In this document: positions 1-64,000 of the stretch, piece by piece | Numbering within the stretch: position 1 is the stretch's first letter | How the letters are laid out: each line of letters starts with the position of its first letter | Assembly: GCF_032191775.1 (NCBI RefSeq) | Contig: NZ_CP132507.1 | Coordinates: forward strand, 3,559,001 to 3,623,000 | Direction of reading: 5' to 3' | Source of the DNA: Rhodoferax mekongensis | GTDB taxonomy: Bacteria; Pseudomonadota; Gammaproteobacteria; Burkholderiales; Burkholderiaceae_C | Length of the DNA: 64,000 nt | Program-made: the position numbers and the translations under genes | Notes under the pieces: model-generated | What the model was told of the DNA's origin: nothing | Seen by the model: the letters and a program-made list of their open reading frames with translations, nothing else | Database searches by the model: none

Positions 1-1
1 C

Positions 2-937
2 GCGCAGGAGGGACGGGCGCCTTCGACCGATTCTTCTTACATTTCGCCTACCTCTCTAGCCGGCTTGCTGGCGGCGCGGGCCCAGTACCCGCAAGCACAA
101 ATCGTCGCTGGCTGCACCGACGTAGGCCTGTGGGTCACCAAGATGCACAAGGATTTCCCCCGCGTGCTGGATGTGACCCAAGTGGCCGAACTGCGGCGCG
201 TGGAGCAGTACCCGCACCACATCGCCATAGGCGCCGCCGTCACCCTGACGGATGCGTTTGCCGCCCTAGTGGCCGACCGGCCGCAGTTGGCCACTTTTGC
301 CAGCCGCTTTGCCGGCCTTCCGGTGCGCAATGCAGGTACGCTGGGCGGCAACGTGGCCAATGGCTCGCCCATCGGGGACTCCATGCCGCTGCTGATTGCC
401 CTTGGCGCCAGCGTGGTGCTGATGGCTTGGCGCGGCATAGGCAACAAGGCGAAAGCAGTGCACCGCGAACTGCGCCTCGAGGACCTCTACACCGGCTACC
501 GCCAGAACGTCATGGCACCGGACGAAGTGTTGGCCTGGATCAAAGTGCCCAAGGCCGTGCCCCATGAGCGGTCACGTGTTTACAAGATTTCCAAACGCTT
601 TGAAGACGACATTTCTGCCGTCTGCCTCGCGCTGAACCTGCACATCGAAAGCGGCATAGTCACCCACGCCAGCATCGGGGTGGGTGGTGTGGCGGCCACG
701 CCTGTGCGTGCGCTCAAGACGCAGGCAGCCTTGCTGGGCAAACCCTGGAGTGCTGCCACGGTGAAAGCCGCCCAGGCCACCTTGCGAGGCGAGTTCAGCC
801 CGATCTCCGACATGCGCGCCAGCAGCGCCTACCGGGTGGAGGTGCTGGGTAATCTGCTGCAGCGCTACTGGCTGGAGAGCCAAGGCCTTACCGCCATCAA
901 TCTAGAGAGCTATGTGCCTGAAGGAGAAGCTGCATGA
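2..937 (+). CDS. xdhA: Xanthine dehydrogenase small subunit, C-terminal part (partial)
   Basis: FAD-binding subunit of xanthine dehydrogenase, which oxidises hypoxanthine and xanthine to urate in the cytoplasm. The reading frame is open to the left edge, so the start and the N-terminal 2Fe-2S domain lie outside the window. The visible part begins at the FAD domain (YISPTSLAGLLAARAQYP, then IVAGCTDVGL) and carries the family signature AGTLGGNVANGSPIGDS followed by the CO-dehydrogenase flavoprotein C-terminal domain. The apparent TTG start at 65 is only internal. The stop overlaps the xdhB start (ATGA at 934-937), so translation is probably coupled. The maturation factor xdhC is not next to it but about 18 kb downstream. 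Confidence 0.93.
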   Translation, partial: AQEGRAPSTDSSYISPTSLAGLLAARAQYPQAQIVAGCTDVGLWVTKMHKDFPRVLDVTQVAELRRVEQYPHHIAIGAAVTLTDAFAALVADRPQLATFASRFAGLPVRNAGTLGGNVANGSPIGDSMPLLIALGASVVLMAWRGIGNKAKAVHRELRLEDLYTGYRQNVMAPDEVLAWIKVPKAVPHERSRVYKISKRFEDDISAVCLALNLHIESGIVTHASIGVGGVAATPVRALKTQAALLGKPWSAATVKAAQATLRGEFSPISDMRASSAYRVEVLGNLLQRYWLESQGLTAINLESYVPEGEAA

Positions 938-3306
938 GCGCCACACCCTTCAACCCGTCTTTGACTCCCACCCTCTCCCCCGAGGTGGCCGCCGCCGTGC
1001 CCACTTCCCGTGGCCCGGCCGCCGGCGTCAATCAGTTCCATGAAAGCGCCGTGGCCCAGGTGGCCGGCGCGGTGCATTACATCGACGACCTGCCCGAGGT
1101 GCGCGGCACCCTGTATGCCGCGCCCATTCTTTCTACCCATGCGCATGGCAAGCTGCTGGGCGTGGACAGCACGGCAGCGCGCGCCATGCCCGGCGTGGTG
1201 GACGTGGTGCTGGCGGAAGACATTCCCGGCGACCCCATGCTGGCCGCCTTTGCCGGCGACGAGCCGGTGTTTGCCTTGGACACCGTGCAGTTCGTGGGCC
1301 AAGTGGTGGGCGTGGTGCTTGCCAAAACGGTGATGCAGGCCCGCCATGCCGCCCGCAAAGTGCAACTCAGGATCGAGCCCCTGCCGGCCATCCTGTCGGT
1401 GCAAGAGTCCATCCGCGCCAAGAGCTTTGTGCTGCCACCGGTCAACGTTCGGCGCGGTGATGCGGATGCGGCCCTGAAAAGCGCGCCCCACACCCTGCAC
1501 GGTACGCTGGAAGTCGGCGGGCAGGAGCACTTTTACCTGGAAGGCCAGATTGCCTATGTGCTGCCGCAAGAGCAGAACCAGTGGCTGGTCTACAGCAGCA
1601 CCCAGCACCCCGGCGAAGTGCAGCACTGGGTGAGCCACGCATTGGGCATCGACAACCACGCCGTCAAGGTGGAGTGCCGGCGCATGGGAGGCGGCTTCGG
1701 CGGCAAGGAAACGCAGGCCGGCCATCTGGCCGTGTGGGCGGCCATTGCGGCGGCCAAAAACCGCTGCGCCGTGAAGCTGCGGCTGGACCGGGACGACGAC
1801 TTCATGGTCACCGGCAAGCGCCACCCCTTTGCGTATGAATACAGCGTGGGCTTTGACGAAACCGGCCGCCTGACCGCCCTGAAACTGCAAATGGCAGTCA
1901 ACTGTGGCTTCAGCGCCGACCTGTCCGGCCCGGTGGCGGACCGCGCCATCTTCCACACCGACAACGCCTACTACCTGCAGGATGTGGACATCACCTCCTA
2001 CCGCTGCAAAACCAACACCCAGAGCCATACCGCCTTCCGTGGCTTCGGCGGCCCGCAGGGTGTGGTGCTGATTGAGGCGGTGATGGGCGACATTGCCCGT
2101 GCGCTCAAGCTGGACCCGCTGGACGTGCGCATGCGCAACCTCTACAGCGATGAGGCCATCCCCGGCACTGCGAACCGCCGCGACACCACCCACTACCAGA
2201 TGAAGGTGGAGGACAACATCCTCCAGCCCTTGCTATCAAAATTGGAGCTGTCCGCGCAGTATCGACGGCGGGTAGAGGCCATTTCGGCATGGAACCAGAC
2301 CAGCCCGGTACTCAAGCGCGGCATCGCCATTACGCCGGTCAAGTTCGGCATCAGCTTCACGGCCACACTGTTTAACCAAGCTGGCGCGCTGGTGCATGTG
2401 TACACCGACGGCAGCGTGCAGGTGAACCATGGCGGCGCCGAGATGGGCCAGGGCCTGAACACCAAGGTCGCCCAGATCGTGGCGGACGAATTGGGCATTC
2501 CCTTCACACGGGTGCTCAGCACTGCCAGTGACACCAGCAAAGTGCCCAACGCCTCCGCCACCGCGGCCAGTGCGGGTACCGACCTGAACGGCCGCGCAGC
2601 CCAGTTTGCCGCCCGCCATGTGCGCGACAACCTGGCCGCCTTTGTGGCCGGGCTCGATGGCTGCGGTGCAGGTGCCGTGCGCTTCAAGCATGGCGAAGTG
2701 TTCTCGCCCACCACCACCCGCAGCTTCGACGACGTGGTGAAAATGGCCTATGCCAACCGCATCCAGCTCTGGAGTGACGGCTTTTACCGTACGCCCAAGA
2801 TCCACTACGACAAGACGACGCTGACCGGCCGGCCTTTCTACTATTTCGCTTATGGTGCAGCGTGCACCGAAGTGGTGATCGACACCCTGACCGGCGAAAG
2901 CAAGGTGCTCAAAGTGGACATCCTCCACGACGTGGGCCGCAGCATCAACCCCGCTATCGACGTGGGGCAAATTGAAGGCGCCTTTGTGCAAGGCATGGGC
3001 TGGCTCACCACGGAGCAACTGGTCTGGAACGACAAGGGCTACCTCAGCACCCACGCGCCCAGCACCTACAAAATCCCCACCGCGGCGGATGTGCCCGAGC
3101 ACTTCAAGGTGGACCTTTGGCACGAACCCAACATTGAGGACAACGTGTTCGGCAGCAAGGCCGTGGGCGAGCCCCCTTTCATGCTGGGCATCAGCGTGTT
3201 TGAAGCCTTGCGCGATGCGGTAGCCCAAGCCAAGGGCCCGGGTGCCGCCGTGCAACTCACGGCGCCGGCCACGGCTGAGAATGTGTTGAAAGCGCTCAAG
3301 GACTGA
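934..3306 (+). CDS. xdhB: Xanthine dehydrogenase molybdopterin-binding large subunit
   Basis: Molybdenum-cofactor subunit of xanthine dehydrogenase, 790 residues, normal for the family. It pairs with the FAD/FeS subunit encoded immediately upstream. Visible cofactor and active-site motifs are GGGFGGKE near residues 252-259, AFRGFGGPQG near 366, NHGGAEMGQGLNTK around 500 and GEPPFMLG near 745, where the Glu is the expected catalytic base. Start ATG overlaps the xdhA stop. A dispersed repeat copy (2230-2280) is read through in frame around residues 433-449 without breaking the frame. The gene converges on the Crp-type regulator, with 17 bases between them and no clear terminator. Confidence 0.96.
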   Translation: MSATPFNPSLTPTLSPEVAAAVPTSRGPAAGVNQFHESAVAQVAGAVHYIDDLPEVRGTLYAAPILSTHAHGKLLGVDSTAARAMPGVVDVVLAEDIPGDPMLAAFAGDEPVFALDTVQFVGQVVGVVLAKTVMQARHAARKVQLRIEPLPAILSVQESIRAKSFVLPPVNVRRGDADAALKSAPHTLHGTLEVGGQEHFYLEGQIAYVLPQEQNQWLVYSSTQHPGEVQHWVSHALGIDNHAVKVECRRMGGGFGGKETQAGHLAVWAAIAAAKNRCAVKLRLDRDDDFMVTGKRHPFAYEYSVGFDETGRLTALKLQMAVNCGFSADLSGPVADRAIFHTDNAYYLQDVDITSYRCKTNTQSHTAFRGFGGPQGVVLIEAVMGDIARALKLDPLDVRMRNLYSDEAIPGTANRRDTTHYQMKVEDNILQPLLSKLELSAQYRRRVEAISAWNQTSPVLKRGIAITPVKFGISFTATLFNQAGALVHVYTDGSVQVNHGGAEMGQGLNTKVAQIVADELGIPFTRVLSTASDTSKVPNASATAASAGTDLNGRAAQFAARHVRDNLAAFVAGLDGCGAGAVRFKHGEVFSPTTTRSFDDVVKMAYANRIQLWSDGFYRTPKIHYDKTTLTGRPFYYFAYGAACTEVVIDTLTGESKVLKVDILHDVGRSINPAIDVGQIEGAFVQGMGWLTTEQLVWNDKGYLSTHAPSTYKIPTAADVPEHFKVDLWHEPNIEDNVFGSKAVGEPPFMLGISVFEALRDAVAQAKGPGAAVQLTAPATAENVLKALKD
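2230..2280 (+). repeat. Dispersed short repeat, copy A (inside xdhB)
   Basis: One of ten related segments in the window. It reads TTGCTATCAAAATTGGAGC then TGTCCGCGCAGTATCGACGG and ends AGAGGCC. It matches intergenic copy B at 7139-7189 in roughly 38 of 52 aligned bases. In xdhB it encodes part of LLSKLELSAQYRRRVEA; codons start at the second base of the shared GGAGCT. Confidence 0.65.
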
Positions 3307-3323
3307 GCGCCTACAGGGTGGAA

Positions 3324-3977
3324 CTACACCCCGGCCAGCGAACGCAAACCGCCGGGGTCGACCAGATTCACCGTGCGGCCTGAGCCGCTGATAAGGCTGC
3401 GCTCCCGCAGGTGGCGCAGCACGCGGGACAGTGTCTCGGGTGCGATGCCCAGTTGGGCCGCGATCAGGCGTTTGCGCTGTTGCAGCTGCACCGCGCAACC
3501 GCCTTTGTCGTTCGACTCGGCATGTTGCAGCAGCCATTCGGCACAACGCGCCTCGGCACCCTTGGCCAATCGGCTCACTGCCAGTTCGGTTTGCTCGCGG
3601 TGCGCCTGCGCCACGCCGGTGAGCATGGTGGTGCTGAGTTGGCGGTTGGCTGCCAGCGCGGCCTGAAACTCGGCCATGGGCACGCGGCGCAGCACCACAT
3701 CGGTCTGGGCGACCACGTCCATGGCGGCGGGCATTTCCAGCACGGCGGCTGTGGGGTCTACCCAGCCGGGCCCTTGCATCTGGCCGAGCTGGTGCTCCAG
3801 CAGTTCATCCCGGTTACCCGGGGTACCGCTGATGCCAAAGACCACATGCCCGCTTTCCAGATACCAGGCTGCGGCAGTCGCATCACCGCGCCGCAGCAAC
3901 ACGCTGCCAGCGACCCGGCGCTCGGGGTTGCTGTGGGTCAAAAGCGATTGAATTGCGGTAGGTACAGGTGCCAACAT
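3324..3977 (-). CDS. Crp/Fnr-family transcriptional regulator
   Basis: About 217 residues. An N-terminal cyclic-nucleotide-binding-like beta barrel (residues ~10-115) is followed by a long helix and a winged helix-turn-helix near the C terminus (IAAQLGIAPETLSRVLRHL, recognition helix ETLSRVLRHLRE). There is no Fnr-type N-terminal cysteine cluster, so iron-sulfur oxygen sensing is unlikely; the effector is unknown. An upstream GTG (3986) would add three residues; the ATG at 3977 is used here, and neither has a strong ribosome binding site. It faces xdhB end to end and lies upstream of the glycerate kinase gene on the opposite side. Its targets cannot be read from the sequence. Confidence 0.85.
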   Translation of the reverse strand: MLAPVPTAIQSLLTHSNPERRVAGSVLLRRGDATAAAWYLESGHVVFGISGTPGNRDELLEHQLGQMQGPGWVDPTAAVLEMPAAMDVVAQTDVVLRRVPMAEFQAALAANRQLSTTMLTGVAQAHREQTELAVSRLAKGAEARCAEWLLQHAESNDKGGCAVQLQQRKRLIAAQLGIAPETLSRVLRHLRERSLISGSGRTVNLVDPGGLRSLAGV

Positions 3978-4060
3978 GGACTTCACTGTGCCCGCCGCTG
4001 GCAGTCGCCGCCTTGAGACAGATCAAACTTTTGCGTGCCCGACCACAGGGCTTGCGCCGT

Positions 4061-5461
4061 TTACAACACCAGAATCGCCCGGAAGTCGTTCACGTTGGTG
4101 TGCGTGGGGCCGGTGGTGAACAGGTCCCCCAGCGGCTGGAAGAAGCCCACCGCGTCATTGCGGTCCAGGCAATCGGCCAAGGACACACCGGCGGCCTCAG
4201 CACGCGCCAAGGTGTCGGGGGTGACCAGCGCTCCGGCGTTGTCTGCCACGCCGTCAATGCCATCGGTGTCGGCGGCCAGCGCCCACACCTTGGGCTGCGC
4301 TTGCAGGCCCTGGGCCAGGCCCATGCAAAACTCCCCCGCGCGCCCGCCCCGACCTCTTAAAGCGCCTTCTCGACGCGGGCGCACAGTCACGGTGGTCTCG
4401 CCGCCGCTCAGAATCACACAAGGCTTGGCGAAGGGCTGCACGGCGGAAGCCGGTTTGAGCGAGGCGGTACGCGCCAAGGCGGCGTGCACCTTGCCCACTT
4501 CGCGGGACTCGCCTTCGAGCTCATCGCTGAGGATGTAGGCATGCAAGCCCATGCTGCGGGCCAGATCGGCAGCAGCTTCGAGCGACTGCTGGGGCGTGGC
4601 AATCAAATGCACTGAGTTGTTGGCAAATACGGCATCGCCGGGCTTGGGCGTTTCGAGCACACCGGCCTCCAGCGCTTTGAGCACGAAATCGGCCTCCAGT
4701 GCAGGTGCATCTTGCGCGAGGCGCTTCAAAATTGATAGCGCGTCGGCGCAGGTGCTGGGGTCCGGCACCGTCGGCCCACTGGCGATCACACTCGGGTCGT
4801 CGCCCGGCACATCGCTGATCAGTAGCGTCACCACCTTGGCGGGATAGCAGGCTGCGGCCAAGCGCCCGCCCTTGATGGCGGACAGATGCTTGCGCACGCA
4901 GTTCATCTCCTGAATGCTGGCGCCGCTCTCCAGCAAGAGCTTGTTGATGCGCTGCTTGAGCTCCAGGCTGATGCCGCCCTGCACGCCGTCTACCTCCCAC
5001 TGCGCGGGCAGCGTCAGCAAGGAGGATCCGCCACCGGAGATCAGGCAGATCACCAAATCGTCCTCGGTGAGCCCACGGGTCAAGGCCAGGATGCGCTGGG
5101 CTGCGGCCAAGCCGGCAGCGTCAGGCACCGGGTGGGCGGCTTCCACCACTTCTATGCGGGCTGGAGCTGCGTCTGCCAGTAGCGGCGGGGTGTGGTCGTA
5201 GCGGGTAACGACCAGACCCGACATTGGCAGGTCTTGGGGCCACAGCGCGTCCAGCGCATGGGCCATGGCGCCACCTGCTTTGCCTGCGCCCAGCACCAGC
5301 GTGCGCCCCTTGGGCGGCTCAGGCAGGTAGTGGTTGAGGGTATGCGCGGGTAGCGCCTGGCGCACTGCGGCCCAGTACAGCTGGCTCAGCAACTCGCGCG
5401 GGGCAATGTCAGAGAAATGCGCAGGGGCTTGGGGATGGGTTTCAGTACTTGGCATGTTCAT
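4061..5461 (-). CDS. Glycerate 2-kinase (MOFRL family)
   Basis: DUF4147 plus C-terminal MOFRL domain protein of 466 residues, the family that phosphorylates D-glycerate to 2-phosphoglycerate (names in use include gckA, ttuD and glxK-like; older records call it hydroxypyruvate reductase). Visible signatures are VLGAGKAGGAMAHALD near residue 60, LISGGGSSLL near 150, and the C-terminal CVILSGGETTVTV and DTDGIDG motifs typical of MOFRL. The longer frame to 5488 begins with TTG; ATG at 5461 or 5455 is more likely. In this context it would accept glycerate made by GarR from tartronate semialdehyde, linking the aldarate and possibly the purine/glyoxylate routes to central metabolism. A partial dispersed repeat (4703-4739) lies inside it. 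Confidence 0.9.
   Translation of the reverse strand: MNMPSTETHPQAPAHFSDIAPRELLSQLYWAAVRQALPAHTLNHYLPEPPKGRTLVLGAGKAGGAMAHALDALWPQDLPMSGLVVTRYDHTPPLLADAAPARIEVVEAAHPVPDAAGLAAAQRILALTRGLTEDDLVICLISGGGSSLLTLPAQWEVDGVQGGISLELKQRINKLLLESGASIQEMNCVRKHLSAIKGGRLAAACYPAKVVTLLISDVPGDDPSVIASGPTVPDPSTCADALSILKRLAQDAPALEADFVLKALEAGVLETPKPGDAVFANNSVHLIATPQQSLEAAADLARSMGLHAYILSDELEGESREVGKVHAALARTASLKPASAVQPFAKPCVILSGGETTVTVRPRREGALRGRGGRAGEFCMGLAQGLQAQPKVWALAADTDGIDGVADNAGALVTPDTLARAEAAGVSLADCLDRNDAVGFFQPLGDLFTTGPTHTNVNDFRAILVL
4703..4739 (-). repeat. Dispersed short repeat, copy K (degenerate, inside glycerate kinase)
   Basis: On the minus strand it reads GCTATCAATTTTGAAGCG followed by CCTCGCGCAAGATGCAC. 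It keeps the GCTATCAA and CGCGCA blocks of the repeat family but has lost the GGGCGCC tail, so it is the weakest copy listed. It is read in the same codon phase as copy A. Confidence 0.4.
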
Positions 5462-5637
5462 CGCTTGATGCAAAAGTAAATGGGGCAAAATTTAGGGGCG
5501 CGTAGCGCAAGCACAGCCCGGGATGCTCGGCAACGTGGTGCTCGCCTCTGGTGGCTCTTGCAGCCCGCCAGCGGGATTCGGCCTCGGCAGGACCCACCCT
5601 TGCAGGTGGGCGACTTGTTTGACGGAGAGACTTTCAC

Positions 5638-7101
5638 ATGGGCACTTTGCTGATCCACAACGCGCGCGCGGTCGCAACTTTCGACCACGCCGACCCTACG
5701 CAATCCACCGAGCTGCGTGACGCATCCATCTACATCGAAGGCAACCGCATCGCTTTCATGGGTGCCACCGCCGACCTGCCGCCACACGCGCTGGAGGCTG
5801 ACGAGGTGATTGACGCGCAGCGCCTTTTGGTCACCCCCGGTCTGGTGAACACCCACCACCATATGTACCAGAGCCTCACGCGGGCCATACCCGGTGTGCA
5901 AAACGCTGAACTGTTCGGCTGGCTGCGCGGGCTGTATCCCCTCTGGGCCGGGCTGACGCCCGAGATGGTGCAGGTAAGCACCCAGATCGCCATGGCCGAA
6001 CTGCTGATGAGCGGCTGCACCACCAGCAGCGACCACCTCTACATCTACCCCAATGGCGTGCGGCTGGACGACAGCATTGGCGCAGCCGCCGAGATAGGCA
6101 TGCGCTTCGTAGCCACCCGCGGCAGCATGAGCGTGGGCCAGAGCCAGGGCGGCCTGCCTCCGGACCGGGTGGTAGAACAAGAAGACTTCATTCTCAAAGA
6201 AAGCCAACGGCTGATCGAGCAACACCACGATGCGAGCTGGGGCTCCATGCTGAATGTGGCGCTGGCGCCCTGCTCCCCGTTCAGCGTGAGCCGCGACCTG
6301 ATGCGCGAAGCCGCCCTGCTGGCCCGCAGCTTCAAGGGTCAGGGCGTACGCCTGCACACCCACCTGGCCGAAAACGACCACGACCTGGCCTACAGCCGCG
6401 AAAAGTTCGGCTGCACCCCCACCCAATACGCCCAGGACCTGGGCTGGCTGGGTGAGGACGTGTGGCACGCCCACTGCGTGAAGCTGGACGACGAGGGCAT
6501 CAGCCTGTTTGCCGCCAGCCGCACCGGCGTGGCGCACTGCCCGTGCAGCAACATGCGCCTGGCCAGCGGCATCGCCCCCATCCGCAAAATGCTGAACGCC
6601 GGCGTGCCGGTAGGCCTGGGTGTGGACGGCAGCGCCAGCAATGACGCGGCCCACATGGTGAACGAAGCCCGCCAGGCCCTGCTGTTGGCCCGCGTGGGCC
6701 GCGCCATGCAGCCACCGGAAGAGCGTGTGCTGCCCACTGGCGAGCGCCGCACCTTCTTCGGCTGCGATTTGGGCCCGGCCGAAATGACCGCGCGGGATGC
6801 CCTCAGCGTAGCCACCCGGGGCGGCGCGCAAGTGCTGGGCCGCAAGGACATCGGCCACCTGGCGGTGGGCATGTGTGCGGACCTGGTGCTCTTTGACCTG
6901 GACACGCTGGGCTTTGCCGGTGGCGCGGTGCACGACCCTGTCGGCAGCCTGCTGCTGTGTGCCAGTCCGCAGGCGGACTACACGGTCGTCAACGGCAAGG
7001 TGGTGGTGCGCGAGGGCCACTTGGAAACGGTAGACCTTGGCCCGCTGATGGAGCGCCACAACCGGTTGGCGCTGCAGCTGGCTGCGGCTGCAGTCCACTG
7101 A
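5638..7101 (+). CDS. 8-oxoguanine deaminase-like amidohydrolase
   Basis: Metal-dependent amidohydrolase of 487 residues from the group that includes 8-oxoguanine deaminase and the triazine hydrolases AtzB/TrzN. Metal ligand motifs are visible: NTHHHMYQ near residue 72 after the usual LVTPGLV strand, HTHLAEND near 240, HCVKLDD near 280 and GLGVDGSASND near 325, where the Asp is the expected catalytic residue. The neighbourhood of purine oxidation genes favours a purine substrate, with 8-oxoguanine to urate as the likely reaction; this is family knowledge plus context. Start ATG 5638 has GGAGAG ten bases upstream. The leader contains a short hairpin (CCCACC 5593-5598 with GGTGGG 5605-5610) of unknown role. 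Confidence 0.85.
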   Translation: MGTLLIHNARAVATFDHADPTQSTELRDASIYIEGNRIAFMGATADLPPHALEADEVIDAQRLLVTPGLVNTHHHMYQSLTRAIPGVQNAELFGWLRGLYPLWAGLTPEMVQVSTQIAMAELLMSGCTTSSDHLYIYPNGVRLDDSIGAAAEIGMRFVATRGSMSVGQSQGGLPPDRVVEQEDFILKESQRLIEQHHDASWGSMLNVALAPCSPFSVSRDLMREAALLARSFKGQGVRLHTHLAENDHDLAYSREKFGCTPTQYAQDLGWLGEDVWHAHCVKLDDEGISLFAASRTGVAHCPCSNMRLASGIAPIRKMLNAGVPVGLGVDGSASNDAAHMVNEARQALLLARVGRAMQPPEERVLPTGERRTFFGCDLGPAEMTARDALSVATRGGAQVLGRKDIGHLAVGMCADLVLFDLDTLGFAGGAVHDPVGSLLLCASPQADYTVVNGKVVVREGHLETVDLGPLMERHNRLALQLAAAAVH

Positions 7102-7138
7102 CCTCAACCGCCCAGCATCACACCTGAATGACGCGAGT

Positions 7139-7189
7139 TTGCTCCTGAAATGGGAGCTGCTCGCGCAATATCGACGGGCGCCAAAGGCC
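7139..7189 (+). repeat. Dispersed short repeat, copy B (intergenic)
   Basis: Reads TTGCTCCTGAAATGGGAGC then TGCTCGCGCAATATCGACGGGC and GCCAAAGGCC. It lies in the 98-base gap between the convergent deaminase and glucarate dehydratase genes, and is one of the best intergenic examples of the family. Confidence 0.75.
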
Positions 7190-7199
7190 AATTCAAGCC

Positions 7200-8552
7200 T
7201 CAACGCACGAGGCAGGGGCGCTTGGGGTCGAACTTCCAGCCGGGGATCAGGTACTGCATGGCCATCGCATCATTACGTGCGCCCAAACCGTGCTGCAAGT
7301 AGAGCTGGTGAGCTTTTTCCACTTCGACCATGTCCAGCTCGACACCCAAACCGGGCGTGGTGGGCACGGCAATTTGCCCGCCCACAATCTGCAGCGGGTC
7401 TTGGGTCAGGCGCTGGCCGTCCTGCCAGATCCAATGGGTATCAATGGCCGTTACCTTGCCCGGTGCAGCAGCCGCCACATGGGTGAACATGGCCAGCGAC
7501 ACGTCAAAGTGGTTGTTGGAATGCGAACCCCAAGTCAAGCCCCAGGTCTGGCAGACCTGCGCCACCCGCACGGAGCCCTGCATGGTCCAGAAATGCGGGT
7601 CAGCCAAGGGAATGTCCACGGACTGCAAGGCCAGCGAATGGGCCAGCTCGCGCCAGTCGGTGGCAATCATATTGGTGGCAGTGGGCAGGCCAGTGGCGCG
7701 GCGGAACTCGGCCACGACTTCCCGGCCGGAAAACACGCCTTCGGCCCCGCAGGGGTCTTCGGCATAGGCCATCACGCCATGCAAGTCGCGGCAAAGGCGC
7801 ACCGCGTCATTCAACAGCCATCCACCGTTCGGGTCCAGCGTGATGCGGGCTTGCGGGAAGCGGGCATGCAGGGCGCGGATGGCCTCCACTTCTTCTTCGC
7901 CGCGTAGCACACCGCCCTTGAGCTTGAAGTCCTGGAAGCCGTAGCGCGCAAAAGCGGCCTCGGCCAGACGCACCACGCCGTCTGCGTCCATGGCTTTTTC
8001 GTGGCGCAGGCGCTTCCAGTCATCGGCCTGATCCGGCTCGCTGAGGTAGGGCAAGTCAGTCTGCTGGCGGTCGCCCACATAGAACAGGTAGCCCAGCACC
8101 GCGACGCTGCTGCGTTGTTGGCCATCGCCCAGCAAGGCCGCCACCGGCACACCCAGGAATTTGCCCAGCAAATCGAGCAAGGCACTTTCCACGGCGGTCA
8201 CTGCGTGAATCGCCACGCGCAGGTCAAAGGTCTGCAGGCCACGGCCCTCGCTGTCGCGGGCGGCAAAGGCTTCGCGCATGCGGTTGAGGATGGCGTTGTA
8301 GTTGCCGACGGATTGACCCACTACCAAGGAGGCAGCATCTTCCAGCGTCTGGCGGATCTTCTCGCCGCCGGGCACTTCACCCACACCGGTGTTGCCGCTG
8401 CTGTCGGTCAGGATGACGATGTTGCGGGTAAAAAACGGCGCGTGGGCGCCACTCAGGTTCATCAGCATGCCGTCATGTCCGGCAACCGGAATGACGCGTA
8501 GCGCCGTCACCACAGGGGCGCCGCGCACAGAGGTAGTTTCAGACGGGGTCAT
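7200..8552 (-). CDS. gudD: Glucarate dehydratase (enolase superfamily)
   Basis: Dehydrates D-glucarate to 5-keto-4-deoxy-D-glucarate in the cytoplasm. The 450-residue product has the mandelate racemase/enolase fold markers of the glucarate dehydratase group: a KLK acid-base motif in DFKLKGG, metal ligands in LDPNGGW and YAEDPCG, and the His of [10 protein letters not shown]. The start is ATG 8552, preceded by TAAGGAG seven bases away; a TTG at 8558 is not needed. It is transcribed away from the GntR regulator gene, and a copy of the shared sequence GACATCATACAACT lies about 60 bases upstream. The product enters the GarL/GarR branch encoded further right. Confidence 0.93.
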
Positions 8553-8611
8553 GGTCAATCTCCTTAGCGGGGCGCTCGGAATGAAAGGATGTGTGGCGCC
8601 CCTACATATAG

Positions 8612-8625
8612 GACATCATACAACT
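8612..8625. promoter_or_regulatory. Candidate GntR operator upstream of gudD
   Basis: GACATCATACAACT lies between gudD and the regulator gene, overlapping the regulator's stop codon. It matches 13 of 14 bases of the site at 9454-9467. Two near-identical copies flanking the regulator suggest that this regulator binds both; no binding has been shown. Confidence 0.5.
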
Positions 8626-9403
8626 AAACTGCGTCAGCCTGCGACTTTCTCAAGCGATCCTTGCTGTTGGCAAGATGGGTTCGCATGGCGGCGCGGGCCG
8701 CATCCGCATCCTGATTGCGGATGGCGTTGAAGATGTATTCGTGTTCGCCATGCACACGTCGCAGGTACGCCAAGCGCCCTTCCGGCGCACTGCTGGCGGT
8801 GTTGATGCGGGTGCGCGGAATGATCATGGTGCCCAGATAAGTCATCAGGTCGGCAAAGTGGCGGTTACCCGTGGACTTGGCAACTTCCATGTGGAAACTG
8901 AAGTCGGAAGGCACTGCATCCGAGTCTTCCTCAATCGACTTCTGGAACGCGTCCAGCATGGCCTGCATGGCCTGCAAGTTGGCTTCGGTACGGCGCTGTG
9001 CCGCCAGGCCCGCAGCCTCGGTTTCCAGCGAAATCCGCAGCTCCAGCAGGGCAATCACATCGGCGACGGTGGCGAAATCCACATCGGCGATCTGGAAATT
9101 TCCACTGCTTTGCGGTGCGAGTGCAAAGGTGCCTACACCGTGACGGGTCTCCACCAGACGGTTGGCTTGCAGGCGCGAAATGGCTTCACGCACCACAGTG
9201 CGACTGACCTCAAAACGACCCATGATTTCCGATTCAGTGGGCAACTTGTCGCCGGGTTTGATGGCGCCATCGCGGATGCTGGCAGCCAGACTTTCGACCA
9301 CCTCATTCACCAGGCCCTTGGAGCGGCGCGGGCGCAATGCATCGGCCGACTCCGGTGTTGCACTTGACGCCGCAATTGTTCTAGGGGTTTGCACTAGGTC
9401 CAT
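8624..9403 (-). CDS. GntR-family (FadR/FCD type) regulator of aldarate genes
   Basis: A 259-residue regulator with an N-terminal winged helix (VNEVVESLAASIRDGAIKPG, then LPTESEIMGRFEVSRTVVR) and a C-terminal all-helical FCD ligand domain with a conserved metal-binding His pattern (FHMEVAKSTGN, HEYIFNAI). A GTG start at 9439 is possible, but ATG 9403 has AAGGA at the right distance and leaves the divergent promoter region free. It lies between gudD and the uronate dehydrogenase operon, so it most likely controls both in response to a sugar acid. This is inference from position and from the repeated site on either side of it. Confidence 0.9.
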   Translation of the reverse strand: MDLVQTPRTIAASSATPESADALRPRRSKGLVNEVVESLAASIRDGAIKPGDKLPTESEIMGRFEVSRTVVREAISRLQANRLVETRHGVGTFALAPQSSGNFQIADVDFATVADVIALLELRISLETEAAGLAAQRRTEANLQAMQAMLDAFQKSIEEDSDAVPSDFSFHMEVAKSTGNRHFADLMTYLGTMIIPRTRINTASSAPEGRLAYLRRVHGEHEYIFNAIRNQDADAARAAMRTHLANSKDRLRKSQADAV

Positions 9404-9453
9404 GGAAAAGTCCTTGACGCGGTCTGAGACGATGACCACAATTTAACACATCA

Positions 9454-9467
9454 GACAACATACAACT
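9454..9467. promoter_or_regulatory. Candidate GntR operator in the gntR/udh divergent promoter
   Basis: GACAACATACAACT sits between the divergent starts of the regulator (9403) and uronate dehydrogenase (9489). It is nearly identical to the site before gudD, as expected for an autoregulated local repressor. Confidence 0.5.
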
Positions 9468-9488
9468 GACAATTCAGCTCTCTATTTC

Positions 9489-10325
9489 ATGACAATCAAA
9501 GTACACCACACTTTGCTGATGACCGGCGCCGCAGGCGGCTTGGGCACAGCAATGCGCGATCGTTTGAAGGCCAATTGCGAGGTCTTGCGGCTCTCCGACC
9601 GGAGCGATTTCGGCCCCGCTCGCGCTGGTGAAGAAGTGATGCTGGCGGACCTGGCAGACGCCGCAGCCGTGGACGCCATGGTGAAGGGCGTGAACGCCAT
9701 CGTCCATTTCGGCGGCATCTCACTGGAAGGCCCGTTCGAGCCCATCCTGCAAGCCAATATCCTGGGCGTTTACAACTTGTACGAAGCAGCACGCAAACAT
9801 GGCGTCAAGCGTGTGGTGTTCGCCAGCTCCAACCACGTGACCGGCTATTACAAGCAAAGCGAAACCATCACCCTGAACCACCCTGCCCGTCCGGACAGCC
9901 TGTATGGCGTGAGCAAGGCCTTCGGGGAAGACCTGTCCCGCATGTACTTTGACCGCTACGGCATCGAGACGGCCTGCGTACGCATCGGCTCTTCATTTGC
10001 CGAACCACGCGACCGCCGCATGCTGGCGAGCTGGCTGAGCTTTGACGATCTGCACCGCCTGGTAACGGCATGCCTGACAACCCCTGTGCTGGGGCATACC
10101 GCCATCTTTGGCATCTCCGATAACGCGGTCGCTTGGTACGACAACAGCGCGGCCCGCCACGTGGGCTACGTGCCGCAAGACAGCTCCGATCCGTTCCGCG
10201 AAGCTGTCTACGCCCGTACACCCGAACCCGATGTGACGGATCCGGCCGTGATCTACCAGGGCGGCGGCTTCCTGTTCCAAGGCGAGCCCATGACCGCCCA
10301 CCTGCCCACCAAAAAAACGGCCTGA
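9489..10325 (+). CDS. udh: NAD-dependent uronate dehydrogenase
   Basis: Short-chain dehydrogenase of the extended/epimerase type, 278 residues. It shows the NAD-binding glycine motif TGAAGGLG near residue 12, ASSNHVTGYY and the catalytic YGVSK. Uronate dehydrogenases oxidise D-galacturonate or D-glucuronate to the aldarolactone. The assignment relies on family resemblance and on the neighbours: a lactonase directly downstream, a TRAP importer, and glucarate and galactarate dehydratases. It is the first gene of a long plus-strand operon with gaps of only a few to about 65 bases as far as garL. Confidence 0.88.
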   Translation: MTIKVHHTLLMTGAAGGLGTAMRDRLKANCEVLRLSDRSDFGPARAGEEVMLADLADAAAVDAMVKGVNAIVHFGGISLEGPFEPILQANILGVYNLYEAARKHGVKRVVFASSNHVTGYYKQSETITLNHPARPDSLYGVSKAFGEDLSRMYFDRYGIETACVRIGSSFAEPRDRRMLASWLSFDDLHRLVTACLTTPVLGHTAIFGISDNAVAWYDNSAARHVGYVPQDSSDPFREAVYARTPEPDVTDPAVIYQGGGFLFQGEPMTAHLPTKKTA

Positions 10326-10332
10326 GGCATAC

Positions 10333-11247
10333 GTGTCCGTTCACACCCCTGCCGTAAAGGCCATCAGCATCAGCCGCGACAGAGTGGGCGAAAGCCCCGT
10401 ATGGTCTGTGGCCAACCAGTGCATTTACTGGGTCGATATAGAAGGCCCTTTCATTCACCGGCTGAACTGGGCCAATCGCCACCAAAGCACCTGGACACTG
10501 CCGGAGCGCGTGGGCTGCATCGCCATGAGCAACCGCGGCACCCTGATAGCGGCCATGGAGACTGGCATTTTCGAAGTCGCCTTGAGTGAACCGCCAGTGG
10601 CACACGTCAGCCTGTTGGCCAGCGTGACCCATCCACAGGCAAGCATGCGATTCAATGATGGCCGTTGCGACCCGCAGGGCCGCTTCTGGGCGGGCACCAT
10701 GGTGCGGGACATGGGGCTTGCCAGTCCCGCCGGAGGCATCTATGGCCTGGATGAAAATGGGCTGCAAGGTCCGGTACTGAGCGGCTACATCACCCCCAAC
10801 GGTATGGCCTTCAGCACCGATGGCACCACCGCCTATTTGTCCGATTCGCACCCCAGCCGCCAACAAATCTGGAAGCACTCCTTCGACGCTGCCACTGGAA
10901 CCTGGGGCCCTCAAGCCGCCTGGGTCGATATGCAAGCCCTGCCCGGCCGGCCTGATGGTGCGGCTGTGGATGCAGAAGGCTGCTACTGGATCTGCGGTAA
11001 CGACGCAGGCCGGATTCACCGCTTCAGCCCCCAGGGCGACTTGCTGCAGTCCATCGCTGTACCGGTCAGCAAACCGGCCATGTGCGCCTTCGGCGGCCCG
11101 GAACTCCGCCACTTGTTTGTCACATCCATCCGCCCTGCAAGCCCGGCACCCGGCTTCGATGCCACGCTGGACGGCGCTTTGCTGGTCTTGGAGCCCGGTG
11201 TGCAGGGCTTGCCTGAACCTTTGTTTTCCCGTTTTCCCGTCCGTTAA
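10333..11247 (+). CDS. SMP-30/gluconolactonase-family lactonase
   Basis: A 304-residue beta-propeller hydrolase. Metal-binding motifs of the family are seen: GESPVW near residue 18 (Glu ligand), RFNDGRCDPQGRFW around 110, PNGMAFSTDG and LPGRPDGAAVDAEG (Asp ligand). It probably opens the galactarolactone or glucarolactone produced by the preceding uronate dehydrogenase; the exact lactone is inferred from context. The start is GTG at 10333, seven bases after the udh stop. Confidence 0.88.
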   Translation: MSVHTPAVKAISISRDRVGESPVWSVANQCIYWVDIEGPFIHRLNWANRHQSTWTLPERVGCIAMSNRGTLIAAMETGIFEVALSEPPVAHVSLLASVTHPQASMRFNDGRCDPQGRFWAGTMVRDMGLASPAGGIYGLDENGLQGPVLSGYITPNGMAFSTDGTTAYLSDSHPSRQQIWKHSFDAATGTWGPQAAWVDMQALPGRPDGAAVDAEGCYWICGNDAGRIHRFSPQGDLLQSIAVPVSKPAMCAFGGPELRHLFVTSIRPASPAPGFDATLDGALLVLEPGVQGLPEPLFSRFPVR

Positions 11248-11277
11248 CCCCCAACCAATCCCCATAGAGGAGACAAC

Positions 11278-12246
11278 ATGAAACTGGTACCTACCGTCCT
11301 GGCCGCCGCGATCACTGCCTTGAGCTTCGCAGCGCACGCCGCGGAATTCAAGTCCGCCGATATCCACAATTCGGACGACTACCCCACCGTCACCGCGGTC
11401 AAGTTCATGAGTGAAGAACTCAAGAAGGCCTCCGGCGGCAAGCACAGCATCAAGGTATTCAACAAGGGCGCTTTGGGAACTGAAAAGGAAACCATTGACC
11501 AGGTGAAGATCGGCGCATTGGACATGGTGCGTGTGAACATCAGCCCGATGAATTCGGTGTGCCCCAAGACCAACATTCCTGTGCTGCCCTTCCTGTTCCG
11601 CTCGGTGGACCACCTGCACAAAGTGCTGGACGGCCCCATCGGCGAAGAAATCGCCAAAGACTGCGAAGCCGCAGGTTTTGTGCTGCTGGCCTACTACGAC
11701 TCCGGCTCCCGCTCCATTTACAGCAAGAAGCCCGTCAAAAGCATTGCCGACACCAAGGGCATGAAGATCCGCGTGCAGCAGTCCGACCTATGGGTCGCCG
11801 TGGCGAACGCCATGGGTGCCAACCCCACCCCCATGCCAGCCGGCGAAGTGCTGACCGCATTGAAGACGGGCCTGGTAGACGCAGCGGAAAACAACTACCC
11901 CTCCTACGGTTCCGGCTTCCGTCACTTCGAAGCAGCCAAGTACTACAACAAGACCGAGCACTCCATGGCGCCTGAAGTCTTGTTGTTCTCCAAGATCGCA
12001 TGGGACAAACTGCCCAAGGCTGAGCAGGACCAGATCCGCGCAGCAGCAAAGGCATCGGTAGCCTTTAACCGCACCGCGTGGGCAGCCTATGAAAAGAAAG
12101 AATTTGACATGGTGAAGGCTGCAGGTACAGAGATAGTGGAAGTGGACAAGAAGTCTTTCCAGGACGCCATGGCGCCTGTGTATGACAAGTTTGCCAATAC
12201 CCCTGACATGAAGCGCCTCGTGAAGGCCGTGCAAGACACGAAGTAA
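11278..12246 (+). CDS. dctP: TRAP transporter solute-binding protein DctP
   Basis: Periplasmic binding protein of 322 residues with a Sec signal peptide (cleavage near AAHA-AEF). It has the DctP fold, including the substrate-carboxylate Arg in GMKIRVQQS and the [11 protein letters not shown] segment. AGAGGAGA precedes the ATG. Together with the two membrane genes downstream it forms a complete TRAP importer; the operon suggests a uronate or aldarate substrate. It is separated from dctQ by a strong hairpin that probably keeps the binding protein more abundant than the membrane parts. Confidence 0.92.
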
Positions 12247-12261
12247 TTCGCGTCTGCACTA

Positions 12262-12289
12262 CCTCCCGGCCTGACGGTCGGGAGGTTTT
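12262..12289 (+). terminator. Intercistronic terminator-like hairpin between dctP and dctQ
   Basis: A ten-base stem (CCTCCCGGCC with GGTCGGGAGG, one G-U pair) closes a TGAC loop and is followed by TTTTC. It ends about 20 bases before the dctQ start, so it would act as a partial terminator or an mRNA-stabilising end for dctP. Confidence 0.75.
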
Positions 12290-12310
12290 CATTCTTCACC
12301 GGAGCTCACC

Positions 12311-12799
12311 ATGTACACCCGCTTCTGTGCCACGCTATCCAAGCTCAGTCTGATGCTTGCGGTGGCAGGCCTCATCGTGCTCATCGCCTGCGTGCAATAC
12401 CAGGTGATAGGGCGTTATGTGTTCAACGACACACCTACCTGGGCAGAGGCTTTGGCCTTGCTGCTTGTTCTCTATGTCACCGCACTGGGCTTGGCAGTCG
12501 GCGTACGCGATGCCGGCCACATCGGCATGGACTCCATCATCAGCCTGCTCCCTGAGAGCCTGCGCTTGAAACTGGAAATCATCATCCATGTTTTGGTGGG
12601 CATTTTCGGCGCACTCATGGGCTACTACGGCTACATCTGGTCCGTCCTAAAGTGGAACGACCAGAAACCCATGCTGCCGATCCCCTCCAGCATGGACTAT
12701 GTGCCACTCATCATCGCCGGCGTACTGGTGGTGCTTTTTTCGATTGAACATGTGATCGCCCTCGTTCAGGGCAAGGAAGTGGTGCCGTCATGGAACTGA
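12311..12799 (+). CDS. dctQ: TRAP transporter small permease DctQ
   Basis: A 162-residue membrane protein with four predicted transmembrane segments (starting near residues 15, 50, 90 and 130), the size and shape of DctQ subunits. It overlaps the large permease gene by ten bases, so the two are probably translationally coupled. Confidence 0.9.
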   Translation: MYTRFCATLSKLSLMLAVAGLIVLIACVQYQVIGRYVFNDTPTWAEALALLLVLYVTALGLAVGVRDAGHIGMDSIISLLPESLRLKLEIIIHVLVGIFGALMGYYGYIWSVLKWNDQKPMLPIPSSMDYVPLIIAGVLVVLFSIEHVIALVQGKEVVPSWN

Positions 12800-14085
12800 C
12801 TGTTTTGGGCGTGAGCTTCGGCTTGCTTTTAATTATCGGGGTGCCCGTCGGGTTCGCAGTCGGCCTCGCGTCTGTCGCCACCATCATTACCGCCGGATTG
12901 CCGGTCGCCGTCGTATTCCAGAAGATGGTGGGGGGCATGCAGGTGTTCTCCTTTCTGGCGATTCCGTTTTTCATCTTTGCCGGAGAGTTGATGCTGCACG
13001 GCGGCATTGCCCAGCGCATCGTGAGGTTTGCCAACAGCCTCGTCGGCCATGTGCGTGGAGGTCTGGGGATGTCCAACGTGATGGGTTGCACCTTGTTCGG
13101 TGGTGTGGCCGGCTCGCCAGTCGCCGACGTATCTGCCATGGGCTCGGTGATGATTCCCCTGATGAAAAAAGAAGGCTACGACACCGACTACGCGGTGAAC
13201 GTCACCACGCACGCATCGTTGGTCGGAGCCCTGATGCCGACCAGTCACAACCTGATTTTGTACACCCTGGCCACTGCAGGCATTGCATCAGTGAGTGTGC
13301 TCAACATGATGCTCGCCTGTGTGGTGCCTGCTCTGCTGTTGACCGCCTTGAACTTGCTGGCCGCCTACGGTGTAGCCATCAAACGGGGTTACCCCACACG
13401 CGGTGTCTTTCCCGGTTGGGGCGAAGTATTCAACAGTTTCATTGCTGCCCTCCCGGGCTTGTTGATCGTGGTCATCATTCTGGTGGGCATCCTGTCGGGT
13501 GTGTTCACCGCCACGGAGTCCGCAGCCACTGCCGTGCTTTGGGCACTGCTGATCACAGCGGTGGCTTATCGTTCGTTGTCCTGGAAGGACTTCATCAAGT
13601 CCTGCGCAAAAGCAAGCAAAACGACCGGTGTGGTCTTGTTCCTGATCGGCATCTCCAACGCTTTCGGTTACTTCCTCGCGATGTACGACGTACCCGAGCG
13701 TACCGGTGAGCTGATGGGCACCATCAGCCAGAACCCATGGATGATCTTCCTGATGATCAATGTGGCCTTGTTTGTCTTGGGCACTTTCCTGGACATGGCG
13801 CCCACGCTGCTGATCTGTACGCCCATCTTCCTGCCGATTGCACAGAAATTCGGCATGGACCCCACCCAATTTGGTGTGGTAATGCTCCTGAACTGCGCAC
13901 TGGGTCTGAACACCCCGCCGGTAGGGACTACACAAGCTGTCGGCTGCGCCATTGGCGGCATTTCGATCGGACAGGTCATGCGTACCATCATGCCGTTCTA
14001 CGGCGCCTTGTTGGCTTGCATGATGCTGGTCACCTACGTGCCGGCTTTCTCCTTGTGGCTACCCAACTTCGTGTTGGGTCACTAA
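12790..14085 (+). CDS. dctM: TRAP transporter large permease DctM
   Basis: Transport channel subunit of 431 residues with about 12 hydrophobic segments. Family motifs include the N-terminal GVPVGFAVGLAS, LFGGVAGSPVADVSAMGS and the C-terminal LGLNTPPVGTT. It couples solute uptake to the sodium gradient in characterised members. Operon position assigns it to sugar-acid uptake with the dctP and dctQ genes just upstream. Confidence 0.93.
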   Translation: MELTVLGVSFGLLLIIGVPVGFAVGLASVATIITAGLPVAVVFQKMVGGMQVFSFLAIPFFIFAGELMLHGGIAQRIVRFANSLVGHVRGGLGMSNVMGCTLFGGVAGSPVADVSAMGSVMIPLMKKEGYDTDYAVNVTTHASLVGALMPTSHNLILYTLATAGIASVSVLNMMLACVVPALLLTALNLLAAYGVAIKRGYPTRGVFPGWGEVFNSFIAALPGLLIVVIILVGILSGVFTATESAATAVLWALLITAVAYRSLSWKDFIKSCAKASKTTGVVLFLIGISNAFGYFLAMYDVPERTGELMGTISQNPWMIFLMINVALFVLGTFLDMAPTLLICTPIFLPIAQKFGMDPTQFGVVMLLNCALGLNTPPVGTTQAVGCAIGGISIGQVMRTIMPFYGALLACMMLVTYVPAFSLWLPNFVLGH

Positions 14086-14106
14086 ACACTCCACCGAAAG
14101 CACACC

Positions 14107-15081
14107 ATGCAACGTCGACAAATTCTGCAAGCCGGGCTGGCAGTGGCCGCCACGTCTCCAACCTGGTGCTGGGCCGACACCTGGCCGGCCAAACCCATCA
14201 CTCTGGTGGTTCCATTCCCCCCCGGCGGCTCTACCGACCTGATTGCGCGGGCATTGTCGACCAAGCTGGCCGAGAAGATGGGCCCGGGCTTTACCTTCAT
14301 CGTGGACAACAAGGCAGGCGCCACCGGCACCATAGGCGCAGCACAGGTCGCGCGCGCGCCGGCGGATGGCTATACCTTTCTGGTGTCGTCTCTCGGGCCG
14401 TTCGTGATTGCCCCACACCTGATCAAAGCGAACTACGACGCCCTCAAAGACCTGGACCCCATCACCATCGTGGCGCAAGCGCCCAATGTGCTGGTGGTGC
14501 CTGCGGCTTCGGCACGCAAGTCGGTGCCGGAAGTCATCACCTATCTGAAGGCCAATCCGGACAAGATGAGCTTTGCCTCTTCCGGCAACGGCAGCAGCGA
14601 CCACCTGACCGCTGAATTGTTCTGGCTGCAAACCGGTACCAGTGGCGTGCATATCCCCTACAAAGGCGGCGGCCCGGTGATGACCGACTTACTGGGTAAT
14701 CAGGTGGATTGTTCGTTCATGAACATCAACACCGCGCTGCCCCAGATCAAGGTCGGCAAGCTGCGCGCCCTGGCAATTACCAGTGCCAAACGTTCCCCCT
14801 TGCTGCCCGACGTTCCTACCCTGGAAGAAAGCGGTGTCAAGGAAGCCAACGTCAACTCCTGGCAAGCGGTGGCAGCACCCAAAGGCCTGCCGGCTGACAT
14901 CAAGAAGCGAATGTTCGATGCCATTGTGGCCTCTATCAAAGACCCAGCCGTAGCCCCCAAGTTGCTGGAGTTGGGCTTTGAGCTGGTGCTCAACACCCCC
15001 GAGCAATTTGCCAGCTACCAGGCTGCCGAATATGCCCGCTGGCAGAAGCTAATCAGCGCTCGCAACATCAAAGCCGATTGA
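14107..15081 (+). CDS. Tripartite tricarboxylate transporter (TctC/Bug) binding protein
   Basis: Extracytoplasmic binding protein of 324 residues. The N terminus [17 protein letters not shown] resembles a twin-arginine or Sec signal. The Bug signature is present ([36 protein letters not shown]). No tctA or tctB membrane genes are adjacent, which is common for the many Bug proteins of Comamonadaceae. It is embedded in the aldarate operon between dctM and garD, so an aldarate ligand or a signalling role is possible; the ligand is not known. Confidence 0.88.
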
Positions 15082-15088
15082 AGCCTTC

Positions 15089-16654
15089 ATGAGTTCGAAC
15101 CCTTCATCTCCACCGGATTTGCCGCGCAGCATTCGGATGCACGTGGCGGACAACGTGGCCATTGTGGTCAACGACGGCGGCCTGCCAGTCGGCTCCGTAT
15201 TGCCCGACGGCGTGACTCTGGTGGATCGCGTACCTCAGGGCCACAAGGTGGCCTTAACCGCGATTGCCAAAGACGCGGCCGTGTTGCGTTACAACGTACC
15301 CATCGGATACGCACTCAAGGACATACCAGCCGGTGCCTGGGTGCATGAGCGCTTGCTCCACATGCCCGAAGCGCGGGCACTCAATAACCTGCCCAAGGCG
15401 ACTGCGCCGGCATGGAATGCCGAGCCGCTCACCGGCTTCACCTTCGAGGGTTACCGCAACGCGGATGGGTCCGTGGGCACCCGGAATATTCTGGCCATCA
15501 CGACCACCGTGCAATGCGTGGCTGGCGTGGTGGACTGTGCCGTGCAGCGCATCAAAGAGCAGCTGCTCCCCCGCTACCCGAATGTGGACGATGTGATTGG
15601 CCTGGAGCACAGCTACGGATGCGGTGTGGCCATCGATGCACCGGATGCCATCATTCCCATACGGACCCTGCGCAACATTTCGAAGAACCCCAACTTCGGT
15701 GGTGAAGTGATGGTCGTGAGTCTGGGCTGCGAGAAGTTGCAACCCGAGCGCCTGCTGCCACCTGGCGCCATACCCTTGCAGGCGAACGAGGAACTGGATG
15801 TGGTGTGCCTGCAAGCCGACAAGCATGTGGGCTTCATGAGCATGATCGATTCCGTGCTGGCCTCTGCGGTGCCGCACCTGGAGCGCCTGAACGCGCGCCG
15901 CCGCGAAACCGTACCGGCAAGCGAGCTGGTAGTGGGTGTGCAGTGCGGTGGCAGCGATGCTTTCTCGGGAGTCACGGCTAACCCTGCCGTAGGCTTTTGC
16001 ACCGACCTTCTGGTACGCGCCGGCGCCACCGTCATGTTCTCGGAAACCACCGAGGTGCGTGATGCCATCGAACAGATGACCGCGCGCGCCACCAGCCCCG
16101 AGATCGCCGATGCCATGGCCCGTGAGATGGCCTGGTACGACGCCTATCTGGGCCGCGGTCAGGCCGACCGCAGTGCCAACACCACGCCCGGCAACAAGGC
16201 TGGCGGCCTCTCCAACATTGTGGAGAAGGCCATGGGCTCCATCATCAAGTCCGGCACCGCGCCTATCAGCGGTGTGTTGTCGCCCGGCGAGAAGCTGCAG
16301 CACAAGGGCTTGCACTACGCAGCCACTCCGGCCAGCGACTTTATCTGCGGCACGCTGCAATTGGCTGCGGGCATGAACCTGCACGTGTTCACTACCGGCC
16401 GCGGCACACCCTACGGTCTAGCCGAAGTACCTGTGATCAAGGTGGCTACCCGCACCGATCTGGCCCGGCGCTGGCACGACCTGATGGACGTGAACGCCGG
16501 CCGCATTGCCGATGGCGAAGCCACGATTGAAGACATGGGCTGGGAACTCTTCCACCTGATGTTGGAGGTCGCCAGCGGCCGCAAAAAAACCTGGGCTGAG
16601 CACTGGAAGTTGCACAACTCCCTCGTGCTGTTCAACCCGGCTCCCATTACCTGA
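15089..16654 (+). CDS. garD: Galactarate dehydratase (UxaA/GarD family)
   Basis: Dehydrates galactarate (mucate) to 5-keto-4-deoxyglucarate. The 521-residue product has the N-terminal SAF-like domain ([23 protein letters not shown]) and the large UxaA domain ([42 protein letters not shown]). It resembles E. coli GarD closely over its whole length as I remember that sequence. It starts seven bases after the TctC stop and is followed by the aldolase that uses its product. Confidence 0.94.
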
Positions 16655-16678
16655 CCCCCGAATCCACCAAGGCCTGCC

Positions 16679-17461
16679 ATGAGCTACCCCACCCCTTACC
16701 GCCCTTTTCCCAACCAGTTCAAGAAAGACCTTCTGGCCGGCAAACGCCTGATCGGCTGCTGGGCCTCCCTGGCCAGCGCCATCAGCACCGAAGTGCTGGG
16801 TGTGGCCGGGTTTGACTGGATCCTGCTGGACGGCGAACACTCGCCCAACGATGTCATCACTTTTGTGCCTCAACTCATGGCGCTCAAGGACAGTGTGAGT
16901 GCACCCTTCGTGCGTCCCACCAGCAACAACGCCATCGAGATCAAGCGTCTGCTGGATGCCGGCTTTTATAACTTCTTGGTGCCCTTTGTCGAGACCGCCG
17001 AAGAAGCCCGCCAGGCCGTGGCCGCCACACGCTACCCGCCTGAGGGCATGCGGGGTGTGTCCGTCGCGCAGCGAAGCAACCGTTACGGCACAGTGGCCAA
17101 TTACTTTCAGGAAGCCAACCAGCACATGTGTGTGGCGGTTCAAATTGAGAGCCGGCAAGCCGTGACGGCCACTGCTGAGATTGCCGCCGTACCCGGTGTG
17201 GATTGCATTTTTGTAGGTCCGTCTGACCTGGCTGCTGGCTATGGGCACCTGGGCAACGCCAACCATCCGGAGGTGCAAGAAGCCATTGCCAGCGTGTTTG
17301 CCCAGGCCAAAGCCCAGGGTAAGCCCACCGGCATCCTCGCTCCGGTGGAAGCTGACGCGCGCCGCTACATGGAAATGGGCGCGACCTTTGTAGCGGTAGG
17401 CAGCGACTTGGGGTTGTTCCGCAACGCTACGCAGGCTTTGCGGGACCGCTACCTCGGCTAG
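16679..17461 (+). CDS. garL: 5-keto-4-deoxy-D-glucarate aldolase (HpcH/HpaI family)
   Basis: Class II aldolase of 260 residues that splits 5-keto-4-deoxyglucarate to pyruvate and tartronate semialdehyde. Motifs seen: [15 protein letters not shown], the metal-binding Glu in [21 protein letters not shown] and [18 protein letters not shown], matching GarL. It follows garD directly. An inverted-repeat element (17484-17559) separates it from garR. Confidence 0.94.
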
Positions 17462-17483
17462 TTTTTATCCGGACAACGAGCCT

Positions 17484-17559
17484 GGGCGGCAGAGCGTTCT
17501 GCTCCATGTCCCCCGCCCTTCGGGCTCCTCCTTGACTTACGCAGAACACTCTGCCGCCC
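17484..17559 (+). repeat. 76-bp inverted-repeat element, copy 1 (garL-garR gap)
   Basis: Ends are 19-base inverted repeats (GGGCGGCAGAGCGTTCTGC at 17484-17502; GCAGAACACTCTGCCGCCC at 17541-17559) pairing at 18 of 19 positions. The core has TGCTCCATGTCCCCCGCC and GGCTCCTCCTTGAC, which recur in copy 2 at 52339-52418. The ends differ between copies but each pair remains complementary, pointing to a conserved hairpin. No T-tract follows, so it is not a standard terminator. Confidence 0.8.
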
Positions 17560-17588
17560 ACTCTCCTTAACTACTTGTCTTTAACACT

Positions 17589-18476
17589 ATGACTACTCTC
17601 GGATTCATCGGCCTTGGCATCATGGGCAACCCTATGGCAGGCCACCTGCTGGCTGCGGGCCACACCGTCTACCTGAACACCAAGGGCGATGTGCCCGAAG
17701 CCCTGGTGCAAGCCGGCGGCAAACCTTGCGCAAGCGCCAAAGAGGTGGCGCAAAAGGCTGACATCATCTTCCTGATGTTGCCAGACACCCCCGATGTGGA
17801 GCTGGTGCTGTTCGGCGCGAACGGCGTGGCAGAGGGTTTGAGCGCGGGCAAGACCGTGGTGGACATGAGCTCCATCTCGCCGATGGACACCAAAGTATTC
17901 GCACAAAAAGTCAATACGCTGGGTTGCCAGTATCTCGACGCACCGGTATCCGGCGGAGAGGTCGGGGCCAAAGCCGCCAGTCTGACCATCATGGTAGGCG
18001 GTGAGCAAGCCACGTTTGACGCCGTGCTGCCTTTGTTGCAACTCATGGGCAAAAACATCACGTTGGTGGGTGGCAACGGCGACGGCCAGACCACCAAGGT
18101 GGCCAACCAGATCATCGTGGCGCTCAACATCGCTGCCGTGGGCGAAGCCCTGCTGTTTGCGAGCAAAGCCGGTGCGGACCCCGCCAAAGTGCGCCAGGCA
18201 CTGATGGGTGGTTTTGCCGCTTCGCGCATTCTGGAAGTGCATGGCGAGCGCATGGTCAAGCGCACCTTCAACCCCGGCTTCCGTATCAGCCTGCACCAGA
18301 AGGACCTGAACCTGGCCCTCAGTGGCGCCAAAGCCATGGGCTTGGCGTTGCCCCAAACCGCCGGCGCTGCACAGCTGATGCAAGTTTGTGCCGCCAACGA
18401 CATGGCCGGCCTCGACCATTCCGCCTTGGTGCGCGCCCTGGAGATCATGGGTGCCCACGAAGTCGCCAAAGGCTGA
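17589..18476 (+). CDS. garR: Tartronate semialdehyde reductase (2-hydroxy-3-oxopropionate reductase)
   Basis: NAD(P)-dependent beta-hydroxyacid dehydrogenase of 295 residues that reduces tartronate semialdehyde to D-glycerate. Motifs: N-terminal FIGLGIMGNPMAGHL dinucleotide site, DAPVSGGEVGAKAASL substrate loop, and the catalytic Lys region GDGQTTKVANQI. It links the GarL product to the glycerate 2-kinase at 4061-5461, and could equally serve a glyoxylate carboligase route from purine breakdown. Confidence 0.94.
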   Translation: MTTLGFIGLGIMGNPMAGHLLAAGHTVYLNTKGDVPEALVQAGGKPCASAKEVAQKADIIFLMLPDTPDVELVLFGANGVAEGLSAGKTVVDMSSISPMDTKVFAQKVNTLGCQYLDAPVSGGEVGAKAASLTIMVGGEQATFDAVLPLLQLMGKNITLVGGNGDGQTTKVANQIIVALNIAAVGEALLFASKAGADPAKVRQALMGGFAASRILEVHGERMVKRTFNPGFRISLHQKDLNLALSGAKAMGLALPQTAGAAQLMQVCAANDMAGLDHSALVRALEIMGAHEVAKG

Positions 18477-18480
18477 CGCG

Positions 18481-19458
18481 ATGATGCCGCGCACGCCATG
18501 GCGATGCTTTGCGATCGCCTGCCTGTTGCTGGTGGGGGCCACCGGCCATGCGCAAACCAAATTGCGTGCGTGGAATATTCACCCTGACGGCTACCCGGTC
18601 ACCGAGGCCATGAAACGTTTTGCCAGCTTGGTGGCGCAAGGCACCCAGGGACGGTATCAGGTTGAGATTTTTTCCAACGCCACCTTGGGCGACCAGCCCA
18701 AGGCGGTGCAAATGCTCAAGTCCGGCGAAATTGACCTGGCCGAATTCAGTTCCGGCCCCTTGTCGGATGCCGCACCGGGTCTCAAGGCGCTGAACCTGCC
18801 TTTTTTGTTTACCGATTCCGCCCACATGTTCAAACATCTGGACGGCAAGCTGGGTGAACGCTTCGCCGCCAAACTGCAGGCAGCCGGTTTTGTGGTGCTG
18901 GGCTGGTACGACGGCGGAGGCCGCTCGTTCTACTGTGTGAACCGCCCGCTCAACAGTTTCAAGGACCTCGCCGGTGCACGGATCCGGGTGCAGCAATCCG
19001 AGGTGTATCTGGAGATGGTGAAGCTGCTGGACGCAACACCCGTAGCGCTACCCTTCAAAGAAGTGATGGGGGCGCTCGAAAAAGGCGACGTGGACTGCGC
19101 TGAGAACAACATGCCCTCCTTCGAATCGACCGGGCACTACAAGGTGGCCAAGTCGGTCTACGTGACCAACCACGTCATCTCGCCCGAAGCCTTGGTGGTG
19201 TCCACCAAGCTGTGGGCCAGCCTGAGTGCTGCCGACAAAACGGCCTTCAGCAAGGCCGGAGCGGAATCAGCTGCACTCATGCGCGAACTGTGGAACAAGC
19301 GCGTGGCCTCTGCGATTGAGACGGCCTCCAAACAGGGCGTGCAATTTGTGCGGCTCAAGGATCCGGCGCCCATGGTTCGTCGCATGTCCCCCCTGTACGG
19401 CAAGTACATGAACGATCCGAGCACTCGCGAAGAGCTGCTGAGCATCATCAGCAATTGA
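18481..19458 (+). CDS. TRAP solute-binding protein DctP (orphan)
   Basis: A 325-residue DctP-family periplasmic binding protein starting at ATG 18481, five bases after the garR stop; an upstream in-frame start inside garR gives a non-family N terminus. The signal peptide ends near GHAQ-T. The Arg of ARIRVQQSEVYLEM and GDVDCAENNMPSFE match the family. There is no second dctQM pair here, so it may share the membrane subunits at 12311-14085 and widen the substrate range. This sharing is inferred. Confidence 0.88.
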   Translation: MMPRTPWRCFAIACLLLVGATGHAQTKLRAWNIHPDGYPVTEAMKRFASLVAQGTQGRYQVEIFSNATLGDQPKAVQMLKSGEIDLAEFSSGPLSDAAPGLKALNLPFLFTDSAHMFKHLDGKLGERFAAKLQAAGFVVLGWYDGGGRSFYCVNRPLNSFKDLAGARIRVQQSEVYLEMVKLLDATPVALPFKEVMGALEKGDVDCAENNMPSFESTGHYKVAKSVYVTNHVISPEALVVSTKLWASLSAADKTAFSKAGAESAALMRELWNKRVASAIETASKQGVQFVRLKDPAPMVRRMSPLYGKYMNDPSTREELLSIISN

Positions 19459-19520
19459 GAGCAGCGGGGCGTTAGGATGACAGGCAGTTCACTTGTCCGC
19501 CGTACTTGCGGCACCACGCC

Positions 19521-20147
19521 ATGCTCCACTTTGACACCGCACTGACCTTTTTCGCAGCCTCTGTGCTGCTCGCCCTTTCGCCCGGACCCGACAACGTGTT
19601 CGTATTGCTGCATTCAGCGGTGCATGGGCGCAAGGCCGGCTTGCTGGTGGTGCTGGGTTTGTGCAGTGGTCTGCTGTTTCACACCGCAGCCGTGGCACTG
19701 GGTCTGGCGGCCGTGTTCGCAGCATCGGCAACCGCGTTCACGGCTCTGAAGTTGTTGGGTGCGGGCTATCTGCTGTACCTCGCCTGGGGTGCGTGGCATG
19801 CGCCAGTGGGCATTGCAGACACAGCAACTGAAAGCGAGATGTCACCCCTGCAGACTTACCTGCGCGGTGTCATAATGAACATTACCAACCCCAAAGTGGC
19901 CATTTTCTTTTTGGCCTTTTTGCCGCAATTTGCAGATCCGACCCAAGGCTCCATGGCACTGCAAATCGTGCAACTGGGCGCCGTGTTCATGCTCGCGGCG
20001 CTTTTAACTTTCAGCGCGGTGGCCTGGTTTGCAGCCGGATTCGGACAGGTCTTCAAACAATCGCATACCGCCCAACGCGTGCTGAACCGGGTCGCCAGCG
20101 TCGTGTTTGTGGGCCTGGCGCTGCGTCTGGCGACGGCGCAACGCTAA
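19521..20147 (+). CDS. LysE/RhtB-family exporter
   Basis: A 208-residue inner-membrane protein with about six hydrophobic segments and the N-terminal family signature LLALSPGPDNVFVL, plus NITNPKVAIFFLAFLPQF. Such proteins export amino acids or related compounds; the substrate here is unknown. ATG 19521 is chosen over a TTG 15 bases upstream because it begins the usual FDTALTFF segment. It converges with puuD and has no obvious link to the aldarate genes. Confidence 0.85.
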   Translation: MLHFDTALTFFAASVLLALSPGPDNVFVLLHSAVHGRKAGLLVVLGLCSGLLFHTAAVALGLAAVFAASATAFTALKLLGAGYLLYLAWGAWHAPVGIADTATESEMSPLQTYLRGVIMNITNPKVAIFFLAFLPQFADPTQGSMALQIVQLGAVFMLAALLTFSAVAWFAAGFGQVFKQSHTAQRVLNRVASVVFVGLALRLATAQR

Positions 20148-20196
20148 ATAAGCAGGGGGCAGAACATTCCACCCCCAGCAGATCCGGACAACCCCA

Positions 20197-21426
20197 TTAC
20201 TCGGTCTTTGCGCCTGCCTCAAACCAGCGCTTGATCACGTCGCGCTCCGTGTCGGTGATGTTGGTGGCGTTGTTCATGGGCATGATTTTGCTCACCACCA
20301 CTTGCTGGTAGATCGCTTGGGCGTGGCTGGCCACAGCCTCGGGGCTGTCCAGCCGCACGTTCTTCATTTGCACGGCAGCGCCGTGGCACATGTAGCAACG
20401 CTGCTCCAGCACGGGCTTTATCTCTTGATAGCCGATTGTGCTGCTGGCGCCCGTGGATTGTGCGGGAGCAGCTCCTGAATTCATAGCAGAAGTTTGCGGC
20501 GCAGGTTTCAACCACACCAGCATGCCGATGATGGCCAGCACGCCCACTGCCGCGTAGGGCCAGGGGTGGGCATTGCGACCGAGCTTGTAGCCATGCCGCA
20601 GCACAAAAAACTGGCGAATGGCGGCGCCCGCAGCCATCATCACGATCAGCACCAGCCAGTTGTGCGGGTGACTGTAGGTAAAGCTGTAATGGTTGCTCAA
20701 CATGGCAAACAACACCGGCAAGGTGAAATAGGTGTTGTGCACGCTACGCTGCTTGCCGCGCTTGCCGTGGATGGGGTCCACCGGCTCACCTGCTTTCATG
20801 CTCGCAATCATCTTGCGCTGGCCAGGGATGATCCAGAAGAACACGTTGGCACTCATGGCAGTGGCCATCATGGCGCCTACCAGCAGGAAGGCCGCCCGGC
20901 CAGCGAACCAGTGGCAGGCCAGAAAAGAGGCCACGCACACCAAGATCGCCACCAAAACGCCAACGATGGCATCGCCGTTCTTGCGCTGGCCAAAGATCCT
21001 GCAGATCGCGTCATAGGCCAGCCAGAACACGACGAGGAATGACAGGGCTACCGCAATGGCTGCATGCGGGTGCCACGCCATGACCGACTTGTCGATCAGG
21101 TAAGTGCCCGCGCTCCACAGGTAGGAGATGGTGAACAGCGAAAAGCCGGTAAGCCAAGTGCTGTAACTCTCCCAGTAAAACCAGTGCAAATTCCCCGGCA
21201 GTTTGGGGGGCGCGCCGGCAAATTTAACGGGGTGGTAGAAACCGCCTCCGTGCACTGCCCACAACTCGCCGCTGACGCCCTGCTTTTTCAGGTCTTCATC
21301 TTCCGGCGGGGTCAGGCTGCTGTCGAGAAACACAAAGTAAAACGACGATCCGATCCACGCAATGGCGGTGATGACGTGCACCCAACGCAGCAATAGGTTC
21401 GCCCAGTCCAGTACATAGCTTTCCAT
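20197..21426 (-). CDS. puuD: Membrane-bound urate hydroxylase PuuD with C-terminal cytochrome c domain
   Basis: Oxidises urate to 5-hydroxyisourate with electrons passing to a covalent heme c domain. The 409-residue product has about eight transmembrane segments of the PuuD/DUF989 type (start LDWANLLLRWVHVITAIAWIGSSFY) and a C-terminal class I cytochrome c domain with the heme-binding motif CYMCH near residue 344. An Ala/Ser-rich linker between membrane part and heme domain is encoded by dispersed repeat copy C. It is followed on the same strand by no gene and preceded by xdhC, 24 bases away, so xdhC-puuD is probably one transcript. Confidence 0.93.
   Translation of the reverse strand: MESYVLDWANLLLRWVHVITAIAWIGSSFYFVFLDSSLTPPEDEDLKKQGVSGELWAVHGGGFYHPVKFAGAPPKLPGNLHWFYWESYSTWLTGFSLFTISYLWSAGTYLIDKSVMAWHPHAAIAVALSFLVVFWLAYDAICRIFGQRKNGDAIVGVLVAILVCVASFLACHWFAGRAAFLLVGAMMATAMSANVFFWIIPGQRKMIASMKAGEPVDPIHGKRGKQRSVHNTYFTLPVLFAMLSNHYSFTYSHPHNWLVLIVMMAAGAAIRQFFVLRHGYKLGRNAHPWPYAAVGVLAIIGMLVWLKPAPQTSAMNSGAAPAQSTGASSTIGYQEIKPVLEQRCYMCHGAAVQMKNVRLDSPEAVASHAQAIYQQVVVSKIMPMNNATNITDTERDVIKRWFEAGAKTE
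20443..20488 (-). repeat. Dispersed short repeat, copy C (inside puuD)
   Basis: Minus strand TGCTATGAATTCAGGAGC, then TGCTCCCGCACAATCCACGG and GCGCCAGC. From AGCTGCT to the end it matches copy H in ureJ in 28 of 31 bases, although the two genes are unrelated. It encodes the linker before the cytochrome domain. Confidence 0.8.
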
Positions 21427-21450
21427 CCGGAGTTCTCCTCAATAGTCCAA

Positions 21451-22302
21451 TCAACCGGCAGCGCCAGGGGCCGGGATGGGCACCGTGTCGTCCGTTACTT
21501 GCAAGAGTTGGGCCGCCACCGCGACCGCAATGATTTCAGGCCGTTTGTCCTTGACCACCGGCACACCGATAGGGCAGGTGACATGCGCCAGCTCACCTGC
21601 AGTAAAGCCACGCTCGGCCAAGCGACGGCTGAAAGTTGCCCATTTGGTATGGCTGCCGATCAGCCCTACGTAGGGCAGATCCCCCCGGGTCCGTTGGCGG
21701 GTCAAACAGGCCGCCACGATGTCCAGGTCTTCCGCATGGCTGAAACTCATGATCAGTACACGGGCGCCCCGCGGCAAATCAGCGACCGCTGCTTGCACCG
21801 GATCGGAGTGCTCACAGCGCACATTCGCAGGTAAAGACTCTGGAAATACGCCGTCCCGGCTGTCCACCCACGTCACGTCAAAAGGCAGACGTTCCATGAC
21901 CTGCACCAAGGCCTGACCCACATGTCCACCCCCGAACAAGCCCAAGGGCCAGTGCCGGGGGGCCAAGCGCATCTGCAAAGCAGGCGCATCGCCCACCTGC
22001 ACCAGCTCAAAGCGCAGATGCACCTCACCACCGCAGCACTGCCCCAGACTGGGGCCCAAGGCAAAACGCCGCTCCGTTGCGGGGGTATCCCGACCCGCTT
22101 GATGAGAGGCAAGCATCTCTCCGGCCAGCGCCAGGGCGTCCAGCTCCAGACGACCGCCCCCTATGGTTCCCACGAAGCCGTCCGCTGACACCGCAAGCCA
22201 GGCACCGGCATCCCGGGGCACAGAGCCGCGGGTTGCCAACACGGTGACCAGCACCGCAGGCCCCTGTTCCAGGGCATTCAAGAGATCTCGAAGGCTGCTC
22301 AC
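21451..22302 (-). CDS. xdhC: Xanthine dehydrogenase accessory protein XdhC
   Basis: Maturation factor that binds the molybdenum cofactor and inserts its sulfurated form into XdhB. The 283-residue product has the N-terminal XdhC domain (VLATRGSVPRDAGAW, GTIGGGRLELDAL) and a C-terminal Rossmann domain (LGLFGGGHVGQALVQV). GTG 22302 is taken as start because the longer frame would run into the divergent gene at 22392 and encodes unrelated residues. It sits with puuD, about 18 kb from xdhAB. Confidence 0.9.
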   Translation of the reverse strand: MSSLRDLLNALEQGPAVLVTVLATRGSVPRDAGAWLAVSADGFVGTIGGGRLELDALALAGEMLASHQAGRDTPATERRFALGPSLGQCCGGEVHLRFELVQVGDAPALQMRLAPRHWPLGLFGGGHVGQALVQVMERLPFDVTWVDSRDGVFPESLPANVRCEHSDPVQAAVADLPRGARVLIMSFSHAEDLDIVAACLTRQRTRGDLPYVGLIGSHTKWATFSRRLAERGFTAGELAHVTCPIGVPVVKDKRPEIIAVAVAAQLLQVTDDTVPIPAPGAAG

Positions 22303-22391
22303 AAACGGATACCTTTTCTGTACCGGAGCCCGACAGGAACCGCATAATTTGCGGCACAGTACACCGGCGCGAAAAAACAAGGAGACACGCC

Positions 22392-22931
22392 ATGGCCATC
22401 CCTGCCACCGCATCCGTTGCCACCCGTTGGAGCAACACCCGCCTGCCTTTCAGCTTGGCGCTGCTGGCCGCCATCAGCGCCTGCAGCGTCAACAAACCTG
22501 CGCCGCAACCCGCTCCGGCGCCCGTGGTCGTGGCGCCCCCCGTGGCTCCGCCCCCGGTAGCCGCCAAGCCCGAGCCACAGCCCGCGCTCCTGTCCCAGGC
22601 AGCTACCCCGAGGGACTACCGCCGTGACGCGGCCAACCACCTGTATGCCAAAAACTCCAACCGCATCTACAGCGGGAAAATGCCCCCACTGCTCTACGCA
22701 GTCGGTGTCTTGCAGGTGGATATTGACCGCATGGGCCAGGTGACCGACATACGCTGGATGCGTGCGCCCAGCCACGCCCCGGAAGTCATGGCCGACATCG
22801 AACGCTCGGTGCGCGCGGCTGCCCCCTACCCCGCGCCGGTGCGCATGGGCCGTGTCACCTACACGGACACCTGGCTCTGGCACAAGAGCGGACGTTTTCA
22901 ATTGGATACCTTGACCGAAGGCCAGATGTAG
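22392..22931 (+). CDS. Putative lipoprotein with TonB-like C-terminal domain
   Basis: A 179-residue protein. A basic N terminus and hydrophobic stretch end in a lipobox-like LAAISAC, so the Cys near residue 36 may be lipidated. A Pro/Ala/Val-rich segment (residues ~38-70, KPAPQPAPAPVVVAPP) is followed by a domain resembling the TonB C terminus (LLYAVGVLQVDIDRMGQVTD). It is divergent from xdhC and runs tail to tail with uraH with a five-base gap. No ExbB/ExbD or receptor gene is adjacent, so a role in outer-membrane uptake is only a guess. Confidence 0.75.
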   Translation: MAIPATASVATRWSNTRLPFSLALLAAISACSVNKPAPQPAPAPVVVAPPVAPPPVAAKPEPQPALLSQAATPRDYRRDAANHLYAKNSNRIYSGKMPPLLYAVGVLQVDIDRMGQVTDIRWMRAPSHAPEVMADIERSVRAAAPYPAPVRMGRVTYTDTWLWHKSGRFQLDTLTEGQM

Positions 22932-22935
22932 CCTG

Positions 22936-23289
22936 TCAAGAACCGCGGTAGGTGGAGTAGCTCCACGGGCTGACCAGCAAAGGCACGTGGTAATGCTGGT
23001 CGGTGTGGGCCACACCGAAATCCAGCGCCACGCGGTTCAAAAAGGTCGGCTCCGGCAGGGTCACGCCGCGGGCTTTGAAATAGCCGGCCACATCAAACAC
23101 CAGCCTGTAGGTGCCTTTTTCCAGGCTTGCGTTGTCATACAGCGGGCCGTCCGGGTTGCGGCCGTCGGCATTCAGCACAAAGCTTTTCACCAGCGTTGCT
23201 GCCTCGCCCTGCGTGGTGTAAAGCGACACCGACATGCCCGCTGCTGGGGTGCCGTGCATGGTGTCCAGTACGTGCGTGCTCAAGCCCAT
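22936..23289 (-). CDS. uraH: 5-hydroxyisourate hydrolase (transthyretin-like)
   Basis: Hydrolyses 5-hydroxyisourate, the PuuD product, to OHCU. The 117-residue protein begins MGLSTHVLDTMHGTPA and ends YSTYRGS, the two diagnostic ends of the family, with the active-site His of STHVLD, Arg in DGR and HYHVPLL. A longer frame to 23328 would run into the operator, so ATG 23289 is chosen. It is divergent from the GntR gene, with a perfect TGTATACA palindrome between them. Confidence 0.95.
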   Translation of the reverse strand: MGLSTHVLDTMHGTPAAGMSVSLYTTQGEAATLVKSFVLNADGRNPDGPLYDNASLEKGTYRLVFDVAGYFKARGVTLPEPTFLNRVALDFGVAHTDQHYHVPLLVSPWSYSTYRGS

Positions 23290-23315
23290 GGCGCATCCTT
23301 GTCGATTGAAAATGC

Positions 23316-23331
23316 AAAGTGTATACACTTT
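23316..23331. promoter_or_regulatory. GntR operator between uraH and gntR (perfect 16-bp palindrome)
   Basis: AAAGTGTATACACTTT is perfectly palindromic and lies in the 67-base divergent promoter region. The core TGTATACA recurs before the NCS2 permease (28082-28108) and before the ABC binding protein (29796-29803). The adjacent GntR protein is the obvious candidate to bind it. Confidence 0.7.
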
Positions 23332-23356
23332 TACGCAATCTCGGTATCATGACCTG

Positions 23357-23998
23357 ATGGAAACCACAACGACCGGTTTCATCGTGGAGGCCATCACCGC
23401 CGCCATCGTGGACCACCAGCTCACCCCCGGCGCCAAACTGGCCGAGCAAAAGCTTGCGGACCAGTTTGGCGTATCTCGCACGCTGATCAGGCAGGCTTTG
23501 TTCCAGCTCTCGCGCAACCGCCTGATCCGCATGGAGCCTGCACGCGGGGCTTTTGTGGCAGCCCCCTCAGTGGCCGAGGCGAGACAGGTGTTTGCGGTAC
23601 GCCGCATGCTGGAGGCCGGCATGGTCCGTGCATTCATCGCAGCCGCCAACCCCGAACACATTGATGCCCTGCGCCAGCACATTGCCGAAGAACAAAACGC
23701 CGTCCATGGAGGCACCATCAGCAACCGAACCGAGTTGCTGGGCGACTTCCATGTGCGCATGGCCCAGTTGCTGGGCAATGAAGTGCTGGCATTGATGCTG
23801 ATGGATTTGCTCTCACGATGCTCCCTGATCACCCTGATGTACCAATCGAGCGCCTCGGCGGCCCATTCGCACGAGGAGCATGCTGCTCTGGTGGATGCTC
23901 TGGAAGCCCGCAATGAAACTTTGGCCCTGCGTTTGATGGACGAGCACCTTCAACACGTAGAAGCCGGCCTGACTTTGCCCCCCGACGAATCGACATGA
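23357..23998 (+). CDS. GntR-family (FCD) regulator of urate catabolism genes
   Basis: A 213-residue FCD-type GntR protein with winged helix (LTPGAKLAEQKLADQFGVSR, recognition helix SRTLIRQALFQLSR) and an FCD ligand domain (GDFHVRMAQLLGN, HEEHAALVDALEARN). Translation from 23234 adds residues that are not family-like and overlap the operator, so ATG 23357 is used. It overlaps puuE by four bases (ATGA). Position and the shared palindrome suggest control of uraH, the puuE operon, the NCS2 permease and the ABC importer. Confidence 0.9.
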   Translation: METTTTGFIVEAITAAIVDHQLTPGAKLAEQKLADQFGVSRTLIRQALFQLSRNRLIRMEPARGAFVAAPSVAEARQVFAVRRMLEAGMVRAFIAAANPEHIDALRQHIAEEQNAVHGGTISNRTELLGDFHVRMAQLLGNEVLALMLMDLLSRCSLITLMYQSSASAAHSHEEHAALVDALEARNETLALRLMDEHLQHVEAGLTLPPDEST

Positions 23999-24948
23999 AT
24001 CACACCTACGACACCACCCAAGCCTACCCCCGCGATCTCATGGGGTATGGCGAACACGTGCCCCACGCGCAGTGGCCCGGACAAGCCCGCGTGGCTGTGC
24101 AGTTCGTCCTCAACTACGAAGAAGGTGGCGAGAACAGCGTGCTGCACGGTGATGCGGGCTCTGAACAATTCCTCTCAGAAATGTTCAACCCGGCCAGCTA
24201 CCCTGACCGCCACATCAGCATGGAGGGCATTTACGAATACGGCTCACGTGCGGGTGTATGGCGCATCCTGCGCGAGTTCGAAAAACGTGGCTTGCCGCTG
24301 ACGGTGTTCGGTGTCGGTATGGCACTGGAGCGCTACCCGGAGCTGACCCGACGCCTGGTGGAGCTGGGCCACGAGATTGCCTGCCACGGCCATCGCTGGA
24401 TCCACTACCAGAACATGGACGAAGCGCAGGAGCGCGAACACATGCAGCTGGGCATGGCCGCCATCGAAAAGCTCACCGGTGAAAGACCGTTGGGCTGGTA
24501 CACCGGCCGCGACAGCCCGCGCACCCGACGCCTGGTGGCCGACTACGGCGGCTTTGAATACGACAGTGATTACTACGGCGACGACCTGCCCTTCTGGATG
24601 AAGGTGCAAAAAACCGACGGCAGCGTGGTGCCCCAACTCATCGTGCCCTATACCCTGGACTGCAATGACATGCGCTTCGCCCTGCCCCAGGGCTACTCGC
24701 ACGCAGACCCTTTCTTCCAGTACATGAAAGACACCTTCGACGCGCTCTACGCCGAAGGCGACCCAGATGGCCTGAACGCCCCGAAGATGATGAGCATCGG
24801 CATGCACTGCCGCCTGCTGGGCCGCCCGGGCCGCATCACCGCATTGCAGCGCTTTCTGGACCACATCACTCAGCACAAAAACGTGTGGGTGGCACGACGC
24901 ATCGACATTGCGCGGCACTGGAAAGCCACGCATCCCTATCAAGGCTGA
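23995..24948 (+). CDS. puuE: Allantoinase PuuE (polysaccharide deacetylase fold)
   Basis: Hydrolyses allantoin to allantoate. This is the metal-independent-type allantoinase of the NodB/polysaccharide deacetylase fold, 317 residues, not the amidohydrolase AllB. Characteristic segments: YPRDLMGYG, VQFVLNYEEGGENSVLHGD, GHEIACHGHRWIHYQ, GWYTGRDSPRTRRL and MMSIGMHCRLLGRPGR. It is translationally coupled to gntR upstream, and the fusion gene follows four bases after its stop. Confidence 0.94.
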   Translation: MNHTYDTTQAYPRDLMGYGEHVPHAQWPGQARVAVQFVLNYEEGGENSVLHGDAGSEQFLSEMFNPASYPDRHISMEGIYEYGSRAGVWRILREFEKRGLPLTVFGVGMALERYPELTRRLVELGHEIACHGHRWIHYQNMDEAQEREHMQLGMAAIEKLTGERPLGWYTGRDSPRTRRLVADYGGFEYDSDYYGDDLPFWMKVQKTDGSVVPQLIVPYTLDCNDMRFALPQGYSHADPFFQYMKDTFDALYAEGDPDGLNAPKMMSIGMHCRLLGRPGRITALQRFLDHITQHKNVWVARRIDIARHWKATHPYQG

Positions 24949-24951
24949 GTG

Positions 24952-26760
24952 ATGAGCACACTGACTCTGGAACAACTCAACACCCTGCCATTGGCAGAAG
25001 CTGCAGAGCGGCTGGACGGCTTGTACGAGCACTCTCCGTGGATTGTGGAAACGGCTTTGCAGCAGCGGCCCTTTGTGTCACTCGCAGCCTTCAAATACCG
25101 CATGGTGCAAGTGGTGGCCGCGGCAGGGCGCGAGCCCCAGCTCGCGCTCTTGCGGGCCCACCCCGAGCTGGCCGGCAAGGCCATGGTGGACAACAGCCTC
25201 ACCGCCGAGAGCAGCAACGAGCAAAGCAAGGCCGGCCTGACGCACTGCACGCCCGCCGAGTTTGACAAGATTCAGCGCCTGAATGCGGAGTACAACGCGC
25301 GCTTCGGTTTCCCCTTCATCCTTGCAGTACGCGGCCCGCGCGGCACGGGCCTGTCCAAAGCGGAGATCATCGCCACGCTGGAGCGCCGCGTGCAAGGTCA
25401 CCCGGACTTTGAACTGGCCGAGTGCCTGCGCAATGTGCACCGCATTGCCGAAATCCGGCTGAACGACAAGTTTGGCTACACCCCGACCCAAGGCCATCAG
25501 GTGTGGGACTGGCAAGAGGCGCTGGCCCAACACACTGACGCAGGCTATGTGGGGACCGGCCAACTTACCGTGACCTACCTCACGGATGCGCACTTGGCCT
25601 GCGCCCGCCAGATCCAAGCCGATATGCTGGCTGCCGGCTGCGACAGCGCCACCATCGATGCGGTGGGCAATGTGGTGGGGCGCTATGAAAGTGATAGCTA
25701 CCCGCGCACATCCGACGAGCGCCAGAGCCCTATTTCATCCAAAACCCTACTCACCGGCAGTCACTATGACACCGTGCGCAACGGTGGCAAGTACGACGGC
25801 CGCTTGGGCATTTACGTGCCCCTGGCCTGCGTGCAAGCGCTCAAAGCGGAAGGCAAGCGCTTGCCCTACGCGCTGGAAGTGGTGGCCTTTGCCGAAGAGG
25901 AAGGCCAGCGCTACAAAGCCACCTTTCTGGGCTCGGGCGCACTCACCGGCGACTTTGACCCCGCTTGGCTGGACCAGACAGATGCCGACGGCATCAGCAT
26001 GCGCGACGCCATGGCGAAAGCGGGGTTGGACGTGAATGCGATTGGCGCCATCCGCCGCAACCCTGCCGATTACCAAGGCTTTGTGGAGGTCCATATCGAA
26101 CAAGGCCCGGTGCTCAACGCGCTGGACATTCCACTGGGCGTGGTCACCTCCATCAACGCCAGCGTGCGCTATGTAGGCGAGATCACCGGCATGGCCAGCC
26201 ACGCAGGCACCACGCCCATGGGCCAGCGGCGCGACGCCGCTGCTGCGGTGGCCGAGCTGATCTTGCTGGTCGAACACTGCGCCGCTCAAGATGGTGACTC
26301 GGTAGGCACCGTGGGTCAGCTGCAAGTGCCCAATGGCTCCATCAATGTGGTGCCCGGGCGTTGCACCTTCTCGCTGGATTTGCGCGCTCCGTCGGATGCG
26401 CAGCGCGATGCACTGGAGGCCAAAATACTCACCGGCCTGCGCCTGATCTGCGAGCGGCGTGGTCTGCACCACAGCCTCACCCGCACCATGCAAGCCAGCG
26501 CGGCGCCCAGCGCGTCCGCATGGCAGCAGCGTTGGGAAGCCGCAGTCACCGCCCTGGGCGTACCCCTGCACCGCATGCCCAGCGGCGCCGGGCACGACGC
26601 CATGAAGCTGCATACCATCCTGCCGCAAGCCATGCTGTTTGTGCGCGGCCTGAACTCCGGCATCAGCCACAACCCGCTGGAATCCACCACCAGCGACGAC
26701 ATGCAACTCGCCGTCGATGCTTTCCGCCATCTGCTGCACCAACTGGCCCACGCGGCCTGA
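24952..26760 (+). CDS. Fusion: OHCU decarboxylase (UraD) - allantoate amidohydrolase (AllC)
   Basis: A 602-residue two-domain enzyme. Residues 1-172 are UraD: catalytic His70 in LRAHPELAGKAM, SSNEQSKAGL near 87-96 and FILAVRG. Residues ~185-600 are an M20-type allantoate amidohydrolase with metal ligands in TGSHYDTVRNGGKYDG (His271, Asp282), EEEGQRY and HIEQGPVL. The fused reactions are not consecutive: OHCU to allantoin (UraD), PuuE step, then allantoate hydrolysis. Dispersed repeat copy D encodes an apparent insertion at residues ~244-262 just before the metal site. The start is ATG 24952; GTG 24949 would add one residue. Confidence 0.92.
   Translation: MSTLTLEQLNTLPLAEAAERLDGLYEHSPWIVETALQQRPFVSLAAFKYRMVQVVAAAGREPQLALLRAHPELAGKAMVDNSLTAESSNEQSKAGLTHCTPAEFDKIQRLNAEYNARFGFPFILAVRGPRGTGLSKAEIIATLERRVQGHPDFELAECLRNVHRIAEIRLNDKFGYTPTQGHQVWDWQEALAQHTDAGYVGTGQLTVTYLTDAHLACARQIQADMLAAGCDSATIDAVGNVVGRYESDSYPRTSDERQSPISSKTLLTGSHYDTVRNGGKYDGRLGIYVPLACVQALKAEGKRLPYALEVVAFAEEEGQRYKATFLGSGALTGDFDPAWLDQTDADGISMRDAMAKAGLDVNAIGAIRRNPADYQGFVEVHIEQGPVLNALDIPLGVVTSINASVRYVGEITGMASHAGTTPMGQRRDAAAAVAELILLVEHCAAQDGDSVGTVGQLQVPNGSINVVPGRCTFSLDLRAPSDAQRDALEAKILTGLRLICERRGLHHSLTRTMQASAAPSASAWQQRWEAAVTALGVPLHRMPSGAGHDAMKLHTILPQAMLFVRGLNSGISHNPLESTTSDDMQLAVDAFRHLLHQLAHAA
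25682..25730 (+). repeat. Dispersed short repeat, copy D (inside uraD-allC)
   Basis: Reads GCTATGAAAGTGATAGCTAC then CCGCGCACATCCGACGAGC and GCCAGAGCC. It encodes RYESDSYPRTSDERQS within the AllC part, where family members are shorter, so it looks like an in-frame insertion. Its codon phase differs from copies A and C. Confidence 0.7.
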
Positions 26761-26774
26761 ATGTTTGCCCCGCC

Positions 26775-28034
26775 ATGACCACCCCTTACGAACAACTCGA
26801 CGCCTGGATTGACGCGCACTTTGACGAGCAAGTGCGCTTTCTGCAAGAACTGGTGCGCGTGCCCACCGACACCCCGCCCGGCAACAACGCCCCGCACGCA
26901 GACCGCACCGCCGAGCTGCTGGCCGCCATGGGCCTGCAGGCCGAAAAACACAGCGTGCCCGCCAGCGAAGTGCAGGCCGCCGGCATGCAAAGCGTCACTA
27001 ATCTGGTGGTGCGTCGCCAGTACGGGCAAAGCGCCGCAGACGGCGCGGGCCGCTGCGGCATCACCATCGGCCTGAATGCCCACGGCGACGTGGTGCCCCC
27101 CGGCGAAGGCTGGACGCATGACCCCTACGGCGGTGAGATTGCCGACGGCAACATGTACGGCCGCGCCACTGCGGTGAGCAAGAGCGACTTTTCCAGCTAC
27201 ACCTTTGCGGTGCGCGCCCTCGAATCGCTGGGACTGCCGCTGGAGGGCGGTGTGGAACTGCTGTTTACCTACGACGAAGAATTCGGTGGCGAACTCGGCC
27301 CCGGCTGGTTGTTGGAAAAGGGCCTCACCAAACCCGACCTGCTGCTGGCGGCGGGCTTTTCTTACCAGGTCATCACCGCACACAACGGCTGTCTGCAAAT
27401 GGAGGTGACCGTGCACGGCAAGATGGCGCACGCCGCCATTCCCGAAAGTGGTGTGGACGCCCTGCAAGGCGCGGTGCACATCCTGAACGCGCTGTACGCC
27501 CAGAACACGCTGTACAAGCAAGTCACCTCCGAGGTGGACGGTATCAATCACCCCTACCTGAACGTGGGCCGCATCGAAGGCGGTACCAACACCAATGTGG
27601 TTCCCGGCAAAGTGGTCTTCAAGCTGGACCGCCGCATGATCCCCGAGGAGAACCCCATGGAGGTAGAAGCCTCTATCCGCAAAGTGATTGCAGATGCCGC
27701 ATCCCAGGTGCCCGGCATCTCGGTAGACATCAAACGCCTGCTGCTGGCCAATTCCATGCGCCCGCTGGCGGGCAACAAGCCATTGGTGGATGCGCTGCAA
27801 AAACATGGCGAAACCTTGTTTGGCGAACCCATCCCCGCCATGGGCACCCCGCTCTATACCGATATGCGTCTGTTCTCTGAGCGCGGCATTCCCGGCGTCA
27901 TCTACGGCGCAGGTCCCCGCACCGTGCTGGAATCGCACGCCAAGCGGGCGGATGAGCGCGTGAGCCTGGACGACCTGCGCAAAGCCACCAAGGTGGTAGC
28001 GCGAACACTGTTGGACTTGTTGCAGGCCCACTGA
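26775..28034 (+). CDS. M20-family metallohydrolase (ArgE/DapE-like)
   Basis: A 419-residue zinc peptidase-family protein starting at ATG 26775, 14 bases after the fusion gene. Metal-site motifs: GLNAHGDVVPPGEGWTHDPYG, a catalytic Glu in FTYDEEFGGELGPGWL, and a C-terminal GTPLYTDMRLF region. Family members remove acyl or carbamoyl groups from amino acids and related compounds. In this operon it follows allantoate hydrolysis, so it may act on a ureido compound such as ureidoglycolate; no residue I can see fixes the substrate. Confidence 0.85.
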   Translation: MTTPYEQLDAWIDAHFDEQVRFLQELVRVPTDTPPGNNAPHADRTAELLAAMGLQAEKHSVPASEVQAAGMQSVTNLVVRRQYGQSAADGAGRCGITIGLNAHGDVVPPGEGWTHDPYGGEIADGNMYGRATAVSKSDFSSYTFAVRALESLGLPLEGGVELLFTYDEEFGGELGPGWLLEKGLTKPDLLLAAGFSYQVITAHNGCLQMEVTVHGKMAHAAIPESGVDALQGAVHILNALYAQNTLYKQVTSEVDGINHPYLNVGRIEGGTNTNVVPGKVVFKLDRRMIPEENPMEVEASIRKVIADAASQVPGISVDIKRLLLANSMRPLAGNKPLVDALQKHGETLFGEPIPAMGTPLYTDMRLFSERGIPGVIYGAGPRTVLESHAKRADERVSLDDLRKATKVVARTLLDLLQAH

Positions 28035-28081
28035 GACGCGTTGTTTTCCCGGGACGAGGGTTTCCCCGCTGAGGGCTTGAA

Positions 28082-28108
28082 AATTTTGTATACAAAATTT
28101 GTATACAG
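28082..28108. promoter_or_regulatory. Tandem GntR operators before the NCS2 permease
   Basis: A perfect 20-base palindrome, AAATTTTGTATACAAAATTT (28082-28101), is followed by a second TGTATACA (28101-28108); the centres are 13 bases apart. Both carry the core of the uraH/gntR operator. The sites are about 65-90 bases before the permease start. Confidence 0.7.
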
Positions 28109-28171
28109 TTTTTAAACCCGTAGACCAGTCTAAGCCTCAAGGCTGAGACGCCCTCATCTGGAGAATGCGCT

Positions 28172-29653
28172 ATGTCACAGATCGTCCACCCGGTGGATGA
28201 AGTCCTGCCCGCAGGCAAACTTTCGGCCTTGGGCCTTCAACATGTACTGGTGATGTACGCGGGTGCCGTCGCGGTGCCCCTGATCGTGGGTCGCGCGCTC
28301 AAGCTCAGCCCCGAGCAAGTGGCCATGCTGATATCTGCCGACCTGTTTTGCTGCGGCATCGTGACTTTGATCCAATCACTGGGGGCTACGCAGTGGTTCG
28401 GTATCAAGCTGCCGGTGATGATGGGCGTTACGTTCGCATCCGTGGCTCCCATGGTCGCCATGGCCAATAGCAACCCCGGCCCCCAAGGTGCTGGTTTGAT
28501 ATTTGGAGCCATCATTGGCGCCGGGATGGTGTCCATCCTGATTGCGCCGGTGATCAGCCGCATGCTGCGCTTTTTCCCGCCGGTGGTCACGGGCACCATC
28601 ATTGCCGTGATCGGCATCAGCCTGATGCGTGTAGGCATCAACTGGATTTTCGGCAACCCTTTCGGCCCCACCGCTCCCAGCATTCCGAACCCGGAACATC
28701 TGGCGTGGCTGGATGCAGCAAAACAAGCTGCCGGTGCCGGCGCCATCCCTCCGGTACCTGCCGGCCTCAATCTGGTGGGGACGGTGCCCAACCCCCAGTA
28801 TGCGCAGCTCCCGCACATCGGCATTGCCGCCATCGTGCTGGTTTCCATTCTGTTGATTGCCAAATATGCCAAAGGGTTTGTGGCCAACATCTCCGTGTTG
28901 CTCGGCATCATCGTGGGGGGAGTGGTCGCCACTGCCGCCGGCCTGATGGACTTTGGCCGCGTGGCCAAGGCCGGCTGGTTTGATCTGGTGCTGCCCTTTG
29001 AAATTGCAACACCGGTGTTCGACCCGATCCTGATATTGACCATGACACTGGTGATGATTGTGGTGATGATCGAGTCCACCGGCATGTTCCTCGCCTTGGG
29101 GGACATGACATCCAAAAAAGTCGATCAAAAGATGTTGAAAGCCGGTCTTCGCACCGATGGTTTGGGCACCCTGATCGGTGGCATTTTCAATACCTTCCCC
29201 TACACCAGCTTCTCGCAAAACGTAGGCTTGGTGGGCGTCACTGGCGTGAAGAGCCGCTTTGTCTGTGTGGCTGGCGGGGTAATTTTGATTCTGCTGGGCC
29301 TGGTGCCCAAAATGGCGGCCCTTGTAGAGTCCTTGCCCACCTTTGTACTGGGTGGCGCAGGTCTGGTGATGTTCGGCATGGTCGCGGCCACAGGCATTCG
29401 CATCCTGGCGTCTGTGGACTATCAAAAAAACCGCAACAACTTGTTTATCGTGGCCATCTCGATCGGTTTCGGAATGATCCCCCTGATTGCGCCGAAATTC
29501 CTGCAATGGATGCCGCACAACATCCACCCCCTGATCGAGTCCGGAATCCTGCTGGCCTCGGTCAGTGCGGTACTCCTGAACGTCTACTTCAATGGCACCC
29601 GGCAGGATGACGCTGCGGCGATCCATGCGGCCAAGCAAGCCGATTCCCATTGA
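28172..29653 (+). CDS. NCS2-family nucleobase:cation symporter (urate/xanthine permease)
   Basis: Inner-membrane purine importer of 493 residues with about 12-14 hydrophobic segments. The NCS2 signature QNVGLVGVTGV is present (after TSFSQN), along with LQHVLVMYAGAVAVPLIVG and the conserved FGIKLPVMMGVTF. The QNxGxxxxT form fits urate or xanthine rather than uracil carriers in characterised NCS2 members. GGAG precedes ATG 28172. It has its own promoter region with two TGTATACA operators and ends in a terminator. Confidence 0.9.
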   Translation: MSQIVHPVDEVLPAGKLSALGLQHVLVMYAGAVAVPLIVGRALKLSPEQVAMLISADLFCCGIVTLIQSLGATQWFGIKLPVMMGVTFASVAPMVAMANSNPGPQGAGLIFGAIIGAGMVSILIAPVISRMLRFFPPVVTGTIIAVIGISLMRVGINWIFGNPFGPTAPSIPNPEHLAWLDAAKQAAGAGAIPPVPAGLNLVGTVPNPQYAQLPHIGIAAIVLVSILLIAKYAKGFVANISVLLGIIVGGVVATAAGLMDFGRVAKAGWFDLVLPFEIATPVFDPILILTMTLVMIVVMIESTGMFLALGDMTSKKVDQKMLKAGLRTDGLGTLIGGIFNTFPYTSFSQNVGLVGVTGVKSRFVCVAGGVILILLGLVPKMAALVESLPTFVLGGAGLVMFGMVAATGIRILASVDYQKNRNNLFIVAISIGFGMIPLIAPKFLQWMPHNIHPLIESGILLASVSAVLLNVYFNGTRQDDAAAIHAAKQADSH

Positions 29654-29677
29654 AGCAACCCGCTGCAAAACAAACAC

Positions 29678-29698
29678 AGGGCCCTCAAGGGCCCTTTT
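29678..29698 (+). terminator. Rho-independent terminator after the NCS2 permease
   Basis: Seven-base stem AGGGCCC/GGGCCCT with a TCAA loop followed by TTTT, 25 bases after the permease stop. It separates the permease from the ABC importer operon. The rest of the 213-base gap holds one TGTATACA site and no gene. Confidence 0.85.
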
Positions 29699-29795
29699 CC
29701 TGTCAACACCCCTGCAACGAGCATTCCGCTCGGCGTTAAAGGGTATTTACTGCCCCGCGTGCCCATGGAGCGCAAGAGAATGAAGTCAGCAACTT

Positions 29796-29803
29796 TGTAT
29801 ACA
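29796..29803. promoter_or_regulatory. GntR operator before the purine ABC importer
   Basis: TGTATACA within AACTTTGTATACACG, about 64 bases before the binding-protein start. It is the third location of the urate-regulator core motif and suggests that the importer belongs to the same regulon. Confidence 0.55.
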
Positions 29804-29866
29804 CGCCCCAAATTTGGGCATCTTTCTTGCTTGAACCGGTTCATCCAACACTTTCCAGGAGCTCCC

Positions 29867-30895
29867 ATGAAAAAACGACAGTTTCTCCACGCGATCGCAT
29901 TGACCGCCGCTACCTTGGCCGCCGGTTCGGCTATGGCCCAAAGTACACCGATCAAGTTCCAACTGGACTGGCGTTTTGAAGGACCTGCGGCCCTGTTTCT
30001 GACACCTGCTGCCAAGGGCTACTTCAAGGATGCCAAGCTAGACGTGACCATCGACGCGGGCAACGGCTCCGGCGGCACGGTCACCCGTGTGGCCTCCGGC
30101 GCTTACGACATGGGTTTTGCTGACCTGGCAGCGCTGATGGAGTTCCACGCCAACAACCCCGACGCGCCCAACAAGCCCGTGGCGGTGATGATGGTCTACA
30201 ACGACACGCCCGCCTCGGTGATGGCGCTCAAGAAGTCCGGCATCAAGACTCCGGCCGACCTGAACGGCAAGAAGCTGGGCGCACCCGTGTTTGACGCCGG
30301 CCGCCGCGCCTTCCCCATCTTTGCCAAAGCCAACAACATCAGTGGTGTGCAGTGGACCGCTATGGACCCTCCCCTGCGTGAAACCATGCTGGCCCGTGGC
30401 GACATCGACGCCATCACCGGCTTCACTTTCACCTCAGTGCTCAACTTGGAGGCGCGTGGCGTCAAGGCCGAGGACATCGTAGTCCTGCCCTACCCTGATT
30501 TCGGTGTGAAGCTCTATGGCAACGCAATCATTGCTTCGCCCAAGATGATCAAAGAGAACCCGGCTGCAATCAAAGCTTTCTTGGTTGCGTTTGCCAAGGG
30601 CATGAAAGACGTGATCGGCAACCCCGCAGCTGCTGTAGGGGATGTGAAGGCCCGCGACGGCATCATCAACGCCGAGCTGGAAACTCGCCGCCTGAAGATG
30701 GCGATCGACTCCGCCATCAACAGTGCTAACGCCCGTGCGGAAGGCTTCGGCCAGGTCAACGGCCCACGCCTGTCGCTGATGGCATCGCAAGTGTCGGACG
30801 CCTTCAACACCAAAACCCGTGTGAACCCCGATGTGGTGTGGAACGGCAGCTTCCTGCCCTCCAAGGCCGAGCTGAGCGTACTGCCCAAGAAGTAA
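29867..30895 (+). CDS. ABC importer substrate-binding protein (NMT1/THI5-like)
   Basis: Periplasmic binding protein of 342 residues with a Sec signal peptide (AGSAMAQ) and the NMT1/SsuA-like fold (IKFQLDWRFEGPAALFLTPAAKGYF, GNGSGGTVTRVASGAYDMGFAD). ATG 29867 follows CCAGGAG; the frame extends upstream to 29759 but the signal peptide fixes the start. The ATPase starts three bases after its stop. The surrounding purine genes, the shared operator and the deaminase at the end of the operon favour a purine or pyrimidine-like ligand; this is inference. Confidence 0.88.
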   Translation: MKKRQFLHAIALTAATLAAGSAMAQSTPIKFQLDWRFEGPAALFLTPAAKGYFKDAKLDVTIDAGNGSGGTVTRVASGAYDMGFADLAALMEFHANNPDAPNKPVAVMMVYNDTPASVMALKKSGIKTPADLNGKKLGAPVFDAGRRAFPIFAKANNISGVQWTAMDPPLRETMLARGDIDAITGFTFTSVLNLEARGVKAEDIVVLPYPDFGVKLYGNAIIASPKMIKENPAAIKAFLVAFAKGMKDVIGNPAAAVGDVKARDGIINAELETRRLKMAIDSAINSANARAEGFGQVNGPRLSLMASQVSDAFNTKTRVNPDVVWNGSFLPSKAELSVLPKK

Positions 30896-30897
30896 GC

Positions 30898-31749
30898 ATG
30901 AGTGCGCCCATCCATGAGTCAGCATCTCCCTGGTTTGTCGATTTCCAGGATGTCTGGCTTGCTTACAACGATGAGCTGCTGAAGCAGAACCACTTTGCGG
31001 TCGAAGCTATCGACCTGCAGGTGCGCAAGGGGGAATTCATTGCCATCGTCGGCCCGTCCGGCTGTGGCAAGTCCACCTTCATGAAGCTGACCACCGGTCT
31101 GAAGATGCCCTCCAAGGGCAAGATCCTGATTGACAACGAGCCGGTAACCGGCCCGTTGAAGATTTCCGGCATGGCATTTCAGGCGCCGTCCCTGTTGCCT
31201 TGGCGCACCACCGTGGACAACGTGCTCTTGCCGTTGGAAATCGTGGAGCCCTACCGCAGCAACTTCAAAGCCAAGCGCAAAGAATACGAAGAGCGTGCGC
31301 GCAAGCTGCTGCAAAAAGTGGGCTTGGGCGGCTATGAAGACAAGTTCCCGTGGCAGCTCTCGGGGGGCATGCAGCAGCGGGCCAGCATATGCCGCGCACT
31401 GATCCATGAACCCAAGATGCTGCTGCTCGACGAGCCCTTCGGCGCGCTGGATGCGTTCACCCGCGAGGAGCTGTGGTGCATCTTGCGCGACTTGTGGACC
31501 GAACAACAGTTCAACGTGATTCTGGTGACGCACGACTTGCGTGAATCGGTGTTCCTGGCCGACACGGTCTATGTCATGAGCAAGAGCCCAGGCCGCTTTG
31601 TGGTGAAGCGCGAGATCGACCTGCCGCGCCCGCGCGACCTGGAGATCACCTACACCAAAGAGTTCACCGACATCGTGCACGAGTTGCGCGGGCACATCGG
31701 CGCCATGCGCTCGAACGCCCCGGCAGCCTCTGGCGCGATTACCCAATAA
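30898..31749 (+). CDS. ABC importer ATP-binding protein (SsuB/TauB-like)
   Basis: A 283-residue ATPase with Walker A GPSGCGKST, signature LSGGMQQR, Walker B LLLDEPFGALD and the switch His in LVTHDLRES. ATG 30898 is used; the frame continues upstream into the previous gene. It energises the importer with the permease ten bases downstream. Confidence 0.92.
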   Translation: MSAPIHESASPWFVDFQDVWLAYNDELLKQNHFAVEAIDLQVRKGEFIAIVGPSGCGKSTFMKLTTGLKMPSKGKILIDNEPVTGPLKISGMAFQAPSLLPWRTTVDNVLLPLEIVEPYRSNFKAKRKEYEERARKLLQKVGLGGYEDKFPWQLSGGMQQRASICRALIHEPKMLLLDEPFGALDAFTREELWCILRDLWTEQQFNVILVTHDLRESVFLADTVYVMSKSPGRFVVKREIDLPRPRDLEITYTKEFTDIVHELRGHIGAMRSNAPAASGAITQ

Positions 31750-31758
31750 AGGCTGCCC

Positions 31759-32526
31759 ATGAGCAAAAAACAAATCGAGACCTGGGCACCGTGGGTGCTG
31801 CTGGTGGTCTTCATTCTGCTGTGGCAATTGCTGTGCAGCGTATTTGAAGTGTCAGAGTTCGTCTTCCCCAGCCCGGCACGTATCTGGACACAGTTCTGGG
31901 AGTTCAAGGGCATCATTGCCGGCCACGCTTGGCGCACCTTCTGGGTGACCATGGCGGGCTTCGGCATTGCCATTGTGGTGGGGGTGTTGCTGGGCTTTGT
32001 GATCGGCAGTTCGCGACTGGCCTATGCGGCGGTGTACCCGCTGATGACGGCATTCAATGCACTGCCCAAAGCTGCGTTTGTGCCCATCCTCGTGGTCTGG
32101 TTCGGCATCGGCGTGGGCCCGGCCATCCTGACAGCCTTTTTGATCAGCTTCTTCCCCATCATGGTGAACATTGCCACCGGCCTGGCCACCCTGGAGCCGG
32201 AGCTGGAAGATGTGCTGCGGGTGCTGGGCGCCAAGCGCTGGGATGTGTTGGTGAAGGTGGGCCTGCCCCGTTCCATGCCTTACTTCTACGGCTCGCTCAA
32301 AGTCGCCATCACCCTGGCGTTTGTGGGTACCACGGTGTCCGAGATGACAGCCGCCAACGAAGGCATCGGCTACCTGCTGATCAGTGCAGGCTCGGCCATG
32401 CAAATGGGCTTGGCATTTGCCGGCTTGGTGGTGGTGGGCGCCATGGCCATGGTGATGTACGAGCTGTTCAGCGCGATTGAAAAGCACACTACCGCCTGGG
32501 CGCATCGCGGCTCGCAGAACCACTGA
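31759..32526 (+). CDS. ABC importer permease (BPD_transp_1)
   Basis: A 255-residue membrane subunit with six hydrophobic segments and the ATPase-contact EAA-type loop EDVLRVLGAKRWDVLVKVGLP. It shares its last base with the deaminase start (TGATG), implying coupled translation and a common pathway. Confidence 0.92.
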   Translation: MSKKQIETWAPWVLLVVFILLWQLLCSVFEVSEFVFPSPARIWTQFWEFKGIIAGHAWRTFWVTMAGFGIAIVVGVLLGFVIGSSRLAYAAVYPLMTAFNALPKAAFVPILVVWFGIGVGPAILTAFLISFFPIMVNIATGLATLEPELEDVLRVLGAKRWDVLVKVGLPRSMPYFYGSLKVAITLAFVGTTVSEMTAANEGIGYLLISAGSAMQMGLAFAGLVVVGAMAMVMYELFSAIEKHTTAWAHRGSQNH

Positions 32527-32999
32527 TGACGCCTGAACAGATAGCCCGCCACCTGCTGCGTGCCAACGCGGTGGCGCAGCGCGCGCTGACATTAGGAAAA
32601 CACCCGTTCGGCGCCATTCTGGTGGCGCCGAATGGGGAAACCGTCTTGGCGGAGCAAGGCAATGTGGATACGGTCAACCACGCCGAATCCACCTTGGCGC
32701 GCACGGCAGCCACCAACTTCACCCCGGATTACCTGTGGGGCTGCACACTGGTCACCACCGTGGAACCTTGCGCCATGTGCGCGGGCACGCAGTACTGGGC
32801 CAATATCGGTACCTTGGTGTTCGGCATGACGGAACGCCGCCTCCTGGAGCTGACCGGCAACCACGAAGAAAACCCGACGATGGACCTGCCCAGCCGCACG
32901 GTGCTGGCGGCAGGCCAGAAGCAGGTCACCGTCATCGGGCCGGTGCCGGCAGTCGAAGAAGCCATCGCCGCCTTGCATCAACACTTCTGGCAGCGCTGA
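32526..32999 (+). CDS. Nucleoside/nucleobase deaminase (cytidine deaminase-like fold)
   Basis: A 157-residue zinc deaminase. The zinc motifs are HAE (NHAES) and PCAMC (EPCAMCAGTQYW). The family covers guanine, cytosine and tRNA-adenosine deaminases. Coupling to a purine-type ABC importer and the nearby xanthine dehydrogenase make guanine to xanthine a reasonable guess; the ending is unlike TadA, whose gene normally sits elsewhere. Confidence 0.85.
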   Translation: MTPEQIARHLLRANAVAQRALTLGKHPFGAILVAPNGETVLAEQGNVDTVNHAESTLARTAATNFTPDYLWGCTLVTTVEPCAMCAGTQYWANIGTLVFGMTERRLLELTGNHEENPTMDLPSRTVLAAGQKQVTVIGPVPAVEEAIAALHQHFWQR

Positions 33000-33029
33000 A
33001 GCGCCAGCAACGCACACAACAATTGAGCC

Positions 33030-33860
33030 ATGGTTTGGCACGCACGTTTACAACTGGATTACCGCCTCGAAGCAGAGCGTTGCGTGGCCCGCTACGAGCA
33101 CAGCGGCCCGCTGCGTATCCTGCAAAGCCTTTACCCTGAAGGCGACGACATTTGCCACAACGTACTGGTACACCCGCCTGGTGGACTGGTCGGTGGTGAC
33201 ACACTGAACTTGGACATCACGGTGGGCAGCGGCGCACACGGCCTGGTCACTACGCCGGGCGCCACCCGATTTTACCGCTCCGAAGGTCCGGTAGCCACCC
33301 AGGAAACCACTCTCACCCTCCAAGAAGGTGCTCGCCTGGAATGGCTGCCGCTGGAGGCGATTTGCTATGACGCCTGCCATGCGGTCAACCGCCTGCGTCT
33401 GCAACTCGCCCCCGGATCGCAGTGCCTGGGCTGGGATGTGACAGCGCTGGGCCTGCCCCACGCGCAACTGCCTTTTCTGAAAGGCAGTCTGGAACAACAC
33501 CTGGAGATACCCGGCGTCTGGTTGGAGCGCGGGACCTTGCGCGCAAATGACCAACGGCTGATGAATGGCCCTACCGGGCTGGACGGGAATCGCTGCCTGG
33601 CGACCCTGTTTTTTGCCAGCGGAACGCCCTGGATCCGCGCCGACAAGGAAGCCCTGCTGGACATGGCGCGCGCAACCTTGAAAGACCATGCTCTTGCAGC
33701 GACTGCAGGGGCCACCAGCCCCAACACCCGCATTCTGGTACTCCGGGTGCTTGCACCCACTGTGGAGCCTGCCATGCAATTGCTGCGCCTTGTGCGCAAG
33801 CAGTGGCGTACCCATGCATGGCAACTGGCAGGGCAGGACCCGCGCATCTGGGCCATGTAA
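33030..33860 (+). CDS. ureD: Urease accessory protein UreD
   Basis: Scaffold protein (UreD/UreH) that with UreF and UreG delivers nickel to apo-urease. The 276-residue protein shows the family segments VLVHPPGGLVGGDTL, TTPGATRFYRS and EWLPLEAICYD, and ends GQDPRIWAM. It lies directly after the purine importer/deaminase genes and about 21 kb before ureA, so the urease cluster is split. It may be cotranscribed with purine genes. Confidence 0.93.
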   Translation: MVWHARLQLDYRLEAERCVARYEHSGPLRILQSLYPEGDDICHNVLVHPPGGLVGGDTLNLDITVGSGAHGLVTTPGATRFYRSEGPVATQETTLTLQEGARLEWLPLEAICYDACHAVNRLRLQLAPGSQCLGWDVTALGLPHAQLPFLKGSLEQHLEIPGVWLERGTLRANDQRLMNGPTGLDGNRCLATLFFASGTPWIRADKEALLDMARATLKDHALAATAGATSPNTRILVLRVLAPTVEPAMQLLRLVRKQWRTHAWQLAGQDPRIWAM

Positions 33861-33872
33861 TTCCCCTGTTCA

Positions 33873-35615
33873 ATGGCCATGGGCGCCACCATAATGGTGC
33901 CAATGGCCGCTCTCGATTCGGATTTCTCGACCTGCTCTGCCCTGGTGGTAGACGGCAATCCGACTTCGCGCTCGATTCTGGTGTCGCAGCTGCGCGACTT
34001 CGGCGTTGCGAGCGTTGCCCAAGCGGCCCGCGCAGTGGATGCCCGTCGTCAACTGGAGTTCCGCACCTTCGACTTCGTGCTGTGCGAGCAACACTTTCCC
34101 ACTGATGCCATGTCCGGGCAGGATCTGCTGGACGACTTGCGCCGCAACCAGCTGCTGCCCTTCTCCACCGTGTTCATCATGATCACCGGTGAAGCCACCT
34201 ACGCCAAGGTGGCGGAAGCCGCCGAATCGGCCCTGGACGGCTACATGCTCAAACCCCACAAAGCGACCCAATTGGCCGACAGACTGGTAGCCGCACGGGT
34301 GCGAAAAGTGTCTCTGCAGGGCATCTTCACTGCCATTGAGGAAGAGAATTTCGAAGAAGCCGCGCGTCTGTGCCTGGAACGCTTTGAGGCCAGAGGCCAG
34401 TTCTGGTTGTATGCGGCACGGGTGGGCGCAGAGCTGTTGCTGCGTCTGGGTCGCTGCATTGAGGCCCAAACTTTGTACAAGGCAGTCGTCGATGCCAAAA
34501 CACTGCCTTGGGCCAAGCTGGGTGTCGCACGATCGCAGCTGGAGGCCGGCCAGATCAACCAAGCCACCAGCACCCTCGAAAAATTGATAGGCGAAGATGC
34601 GAATTACGCCGATGCCTATGACGTCATGGGCCGGGCCCAGTTTGAGTTGGGCCGTTTTGACAAGGCCCTGGAAACCTACAAAATGGCCGCCACGCTCACG
34701 CCGGCCTCCATCAGCCGGGTACAGAACCTGGCCATGATGACCTACTATTCCGGCGATCACGAGGAGGCCGAAAAGCTGCTCGACAAGACCACGCGCTTGG
34801 GGCTCGACTCCAAGATGTTTGACGCACAAACACTGGTGCTGCTGGCCTTTACCCGACTGGGTACCGCAGACCGCAAGGGCCTGCAGCGCTGCTATGACGA
34901 TTTTCTGCGGCTCATCGACAAAGACGAGGGCAACGCACGCCTAAGGCGCCTGGCTGCCATCGTGGAAGCACTCAATCTGATACAGCAGCACCAATTCGCC
35001 CGCTCCGTCGATGCGGTGCGCTTGATGGCGAAATCTGTGCGTGAGCCGGAGTTTGATTTTGAGTCCGCCAGCAACCTCGTGGCGCTGATGGCCCACCTGT
35101 CAGCCAAAGCCATCCAACTCAATGAGCTGGAGGAAACCATTGATGTCATCGGCCGACGCTTTTGCAGCAACCGCTCATTGACGGAGCTGCTTGCTGCCAG
35201 CGCCGTGTCCCACCCTCCGTATGCGGACCGGCTGAGACTAGCCCAGTCTCAAGTGCTGGAATTTGCAGAAACGGCCATGGCACTGAGCCTTGCAGGCGAC
35301 CCGACCAATGCCGTCAAAAACCTGATCCTGCATGGCCGGGACACACTCAACTCGCGACTGATCGACAACGCCTACCAGTTGCTGCAAAAGCACAGCGCCA
35401 AAGTCAAAGGAGCTTCCGATTTGCAGGACATGGTGCAGCAGCTCAAGGCGCGTTGCGGGCCTTTGGTCAACCGCGCGTCCCTGGGCGAGCAAAAGCGCCA
35501 GGCCGGTGGGCTGGCCTTGCGCACCGGCAAGCGGGTTGCTCCGGAATTCGGCAAACTGCCGGAACCGCCCCCCGCTTCATCACCACCAACGGAAGAACTG
35601 CTACCCGGCGTCTAA
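33873..35615 (+). CDS. Response regulator-like protein with TPR-type repeats
   Basis: A 580-residue cytoplasmic protein. Residues ~20-145 form a receiver-like domain (ALVVDGNPTSRSILVSQL) in which the phosphoacceptor position reads LCEQHFP, with Glu replacing Asp, while the conserved Thr and Lys survive (MITGEA, YMLKPHK). Residues ~150-460 are helical repeats of TPR type (GRCIEAQTLYKAVVD, ANYADAYDVMGRAQFELGRF). The C-terminal ~50 residues are Pro-rich. Loss of the Asp suggests a constitutively active or purely scaffolding receiver. Several close ATGs (33873, 33879, 33894, 33903) make the exact start uncertain. It converges on urtE, overlapping by four bases. Confidence 0.85.
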   Translation: MAMGATIMVPMAALDSDFSTCSALVVDGNPTSRSILVSQLRDFGVASVAQAARAVDARRQLEFRTFDFVLCEQHFPTDAMSGQDLLDDLRRNQLLPFSTVFIMITGEATYAKVAEAAESALDGYMLKPHKATQLADRLVAARVRKVSLQGIFTAIEEENFEEAARLCLERFEARGQFWLYAARVGAELLLRLGRCIEAQTLYKAVVDAKTLPWAKLGVARSQLEAGQINQATSTLEKLIGEDANYADAYDVMGRAQFELGRFDKALETYKMAATLTPASISRVQNLAMMTYYSGDHEEAEKLLDKTTRLGLDSKMFDAQTLVLLAFTRLGTADRKGLQRCYDDFLRLIDKDEGNARLRRLAAIVEALNLIQQHQFARSVDAVRLMAKSVREPEFDFESASNLVALMAHLSAKAIQLNELEETIDVIGRRFCSNRSLTELLAASAVSHPPYADRLRLAQSQVLEFAETAMALSLAGDPTNAVKNLILHGRDTLNSRLIDNAYQLLQKHSAKVKGASDLQDMVQQLKARCGPLVNRASLGEQKRQAGGLALRTGKRVAPEFGKLPEPPPASSPPTEELLPGV

Positions 35616-36304
35616 ATGGCCACCAGGCCACGTACGCCGTCGACTTCCATGTTCTGTCCCATGCCACGTGCGAGCACGGCGCCACGTTCCATCACGATGT
35701 AGTCATCTGCCAACTCCTGGGCAAAGTCGTAGTACTGCTCCACCAGCAGAATGGCCATATCGCCACGGTCTGCCAGCATGCGGATCACACGACCAATGTC
35801 CTTGATGATGCTGGGCTGGATGCCTTCGGTAGGCTCATCGAGGATCAGTACCTTGGGGCCCGCCGCCAACGCACGCGCAATCGCCAGCTGCTGCTGTTGC
35901 CCGCCAGACAAGTCGCCGCCCCGGCGGTGCAACATTTGTTGGAGCACAGGAAACAACTCAAATAGCTCCGCCGGAATCGGGGTGCCGGCGGATTTGTATG
36001 CCAAGCCCATGCGGAGGTTTTCTTCCACAGTGAGGCGCCCGAAAATCTCGCGTCCCTGGGGCACAAAGCCGATACCCAAACGGGCACGCTCGTAAGGCGT
36101 GAGCTTGTGGATTTCTTTGCCCCCCATGGAAATCGTGCCGGACTTGATGGGCACCAGGCCCATCAGGGATTTCAGCAATGTGGTCTTGCCTACGCCGTTA
36201 CGCCCCAGGATGACCTTGACCTTGCCGACCTCGGCCTCCAGACTCACGTCCCGCAGGATGTGGGAGCCACCGTAGTACTGGTTGATGTTTTTTACTTCAA
36301 GCAT
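35612..36304 (-). CDS. urtE: Urea ABC transporter ATP-binding protein UrtE
   Basis: A 230-residue LivF-type ATPase: Walker A GRNGVGKTTLL, signature LSGGQQQQLAIARAL, Walker B VLILDEPTEGIQPS, His replaced by the LLVEQYYDFA switch region typical of UrtE. Last gene of the minus-strand urtABCDE cluster, 12 bases after urtD. Confidence 0.95.
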   Translation of the reverse strand: MLEVKNINQYYGGSHILRDVSLEAEVGKVKVILGRNGVGKTTLLKSLMGLVPIKSGTISMGGKEIHKLTPYERARLGIGFVPQGREIFGRLTVEENLRMGLAYKSAGTPIPAELFELFPVLQQMLHRRGGDLSGGQQQQLAIARALAAGPKVLILDEPTEGIQPSIIKDIGRVIRMLADRGDMAILLVEQYYDFAQELADDYIVMERGAVLARGMGQNMEVDGVRGLVAI

Positions 36305-36316
36305 GGCGAATCAACC

Positions 36317-37198
36317 TCAACGGCCTAAATAGACTTCAATCACACGCTCATCGGCCTGCACCTGATCCAGCGTGCCCTGGGCCAATACCGAGCCGTCACA
36401 CAACACGGTGACGATGTCACTGATGGTGCGGATAAAGCTCATGTCGTGCTCCACCACCATCAGGGAGTGTTTGCCTTTGAGGCTCAAAAACAATTCGGCT
36501 GTGCGCTCGGTTTCCTCATCCGTCATCCCGGCGACCGGCTCATCCAGCAGCAGGAGCTTGGGGTCCTGCATGAGCAACATGCCGATCTCCAGCCATTGCT
36601 TTTGGCCGTGACTCAGGTTGCCGGCGAGACGCCCCACGCTGTCCGCCAAGTGAATGGTGTGCAGGATGTCCGCCAGACGATCCCGCTGCGCGGAGTCCAG
36701 CTTGAAGAACATGGAAGCTTTGACGCCCTTGTCCGTCTTCAAGGCCAGTTCCAGGTTCTCAAACACCGAGAGTTGCTCAAACACCGTCGGCTTTTGGAAT
36801 TTGCGCCCAATGCCCAACTGCGCGATCTCAGACTCTTTGTAGCGCAGCAGATCGATGGTGCTGCCGAAGTACACGGTGCCACTGTCCGGCCGGGTCTTGC
36901 CGGTGATGATGTCCATCATCGTGGTCTTGCCGGCGCCGTTGGGCCCGATGATGCAGCGCAGCTCGCCGGGTGCGATATCCAGCGACAGGTTGTTGATGGC
37001 CTTGAAGCCATCGAAACTCACGTTCACATCTTCCAGGTAAAGAATGCGCCCATGGGTCACATCCACTTCGCCCTGGTTGGCCAGTCGGCCAAAACCGGCC
37101 GTGCGACCGCCAGACTCGGTTTGGGTGGTTTGCGCGGCCAATGCGGCCAAGCGCGCTTCGACGCGACGTGCGCCTTGTTCCAACAGATCGGGAGTCAT
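36317..37198 (-). CDS. urtD: Urea ABC transporter ATP-binding protein UrtD
   Basis: A 293-residue LivG-type ATPase: Walker A GPNGAGKTTMMD, NLSHGQKQWLEIGMLL signature, Walker B LLLDEPVAGMTDEE. An N-terminal extension of about 45 residues precedes the nucleotide domain. Start overlaps the urtC stop (ATGA). Confidence 0.95.
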   Translation of the reverse strand: MTPDLLEQGARRVEARLAALAAQTTQTESGGRTAGFGRLANQGEVDVTHGRILYLEDVNVSFDGFKAINNLSLDIAPGELRCIIGPNGAGKTTMMDIITGKTRPDSGTVYFGSTIDLLRYKESEIAQLGIGRKFQKPTVFEQLSVFENLELALKTDKGVKASMFFKLDSAQRDRLADILHTIHLADSVGRLAGNLSHGQKQWLEIGMLLMQDPKLLLLDEPVAGMTDEETERTAELFLSLKGKHSLMVVEHDMSFIRTISDIVTVLCDGSVLAQGTLDQVQADERVIEVYLGR

Positions 37199-38298
37199 GC
37201 TTTCCCTCCCTTCAGTTTCTTGATCAATCCCACCACGCCGTCGGGCAGGAACAGGGTGACACCAATGAAGAGCGCACCGAGGAAGTACAACCAGAACTCA
37301 GGGTACGTCACGGTGAGCCAGCTCTTGGCGCCGTTGACGAGGAAGGCACCGATGATGGGGCCGATCAGCGTCGCGCGTCCGCCCACGGCGGCCCAGATGG
37401 CAATCTCAATCGAGTTGGCCGGGCTCATTTCACTGGGGTTGATGATGCCGACCTGCGGCACATACAACGCGCCCGCCACACCGCACATCATGGCCGAGAT
37501 GGTCCAGATGGTGAGCTTGTAGCCCAGGGTGGAATAGCCGCTGAACATGACGCGGCTTTCCGCATCCCGCACGGCCTGCAACACCCGGCCGAACTTGCTG
37601 CCCACCAGCCAGCGGGCCAGCAGGAAGAACAGCAGCAAAGTCACCGAGGTCATGACGAACAAGGTCATGCGCATGCTGGTGGTGGCGATTGGTATGTCCA
37701 GAATTCGCTTGAAGTCAGTGAAGCCGTTGTTGCCACCAAAGCCGGTTTCATTGCGGAAGAAGAGCAACATGGCCGCAAACGTCATCGCCTGGGTGATGAT
37801 GGAAAAGTACACGCCCTTGATGCGCGAGCGGAAGGCAAAGTAGCCGAACACAAAGGCCACAACCCCCGGCACGGCCACTACCAAAAACAGCGTGGCACCA
37901 AAGCTGCCGGACAGCGCCCAATGCCAAGGCAGCTCTTTCCAGTCCAGAAACACCATGAAGTCCGGCAAATTGCTTTTGTAGTTGCCATCCAGCCCGATCT
38001 GGCGCATCAGGTACATGCCCATGGCATAGCCGCCCAGCGCAAAGAACAGGCCGTGCCCCAGACTCAGGATGCCGGTGTAGCCCCAGATCAGGCCCATGGC
38101 GAGTGCGCAGATGGAATAGCACATGATCTTGGCGGTGAGAGCCACCGCGAAATCGCTCAAATGCAATACGCTGCCTTCCGGGACCATCAGGTTGAGCACA
38201 GGCACCAGAGCGCACAGCACGATCAATGCTGACAACCATGCGGCCCAACCCGCGCGCGTGAGCAGCGGTTGTGGAGTGGGTAAAGAGATGTTGCTCAT
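37195..38298 (-). CDS. urtC: Urea ABC transporter permease UrtC
   Basis: A 367-residue LivM-type permease with about ten hydrophobic segments; LIWGYTGILSLGHGLFFALGGYAMGMYLM and GGNNGFTDFKR are typical of UrtC. It overlaps both urtB and urtD by four bases. Confidence 0.95.
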   Translation of the reverse strand: MSNISLPTPQPLLTRAGWAAWLSALIVLCALVPVLNLMVPEGSVLHLSDFAVALTAKIMCYSICALAMGLIWGYTGILSLGHGLFFALGGYAMGMYLMRQIGLDGNYKSNLPDFMVFLDWKELPWHWALSGSFGATLFLVVAVPGVVAFVFGYFAFRSRIKGVYFSIITQAMTFAAMLLFFRNETGFGGNNGFTDFKRILDIPIATTSMRMTLFVMTSVTLLLFFLLARWLVGSKFGRVLQAVRDAESRVMFSGYSTLGYKLTIWTISAMMCGVAGALYVPQVGIINPSEMSPANSIEIAIWAAVGGRATLIGPIIGAFLVNGAKSWLTVTYPEFWLYFLGALFIGVTLFLPDGVVGLIKKLKGGKA

Positions 38299-39875
38299 GC
38301 TTCTGCGCTCCGGCCCTTCATGGCAAAGATGCCTTGCGGACGCTTCTGGATAAAGACGATGATGAAAACCAGCACCGCGATCTTGGCCAGCACCGCACCG
38401 GTCCAGCCCTCGAGGAACTTGTTGAGAATGCCCAGGCCCATGGCCGCATACACGGTTCCGGCCAGCTGGCCCACACCGCCCAGTACCACCACCATGAAGG
38501 AGTCCACGATGTAGCCTTGGCCCAGGTCAGGCCCCACGTTGCCCACCTGGCTCAAAGCGCAGCCGGCCAAACCGGCAATGCCGGAACCCAGTGCAAAGGC
38601 GTAGGTGTCGATGCGGGCCGTGTTCACACCCATGCAGCTCGCAATCGGGCGGTTTTGTGTGACGCCGCGCACAAAAAGCCCCAAGCGTGTTTTCTCAATC
38701 AGGAACCACACGCCCGCCAGCACAGCCACTGCAAAGGCGACGATGATCAATCGGTTGTAGGGCAGCGAGAGGTTGCCCAGCAGCTGTACACCTCCACTCA
38801 TCCAACTCGGGTTTTCCACGCCGACGTTTTGCGCCCCGAACAGGGTGCGCACCAACTGCATCAGCATCAGGCTGATACCCCAGGTCGCCAGCAGAGTCTC
38901 CAGCGGACGCCCGTACAGGAAACGGATGACGCTGCGTTCCAAGGCAGCACCCACCAGCGCCGAGGTCATGAACGCCACCGGCACTGCGGCCAGCAAATAC
39001 CAGTCGAAAGCGCCGGGCAGGTACTTCTGAAACAGCACCTGAACCACGTAAGTGGCGTAGGCGCCTATCATCATGAGCTCGCCGTGGGCCATGTTGATCA
39101 CGCCCATCAAACCATAGGTGATGGCCAAACCCAGTGCCACCAACAGCAGGATGGAACCGAGGCTTACACCACTAAAGATGGCACCCAAGCGGTCTCCCCA
39201 TGCGAGGCGGGACTCGACAGTGCCCAAGCTCTTTTGCAATGCGGTTTTCACATTGGCATCGGTCTCGACTTGCAGGCGCTCGACCAGCAACGTTTTGGTG
39301 GCGGCCTGCGTGCTTTCGCCCAGTTGCGCAGCGGCCTCGAGACGCTTTACCGGGTCTTCACTGCCCAACATCGCTGCCGCACGCAACAACTGCAATTTCT
39401 CTTTCAAGTCAGGGACAGTTTCGATAGCGAGCGCCTTTTCGAGAAGCGCAAGCTTGCCTGCGTCCACCTGCCCCCCCAGGGTCTTGATTGCATCGCGCCG
39501 CACCGCGACGTCGGGCGACAGCAGCTTGACCGCAGCCAGCGCGGTATCCAGCTCTCCGCGCATGCGGTTGTTGTTCATGACGTCTTCGGCGGTATCGGGC
39601 ACAGCGACTTCCGCTTGGGTGACCGGGTCCACACCCTTGCCGTCCAAAACCATCACAGGCACTTCGCCCACGAGCTTGACGGCATCGTCTGAGAGGGCCT
39701 GGATGAAACGCACCGTGCGTTCATCGGCGTTCTCCACCGCTTTTTGCAATGCCGCCACGCGGGCATCGCTCTCGCCGGATGCCATGGCTTTTGCCTCTTC
39801 AGCGCTCAGCGCATATGCGCGAGCAGCTATCAAAAGCATAGCAAACATCAGCCATTGAAATAGTCTTTTTGGCAT
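38295..39875 (-). CDS. urtB: Urea ABC transporter permease UrtB
   Basis: A 526-residue protein: signal peptide, a ~210-residue periplasmic helical (HEAT-like) domain characteristic of UrtB, then a LivH-type permease (LGLAITYGLMGVINMAHGELMMIGAYATY). The start is ATG 39875 with GGAGAG upstream, not the TTG at 39905. Dispersed repeat copy E encodes the core and end of the signal peptide (AMLLIAARAYALS). A hairpin separates it from urtA. Confidence 0.94.
   Translation of the reverse strand: MPKRLFQWLMFAMLLIAARAYALSAEEAKAMASGESDARVAALQKAVENADERTVRFIQALSDDAVKLVGEVPVMVLDGKGVDPVTQAEVAVPDTAEDVMNNNRMRGELDTALAAVKLLSPDVAVRRDAIKTLGGQVDAGKLALLEKALAIETVPDLKEKLQLLRAAAMLGSEDPVKRLEAAAQLGESTQAATKTLLVERLQVETDANVKTALQKSLGTVESRLAWGDRLGAIFSGVSLGSILLLVALGLAITYGLMGVINMAHGELMMIGAYATYVVQVLFQKYLPGAFDWYLLAAVPVAFMTSALVGAALERSVIRFLYGRPLETLLATWGISLMLMQLVRTLFGAQNVGVENPSWMSGGVQLLGNLSLPYNRLIIVAFAVAVLAGVWFLIEKTRLGLFVRGVTQNRPIASCMGVNTARIDTYAFALGSGIAGLAGCALSQVGNVGPDLGQGYIVDSFMVVVLGGVGQLAGTVYAAMGLGILNKFLEGWTGAVLAKIAVLVFIIVFIQKRPQGIFAMKGRSAEA
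39802..39843 (-). repeat. Dispersed short repeat, copy E (urtB signal peptide)
   Basis: Minus strand TGCTATGCTTTTGATAGC then TGCTCGCGCATATGCGCTGA. It keeps the TGCTAT...ATAGCTGCTCGCGCA core and encodes the hydrophobic part of the UrtB signal, in the same codon phase as copy H in the ureJ signal. Confidence 0.7.
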
Positions 39876-39894
39876 ACGCCAATCTCTCCGGGGT

Positions 39895-39936
39895 AAAAAC
39901 AACAAGCCGCCACGCCTTTTTCAAGACTGTGGCGGC
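39895..39936 (-). terminator. Terminator-like hairpin between urtA and urtB
   Basis: On the transcribed strand GCCGCCAC pairs with GTGGCGGC (39929-39936 with 39906-39913) around a 15-base loop, followed by TTGTTGTTTTT. It would partly end transcription after urtA, favouring excess binding protein, like the dctP-dctQ hairpin. Confidence 0.75.
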
Positions 39937-39970
39937 TCTGGCTAGACGCTAGCCTCTCCCTGCCTTCGCC

Positions 39971-41233
39971 TTACTTCTTTGCGGGCTCGTCAGGCTTCTT
40001 GTCGTTGCCTTCGATGTAAGGAGACCATGGCTTGGCCTTCACAGGGCCCGGTGTCTTCCAGACCACGTTGAACTGTCCGTCGGCCTTGATTTCGCCGATA
40101 AACACGCTCTTGTGCAAATGGTGGTTCTTTTCGTCCATCTTGGACACAATGCCGCTCGGTGCCTTGAAGGTCTGGCCGGCCATCGCAGCGATCACCTTGT
40201 CCACGTCAGTGGACTTGGCTTTCTCGACCGCTTGCTTCCACATGTTGATACCGATATAGGTCGCTTCCATCGGGTCGTTGGTCAAAGGCTTGTCCTTGTG
40301 ACCGGCAATGCCCTTGGCCTTGGCGTAGTCAGACCACTTTTTGATGAACTCGGTGTTGGCAGGATTCTTGATGGACTGGAAGTAGTTCCATGCAGCCAGG
40401 TGGCCCACCAAGGGTTTGGTGTCCACGCCACGCAGTTCTTCTTCACCCACCGAGAAAGCCACCACAGGCACATCTTTGGCCTTCAGGCCTGCGTTGCCCA
40501 GTTCCTTGTAGAAAGGCACGTTGGAGTCACCGTTGATGGTGGACACCACGGCGGTCTTGCCGCCGGCAGAGAACTTCTTGATGTCAGCCACGATGGTTTG
40601 GTAATCGCTGTGGCCGAAGGGGGTGTATTTCTCGTCGATGTCAGACTCTTTCACGCCCTTGCTCTTCAAGTATGCGCGCAGGATCTTGTTGGTCGTGCGA
40701 GGGTACACATAGTCAGTGCCCAGCAGAACCCAACGCTTGGCGGCACCACCTTCTTTGCTCATCAGGTAGTCGACTGCGGGGATGGCCTGCTGGTTAGGCG
40801 CAGCACCGGTGTAGAACACGTTTTTGGACAGCTCTTCACCTTCGTATTGCACGGGGTAGAACAGCAGGCCGTTCAGCTCTTCCACGACGGGCAGTACGGA
40901 CTTGCGGGACACGGAAGTCCAGCAACCGAAGATGACGGAGACTTTGTCCTGGGTCAGCAACTGCTTGGTCTTTTCAGCAAACAGGGGCCAGTTGGAAGCG
41001 GGGTCCACGACCACGGGTTCCAATTTCTTGCCGAGCACGCCACCCTTGGCGTTGATTTCGTCGATGGCCATCAACACGGTGTCTTTCAACACGGTTTCGG
41101 AAATGGCCATGGTGCCGGACAGGCTGTGCAGGATACCGACCTTGATGGTGTCAGCAGCCATTGCGGGCACGGCCGACAAGGTGGTGAGAGCGACGGCAGC
41201 GGTGAGTGCCTTCAAAGTAAAACGACGTTGCAT
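39971..41233 (-). CDS. urtA: Urea ABC transporter substrate-binding protein UrtA
   Basis: Periplasmic urea-binding protein of 420 residues with signal peptide (SAVPAMAAD). UrtA-typical segments: VGILHSLSGTMAISETVLKD, VVDPASNWPLFAEK, FGCWTSVSRKSVLPVVEE, PVQYEGEE and the C terminus KPWSPYIEG. ATG 41233 follows GGAGAAG; a longer frame to 41404 is not coding-like. First gene of the urt operon; an inverted repeat lies about 110 bases upstream. Confidence 0.95.
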   Translation of the reverse strand: MQRRFTLKALTAAVALTTLSAVPAMAADTIKVGILHSLSGTMAISETVLKDTVLMAIDEINAKGGVLGKKLEPVVVDPASNWPLFAEKTKQLLTQDKVSVIFGCWTSVSRKSVLPVVEELNGLLFYPVQYEGEELSKNVFYTGAAPNQQAIPAVDYLMSKEGGAAKRWVLLGTDYVYPRTTNKILRAYLKSKGVKESDIDEKYTPFGHSDYQTIVADIKKFSAGGKTAVVSTINGDSNVPFYKELGNAGLKAKDVPVVAFSVGEEELRGVDTKPLVGHLAAWNYFQSIKNPANTEFIKKWSDYAKAKGIAGHKDKPLTNDPMEATYIGINMWKQAVEKAKSTDVDKVIAAMAGQTFKAPSGIVSKMDEKNHHLHKSVFIGEIKADGQFNVVWKTPGPVKAKPWSPYIEGNDKKPDEPAKK

Positions 41234-41345
41234 GTGGGCTTCTCCGGGGGTTAAACAAATCCATCTCGCTTCTCGCAAAACAATCTCGGAACAGGTTTTG
41301 TGATGCGATGGAGTGACTGTAGGTTTGGCCGCCCGAACCGGAAAT

Positions 41346-41361
41346 ACGCCTAGTGGCGTAC
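41346..41361. promoter_or_regulatory. Inverted repeat upstream of urtA
   Basis: TACGCC-TAGT-GGCGTA, a perfect 6-4-6 inverted repeat 113 bases before the urtA start. The half-sites reappear in reversed order as GGCGTACGCC before ureA (53974-53983). A dimeric regulator site is likely; the factor is unknown, with the LuxR-type regulator at 49330-50337 a candidate. Confidence 0.45.
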
Positions 41362-41385
41362 ACCTCTGCAAAGTCCCCACTGCAA

Positions 41386-41415
41386 TAAAAAAGCCGGCCC
41401 GCAAAGCGGCCGGCC
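41386..41415 (-). terminator. Rho-independent terminator of the Ser-rich protein gene
   Basis: On the minus strand GCCGGCC/GGCCGGC (41409-41415 with 41394-41400) forms a GC-rich stem with a small inner stem, followed by a T-rich run (TTTTTTATT). It lies just after the stop at 41437. Confidence 0.8.
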
Positions 41416-41436
41416 TAGATGGCGGGTGAACGCGGA

Positions 41437-41844
41437 TCAGAGCGTGGTGGTGGTCGTTGTCGTGGTAGTGCCGGTCGTGGTGCCTGTGCTTGTCGCTGGC
41501 GGAGTCACGGGTGGTAGGTCGTCTGTACCGCGACCGTGACGAACTTGGCCGGGGGCGTCGTCCGCACCGCGACCCTGGCGCACGTGGCCGGCAGCATCGT
41601 CGGCGCCGCGTCCACGACGCTGACCGCCGGAATCATCGCTTCGGTTGCTGCTGGTCGTACTGGTGCTGCCGGAACTGGAAGATGCACTGGAGGACGAAGA
41701 AGAAGACGAGGAGCCCGAAGACGAAGAGCCCGAAGACGAAGATTTACCTGGCGAGCCACCTTTGTCGGCCAGCGCAGATGTGGCGCTGAAAGCAAGCAAC
41801 AGACTGGCACTGGTAGCTACGAGAGCCGAGCGGATGAAGGTCAT
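41437..41844 (-). CDS. Secreted Ser/Thr-rich repeat protein of unknown function
   Basis: A 135-residue protein starting at ATG 41844 (AAGGAATC upstream). A clear signal peptide (MTFIRSALVATSASLLLAF, cleavage near SALA-DK) leads into a Ser/Gly tract, then two nearly identical 15-residue units and part of a third sharing GRGADDA(A/P)G(H/Q)VR and GRGTDD, then a Thr-rich tail with eight or more Thr in a row. Not recognised. The low-complexity design suggests an extracellular, disordered or surface-attached protein. It diverges from a DUF6502 gene across three direct repeats and has its own terminator, which supports it being a real gene. Confidence 0.7.
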   Translation of the reverse strand: MTFIRSALVATSASLLLAFSATSALADKGGSPGKSSSSGSSSSGSSSSSSSSSASSSSGSTSTTSSNRSDDSGGQRRGRGADDAAGHVRQGRGADDAPGQVRHGRGTDDLPPVTPPATSTGTTTGTTTTTTTTTL

Positions 41845-41880
41845 GGTGTGATTCCTTAAGTTAGTTAAATTTCCACGATG

Positions 41881-41961
41881 TGTGTGATTTTTTCCCACGC
41901 ACGACCAAACTATATGTGTGAAATTTTCCCGCGTCAAATAATTTGTGTAAATTTTTCCCAC
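41881..41961. promoter_or_regulatory. Three direct repeats TGTGTRAWTTTTYCCCRC in a divergent promoter
   Basis: Copies at 41881-41898 (TGTGTGATTTTTTCCCAC), 41915-41932 (TGTGTGAAATTTTCCCGC) and 41944-41961 (TGTGTAAATTTTTCCCAC), spaced 34 and 29 bases. They fill the 138-base gap between the Ser-rich gene and the DUF6502 gene. Direct orientation and near-helical spacing resemble an array of binding sites. Confidence 0.7.
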
Positions 41962-41982
41962 AAGCAAGTTACATTTGAGCCC

Positions 41983-42858
41983 ATGGACAGTTCCAACCCT
42001 TCCCTCGCCGGACCGCCTCCCGCGTTGGTGCGCGCACTACGCCGCGTATTGCGCCCCTTGGTGCGGGTCATGCTCGCGCAAGGCATCACGTACCCCTACC
42101 TCGCCGAGTTGCTGAAGAACCTGTTTGTCGATGTAGCTGCTACCGAATTCCGCTTAGACAACAAGGCTCCCACCGACAGCCGCATCAGCCTGATGACGGG
42201 GGTGCATCGCAAAGACGTCTCCCGTCTGCGCAACGAGTTGGCACAAACAAGCGAAGCGGTTCCCGATGTGGTCTCCCTCGGTGCCCAGCTGGTCGCTGTG
42301 TGGCTGGGCACCGCCCGCTATTTGCACGAAGACGGTAGCCCCCTGCCCTTGGCGCGCTTTGCCAGTGAGGGGGGTGAGTTGTCTTTTGAAAGCCTGGTTG
42401 CCGGTGTGAACAGCGATATCCGCTCGCGTGTGGTGCTGGATGAGTGGCTGCGGCTGGGGGTCGTCCGCCTGGACGCCGAAAACCGCGTGTGCTTGAATGC
42501 CGAAGCCTTTGTGCCCAGTGAGGGCTTCGACGAAAAAGCTTTCTACTTCGGCCACAACCTGCACGACCATGCCGCTGCGGCCGCGCGTAACCTGCTAGGC
42601 GTGCAGCCCGCGCTGCTGGAACGCAGCGTGCAATATGACGCACTGAGCGAAGCCTCCATGGCACTCCTCGCCAAGCAATCGCGCGAGGCCGGCATGAAGG
42701 CCCTGCTGGCCGTGAACAAAAACGCCCTTGCTTTGGAACAAGCCGATGCAGACACAGAGGTCCCCAAACACCGCATGACCTTCGGCATTTACTTTTATAC
42801 CGAACCCATGCCCGAAGCACCCACTGCACCTGCCGGTAAGACAGGGTCTGCCCCATGA
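41983..42858 (+). CDS. DUF6502-family protein
   Basis: A 291-residue protein without signal peptide. The N-terminal half (ALRRVLRPLVRVMLAQGITYPYLAELLKN, then a region with TDSRISLMTGVHRKDVSRLRNEL) looks like a helix-turn-helix DNA-binding domain and matches my memory of DUF6502. The C-terminal half is helical without known motifs. ATG 41983 is used because the upstream frame runs through the repeat array. The stop overlaps the next start (ATGA). It may regulate the neighbouring envelope genes through the adjacent repeats; this is inferred. Confidence 0.75.
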   Translation: MDSSNPSLAGPPPALVRALRRVLRPLVRVMLAQGITYPYLAELLKNLFVDVAATEFRLDNKAPTDSRISLMTGVHRKDVSRLRNELAQTSEAVPDVVSLGAQLVAVWLGTARYLHEDGSPLPLARFASEGGELSFESLVAGVNSDIRSRVVLDEWLRLGVVRLDAENRVCLNAEAFVPSEGFDEKAFYFGHNLHDHAAAAARNLLGVQPALLERSVQYDALSEASMALLAKQSREAGMKALLAVNKNALALEQADADTEVPKHRMTFGIYFYTEPMPEAPTAPAGKTGSAP

Positions 42859-44180
42859 ACCGCCAGCTCCATCATTTGCGCCGCCTTGCTGCAGCAGTAG
42901 CTCTCATGGGAGCGCTGCACGCACAGGGCGCCAACGTGTGTGGCCACAGCGACTCGCCGGTCAACCCGCAAGCAGCAGCGCCGGGCATTGGTGGCACCGG
43001 TGACACCGCCCTGCGCCCTGGCATCGGGGGCACCGGCGATGTAGCACTCAAGCCCGCCATTGGCGGCACCGGCATCGACAACGGAGGCATAGGCGGCACA
43101 GGCATCGTGGGGGTGATTACCGGTTTTGCCAGCATCTGCGTCAATGGCATAGAGGTGCACTACGACGAGAGTACGCCGGTCAATGACAACGGGCAAACCG
43201 TCAATACAGGCGTATTGGCAATCGGACAGGTGGTGGTGGTGAAGGCGAAAGGCCAGGGCGATGAACTGCAAGCCGAGACAATTGCCTTGCAACACCTTGC
43301 AGTCGGACCGGTAGAACGGGTGGACACCGCGCGCAATGAAGTCCGGGTTCTGGGCCAAACCCTGCGCTGGAGCGGCGAGCCGGGCACCCTGTCTGCCCTG
43401 AAACCCGGCCAGTGGGTCCGGGTCAGCGGCCTGCGCATGAGTGATGGCAGCATTGACACCACCCGTCTGCAACCTATCCCACCGCAAGCCCAGGCCCAAC
43501 TCACCGGCCCAGCGGATCATGGGGCAGAAGGCACTCTACGGATCGGTGAAACCACGGTCCAAACCGGGCGACTTGGTTTTCTTGAGGGCTTGCGTGCATG
43601 GCGCGCCGCCCTCAACGGCCAGGAAGTCCAGGTTCAAGGCATCTGGGATGGAAAGCAGTTGGTCGCCACAGGCATGCAGCTGCAACCCACGCGCACCACC
43701 ATGGGACCGGTAGAGCGGGTCGTGGTGGAGGGCTATATCAAAGCCGCCTCGACGGACGGTTTGGACATCGGCCAGGGACGCATGGCCTTGGGTGCACAGG
43801 TGAGCGCACGGCAACGTGCCGAACTGCGGGAAGACCGCGAGCAGCGAGTGCGCGTTACAGGGGTACGTGGAAGTGATGACCGCATCACCGTGGAACGGGT
43901 GGATGTGCGCCAAAGTTCCGAAAAGCGGGTCCGCTCCAGTGGCAAAGGCGAGGGCGGCAGCCGCAGCGGCAAATCGGAAGATACAAGCGGGCAGGACGAT
44001 TCCAAATCAGGCAGTTCGGGCAAAAACGAAAGCGGAGACGACAGCAAGAGCGGGAGCACCGAGAGCGGTAGCGGAAAGACAGAAACTACTTCGGGAGGTA
44101 GCATCAAAACGGAAAGCTCTGGTAGCTCTGGTGGTTCCGGAGGGTCTGGCAGCTCGGGTGGACGCAGCAAAGGAAAATAG
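42855..44180 (+). CDS. Exported protein with GIGGTG repeats and DUF5666-like domains
   Basis: A 441-residue protein with a signal peptide (MGALHAQGA). Residues ~43-90 contain four IGGTG units (PGIGGTGDTALR, PGIGGTGDVALK, PAIGGTGI, GIGGTGIVG). Residues ~90-350 hold small beta-barrel DUF5666-type modules (GFASICVNGIEVHYDE, GQVVVVKAKGQ, GQWVRVSGLR, VVEGYIKAAS). The last ~85 residues are a Ser/Gly/Lys-rich tail. Function unknown; probably periplasmic or surface exposed. Coupled to the DUF6502 gene. Confidence 0.75.
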   Translation: MNRQLHHLRRLAAAVALMGALHAQGANVCGHSDSPVNPQAAAPGIGGTGDTALRPGIGGTGDVALKPAIGGTGIDNGGIGGTGIVGVITGFASICVNGIEVHYDESTPVNDNGQTVNTGVLAIGQVVVVKAKGQGDELQAETIALQHLAVGPVERVDTARNEVRVLGQTLRWSGEPGTLSALKPGQWVRVSGLRMSDGSIDTTRLQPIPPQAQAQLTGPADHGAEGTLRIGETTVQTGRLGFLEGLRAWRAALNGQEVQVQGIWDGKQLVATGMQLQPTRTTMGPVERVVVEGYIKAASTDGLDIGQGRMALGAQVSARQRAELREDREQRVRVTGVRGSDDRITVERVDVRQSSEKRVRSSGKGEGGSRSGKSEDTSGQDDSKSGSSGKNESGDDSKSGSTESGSGKTETTSGGSIKTESSGSSGGSGGSGSSGGRSKGK

Positions 44181-44207
44181 TTAAGGTAGAGGTCTTAGCG
44201 CATAGAC

Positions 44208-44246
44208 GCTATATTTTTCATAGCGACCTGCGCATATTCCATGAGC
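44208..44246 (+). repeat. Dispersed short repeat, copy F (spans the fecR-like start codon)
   Basis: GCTATATTTTTCATAGCGAC then CTGCGCATATTCCATGAGC. The ATG of the following gene (44241) is inside the element, so the repeat supplies the 5' leader and first codons. Confidence 0.6.
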
Positions 44247-44897
44247 ACCAGACGCCAATTTATATCAACATCCGTAGGGCTTGCAAGCATTGCCGGTTTG
44301 GCCGATGCACTGGCCATGGGCCAGAAACCGTTACAAAGTGGAATACGCCGTATCAAAGGCGATGTGCGATTGAATGGCAGCCCCGCCAGGGTGGACCAAG
44401 CCGTGCTGCCGGGCGACACCATTGCCACTGGAGCCAACAGCGAAGTGCTGTATGTGATGGCCAACAACGCCTACCTCATGCGCGACAACAGCGTGATCCA
44501 GTTTGTGCAGGATGGTGCGGTCGGCGTCTTGCGCTTGATTACGGGCAAAGTGCTGGCGGTGTTCGGGCCCGGCCCCAAGCGGCTCGAGACCCCGGCAGCC
44601 ACCATAGGCATCCGCGGCACTGCTTGCTATATGGAAACGATGGAGGCCAAGCTCTACTTTTGCCTGTGCTACGGCACTGCCGACATCCAGCCCCTGGCCG
44701 ACGCCACCCAAGCACGCACCCTGACCACGCACTACCACGACGCGCCACTGTACATAGGTCGCGAAGCTGGTAGGCACCTGATGGAACCTGCACCGGTCAT
44801 CAATCACCGGGACTTGGAACTCATCATGCTGGAAGAAGCCGTAGGCCGCCAGCCACCGTTCATGCAGCGCGCCAACCGGGACTCCAACGGTTACTGA
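44241..44897 (+). CDS. FecR-domain protein, exported
   Basis: A 218-residue protein. The N terminus STRRQFISTSVGLASIAGL fits a twin-arginine signal. The body is a FecR domain (GDVRLNGSPARVDQAVLPGD, VMANNAYLMRDNSVIQF, ETPAATIGIRGTACYME). Unlike FecR sigma regulators it has no N-terminal anti-sigma helix, so it is more like the stand-alone periplasmic FecR proteins. Three Cys (ACYME, FCLCYG) could form a disulfide or bind metal. Follows the DUF5666 gene by 60 bases. Confidence 0.8.
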   Translation: MSTRRQFISTSVGLASIAGLADALAMGQKPLQSGIRRIKGDVRLNGSPARVDQAVLPGDTIATGANSEVLYVMANNAYLMRDNSVIQFVQDGAVGVLRLITGKVLAVFGPGPKRLETPAATIGIRGTACYMETMEAKLYFCLCYGTADIQPLADATQARTLTTHYHDAPLYIGREAGRHLMEPAPVINHRDLELIMLEEAVGRQPPFMQRANRDSNGY

Positions 44898-45084
44898 GCC
44901 TTCAGCGTGTAGTCAGAACCCTGCACGCAAAGTCCCTCAAGCTGTCAATAAAGTCACAAAAGCGCGCACCGCCCGGGTGCCGAATGTTCACCGTCGAACA
45001 GTTGCCCTTGAGCACTTGACGGCTCGGGTCTAACGTTGAGTTTTCTCACCATCGCTAGCCAACACACCTTGGCGGGGCCCAGCC

Positions 45085-45462
45085 ATGACACCCATCACGG
45101 ACACACTTCCAGACCCGGCATCGCCTGCCATGCGCAAGGCGGCGACCTCCTTGATCCTGAACCAGCTCAGCGAACTGGTGGCGCAGGACACGGACTGGAT
45201 GGCTGCTTGCCGCAAGCGCATCAAGGACCGGATGTCGGATGCCAAACACATCACCTTCAACAACGACCTCAAGATCCGGCTGATCGAAAGCCAACTTGAA
45301 AAAGGGACCGCGGCAGCCGAGGGCGCGCCACCGGTCAAAACTCTGATCCAGGAACACCAAGCCCTGACCGACAAAAACCACCAACTCCAACGCACAGCAC
45401 ACGTATGTGCGCTTGCCTTGAAATTGATGGATCAACAGGCTCAGGCTGGGGCGGTTATCTAG
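45085..45462 (+). CDS. Hypothetical protein
   Basis: A 125-residue cytoplasmic protein with no signal peptide and no recognised domain. Mostly helical and charged; the C-terminal part (TLIQEHQALTDKNHQLQRTA) has coiled-coil character. Overlaps the convergent dioxygenase gene by four bases. The 187-base gap before it shows no convincing feature. The opposite-strand frame over the same DNA is Cys/Arg/Trp-rich and less protein-like. Confidence 0.6.
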   Translation: MTPITDTLPDPASPAMRKAATSLILNQLSELVAQDTDWMAACRKRIKDRMSDAKHITFNNDLKIRLIESQLEKGTAAAEGAPPVKTLIQEHQALTDKNHQLQRTAHVCALALKLMDQQAQAGAVI

Positions 45463-46256
45463 CCGAAACGGAAGCTGGAGGCGGTCACGCCACCAAAAAC
45501 GGTCTCGTCGTGATACACACACTCTGCTGCATCGTCATAGGCAGCTCCCACGGCTACCATGAGGGGCAGCAAGTGCTCTTCGCGAGGGTGGCAGATTCGG
45601 GCCGCAGGCGCTGATTCCCAGTTCACCAATGCCTCTGCGCGCACGGAAGGCGATGCAGCCATCGCTTCCTGCAACCAGACGTCAAAGGCTTTGGAAGGAG
45701 CCCGCCCGCCGGAACCGAAATTGCGCAGGTTGTGATAACTCAGGCCGCTGCCCACGATCAACACGTCTTCATCCCGCAACGGCGCCAAAGCGCGACCCAG
45801 GGCAATGTGCTCTGCCGGGTCCAGCCCTGCGCGCAGGGACATTTGCAACACAGGCACCTTCGCGTCCGGGTACATCACGGCCAAGGGCACAAAAGTGCCG
45901 TGGTCGTAGCCGCGCTGAGGGTCTAGCGCCACCGGCAAGCCGGCTTCCTGCAGCAATCCCTGCACCCGCAGCGCCAGCTCCGGGGCGCCCGGCGCGGGAT
46001 ACACCACCGAGTACGTGTGTGCGGGAAAGCCACCATAGTCGTAAACCATGCCGGGCGCGGGGTTGGAGCCCAGCGTGAAGGCCCGCTCTTCCCAATGGGC
46101 GGTAATCATCAAAACAGCTTTGGGCGTGCGGCCGATCTGGCGTGGCATATCGGCCAGTGCGGTGTCCAGGCTGGCCAGCATGTCGCGCATGTCGGGCATC
46201 CAGGGCCAGGGGCCGCCACCGTGGGACACAAAGTAGGTAGGCAATCGGGTTGTCAT
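45459..46256 (-). CDS. Extradiol dioxygenase, 4,5-DOPA dioxygenase (YgiD/DODA) family
   Basis: A 265-residue class III extradiol ring-cleavage dioxygenase. The metal ligands are seen in SHGGGPW (His13 area), ITAHWEE and the active-site His in YDHGTFVPL and GSGLSYHNLRNFG. Substrates in the family are catechol-type compounds such as DOPA; the true substrate is unknown. Single gene with no pathway neighbours. Confidence 0.88.
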   Translation of the reverse strand: MTTRLPTYFVSHGGGPWPWMPDMRDMLASLDTALADMPRQIGRTPKAVLMITAHWEERAFTLGSNPAPGMVYDYGGFPAHTYSVVYPAPGAPELALRVQGLLQEAGLPVALDPQRGYDHGTFVPLAVMYPDAKVPVLQMSLRAGLDPAEHIALGRALAPLRDEDVLIVGSGLSYHNLRNFGSGGRAPSKAFDVWLQEAMAASPSVRAEALVNWESAPAARICHPREEHLLPLMVAVGAAYDDAAECVYHDETVFGGVTASSFRFG

Positions 46257-46294
46257 AGGGTTCTCCTAGTCATTGGTGCGCAATGCAACGGGGC

Positions 46295-46936
46295 TCAGTG
46301 GCCCAAGTCAATGGTGGCGGCCAGCGGCACACCGGCAGGCGCTTCGTAGTCTGCCAACACCCAGGCGCGCGGGCTGTGCGCCGCCGCATCCTGCAGCAGC
46401 TCGGTGATGGTGCGTATGGACCCGCGGTCCAGGGCAGCAAAAGGCTCATCCAGACATGTCAACTCAGCTCCACTGGCACACGCGGCCGTGATCCAGACTT
46501 TGCGCTTGGAGCCGGTGGACAACATGTACATGGGCTTGGGCAGATGTTCTTCAAGGCCTAGCGCCGAGACAAGCTCTGCACACAGTTCCACATTCCACTG
46601 CGGCCACTGACGACGGCTTTGCTGGAAAAACTGCGCTGCAGGCGTCTGGTCCCAGGCGCTGGTGCGCGGATCCATCCAGAAGGCTTTTTGCCGGTACTGC
46701 GCGGGCTGACTTTGCAGGCCGGTACCGGCCAGTTGCAAGCTGCTGCCTGCTACCGCCAAATCGCCGGCCAACATGCGCAACAGGCTGCTCTTGCCGCGCC
46801 CTTCCCCACCAGTCACCAGCGTCACACCCGACTGCAACTGCACGTCCAAAGGGCCCCACAAGGTGTGCGGTCCCACGCTGCAGCGCAAGCCGCGCGCATG
46901 GAGTACCGGGGTGTTGGAAACAGATTCAGCCGACAT
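46295..46936 (-). CDS. Orphan ABC-type ATP-binding protein
   Basis: A 213-residue nucleotide-binding domain with Walker A GGEGRGKSSLL, Walker B ELTCLDEPFAALD and a degenerate signature LSTGSKRKV in place of LSGGQ. The usual His switch is replaced (VLADYEAPAG). Resembles small CcmA-like ATPases, but no permease or cytochrome maturation genes are adjacent. Partner unknown. Confidence 0.75.
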   Translation of the reverse strand: MSAESVSNTPVLHARGLRCSVGPHTLWGPLDVQLQSGVTLVTGGEGRGKSSLLRMLAGDLAVAGSSLQLAGTGLQSQPAQYRQKAFWMDPRTSAWDQTPAAQFFQQSRRQWPQWNVELCAELVSALGLEEHLPKPMYMLSTGSKRKVWITAACASGAELTCLDEPFAALDRGSIRTITELLQDAAAHSPRAWVLADYEAPAGVPLAATIDLGH

Positions 46937-46962
46937 GAAAAGGCAAACTCCGGATAAAGAAC

Positions 46963-47010
46963 GCTATAAAAACAATAGCTGCTCGCGCACAGCAATCGTG
47001 CGCCAAAGCC
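46963..47010 (+). repeat. Dispersed short repeat, copy G (intergenic)
   Basis: GCTATAAAAACAATAGCTGC then TCGCGCACAGCAATCGTGC and GCCAAAGCC, upstream of the orphan ATPase. Sits in the 148-base gap together with the YceI terminator. Confidence 0.75.
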
Positions 47011-47021
47011 TGATTTTGCAT

Positions 47022-47048
47022 AAAAAAAGGCCAGCCTTCCGGCCGGCC
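47022..47048 (-). terminator. Rho-independent terminator after the YceI/b561 operon
   Basis: Minus strand GGCCGGCC/GGCTGGCC stem (one G-U pair) with a GGAA loop and seven Ts, located 36 bases after the stop of the yceI-like gene at 47085. Confidence 0.88.
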
Positions 47049-47084
47049 TTCCGGTGGGCGGCAAAAGCCGCGCCGCTGTCGCAA

Positions 47085-47657
47085 TTACTGCTTGATAGCT
47101 TCGAGTGCGATGGTGATGGTCACGTCGTCGCCCACGTACGGTGCAAATTTGCCGGCGTTGAACTCTGAGCGCTTGATGGTGGTGGTGGCTTCCGCACCGA
47201 TCACATCCTTCTTGTTCATGGGATGGGTAGTGGACACGAAGTTCACGATCTTCAGGGTCACAGGCTTGGTCACGCCCTTGATGGTCAGGTTGCCGTCCAC
47301 AGAAGCAGGCTTGTCACCGTCAAACACCACTTTGGTGGACTTGAAAGTGGCGGTAGGGAACTTGGCGGTGTCGAGGAAGTCTTCGCCCTGGATGTGGCCG
47401 TTGAATGCGGCGAAGCCGGTGTCCACAGCCTTCATGTCAATCACGACATCCACAGCGCCTGTCTTGGCAGCCTTGTCAAAAGTCACGGTGCCGGTGGTGT
47501 TGTTGAAACGGCTTTGCTGGGTGGACAAACCGAAGTGGTTGTACGAAAAACGGGGGAAAGTATGCGAAGGGTCCAGGTTGTAAGTCGCGGACTGGGCGCT
47601 GGCAGCACCGGCGAAAGCGGACAGTGCCAAAGCGGCAGCGATGAGGGAAGTACGCAT
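47085..47657 (-). CDS. YceI-family periplasmic lipid-binding protein (1)
   Basis: A 190-residue protein with signal peptide (AGAASAQ) and a lipocalin-like YceI barrel (TYNLDPSHTFPRFSYNHFG, GHIQGEDFLDTAKFPTATFKST, GNLTIKGVTKPVTL). Family members bind polyisoprenoid or amide lipids. It follows a second yceI-like gene and a cytochrome b561 gene on the same strand, a common grouping. Confidence 0.92.
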   Translation of the reverse strand: MRTSLIAAALALSAFAGAASAQSATYNLDPSHTFPRFSYNHFGLSTQQSRFNNTTGTVTFDKAAKTGAVDVVIDMKAVDTGFAAFNGHIQGEDFLDTAKFPTATFKSTKVVFDGDKPASVDGNLTIKGVTKPVTLKIVNFVSTTHPMNKKDVIGAEATTTIKRSEFNAGKFAPYVGDDVTITIALEAIKQ

Positions 47658-47703
47658 GAAAACTCCTGATTTACGGGTTGGTTAAAAGAGAACTGGAAAA
47701 AAC

Positions 47704-48276
47704 TTAAATCTTGCCCACGCCGGTCAGCGCGAGCTTGAACTTGACCTGCACGTCGTCAGCGACCATGGAGGTGTCAGCCCACTCGTTCTCGCCGATCTTG
47801 AAGGCGAGGCGTTTGATCGGGAACGTACCGGTCACGGTGGTAGTGGCACCGCTCTGGGCCAAGGCCACAGGCACCACCACATCACGGCTGTTGCCCTTGA
47901 TGGCGAGCTTGCCGCTCACTTCGAACTTGCCACCACCCAGGCCTTTGACGGCGGTGGACTGGAAGGTCGCCTGTGGAAACTTGGCAGTATTGAACCAGTT
48001 GGGTCGGGGCAGCTCGGCGTCCGTCTCAGGAACACCTAAAGTGGCGCTGGCGATGTCGACGGTGAATGCAATCTTGCTGGTGTCTGGCTTGGCAGGATCA
48101 AAAGCAATCTGCGCATCAAACTTCTTGAAGCGGCCTTCCACCGGCACACCCATCTGCTTGCTCACGAACACGATTTCGCTCTGGGCGGGCACCAGCTTTT
48201 GCTGGGCAAAAGCGGACACCCCCATGAATGCAGATGCTGCAATGGCAGTAGACAGAAATACGCGGGAAACCAACAT
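47704..48276 (-). CDS. YceI-family periplasmic lipid-binding protein (2)
   Basis: A 190-residue YceI paralogue with signal peptide (GVSAFAQQ) and SEIVFVSKQMGVPVEGRFKKF, RPNWFNTAKFPQATFQST. ATG 48276 is used; the TTG at 48291 only adds five residues. It lies 36 bases after the cytochrome b561 reading frame. Confidence 0.92.
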   Translation of the reverse strand: MLVSRVFLSTAIAASAFMGVSAFAQQKLVPAQSEIVFVSKQMGVPVEGRFKKFDAQIAFDPAKPDTSKIAFTVDIASATLGVPETDAELPRPNWFNTAKFPQATFQSTAVKGLGGGKFEVSGKLAIKGNSRDVVVPVALAQSGATTTVTGTFPIKRLAFKIGENEWADTSMVADDVQVKFKLALTGVGKI

Positions 48277-48312
48277 GTCAAATCCAATCAAAAAATCGGG
48301 TCAAAAGGGGGT

Positions 48313-48890
48313 TCAATCGCGGCCGAGCAACATGCGGTTGATCAAGCCATCGCGGTCTATCCACTGGTGCTTGAGTGCAGCGGCAATGTGCAGACCGGCC
48401 AGTCCGATCAAGGCAAACGCACTAAGTTCATGAAAAGGCTTGATCATTTCGGCAAGCGCCTTGTCTGCAGGCACGAAATCAGGCAATGGCAACACGCCAA
48501 ACACCACGATGGGGAAGCCCGCCGCAGAGCTATACGCCCAGCCGATCAGCGGCACCAGGAAAAACAGGGCATACAGCGCGTGATGGGTGCCATGGTGGGC
48601 CCAGTGTTGCCACGCAGGCATGGCCGCAGAAATTTTGCCGGGCAGTTCAGGCGGACGGTGGGTCAAGCGCCACAACAAGCGCAACGCGGAAAGCGCCAGG
48701 ATGGTGATACCGGCCCACTTGTGCCAGTTGTACAGCTTCAGACGGGTGGGGAAAAAGGCAGGTCGGTCATGTAAACGCCGACAGCAAAAATCCCGATCAG
48801 GGCCAGCCCCAGCACCCAATGCAGCACGATGGCCGTCAGGCTGTAGCGCTTGGTGCCAGCGTCGAAGGAGGAGGTGTGGGTAGATGCCAT
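48313..48890 (-). pseudogene. Cytochrome b561, broken by a one-base frameshift
   Basis: The start at 48890 gives MASTHTSSFDAGTKRYSLTA, a first membrane helix with the heme His (IVLHWVLG) and YMTDLPFSP, then a stop at once. The rest (TRLKLYNWHKWAGITILALS to LLGRD) continues in another frame. Adding one C to the run of four at 48748-48751 (GGGG on the plus strand) restores PFSPTRLKLYNW, and the length becomes exactly 192 codons plus stop. All four heme-ligand His regions are intact (LHW, NWHKW, HHGTHH, HELSAF...LH). It is either a real recent loss, phase variation at a short run, or a sequencing error. Confidence 0.88.
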
Positions 48891-48922
48891 GCCCTGAAGT
48901 CTAGGGGGGCATGAATTGCTGA

Positions 48923-48955
48923 TTTTTGAATCTAATTGATGACTTGATTCAAAAA
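48923..48955. promoter_or_regulatory. Inverted repeat upstream of cytochrome b561
   Basis: TTTTTGAATC and GATTCAAAAA are perfect 10-base inverted repeats with a 13-base AT-rich spacer, 33-65 bases before the b561 start. Candidate operator; nothing else occupies this 129-base gap. Confidence 0.5.
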
Positions 48956-49019
48956 ATGTGAACAGTCAAGTTCCCGGATCCACATGCCGAACCTTGCCGG
49001 TTGCGACAAACGGCGCGGC

Positions 49020-49283
49020 TCAGCGCCCTGAACGGCGCATTTCGCGCAACATGAACAAATACAGCCCTTCCACCTTATCGCGGGCCCAAGGGGTTTTGCG
49101 CAAAAACTTGAGACTGGAGCCCACACTGGGCTCAAAGGTAAAGCAGCGCACCGGAATGCGCTCGCCCAAGCCGTCCCAACCGTAGTAATCGGCCAGTTCC
49201 GTCACGATGGCCTCCAGCGTTTTGCCATGCAGCGGGTTGTTGGCCTGCTTGGCCGGTGCGGGCGGGGGCGTGTCGGTACTCAT
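49020..49283 (-). CDS. VF530-family (DUF2132) DNA-binding protein
   Basis: An 87-residue protein. After a Pro-rich N terminus it reads [40 protein letters not shown] and [20 protein letters not shown], the near-complete VF530 domain whose Vibrio member was reported to bind DNA. ATG 49283 starts the compact form. Role unknown. Confidence 0.88.
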
Positions 49284-49329
49284 GCCGCAATTGTCGCAGG
49301 CCGCCGGAGACGCAAAGGGCGAGATGCCC

Positions 49330-50337
49330 TCACCCCTCAAACTGCGGATGCAATTGCCGGATGCGCGACATCGCCATGCCAGCGGCGGCCGTGCGCGTCT
49401 CCACGCCCAGCTTCACAAACACGCGTTCCAGGTGTTTTTTCACGGTCATGGGGCTGCTACCCAGAATGTCGCCGATGTCTTTGTTGGTCTTGCCCTTGAC
49501 CACCCAGTAGAGCACCTCCGCCTCGCGAGCGGTGAGCTTGAAGGACAGGCTCATGGCTTCAATGACAGCGGTGTCTGACACCTCGCGCATCACGATCAGC
49601 CAATCCCCACCGGCATCGCTGTCGCCGATCTGTTGGTGCAGCCGGAAGGTCAGACGCTTGGGGCCGCGTTCCAGGCTCAGTTTGGCAGGCTCGTCCCCGC
49701 GCGCCATCGTTTGCAGGCAGGCCTGCAACCAGCCTAGAACTTCGGGCGGCGTGTTGGGCGCCTGGGTGCCGCAGTAGCGCTCCAGCAGGTCGCGCGCCAA
49801 GGGCGTTTGCCACATCAGGCAGCCATCGGCAGCACGCACGGTGATGGTGGCGTAGCCGAAAGCATCCAGCGCATTGCGGGTCTGACGCCGCTCGCGCGCG
49901 CCGGCCAGGTGCACTCCCATGCGGGCCAGCACTTCCTTGGGCTTGATGGGCTTGGTCACATAGTCCACCCCACCGCTCTCCAGTGCCGCCACCAGATATT
50001 CGGTCTCGGTCAGGCCCGTCATGAAGATGATGGGAATGTGCGTGGTTTGCGGCGCGGCCTTGAGGCGACGGGCGACTTCAAAACCGTCCATGCCGGGCAT
50101 CATGGCGTCCAGCAAAATCACATCGGGCAAAGCCTGCATGGCGCGCATCAGGGCGGCTTCGCCGGAGGTGGCGATCAACACCGTGTAGCCGGACTCGTCC
50201 AGCGCATCGTGCAGCACAGACAGGTTGTCGGGCACATCGTCCACGATGAGCACCACATCGCTGTTGGCGCGATCCAGCGTGCCATCCAGACGCGCGGCAT
50301 CACTCGGGTCAACGGAGTTCATCTGCGGGGCTTGCAT
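49330..50337 (-). CDS. LuxR-type response regulator, partner of the transporter-kinase
   Basis: A 335-residue protein. Receiver domain (residues ~15-135) with [10 protein letters not shown], phosphoacceptor in [14 protein letters not shown] and [12 protein letters not shown] middle PAS-like segment ([19 protein letters not shown]) precedes a C-terminal LuxR helix-turn-helix ([40 protein letters not shown]). ATG 50337 overlaps the kinase gene end by about 29 bases (50322 is the alternative), so the two are coupled. Target genes are likely nearby, with urease and urt as candidates. Confidence 0.9.
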
Positions 50338-53300
50338 CGAGCACTTTCTGCAATTGTTCGGCCATGGTCTCAAACTGGTACTGGCGGGCCAGCGCCTCCT
50401 GCTGCGCAATGAAGGCCGCGCACTCGGGGTGCCGCACCTGCAGGCTTTGCAGCTGGTTCAAAACGCCCCGGTAGTAACCCAGGCGCGCCACTTCCAGCAA
50501 GGCGCGGCAGTCACTAGCGGGCAACGCTCCCACTGCCACAGGCTGCATATCTTGGGCCACACTCGGGGCGGACTGCGTGGAAACCTCTACCGTTGGCTTG
50601 TCCACCCACACCAACTCCAGCCGGCGCTCCAGCCAGTCCAGCAACTCGCTGTGGCGCACGGGTTTGACGATGAAGTCTTCCGGTGGCAAGCCCAGCCCGT
50701 TGTCCAGCCCCCGGTCAAACGCATTGGCAGACACGATGGCCACCTGCGGCTCGCTGCCACCCAGTGCCGGGTTGGCTCGGATGCGGCGCAGCGTTTCCCA
50801 GCCATCAATGCCGGGCATGGCGAGATCCAGCAGCACCACATCCGGCTGCAGTCCGGCGGCCAGCAGGTCCAGGCAATCGTGGCCACTGGCAGCAGTGCGC
50901 ACTTCAAAGCCCAAGGGCTCCAGCAGGCTCACCAGCAGCTCGCGGTCCGCCTCCTCGTTATCCACCACCAGCACTTTGCGGCGCGCACCGGCATAGGCCA
51001 CGCGCGGCTTGCTGTGGGGGGCCGCGCGCTGTGCGCTTGGCGGCGGCATGTGCAAGTCCGGCAGGAACAAGCGTACCTTGAACACCGAACCTTGGCCGAG
51101 CACACTGGTTGCTGACAACTCGCCGCCCATGAGGTCGGTGAGCATCTTGGCAATCGTCAAGCCCAAGCCCGACCCGCCCGACGCCACGCTTGCACCCGAT
51201 GCCGCCGTCGATCCGCGGGTGAAGGGCTCGAAGATACGCTCCAACTCTTGGGCAGGCATGCCGGGGCCGGTGTCATGAATTTCGATATGCGCCATCTCCC
51301 GCGCATAGCGCAGCACCAAGCGCACACTGCCCGTGGCCGTGAACTTGATGGCATTGCCCAGCAAGTTGATACAGATCTGCCGCAGGCGCTTTTCGTCCGC
51401 CCTCACCCACTCCGGCACATTGCCCTGCACCTCAAACTGAAACTGCAGCCCCTTGGCTGCCGCCTGCAATTCGAACATGCCGGCCAGCTCGGCCATGCCG
51501 TTGGCGAACTGCATGGGCTTCACATTGAGGGTGAGCTTGCCGCTTTCGATGTGGGCCATGTCCAGCGTGCCCTCAATCAGGGACAGCAAGTGTTCGCCGC
51601 CCCGCTTGATAACACTCACCGCCTGCTTGCGGTGGGGCGGTATAGCCGCATCCTCGCCCATGAGCTGCGCGTAACCCAGGATGCTGTTGAGCGGTGTGCG
51701 CAGTTCGTGGCTGATGGCACTGATGTAGCGGCTCTTGGCCTGGTTGGCCGCCTCGGCGGCTTGGCGGGCTTGCTCGGCCACGCGCTTGGCGTCCTGCAAT
51801 GCAATATCGGTCAGGCGGTGCGATTCAATTTCCTGCAGCAGCAAGTGACTCTGGCGGTTGGATTCTTCTTGTGCCACCTGCCGGCTTTTGTGCGCCAGCA
51901 CCAGCCACCAGGCCACGATGCCGGACATCAGCATCAGCGCAGCAAAGGTTTTGCTGAAGCCTGAGCGCAACGCGGCCTCTACCGCCAGGCGCTGGTCGGT
52001 CAATGCCGCCAAGGCCCCCAACTCCTGCTGGTAAAACATGGCGAACACCGTGGCCAGCAGGGGCAGGATGACCAGCATCAGCAGCAGAAAGTGCCCCAGC
52101 CCCGTGTCCAGAAACGGCCACACCCTTTTGGGCAACAGCCAACGCAAAGCGGCGGACCATTGGGTGGCCAAGTTCGCATGCGGTTTGCACATGTCGCCAC
52201 AGCGCGCATCCAGCGTGCAGCACAGCGAGCAGATGGCGCCCTGGTAGGCCGGGCAATGGGCCATGTCAGGCCCCTCGTATTCGCGCTCGCAGATGACGCA
52301 ACGCTGCACTTGGGGTGCCCCTGCGGACGTTGGAGTTTGGGTGGCACTGCGTTTTGCTCCGTGTCCCCCGCCTGCTGCGCAGGCTCCTCCTTGACCTGCG
52401 CAAAACGCATTGCCGCCCAATCTCCCGTCACCGGCGCGCGCGAGGTAGTACTTGCCTTTGGTCCACCACGCAATCAAGGGCGAGGTCACCATGGCCGTGA
52501 CCAGGGCCACCACCGCAGAGAAAGCCTTGGCCAGTTCCCCAAAGAGGCCGAGGTAAGCCAGGATGGACAGCAATGACGCCATGGCCATGGCCCCCACCCC
52601 CACGGGATTGATGTCGTACAGATGCGCCCGTTTGAACTCAATGCCCTTGGGCGACAAGCCCAAAGGCTTGTTGATGACCAGATCGGCCACCACGGCCATG
52701 ATCCAGGCGATGGCGATGTTCGAATACAGGCCCAACACCTCCCCCAGCGCCTGAAACACATTCATCTCCATCAGCATGAAGGCGATCACGCTGTTGAACA
52801 GCACCCACACCACCCGCCCGGGGTGGCTGTGCGTGAGGCGCGAGAAGAAGTTGCTCCAGGCCAATGAGCCGGCGTAGGCGTTGGTCACGTTGATCTTGAG
52901 CTGCGAAACCACCACGAACACCGCCGTCGCTGCCACCGCCCAGCCCAGCGAAGGGAACACATATTCATACGCAGCCAGGTACATCTGGTTCGGATCCACC
53001 GCGCGCTCCGTGGGCACGCTGTGCTGGATGGCGAGGTAGGCCAAATACGCACCGCCCAGCATCTTGACCACACCCAGAAGTACCCAACCCGGCCCCCCGA
53101 CCAAAACACCGGCCCACCAGCTAAAGCGGTTGGTGGCGGTGCGCTGGGGCATGAAGCGCAAGTAGTCGGCTTGCTCCCCCATCTGGGTAATCAGGGCAAT
53201 ACCCACCGTGAGTGCAGCACCAAAGAGGTGCAAGTTAAAGACGCCTGCAGTGCCTTGCTCCCCAGCGTAGTGCGTAATGCCGGTAAAGGCTTGCGGATCA

Positions 53301-53908
53301 CGCACCAAAACAAATCCGAATGGCACCGCCAGCATGATCAGCCACAGCGGCTGCGTCCAAATCTGCAGGCGGCTGATGGTGGACACGCCGTGGGTGACCA
53401 AGGGAATCACCACCACCGCGCAAATCAGGTAACCCCAGGTAGGCGGTATGTCCAGGGCCAGCTCCAGCGCATAGGCCATGACGGCCGCCTCCAGCGCGAA
53501 GAAGATGAAGGTGAACGAGGCATAAATCAGCGAGGTCAGGGTGGAGCCGATGTAGCCGAAGCCCGCGCCGCGCGTGAGCAAGTCCATATCCACCCCATAG
53601 CGGGCGGCGTACACACTGATGGGCAAGCCTGCCAGAAAAATCACCAGCCCCGTCATCAGAATGGCCCAGAAGGCGTTCACAAAACCGTACTGCACGAGCA
53701 AGGTGGCGCCCACGGCTTCCAGGATCAGAAAAGAAGCCGCCCCGAAAGCGGTGTTGGCCACCCGCCATTCCGACCACTTGCGAAAGCGCTGTGGCGTGAA
53801 GCGCAGGGCGTAATCCTCCATGGTCTCGCTGGCGACCCAGTTGTTGTAGTCGCGGCGGATCTTCACCACCCGCTGGGCGGGGGCTTCCGGGGGTGGAGGG
53901 GGCAGCAT
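50309..53908 (-). CDS. NCS1 transporter-hybrid histidine kinase fusion (transceptor)
   Basis: A 1199-residue membrane protein. Residues ~1-490: NCS1-type purine/cytosine/allantoin permease with about 12 hydrophobic segments (AFGAASFLILEAVGATLL, LTRGAGFGYIGSTLTSL, ITQMGEQADYLRFMP). Residues ~525-570: Cys-rich module CVICEREY...AHCPAY...CSLCCTLDARCGDMC. Then a two-helix membrane region, HisKA (ISHELRTPLNSILGY), HATPase (NLLGNAIKFTATG, DTGPGMP, GGSGLGLTIAKML), a receiver (VVLLDLAMPGIDGW) and a ~95-residue tail. The design is analogous to CbrA, where an SSS transporter is fused to a kinase. Divergent from ureA, so a urea, allantoin or purine signal is plausible. The permease-to-Cys linker is encoded by an inverted-repeat element. 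Confidence 0.92.
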   Translation of the reverse strand: MLPPPPPEAPAQRVVKIRRDYNNWVASETMEDYALRFTPQRFRKWSEWRVANTAFGAASFLILEAVGATLLVQYGFVNAFWAILMTGLVIFLAGLPISVYAARYGVDMDLLTRGAGFGYIGSTLTSLIYASFTFIFFALEAAVMAYALELALDIPPTWGYLICAVVVIPLVTHGVSTISRLQIWTQPLWLIMLAVPFGFVLVRDPQAFTGITHYAGEQGTAGVFNLHLFGAALTVGIALITQMGEQADYLRFMPQRTATNRFSWWAGVLVGGPGWVLLGVVKMLGGAYLAYLAIQHSVPTERAVDPNQMYLAAYEYVFPSLGWAVAATAVFVVVSQLKINVTNAYAGSLAWSNFFSRLTHSHPGRVVWVLFNSVIAFMLMEMNVFQALGEVLGLYSNIAIAWIMAVVADLVINKPLGLSPKGIEFKRAHLYDINPVGVGAMAMASLLSILAYLGLFGELAKAFSAVVALVTAMVTSPLIAWWTKGKYYLARAGDGRLGGNAFCAGQGGACAAGGGHGAKRSATQTPTSAGAPQVQRCVICEREYEGPDMAHCPAYQGAICSLCCTLDARCGDMCKPHANLATQWSAALRWLLPKRVWPFLDTGLGHFLLLMLVILPLLATVFAMFYQQELGALAALTDQRLAVEAALRSGFSKTFAALMLMSGIVAWWLVLAHKSRQVAQEESNRQSHLLLQEIESHRLTDIALQDAKRVAEQARQAAEAANQAKSRYISAISHELRTPLNSILGYAQLMGEDAAIPPHRKQAVSVIKRGGEHLLSLIEGTLDMAHIESGKLTLNVKPMQFANGMAELAGMFELQAAAKGLQFQFEVQGNVPEWVRADEKRLRQICINLLGNAIKFTATGSVRLVLRYAREMAHIEIHDTGPGMPAQELERIFEPFTRGSTAASGASVASGGSGLGLTIAKMLTDLMGGELSATSVLGQGSVFKVRLFLPDLHMPPPSAQRAAPHSKPRVAYAGARRKVLVVDNEEADRELLVSLLEPLGFEVRTAASGHDCLDLLAAGLQPDVVLLDLAMPGIDGWETLRRIRANPALGGSEPQVAIVSANAFDRGLDNGLGLPPEDFIVKPVRHSELLDWLERRLELVWVDKPTVEVSTQSAPSVAQDMQPVAVGALPASDCRALLEVARLGYYRGVLNQLQSLQVRHPECAAFIAQQEALARQYQFETMAEQLQKVLDASPADELR
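52339..52418 (+). repeat. 80-bp inverted-repeat element, copy 2 (inside the transporter-kinase gene)
   Basis: Ends GGGTGGCACTGCGTTTTGC (52339-52357) and GCAAAACGCATTGCCGCCC (52400-52418) pair at 17 of 19 positions; the core shares TGCTCC(A/G)TGTCCCCCGCC and GGCTCCTCCTTGAC with copy 1 at 17484-17559. On the minus strand it is read as a Gly/Ala/Cys-rich stretch of about 27 residues between the NCS1 and Cys-rich domains. Confidence 0.8.
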
Positions 53909-53973
53909 TTCAATGGACACGCGCTGCAGGGTGCAGTTTCCATGCCATTGCCGCAGGCAAGACTGCGGCCTTT

Positions 53974-53983
53974 GGCGTACGCC
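53974..53983. promoter_or_regulatory. GGCGTACGCC palindrome in the kinase/ureA divergent region
   Basis: A perfect 10-base palindrome in the 210-base gap, 66 bases before the kinase start and 136 before ureA. Its halves match the half-sites of the urtA inverted repeat but in opposite order. A short palindrome can occur by chance. The remainder of the gap shows no other clear element. Confidence 0.3.
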
Positions 53984-54118
53984 CCCCCCACAGGGCACGG
54001 GGATTGCTTAGTATGCACCATCTGCAGACACATCGGACCGACCATGGAACTCACGCCCAGTGTTCGGCCGTCATTTGCGGCCGCACGAGCCATTTAACTA
54101 GATATTGAGTGAAACGAT

Positions 54119-54421
54119 ATGGAACTTACCCCTCGTGAAAAAGACAAGCTCATGCTGTTCACTGCCGGATTGCTGGCAGAGCGCCGCAAAGCCCGTGGCC
54201 TCAAACTCAATTACCCTGAGGCCGTGGCCCTGATCAGCTGCGCCGTGATGGAAGGCGCGCGTGACGGCAAAACTGTGGCCCAGCTCATGAGCGAAGGCCG
54301 CACCGTGCTGACCCGCGATGACGTGATGGACGGCATCGCCGAGATGATTCCGGACATCCAGATCGAAGCTACCTTCCCCGACGGCACCAAGCTCGTCACT
54401 GTCCACCAGCCGATCGTATGA
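54119..54421 (+). CDS. ureA: Urease gamma subunit
   Basis: The 100-residue small urease subunit ([54 protein letters not shown]). It assembles with UreB and UreC into the nickel enzyme that splits urea to ammonia and carbamate. First gene of the urease operon; a hairpin and the ureJ gene separate it from ureB. Confidence 0.97.
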
Positions 54422-54472
54422 ACACCCCCCGGCTTGCCCACTTCGTGTGGCCGCTTTCCCCCTTGCAGGGGC

Positions 54473-54509
54473 AACACCAGCGGCCCGGCAAAGCCGGTTC
54501 CGCGGTGTT
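54473..54509 (+). repeat. Hairpin-forming repeat in the ureA-ureJ gap
   Basis: AACACC..GCGG..CCGGC pairs with GCCGG..CCGC-GGTGTT around an AAA loop. No T-tract follows. The 135-base gap also contains CCGCTTTCCCCCTTGCAGGG just before it. The compact shape suggests a REP-like or mRNA-processing element; I see no second copy in this window. Confidence 0.5.
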
Positions 54510-54556
54510 CCTGGTTAAGACGACCTCCCCTCTTCTCGCTCACTTTTGGAGATTCC

Positions 54557-55159
54557 ATGCGTTACCCATCGAAATCCGCTCTTCTTTTCATAGCTGCTGG
54601 CGCACTATCCACGGGCGCCAGCGCCCATATGGGCACTGATCTGCATAGCCATGGCAGCTTCATGACCGGCCTGCTGCACCCGCTGGGTGGACTGGACCAC
54701 TTGCTGGCCATGCTGGCCGTCGGTGTCTGGAGCGCAGTGTCTGCCCGCCGTGCCGGGCCTGCCTTGTTGTGGGGGCCGCTCGCCTTCGCCAACATGCTCG
54801 TGCTGGGCGCCCTGCTGGGCCTCCGAGGCATGGGCGGCGCCGTGGTGGAGCCCATGGTGGCTGCGTCCGTGCTGGCGCTGGGCCTCTTGGTACTCACACG
54901 CCAAGGCATGAATGCCGCAGCCTCCATGGTGTTGGTGGGTGGCTTTGCTGTGTTCCACGGACTGGCCCACGGGGCGGAGTTAGCAGCTACGGGTGACGCA
55001 GTTGCGCCAGTGGCCGGCATGTTTGTGACCACCATCGCGCTGCATCTTTCAGGCGTGGCACTGGGCTGGTCCTTGCGTGCTGCCAATGTGTGGGCAACCC
55101 GCGCCACCGGCGCTGCCGTGGCTACCTCGGGCCTCGCCCTGTTGATGCAATTGGCGTGA
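54557..55159 (+). CDS. ureJ: HupE/UreJ-family membrane protein, putative nickel permease
   Basis: A 200-residue membrane protein with signal peptide and six hydrophobic segments. The family motif with potential nickel-binding His is seen ([31 protein letters not shown]). TTTTGGAGATTCC precedes ATG 54557. The signal peptide ([17 protein letters not shown]) is largely encoded by dispersed repeat copy H. Location inside the urease operon supports nickel supply. Confidence 0.9.
54584..54622 (+). repeat. Dispersed short repeat, copy H (ureJ signal peptide)
   Basis: CTTTTCATAGCTGCTGGCGC then ACTATCCACGGGCGCCAGC. It matches the puuD copy C in 28 of 31 bases from AGCTGCT onward and forms the core and cleavage region of the UreJ signal peptide. 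Confidence 0.78.
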
Positions 55160-55170
55160 AGGACGGCCCC

Positions 55171-55476
55171 ATGATCCCCGGCGAACTCATTCTTGACGAC
55201 GGCGAACATCTACTCAACACGGGCCGCCGCACCGTGACGGTGGTGGTGCAGAACCAGTCGGACCGGCCTATCCAGGTCGGTTCCCACTACCACTTTGCAG
55301 AGACCAATGGCGCGCTCGGCTTTGACCGTGCGGTGGCGCAAGGCATGCGCCTGAACATCGCCTCCGGCTCGGCCGTGCGCTTTGAGCCCGGGCAGCAACG
55401 TACCGTGGAGCTGGTGGAGTTTGCCGGCGACAGAATGATTTACGGCTTTCGCGGCCTGACCCAAGGGAGTCTTTGA
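55171..55476 (+). CDS. ureB: Urease beta subunit
   Basis: The 101-residue beta subunit ([55 protein letters not shown]). ATG 55171 is 11 bases after the ureJ stop; an upstream frame inside ureJ is not coding. Stop lies two bases before the ureC start. Confidence 0.97.
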
Positions 55477-55478
55477 AC

Positions 55479-57197
55479 ATGGCAACGATTGGACGCCGCG
55501 CCTACGCGGAAATCTTTGGCCCCACCACTGGCGACCGCGTGCGCCTGGCAGATACCGGCCTGATCATTGAGGTCGAAAAAGACTACACCCTGGCCGCTGG
55601 CAGCTATGGCGAAGAGGTGAAGTTCGGCGGCGGCAAAACCATCCGCGACGGCATGGCGCAAAGCCAGCGAACCAGAGCGGAAGGTGCAGTGGACTGCGTG
55701 CTGACCAACGCCCTCATCCTGGACCACTGGGGCATCGTCAAGGCCGACATCGGCCTCAAGGGCGGGCGCATTGTGGCCATTGGCAAAGCCGGCAACCCTG
55801 ACACCCAGCCGGGTGTGGACATCATCATCGGGCCGGGCACCGAAATCATCAGCTGCGAGGGCAACATCGTCACCGCGGGCGGCATTGACTGCCATATTCA
55901 CTTCATCTGCCCGCAGCAGATTGAAGAAGCACTCTCCAGCGGCGTGACCACCATGATGGGTGGCGGCACGGGCCCTGCCACCGGCACCTTTGCCACCACT
56001 TGCACGCCAGGCCCCTGGAATATTGAGCGCATGCTGCAAGCGGCCGATGCCTTCCCCATGAACCTGGGCTATTTTGGTAAGGGCAATGCCAGCCTGCCCG
56101 GCGCACTGCATGAGCAGATCAACGCCGGGGTGATCGGCCTCAAGCTGCATGAAGACTGGGGCAGCACGCCCGCTGCCATCAGCAACTGTCTGGATGTGGC
56201 TGACGAAACCGAGATTCAGGTAGCCCTGCACTCGGACACGCTCAACGAATCCGGCTTTGTGGAGAACACCATTGAAGCGACCAAGGGCCGTGGCCTGTGC
56301 GCCTTCCACACTGAAGGCGCGGGCGGCGGACATGCGCCGGACATCTTGAAGGTCGTGGGCCAGGCGAACTTTCTGCCCAGCTCTACCAACCCCACCATGC
56401 CTTACACCCAGAACACACTGGACGAGCATGTGGACATGCTGATGGTCTGCCACCACCTGGACGCGGGCATTGCGGAAGACCTGGCCTTTGCCGAGAGCCG
56501 CATCCGCAAGGAAACCATTGCGGCGGAAGACATCCTGCACGACATGGGCGCGATCTCCATGATGAGCAGCGACAGCCAGGCCATGGGCCGCGTGGGCGAA
56601 GTCATCATCCGCACTTGGCAGACGGCCGACAAGATGAAGTCGCAGCGTGGCAGCTTGCCCGAAGACAGCAGCCGCAACGACAATTTCCGCGCCAAGCGTT
56701 ACGTCGCCAAGTACACCATCAACCCTGCGATCGCGCACGGCATCAGCCATGAAGTCGGCAGCATCGAAGTCGGCAAGTGGGCCGACCTGGTAATCTACAA
56801 ACCCGCTTTCTTCGGCGTCAAACCCGCGCTGATATTGAAGGGCGGCTTCATCGCCCACGCCGCCATGGGCGACCCGAATGCGTCCATCCCCACCCCGCAG
56901 CCGGTGCACTACCGCCCGATGTTCGGCAGCTTTGGTGGCGCGCTGCACCGGGGCTCGCTGACCTTTGTGTCCCAATCGGGCTTGAACGCAGGCATCAAGG
57001 AACGCTTCGGCCTGGCCAAAAACGTGTCAGCGGTGAAAAACATCCGTGGCATACGCAAACAGCATATGGTGCACAACAGCTACTTGCCCACCATGGAAAT
57101 CGACGCGCAAACCTACACTGTGCGCGCCGACGGCCAACTGCTGACGTGTGAGCCGGCAGTCAAGCTACCCATGGCACAGCGCTACTTTTTGTTCTGA
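55479..57197 (+). CDS. ureC: Urease alpha (catalytic) subunit
   Basis: The 572-residue nickel subunit. Ligand motifs are intact: HIHFICPQQ (two Ni-binding His), KLHEDWG with the Lys that is carbamylated, [21 protein letters not shown] and the flexible-flap His in MVCHHLD; Asp ligand in [14 protein letters not shown] 55479 is the start; the TTG at 55473 merely adds two residues. Expected to be active if matured by UreDEFG. Confidence 0.98.
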
Positions 57198-57215
57198 AGC
57201 CGCATCACGCAACCC

Positions 57216-57674
57216 ATGGACATTCGCATCGATGACCTTCAGGGGGCGGCCATTGCAGCCCTTCTGCAAGTGCACCTGGATTCGATGCACCAGCACTCGC
57301 CACCGGAGAGCGTGCATGCCCTCGATCTGGATGCCTTGCGTCACCCGTCCATCACCTTTTGGACGGCGTGGGAGGGTGAAGTGCTGCTGGGCTGCGGCGC
57401 GCTCAAAACGCACAGCGCCACCCACGCAGAGCTCAAGTCCATGCGCACCGCCGCGGGCCATGAACGGAAAGGGGTTGCGCGCGCCCTGCTGCGGCACATG
57501 GAAACCGCGGCACGCGCAAAAGGTGTGCAGCACATCAGCTTGGAAACCGGCACCAACGCCCCGTTCTTCCCGGCCCACAGACTCTATGAAAGCGAAGGCT
57601 TTGTAGAGTGCGGCCCGTTTGCCGAGTACCAGATAGACCCCTGGAGCCGGTTCATGACAAAGGCCCTCGTCTAA
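57216..57674 (+). CDS. GNAT-family N-acetyltransferase
   Basis: A 152-residue acetyltransferase with the acetyl-CoA loop (MRTAAGHERKGVARALLRHM, Q/RxxGxA-like RKGVA) and C-terminal APFFPAHRLYESEGFVECGPF. Substrate unknown. It sits 18 bases after ureC in the urease operon, replacing ureE at that place. Confidence 0.88.
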   Translation: MDIRIDDLQGAAIAALLQVHLDSMHQHSPPESVHALDLDALRHPSITFWTAWEGEVLLGCGALKTHSATHAELKSMRTAAGHERKGVARALLRHMETAARAKGVQHISLETGTNAPFFPAHRLYESEGFVECGPFAEYQIDPWSRFMTKALV

Positions 57675-57677
57675 GGG

Positions 57678-58076
57678 CTAACCCGCTTCTATATGCGTAC
57701 GAATCCAATTCGCAAAAACAGCCTCTTCCATGTCACCGGCTGCAACTCTGAGCATGGTCAAGATGCAGTCCGAGTCGTCCGCCATCAATTCGTACCCATT
57801 CAAGGCCAAAAACAACTCGACGGCGACAAAGGCCGTGCGTTTGTTGCCATCGCTAAACGGATGGTTGCGCGCAATGCCAAAACCATAGGCTGCGGCCAAC
57901 TCGGCGATGTCAGGCGTGCCATAGTGAGACAACTGCACGGGACGGGCGACCGCCGATTCCAAGGCGTTCGCGTCACGCAGTCCGGCCAAGCCGCCATGCT
58001 CGGCCAATTGCTCCTCATGGACGGCGTACAGGACCTCGCTGGCAATCCAGCGCCAAGTGCGACCAGGCGCACTCAT
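57678..58076 (-). CDS. Fic/Doc-family death-on-curing toxin
   Basis: A 132-residue Doc-type protein with the motif HPFSDGNKRTAF (near residue 75), which in phage P1 Doc phosphorylates EF-Tu. N-terminal VLYAVHEEQLAEHGGLAGLRD is family-typical. It overlaps its antitoxin by four bases (ATGA). Antisense to the urease operon, between the acetyltransferase gene and ureE. Confidence 0.92.
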   Translation of the reverse strand: MSAPGRTWRWIASEVLYAVHEEQLAEHGGLAGLRDANALESAVARPVQLSHYGTPDIAELAAAYGFGIARNHPFSDGNKRTAFVAVELFLALNGYELMADDSDCILTMLRVAAGDMEEAVFANWIRTHIEAG

Positions 58077-58297
58077 TTGGCCAGCTCATGCAAAACAGCG
58101 CGCCGCTTTTTCATGATGCGCCGGGCTTCCGTCATCTGTGCCTCAAACTCAGGGTCGTACGTGGATAGCGTCACGCCGTTGGCAGCCTCGCTCATGAAAA
58201 GGGTGTCACCCTTCTCCACCTTCAGCCGTGCCAACACTTCTTTGGGCAAGATAACGCCCACTGAGTTTCCAATTTGTGTGAGTTTGACTGCGGACAT
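58073..58297 (-). CDS. AbrB/SpoVT-type antitoxin
   Basis: A 74-residue swapped-hairpin DNA-binding protein (KLTQIGNSVGVILPKEVLAR, LKVEKGDTLFM) with a C-terminal helical tail likely to bind and block the Doc toxin. It is the first gene of the pair; a palindrome TATAAC-GTTT-GTTATA just upstream is a likely autoregulatory site. Confidence 0.92.
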   Translation of the reverse strand: MSAVKLTQIGNSVGVILPKEVLARLKVEKGDTLFMSEAANGVTLSTYDPEFEAQMTEARRIMKKRRAVLHELAK

Positions 58298-58314
58298 GCA
58301 AGGCCCCTTCGAGT

Positions 58315-58330
58315 TATAACGTTTGTTATA
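58315..58330. promoter_or_regulatory. Inverted repeat before the antitoxin gene
   Basis: TATAAC-GTTT-GTTATA, a perfect 6-4-6 inverted repeat, 18 bases upstream of the antitoxin ATG. It fits autoregulation by the AbrB-type protein and also lies just before ureE on the other strand. Confidence 0.55.
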
Positions 58331-58364
58331 TTAACAGTCACTCATTCACCCTTCAAGCTGTCTC

Positions 58365-59030
58365 ATGCTCCAAGTCTCCAAATGCATTCCCCAAGGCCAA
58401 GGCCTGGCACCGGTCCTCGTCAAGCGCGCCGTCACCGTCGAGCTGGATTGGGACGTGCGCCAGAAAAGCCGTTTTGATGCCACCGACAGCCAAGGCCGCC
58501 AGATCGGCGTGTTTCTGCCCCGTGGCACCGTCGTGCGCGGTGGCGACGTGCTGGTGGCCGAAGACGGCTCGCTCATCGTCGCCAAAGCCGCACCGCAAGC
58601 GGTGCTGAAGATCACCCACTGCCGCAATCACGGCACACCCTTCGACCTGATCCGTGCGGCCTACCACCTTGGCAATCGCCATGTACCCATCGAGTTGCAG
58701 CCCGACCACCTGAAGATTGAGCCTGACCACGTGCTGGCCGACATGCTGCGCGCCATGCACCTGATCGTGAATGCGGTGGACGAGGCGTTTGAGCCCGAGA
58801 ACGGTGCCTACGCCACCGGTGGACACCACGGCGGCCATCACCACGGACACGATCACCACGACCATGGCCATGACCACGGGCATTCCCACGCCGGCCACAG
58901 CCATGATCACGCACCCCAGCAGGCAGCGACTTTGCGTGGCATTCCGGTGGCAGTGCAAGCCAAACCGCATGTGCATGGCCCGGACTGCAACCATGGTCAC
59001 GACCATGGCCACCACCACGGCGACCAATAA
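58365..59030 (+). CDS. ureE: Urease accessory protein UreE, histidine-rich
   Basis: Nickel metallochaperone of 221 residues. N-terminal peptide-binding domain (KRAVTVELDWDVRQKSRFDA, GTVVRGGDVLVAEDG) and metal domain (HLGNRHVPIE with the conserved metal His) are complete. From about residue 150 it has a long His tail (GGHHGGHHHGHDHHDHGHDH and more) and a second His/Cys cluster at the C terminus (HGPDCNHGHDHGHHHGD), longer than in many UreE, suggesting strong nickel storage. Confidence 0.95.
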   Translation: MLQVSKCIPQGQGLAPVLVKRAVTVELDWDVRQKSRFDATDSQGRQIGVFLPRGTVVRGGDVLVAEDGSLIVAKAAPQAVLKITHCRNHGTPFDLIRAAYHLGNRHVPIELQPDHLKIEPDHVLADMLRAMHLIVNAVDEAFEPENGAYATGGHHGGHHHGHDHHDHGHDHGHSHAGHSHDHAPQQAATLRGIPVAVQAKPHVHGPDCNHGHDHGHHHGDQ

Positions 59031-59042
59031 ACAAGCAACACC

Positions 59043-59720
59043 ATGCTCGACAGCAGCCTGATGCAGCTCATGTGGCTGGCCTCCCCGGCCTTGCCGATTG
59101 GCGGCTTTTCATACTCCGAATGCCTGGAGGCGGCCGTGGATACTGCGCGAGCCGCTACAGAAAGCGAAGCATCCGTGTGGCTGGTCGACCAACTGCACAT
59201 GACGCTGGCCCGCTCGGAGCTGCCAGCGGTGGCCCAAGCCATTTCCGCCTGGCGCGCAGACGACCAGCCCCGCATTGCCGAGCTGAATGCCTGGGTGCTG
59301 CAGACCCGCGAGAGCGCAGAGCTGCGGGCGCAAACCGAGCAAATGGGCAAGAGCCTGCTGGAATGGCTGAAGAACCACACCACGGCCACGCCCGCACAAA
59401 TCGCCCTGCTCGCCGCGCAGGAACCCACCTACCCCATCGCATTCGCGCTGGCCGCAAGCGCTACACAGGCCCCAGTGCGCGAATGCCTGCTGGCCTTTGC
59501 CTTCGGCTGGGCCGAGAACATGATGCAGGCCGCCATCAAAGCCGTGCCGCTGGGCCAGAGTGCCGGGCAGCGCATCCTGTCCGCGCTGACCGCCGAGATT
59601 CCTTTCGCTGTCGATTACGCCCTGAGCGTGAGCGACGACACCCGCCAAGCCTTCAGCCCCATGCTGGCCATCCTGAGCAGCCAGCATGAGGTGCAGTATT
59701 CAAGGCTTTTCCGCTCCTAG
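59043..59720 (+). CDS. ureF: Urease accessory protein UreF
   Basis: A 225-residue helical GTPase-regulating accessory protein ([54 protein letters not shown]). Starts 12 bases after ureE. Its final codons and stop lie in dispersed repeat copy I. Confidence 0.95.
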
Positions 59721-59761
59721 CGCCCGTTGAATATGCGTAAGAAGCTCACTTTTTGATAGCA
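59713..59761 (-). repeat. Dispersed short repeat, copy I (ureF-ureG junction)
   Basis: Minus strand TGCTATCAAAAAGTGAGC then TTCTTACGCATATTCAACGG and GCGCTAGGAGC. It fills the ureF-ureG gap and supplies the ureF stop codon. Confidence 0.75.
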
Positions 59762-59767
59762 AACACC

Positions 59768-60427
59768 ATGTCCGCACTTCACCACATCGCCAACCGTACC
59801 AAGACCCTGCCGCCCCTGCGCGTGGGCATAGGCGGCCCCGTCGGCTCCGGCAAAACCACCCTGCTGGAAATGCTGTGCAAGGCCATGCGCGACCAGTACG
59901 ACCTGGTCGCCATCACCAACGACATTTACACCAAGGAAGACCAGCGCTTGCTGACCGTGAGCGGCGCCCTCCCCGCCGAGCGCATCATGGGTGTGGAAAC
60001 CGGCGGCTGCCCGCACACTGCCATCCGCGAAGACTGCTCCATCAACCTTGAGGCCATTGACCGCATGCTGGTGGACTTTCCCAACGCTGACATCGTGTTT
60101 GTGGAGAGCGGTGGCGACAATCTGGCCGCCACCTTCAGCCCCGAGCTGAGTGACCTGACCATCTACGTGATCGATGTGGCTGCCGGAGAAAAAATCCCCC
60201 GCAAAGGCGGCCCCGGCATCACCAAGAGCGACCTGTTCGTCATCAACAAAACCGACCTCGCCCCCCACGTGGGCGCCAACCTCGACGTGATGCGCGCTGA
60301 CACCGAGCGCATGCGCAACACCCCCAAGGGCATGAAGCCTTTTGCGATGACCAACCTCAAAGACCTGACCGGCCTGAAGGAGGTGATTGCGTTCATCGAA
60401 ACCAAAGGCATGCTCAAGGCCGGCTAG
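59768..60427 (+). CDS. ureG: Urease accessory GTPase UreG
   Basis: A 219-residue SIMIBI GTPase that powers nickel insertion. P-loop [28 protein letters not shown] with the nickel-binding Cys-Pro-His, VESGGDN and [13 protein letters not shown] are all present. ATG 59768 is used rather than TTG 59753, which lies in the repeat. The tRNA gene begins 14 bases after its stop. Confidence 0.97.
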
Positions 60428-60440
60428 AATACGAAGCTCA

Positions 60441-60530
60441 GGAAGCTTGGCCGAGCGGTTTAAGGCACCGGTCTTGAAAACCGGCGAGGGTTTATCCCCT
60501 CCGTGAGTTCGAATCTCACAGCTTCCGCCA
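60441..60530 (+). tRNA. tRNA-Ser (anticodon UGA)
   Basis: A 90-base class II tRNA with acceptor stem GGAAGC/GCTTCC, D-arm GGCCGAGCGGTTTAAGGCA, anticodon loop CTTGAAA with TGA at 60475-60477, a long variable arm (GAGGGTTTATCCCCTC) and T-loop TTCGAAT. The CCA end is encoded (60528-60530). It reads UCA and other UCN codons. Confidence 0.97.
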
Positions 60531-60573
60531 AACACCCCTTTGGCGCAGTGCTCAGGCGTCACAACGCCGCTTC

Positions 60574-61812
60574 ATGACCACCGACGCATCCCTCCCCCCA
60601 CTCTCGGCGCTGTTCAAGCAGCAGGCCTTCGTTCGCTATTGGTTCGCCCGCATTGCCGGCATCATGGGCAACCAGATGCTCATGGTGGCAGTCGCGTGGC
60701 ATATGTACGACCTGACCTCCAGCGCCTGGGACCTCGGGCTCGTGGGGCTGTTTCAGTTTGTGCCGGCACTTGTGATGACCTTGCCCGCCGGGCATGTGGC
60801 CGACCGCCTGCACCGAGGCCGTATCTTTGCGGCCTGCATGGCCTTGCAGGCTGGCGTGGCGCTCACGCTGCTGAGCGCCACTTTGGGGAACTTCGCGTCC
60901 CGTGAACTCATCCTGCTTATCTCCGTCGTGCTCGGCTTGGCCCGCGCCTTCCAGATGCCGGCCCAGCAAGCCCTGGTGGCGCTGCTGGTCCCGACTAACT
61001 TGCTCGGGCGCGCGGTAGCACTCAGCTCCACCGGCATGGAAATCGCGGTCATCAGCGGGCCGGCGCTGGGCGGGCTGCTCTACGCACTAGGGCCCACCAA
61101 CGTGTACATCTGCTGCACAACGCTGATGGTGCTGGCCACCGGCCTGATTCTGGCGGTGCATTACAAGCACAAACCTTCCAACTTGGCCGCCAGTTGGTCT
61201 ACCCTGTTTGCCGGCGTGCGCTTTGTGTGGGAACGCAAACTGCTGCTGGGCGCCAGTTCGCTGGACTTGTTTGCGGTGTTGCTGGGTGGCGCGACCGCCT
61301 TGCTGCCGATTTATGCGCGCGACATCCTGCACACCGGGCCTACGGGTCTGGGCTTTTTGCGCGCTGCGCCCGCAGTGGGCGCGCTCACCATGTCACTGGT
61401 GATCACCCGCTGGCCCTTGCGCCGGCATGTGGGAAAGCGCTTGCTGAGCGCCGTGGCGGTGTTCGGGTTGGCCACCGTGCTGTTCGGCCTGTCCGAATCG
61501 TTCTGGTTATCGATGTTCGCCCTCACCGTGACCGGTGCGGCGGACTGCATCAGCGTGGTCACCCGCAATACCTTGGTTCAGCTGGAAACACCCGACGAGA
61601 TGCGCGGGCGCGTGGCCGCTGTCAACTCCATCTTCATCGGTGCCTCGAATCAATTGGGTGAATTCGAATCGGGCGCCACGGCGGCGATGTGGGGCCCGGT
61701 GGGCTCGGTAGTGGTCGGCGGCATAGGCACCATGCTGGTGGCTGGCTTGTGGTTCAAGCTTTTCCCGGCTTTGGCCCACCGCGACCACATGGAGCCCCAA
61801 GGCAGTCGGTAA
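60574..61812 (+). CDS. MFS transporter
   Basis: A 412-residue major-facilitator protein with 12 hydrophobic segments, of the DHA3/enterobactin-exporter-like type (YWFARIAGIMGNQMLMVAVAW, VMTLPAGHVADRLHRGRIF, TPDEMRGRVAAVNSIFIGASN). Likely an efflux pump; substrate unknown. Starts 43 bases after tRNA-Ser. Confidence 0.88.
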   Translation: MTTDASLPPLSALFKQQAFVRYWFARIAGIMGNQMLMVAVAWHMYDLTSSAWDLGLVGLFQFVPALVMTLPAGHVADRLHRGRIFAACMALQAGVALTLLSATLGNFASRELILLISVVLGLARAFQMPAQQALVALLVPTNLLGRAVALSSTGMEIAVISGPALGGLLYALGPTNVYICCTTLMVLATGLILAVHYKHKPSNLAASWSTLFAGVRFVWERKLLLGASSLDLFAVLLGGATALLPIYARDILHTGPTGLGFLRAAPAVGALTMSLVITRWPLRRHVGKRLLSAVAVFGLATVLFGLSESFWLSMFALTVTGAADCISVVTRNTLVQLETPDEMRGRVAAVNSIFIGASNQLGEFESGATAAMWGPVGSVVVGGIGTMLVAGLWFKLFPALAHRDHMEPQGSR

Positions 61813-61827
61813 GCGCCAACAGCGCGC

Positions 61828-62514
61828 TCAAGTCCACAGGTCCAGTGGCGGGTCGGCCACCACTGCCCGCAGAATGTCGGAGCGGGACACGAAGCCCTGC
61901 ACCGCACCCGCCTCGTCCACCACCGGCAAACCGGGCAATCCGGTATCCAACAGCACGCGCGCAAGCCGGCGTATGTCGGTATCAGCGGCCACGCTGGGCA
62001 CCGGGGTCCACATCACTTCCTGCACGCTTTGGGCCAAGAAGGTGCGCCATACCAGCGCATGGGCATCGGCCCGGGGCAAGTGCTCGGCGCGGGTCAACTC
62101 CGCACGGGTGAGCAACCCTACCAAAACACCCTCTGCAGACACCACGGGGGCCTGCGCAATGCCATGCTGGTTGAGCAGCGCCCAGGTTTGCTCGATGGTG
62201 GAGGTGTCTGGGACCGTCACCACCTCGTGGCTCATGATGTCGGCCACCCGGGTCAAGGGCTGGCGGATCTGTGCAGGTTTGCTAACCTCGCCATAGGCCG
62301 CCAGTGCCGTCCGATGCGCGATGTCGGTGGCAGGCGCTTCATGGGCAGAAGCGTTCAGCACATCGGCAAAGCGCAGAGGACTATGGTCCTGGGCATTCAG
62401 CCCCAGCGCTTCGATGCGGCGGGTGCGTGCAGCGCGGCGTATGCCGGCTACCTTACCCAACTCTTCGAGCGAGCCCCGGAATATCTGCCCTGCTGTACCG
62501 TAAACCGAAAACAT
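61828..62514 (-). CDS. CBS-domain pair protein
   Basis: A 228-residue cytoplasmic protein. The N-terminal ~95 residues lack known motifs. Two CBS domains follow (VADIMSHEVVTVPDTSTIEQ...VGLLTRAEL and VQEVMWTPVPSVAADTDIRR...GFVSRSDILRAVV). CBS pairs bind adenosine nucleotides and regulate partners. ATG 62514 has GGGAGAC upstream; ATG 62529 is possible. Confidence 0.88.
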   Translation of the reverse strand: MFSVYGTAGQIFRGSLEELGKVAGIRRAARTRRIEALGLNAQDHSPLRFADVLNASAHEAPATDIAHRTALAAYGEVSKPAQIRQPLTRVADIMSHEVVTVPDTSTIEQTWALLNQHGIAQAPVVSAEGVLVGLLTRAELTRAEHLPRADAHALVWRTFLAQSVQEVMWTPVPSVAADTDIRRLARVLLDTGLPGLPVVDEAGAVQGFVSRSDILRAVVADPPLDLWT

Positions 62515-62556
62515 GGCGTCTCCCTGCATGGCCGGGCGGGCCGCGGCGCAGCCCGT

Positions 62557-63792
62557 TCAGTCCGGATTGGACAGGAAAATTTCCTGCAAGTCACTCAAAA
62601 AGTCGAAGCCTTTGACCGTCGGACGCACGCGGGCAAAGTCCCGCTCAATCAGGCCTTTGCGCTCGGCCTCCTCCAGCCCCTTTTGGATGGCGGTAATGGC
62701 CAGCCCGGTGCGCTCGGTAAAGTCGCGCAGCCCGAAACCATTGCGCAAGCGCAAGGCATTGAGCATGTACTCAAACGGCAAATCGGCGCGGGCCACCTCG
62801 TCGTCTTTCGCCACTGCGTGGCCGGCCAGCGCCTGCTCCATGTAGCGGGCCGGGTCACGAAAGCGCACCTGCCGCACCACCCGGTGTGCAAAGCTGAGCT
62901 TGCTGTGCGCGCCGGCGCCTAGCCCCAAGTAGTCGCCAAACTGCCAGTAGTTGACGTTGTGAAAACAGCGGTGTCCTTGGCGTGCATAGGCCGACACCTC
63001 GTACCGGTCCATCCCGGCCGCAGCGGTGACCTCGGTAATGCGGTCCAGCATGGCATAGGCCGTGTCGTCTTCCGGAATTTGCGGCGGGAACTTGGCGAAG
63101 TAGGTGTTGGGCTCGATGGTGAGGTGGTAGATCGAGATGTGCGGCGGCTGGAACTGCAGCGCGGTGGCGAGGTCAACATCGAGTTGCGCCTGCGTCTGCC
63201 CCGGCAGGGCGTACATGATGTCGAGATTGAAGGTGTCGAACGAGGCAGCCGCTTCTTCCACTGCCGCCAGCGCCTGCGCACGGTCATGCACCCGGCCCAA
63301 GGCTTTCAGGTGGGTATCGTTAAAGCTTTGCACCCCGATGGACAGCCGCGTCACGCCCGCGCCACGGAAAGCCTTGAAACGGTCTTTCTCAAAGGTGCCG
63401 GGGTTGGCCTCCATGGTGATCTCGCAGTCCGCCTCCAGCCGCAGCCGGGCACGGATGTCGCCCAACAATCGGTCGATGGACTCCGGCGAAAACAGGCTGG
63501 GCGTGCCGCCACCAATAAAGATGCTGTGGATGTTGCGCCCCCAGATCAGGGGCAAAGCGGCCTCCAGGTCGGCGATGACAGCGTCGATATAGCGCTTCTC
63601 TTGAAGGCCATCTTTGGCCTGTTCATGCGAATTGAAATCGCAGTAAGGACACTTCTTGATGCACCACGGCAGATGGACATACAAAGACAAAGGCGGTAGC
63701 GCACTGAACTGCAGGCTGCCGGGGCGCATGTAGTGCTGAATATCGCGCTGCACCGCGGCAGCGCCCTCGGCAACGGGCTTGATGGGAATCAT
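62557..63792 (-). CDS. hemW: Radical SAM heme chaperone HemW
   Basis: A 411-residue radical SAM protein with the CxxxCxxC cluster motif as CIKKCPYCDF, IFIGGGTPSLFSPESI, TMEANPGTFE, GVQSFNDTHLKALGR and the HemN C-terminal domain. Once named coproporphyrinogen oxidase, HemW binds heme and inserts it into respiratory enzymes. ATG 63792 is chosen; the upstream frame overlaps rdgB. Confidence 0.94.
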   Translation of the reverse strand: MIPIKPVAEGAAAVQRDIQHYMRPGSLQFSALPPLSLYVHLPWCIKKCPYCDFNSHEQAKDGLQEKRYIDAVIADLEAALPLIWGRNIHSIFIGGGTPSLFSPESIDRLLGDIRARLRLEADCEITMEANPGTFEKDRFKAFRGAGVTRLSIGVQSFNDTHLKALGRVHDRAQALAAVEEAAASFDTFNLDIMYALPGQTQAQLDVDLATALQFQPPHISIYHLTIEPNTYFAKFPPQIPEDDTAYAMLDRITEVTAAAGMDRYEVSAYARQGHRCFHNVNYWQFGDYLGLGAGAHSKLSFAHRVVRQVRFRDPARYMEQALAGHAVAKDDEVARADLPFEYMLNALRLRNGFGLRDFTERTGLAITAIQKGLEEAERKGLIERDFARVRPTVKGFDFLSDLQEIFLSNPD

Positions 63793-63797
63793 GCGCC

Positions 63798-64000
63798 TCA
63801 GGCTCCGAGCCAGTTGGATCGGATCAATGCAGCCATCGCAGCAGCCGCGCGGCCACGGTGGCTGTGGGCGTTTTTGACTTCCACGGGCAGCTGGGCAAAG
63901 GTCTGGCCGAACTCGGGGATCCACATCACCGGGTCAAAGCCGAAGCCGTTGCTGCCCACCGGCTCAGGCGCAATCAGCCCTACCACACGGCCTACTGCAA
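63798..64000 (-). CDS. rdgB: XTP/dITP pyrophosphatase RdgB, C-terminal part (partial)
   Basis: House-cleaning enzyme removing non-canonical purine nucleotides (ITP, XTP). The frame is open to the right edge; the visible 67 residues contain the family motif GFGFDPVMWIPEFGQTFAQL and KNAHSHRGRA. It ends five bases before the hemW start. Confidence 0.92.
   Translation of the reverse strand, partial: AVGRVVGLIAPEPVGSNGFGFDPVMWIPEFGQTFAQLPVEVKNAHSHRGRAAAAMAALIRSNWLGA

Follow-up and report, generated by a model that had tools for sequence, protein, structure and literature searches.

A family of long dispersed DNA motifs in Rhodoferax mekongensis and its relatives, a candidate self-recognition signal of the core chromosome

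Results

Copies of the motif in the window

The window, a 64,000-nucleotide stretch of the Rhodoferax mekongensis genome, contains xdhB, a glycerate kinase gene, the urate oxidase gene puuD, a uraD-allC fusion gene, urtB-like and FecR-like genes, a HupE/UreJ gene and ureF, and copies of one dispersed DNA motif lie inside, at the edges of and between its genes (Table 1). A profile built from 30 copies of this genome (R1) recovered all ten segments listed in the original prediction, with E-values from 8e-18 to 2.3e-4, and added an eleventh copy at 59129-59173 (E 2.1e-6) that was absent from that list; a twelfth is truncated at the left boundary of the window. The scoring matrix, likewise made from 30 high-scoring copies picked by one pattern, has 70 ungapped columns and gave the 11 window sites scores of 28.6-75.6; copies with internal indels escape it, and weak or variant copies are at least as numerous as counted.

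Several of the window copies are found in other genomes as well. The copy between the convergent genes is also present in G120, G152, G147 and G138 and is diverged in G144, that of the HupE/UreJ gene is present in G120 and G152, and the puuD linker site is occupied in several genera. In the alignment, the glycerate kinase segment is 12 nt longer in R. mekongensis than in G136, G146, G153 and G123, and the uraD-allC segment is 11 residues longer than in all four motif-less orthologs compared. Only the left half of the urtB-like copy is strong, and with translation from the upstream ATG this copy would look like a signal peptide. The copy at 46957..47026 adjoins stem-like sequence.

Table 1. Positions, strands and matrix scores of the motif copies in the window
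Position	Strand	Location	PWM score	Remarks
1..43 (genome 3558974-3559043)	+	Right-hand part of a copy truncated at the left boundary, in the gene preceding xdhB (here called xdhA)	43.2	Scored on joined own sequence
2226..2295	+	In xdhB, sense, encodes PLLSKLELSAQYRRRVEAISAWN	37.8	Ungapped in 30/30 orthologs
4676..4745	-	In glycerate kinase gene (DUF4147 + MOFRL, Pfam), sense	28.6	
7135..7204	+	Between the 3' ends of convergent genes, touches the end of 7200-8552	68.4	
20424..20493	-	In linker of urate oxidase (puuD) gene, sense	75.6	
25676..25745	+	In uraD-allC fusion gene	53.4	
39779..39848	-	At start of urtB-like permease gene (Pfam)	33.5	CM 29.1 over 39813-39846
44202..44271	+	Upstream of, or at start of, FecR-like gene (Pfam)	47.7	
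46957..47026	+	Intergenic, downstream of 47085-47657 (-)	56.9	
54572..54641	+	Encodes signal-peptide-like start of HupE/UreJ gene (Pfam)	67.9	
59107..59176	-	In ureF, antisense	29.8	Also in G120 and G152
59697..59766	-	Spans ureF 3' end and gap to next gene	51.3	

Abundance and length of the family

The motif belongs to a genome-wide family whose members resemble each other as DNA and not as a protein motif, as had been proposed. When 400 kb of the genome was sampled evenly, 57 sites reached at least 10 matrix bits whereas the reversed sequence and one Markov-2 shuffle gave none, an excess over shuffled sequence that extrapolates to ~550 copies per genome; chance is also an unlikely source of the weak in-gene copies, both controls being empty. 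The string AGCTGCTCGCGCANNATNNACGGGCGCCAG, with up to 3 mismatches allowed, matches the genome 129 times (64 forward, 65 reverse), and the same string read backwards, used as a genome-wide control, matches nowhere. Such abundance on both strands, far above chance, is a property of the DNA uptake signals DUS and USS. The per-genome motif counts are lower bounds, at least 150 for one genome in one search and at least 82 in another search. The consensus, TTGCTATnAATTTnATAGCTGCTCGCGCAnATTCCACGGGCGCCAGnGGCCnATTTnnnnnnnAA, spans about 62-66 bp, longer than the ~40-50 bp first estimated, and carries ~57 bits over 70 columns (96 copies). The agreement between the puuD and ureJ copies, given earlier as 28 of 31 bases, was reproduced over 31 nt at 90%.

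Reading frames and codon choice

With genes called by a simple codon-usage finder, 37 of the 96 copies lie in genes, 18 of the 37 in antisense orientation. The copies in the window do occur in three codon phases as originally described, but the frames are not unrestricted: over 624 kb there is a strong bias, with one dominant phase each for the sense copies (14/19) and the antisense copies (17/18). Synonymous resampling of the 37 in-gene sites gave z values of 3.9-7.6, the sites having realized a median of 0.79 of the attainable gain, and the xdhB copy scores 37.8 under a ceiling of 44.4 allowed by its protein. The codons of the in-gene copies are thus close to the best motif match that the proteins permit.

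The copies might instead be a transcribed structured RNA or terminator copied between genes, and gene 3' ends indeed hold many copies, some of which have short potential stems. The 18 antisense copies speak against this, as do the stems themselves: hairpin 1 pairs less than shuffled sequence (500 of 500 shuffles matched or exceeded it), the pairing of hairpin 2 does not exceed that of shuffles (444/500), and the folding z values of five copies, calculated with DNA parameters, are -0.9 to -2.2. The sites have no Rfam match at gathering thresholds and, given this and the lack of covariation, we rejected a structured RNA as very improbable.

Origin by base replacement at most tested sites

The original prediction had suggested a mobile or copied element that tolerates translation in any frame. 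Of the 37 in-gene sites, 36 were usable for a gap test; the 27 with the highest scores were compared with four motif-less congeners, and 26 of the 27 had orthologs (cobU had none; a MocR-like gene had a single ortholog, with a 9-residue gap directly right of the motif). In 15 of the 26 genes the net length change was at most 2 residues in every ortholog (10 without a gap residue inside the motif segment), and the top matrix score among motif-less orthologs of the length-conserved genes was -17; the remainder comprised two near-full-length insertions and nine intermediate cases. Most tested in-gene copies were therefore gained (or lost) by base replacement, without full insertion. Substitution in place of insertion, as in DUS and USS, holds for the majority alone: the UxaA-like gene of two relatives has an insertion-like segment of 18 residues (54 bp), and near-full-length in-frame differences were also seen in the waaA-like and L082 genes.

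Changes away from and toward the consensus numbered 40:4 in G120, 16:6 in G152 and 17:17 in R. mekongensis, the last figure being biased by ascertainment. In intergenic copies, 16% and 10% of the high-information columns were diverged, compared to 22% and 18% for the noncoding DNA on their flanks, which indicates a modest constraint on these copies.

The XdhB site across species

We compared XdhB in 30 species, using the 30 best loci. At the single ungapped site, 15 species carry the motif (scores of 7.5 to 37.8) and 15 have nothing similar (at most -30.1), and the tree requires at least 6 changes of state, 3 of which are forced by well-supported branches. The 15 carriers have at least 24 genome-wide matches each, and 11 of the 15 non-carriers have 0 or 1; G122, however, has many motifs in its genome and yet an XdhB without one. 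Between R. mekongensis and G171 the identity is 0.66 at the motif and 0.86-0.90 in two windows either side, and between G166 and G122 it is 0.56 against 0.76-0.97 in the flanks. Because the dip in identity is confined to the motif, this segment changes faster than its flanks, and we rejected the view that ordinary drift fully accounts for the motif-less XdhB. The faster change may come from recombination or from a release of codon selection.

Distribution over the chromosome and among genomes

Among the clusters that could be aligned, a copy was detected at 29 of 37 in G120 and at 32 of 33 in G152, in a count in which nine of the relatives' sites were unplaced and a few weak matches were left out of the list; the sites are mostly common to different species. 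Within one 264 kb region, 43 sites fall in 223.6 kb of core DNA and 1 in 40.4 kb of accessory DNA (P 0.006), the concentration in the core genome known from DUS and USS. The spacing between sites has a coefficient of variation of 0.74 (P 0.025), and convergent gene ends hold 17 sites in 8.6 kb compared with 5 in 15.7 kb for divergent ones, sites overlapping a gene end being counted. In three other genera, 40 copies depart from the Rhodoferax consensus, always at fixed columns, and so form dialects, as DUS and USS do, in a set selected by R1, which leans to the Rhodoferax form. Within one genus, genomes are mostly either rich in the signal or without it, and other genera use variants. Among the genomes listed in a scan of the order, seven come from the same family. 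A pattern search of viral contigs gave one match, which says little, as the pattern recalls only 4 of the 96 own sites.

These data bear on whether the copies derive from a small mobile element, of the Rickettsia palindromic element or REP/MITE kind, whose old insertions in genes and gaps were then inherited. The near-full-length in-frame differences in the UxaA-like, waaA-like and L082 genes would fit such an element, as would the puuD linker site common to several genera and the occurrence of Y1_Tnp (RAYT-type) genes in 27 of 30 motif-positive compared with 61 of 90 motif-negative genomes of the family (Fisher P 0.018). The 15 of 26 genes without length change, the XdhB site ungapped in 30/30 species and the 43 of 44 sites in core DNA, only 1 being accessory, argue against it. 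Decayed copies are moreover few on the matrix scale, on which 50 of the 57 sites reach at least 30 bits (in covariance-model bits, 19 of 67 are below 30), the stems lack covariation, and BLAST found no match in plasmids and phages, a weak point given that the same search recalls 16-17 of the 96 own sites. At the Y1_Tnp gene of R. mekongensis, a single weak copy (16.3 bits) sits at the 3' end, strong copies are absent within 4 kb, and the next ones lie 4-5 kb off; as Y1_Tnp is also widespread (88/120 genomes) and its association mild, we rejected RAYT as the driver. Because the orthologs are ungapped, we reject a mobile element as the main origin of the family, for which it is improbable, and retain insertion for some loci (UxaA-like, waaA-like, L082).

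Discussion

Self-recognition signals for DNA uptake are known in detail from two families, the Neisseriaceae and the Pasteurellaceae. We tentatively favor reading the Rhodoferax copies as a long DNA self-recognition signal of the core chromosome that is kept by drive or selection and is likely an analogue of the uptake signals, a reading to which we give not quite an even chance. With somewhat less assurance, we suggest that Rhodoferax and related genera might possess a third, independent uptake-signal system, ~66 bp long and helically phased, which rewrites core-gene codons and was wholly lost in some lineages. A reader of the motif would give signal-bearing DNA an advantage, and recombination and selection would consequently maintain the signal. 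The likeliest reader would be the natural-transformation machinery, in which case the motif would be an uptake signal acting like DUS in Neisseriaceae and USS in Pasteurellaceae. This reading is favored by the length-conserved genes, the ungapped XdhB site, the codon fit, the presence of the motif by genome, its core location and spacing, the dialects, the preference for convergent gene ends and the copies in comEC. Against it speak the length of the motif, the distribution of ComEC, the insertion-like and intermediate genes, the surplus of changes away from the consensus, the modest constraint on intergenic copies and the case of G122.

In place of the short core of 9-12 bp of those systems, we found a motif of about 66 bp and ~57 bits, 5-7 times as long as the DUS or USS cores, in which GC-rich blocks are separated by AT tracts spaced by about one or two turns of the helix. 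If the motif serves uptake, this length implies that it is read by something able to wrap or follow several helical turns of DNA and not by the tip of one pilin. The DUS, whose receptor is ComP, also occurs in a 12-nt form, and the Rhodoferax motif is 5-6 times longer than the DUS. PMC2397512 gives a 10-nt form, and this paper together with PMC3630211 describes, as here, dialects, a core-genome location and sites that lie opposite near-matches or unrelated sequence in relatives. For the USS, PMC1626085 describes copies scattered in large number through genes and intergenic gaps, an origin by substitution instead of insertion, AT-rich segments spaced by about one turn of the helix and subclade variants, all as in Rhodoferax; the USS, however, has a 9 bp core with two AT segments where the Rhodoferax signal has ~66 bp and several GC blocks, and its uptake bias is shown, whereas the Rhodoferax motif is a candidate signal. 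Comparable kinds of test were applied earlier to USS and DUS (PMC1626085, PMC2397512).

Elements of other kinds resemble the family less closely. Rickettsia palindromic elements are short repeats translated in frame within protein genes, but they are insertions with hairpins, whereas most of the tested Rhodoferax copies are not insertions and the stems lack covariation; in-frame insertion relative to orthologs is absent from most sites, the UxaA-like, waaA-like and L082 genes being the exceptions. With REP/REPIN sequences and their RAYTs the family shares hundreds of short dispersed copies and a Y1_Tnp gene in the genome. In contrast to REP/REPIN, however, the Rhodoferax copies have no conserved imperfect hairpin with covariation, 37 of 96 lie in genes, most of those tested arose in place, and the Y1_Tnp gene is not flanked by strong copies.

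The motif could also be the binding site of a protein that structures the chromosome, either gyrase or a nucleoid-associated protein, and wraps or bends ~66 bp, with copies kept by selection for chromosome organization, above all at gene 3' ends. The helical spacing of the AT tracts is consistent with this (among the periods tried, 22-24 was the strongest and 11 the best short one, as ranked without a significance test), as are the enrichment at convergent gene ends, the fairly even spacing on both strands of core DNA, the stems without covariation and a motif that does not follow ComEC. Such a site, however, would need appreciable selection at each of ~550 positions, including those with unusual codons in conserved genes, and turnover among close species is unexpected for a structural role; we consider it unlikely, though a serious competitor.

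If the copies are an uptake signal, a third, environmental group would open the spread, the readers and the protein cost of such signals to test. Should a chromosome-structuring protein be what reads the motif, coding sequence would have been reshaped by a binding site that is very large and spread over the whole genome. On either reading, the ~550 sites per genome that resemble inserted repeats would for the most part need no transposon to account for them, and linkers and signal peptides of these bacteria should be annotated with a constraint at the DNA level in mind.

ComEC was rejected as a marker of the motif, since its presence does not follow the motif across 61 genomes of the genus: the domain occurs in 55 of them, motif-less ones included, and had no match in six, four of which have the motif (G130, G138, G144 and G148; the G144 assembly is 99%-complete). 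The comEC gene of R. mekongensis itself carries two copies of the motif, as does that of G152.

The repeat family and its copy number

The window covers positions 3559001-3623000 of the Rhodoferax mekongensis genome. All ten of the originally noted segments were recovered by a profile (R1) built from 30 copies of this genome, and the R1 search added an eleventh window copy, antisense in ureF. A twelfth copy is truncated at the window's left boundary. The family is real, but its copies are longer than the ~40-50 bp first noted, spanning ~62-66 bp with the consensus TTGCTATnAATTTnATAGC-TGCTCGCGCA-nATTCC-ACGGGCGCCAG-nGGCC-nATTT-n7-AA. We scanned 20 evenly spaced 20 kb stretches (400 kb) of the closed 3,889,336 bp genome with an ungapped 70-column matrix scored in bits, and found 57 sites at ≥10 bits, 50 of them at ≥30 bits, vs none in one second-order shuffle of the 400 kb; the reversed sample also gave no site at ≥10 bits. 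With a covariance-model program the 400 kb sample yielded 56 sites and the window 11, which extrapolates to ~550 copies per genome. Decayed copies are few on the matrix scale; the covariance-model scores spread wider, with 19 of 67 below 30 bits.

Motif copies mostly arose in place

The 27 best-scoring of 36 usable in-gene sites were compared across four congeners lacking any motif match (G123, G153, G146 and G136), and orthologs were found for 26. In 15 of these genes the net length change of the motif segment is ≤2 residues in each motif-less ortholog, and ten of them have no gap residue within the segment (e.g. nadK, nadE, guaD, ileS and xdhB, names that we assigned from sequence); the 15 include a MocR-like gene with a single ortholog and a 9-residue gap immediately beside the motif. 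Two genes, one waaA-like (3/4 orthologs) and one at locus L082 (3/3), are 14-21 residues shorter in the motif-less species. The remaining nine are intermediate: allC is shorter by 11 residues in motif-less orthologs, pgi by 5, puuD by 9 in two of four and three other genes by a few, while an acs-like site is 5 residues longer in some orthologs and xdhA and a phzF-like gene are longer in motif-less species. The highest matrix score among the motif-less orthologs was -17. This balance argues against a mobile or copied element, as originally proposed, being the main origin, and shows that the in-gene copies compared are mostly not insertions and mostly arose in place. The comparison is modelled on the one that showed uptake signal sequences (USS) not to be insertions (PMC1626085). 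A clear presence/absence difference between congeners was seen in the UxaA-like (altronate-dehydratase-like) gene, where an 18-residue motif-bearing segment is found in G152 and G144 (35.4 and 30.9 bits) and not in R. mekongensis, G120, G147 or G136.

The motif is a signal at the DNA level

At the xdhB site, all of the best 30 loci among 60 Rhodoferax genomes with a match are ungapped across the motif, which is present in 15 (scores 7.5 to 37.8) and absent from 15 (-30.1 to -105.5); even so, the proteins continue to fit P-L-[LIM]-x-x-L-x-x-[ST]-[SA]-x-Y-R. Each carrier genome has at least 24 motif matches, and 11 of the non-carrier genomes have 0 or 1, the others having 6 (G165), 7 (G159), 22 (G171) and 79 (G122); a recount with a laxer limit gave 33 (G171), 63 (G166), 149 (G122) and at least 150 (G162). 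By genome, the motif is either in many copies or lacking, with a few intermediates. The XdhB protein tree, built with the motif excluded, requires at least six changes of motif state, three of them forced by well-supported branches. Identity between R. mekongensis and G171 is 0.66 over the motif and 0.86-0.90 in two 70-bp windows either side, and between G166 and G122 it is 0.56 vs 0.76-0.97.

The xdhB codons of R. mekongensis score 37.8, random synonymous codons -22 (sd 9) and the maximum is 44.4. The 37 in-gene sites reach a median of 0.79 of the gain open to synonymous change, which tells how closely codons follow the motif and not how often, the sites having been picked as matches. The motif is a DNA-level signal whose codons lie near the optimum that the protein allows. 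A puuD linker copy stands, by our reading of positions, at the same place across several genera (R1 match in 34 of 80 loci, E ≤0.05). Its first codon is GCT, 8.8% of alanine codons, in 31/31 rows (R. mekongensis and 30 of the 34 loci, the four weakest left out) and, by our count, in 12 of 13 R1-missed rows with a similar-looking peptide. Fourfold sites agree at 74% inside the element vs 62% and 55% in the flanks, a figure biased upward by the R1-picked rows.

Conservation and placement of sites

Among 44 clusters in a 264 kb region, we counted a detectable copy at 32 of 33 alignable clusters in Rhodoferax bucti (G152) and 29 of 37 in G120, whose eight undetected clusters include at least two diverged copies visible in the alignment and one large deletion. 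Aligned blocks >3 kb are ~72-92% identical. Divergence in the intergenic copies is 16% (G120) and 10% (G152) for high-information columns and 27% and 24% for low-information ones, with 22% and 18% in flanking noncoding DNA and 30% and 28% at third codon positions. Polarised changes in high-information columns run 4 toward and 40 away from consensus in G120 and 6 and 16 in G152; the 17 and 17 in R. mekongensis are biased because the sites were found there.

In 624 kb of R. mekongensis sequence (85% coding by our own gene finder), 37 of 96 sites are in-gene, 29 cross a gene end and 30 are intergenic. Of the 59 not in-gene, 58 could be typed and are unevenly distributed over convergent (17 in 8.6 kb), tandem (36 in 56.0 kb) and divergent gaps (5 in 15.7 kb; chi-square P ~1e-5), counts that take in sites across gene ends with gap lengths not lengthened to match. 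In a two-congener comparison of the 264 kb region, the motif is core-bound (43 sites in 223.6 kb core, 1 in 40.4 kb accessory; binomial P 0.006) and more regularly spaced than random (CV 0.74, P 0.025). Tolerance of any reading frame, as first suggested, is too strong a claim, since 14 of 19 sense copies share one frame and 17 of 18 antisense copies share one. The main sense frame reads approximately A-x-N-S-x-A-A-x-A-x-S-T-G-A, as in the puuD linker, and we read a related sequence as a signal-peptide-like start in ureJ and urtB-like genes. Each of two tandem PhzF-like genes carries an antisense copy; as both lie at about the same residue position, the copy probably predates the duplication or arose twice.

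Coordinates of features discussed in the text
Feature	Coordinates	Remark
Motif copy and start of HupE/UreJ gene	window 54569-54641	signal-peptide-like start
Motif copy and start of urtB-like gene	window 39779-39870	signal-peptide-like start
UxaA-like gene	window 15137-16654	
Tandem PhzF-like genes	L070 6459-8283	
comEC (L399)	genome 3129955-3132459	
Y1_Tnp-like (RAYT-type) gene (L398)	genome 1452570-1452809	
Rfam 5_ureB_sRNA match	window 55640-55929	strand opposite urease gene
Urease gene	window 55479-57197	

Range and dialects

Of 120 genera sampled from the GTDB family with one genome each, 30 have R1 matches (E ≤1e-5), as do 33 of the 61 genomes of Rhodoferax; of 250 genomes from the order, 3 matched (E ≤1e-6), all from this family. 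Three other genera, represented by 40 copies, have variant forms, e.g. GCTTGATGGAC replacing GCATATTCCAC. BLAST gave no match in plasmid and phage collections, a search that recalls only 16-17 of 96 R. mekongensis sites. One viral contig, IMGVR_UViG_2508501005 (L397), was the sole match in the viral collection to a degenerate pattern. No description of the motif was seen among the open-access entries listed for the family, its genera, repeats, uptake/competence and six 12-13-letter motif pieces; subscription papers lay outside this scope.

Possible function

We infer a reader that favours motif-bearing DNA. Earlier studies report uptake sequences as non-inserted, core-located in permissive places, with dialects and flanking AT segments (PMC1626085, PMC2397512, PMC3630211), and our motif is similar in being mostly not inserted, core-located in the region examined, and in having dialects and AT segments. 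Most likely, by this analogy, it works like a DUS/USS uptake signal. comEC contains two motif copies in R. mekongensis (68.9 and 47.5 bits) and in R. bucti (43.5 and 52.3 bits), which is only suggestive of an uptake link. However, a ComEC (PF03772) match is absent in 6 of 61 genomes, four of them motif carriers (G130, G138, G144 and G148; the G144 assembly is 99% complete), and motif length is the other main misfit with DUS/USS. The chief rival reader is a DNA-wrapping protein, which AT tracts near helical phase would fit, the phase being given without a significance test. Because ComEC matches do not clearly go with the motif, the length differs and the AT tracts suit this rival, we do not class the motif as DUS or USS.

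At the 3' end of the single Y1_Tnp-like gene lies one weak copy of the motif; Y1_Tnp occurs in 27/30 genera with the motif and in 61/90 of the others, a mild excess. The 5_ureB_sRNA match (93 bits) may reflect only urease coding conservation.
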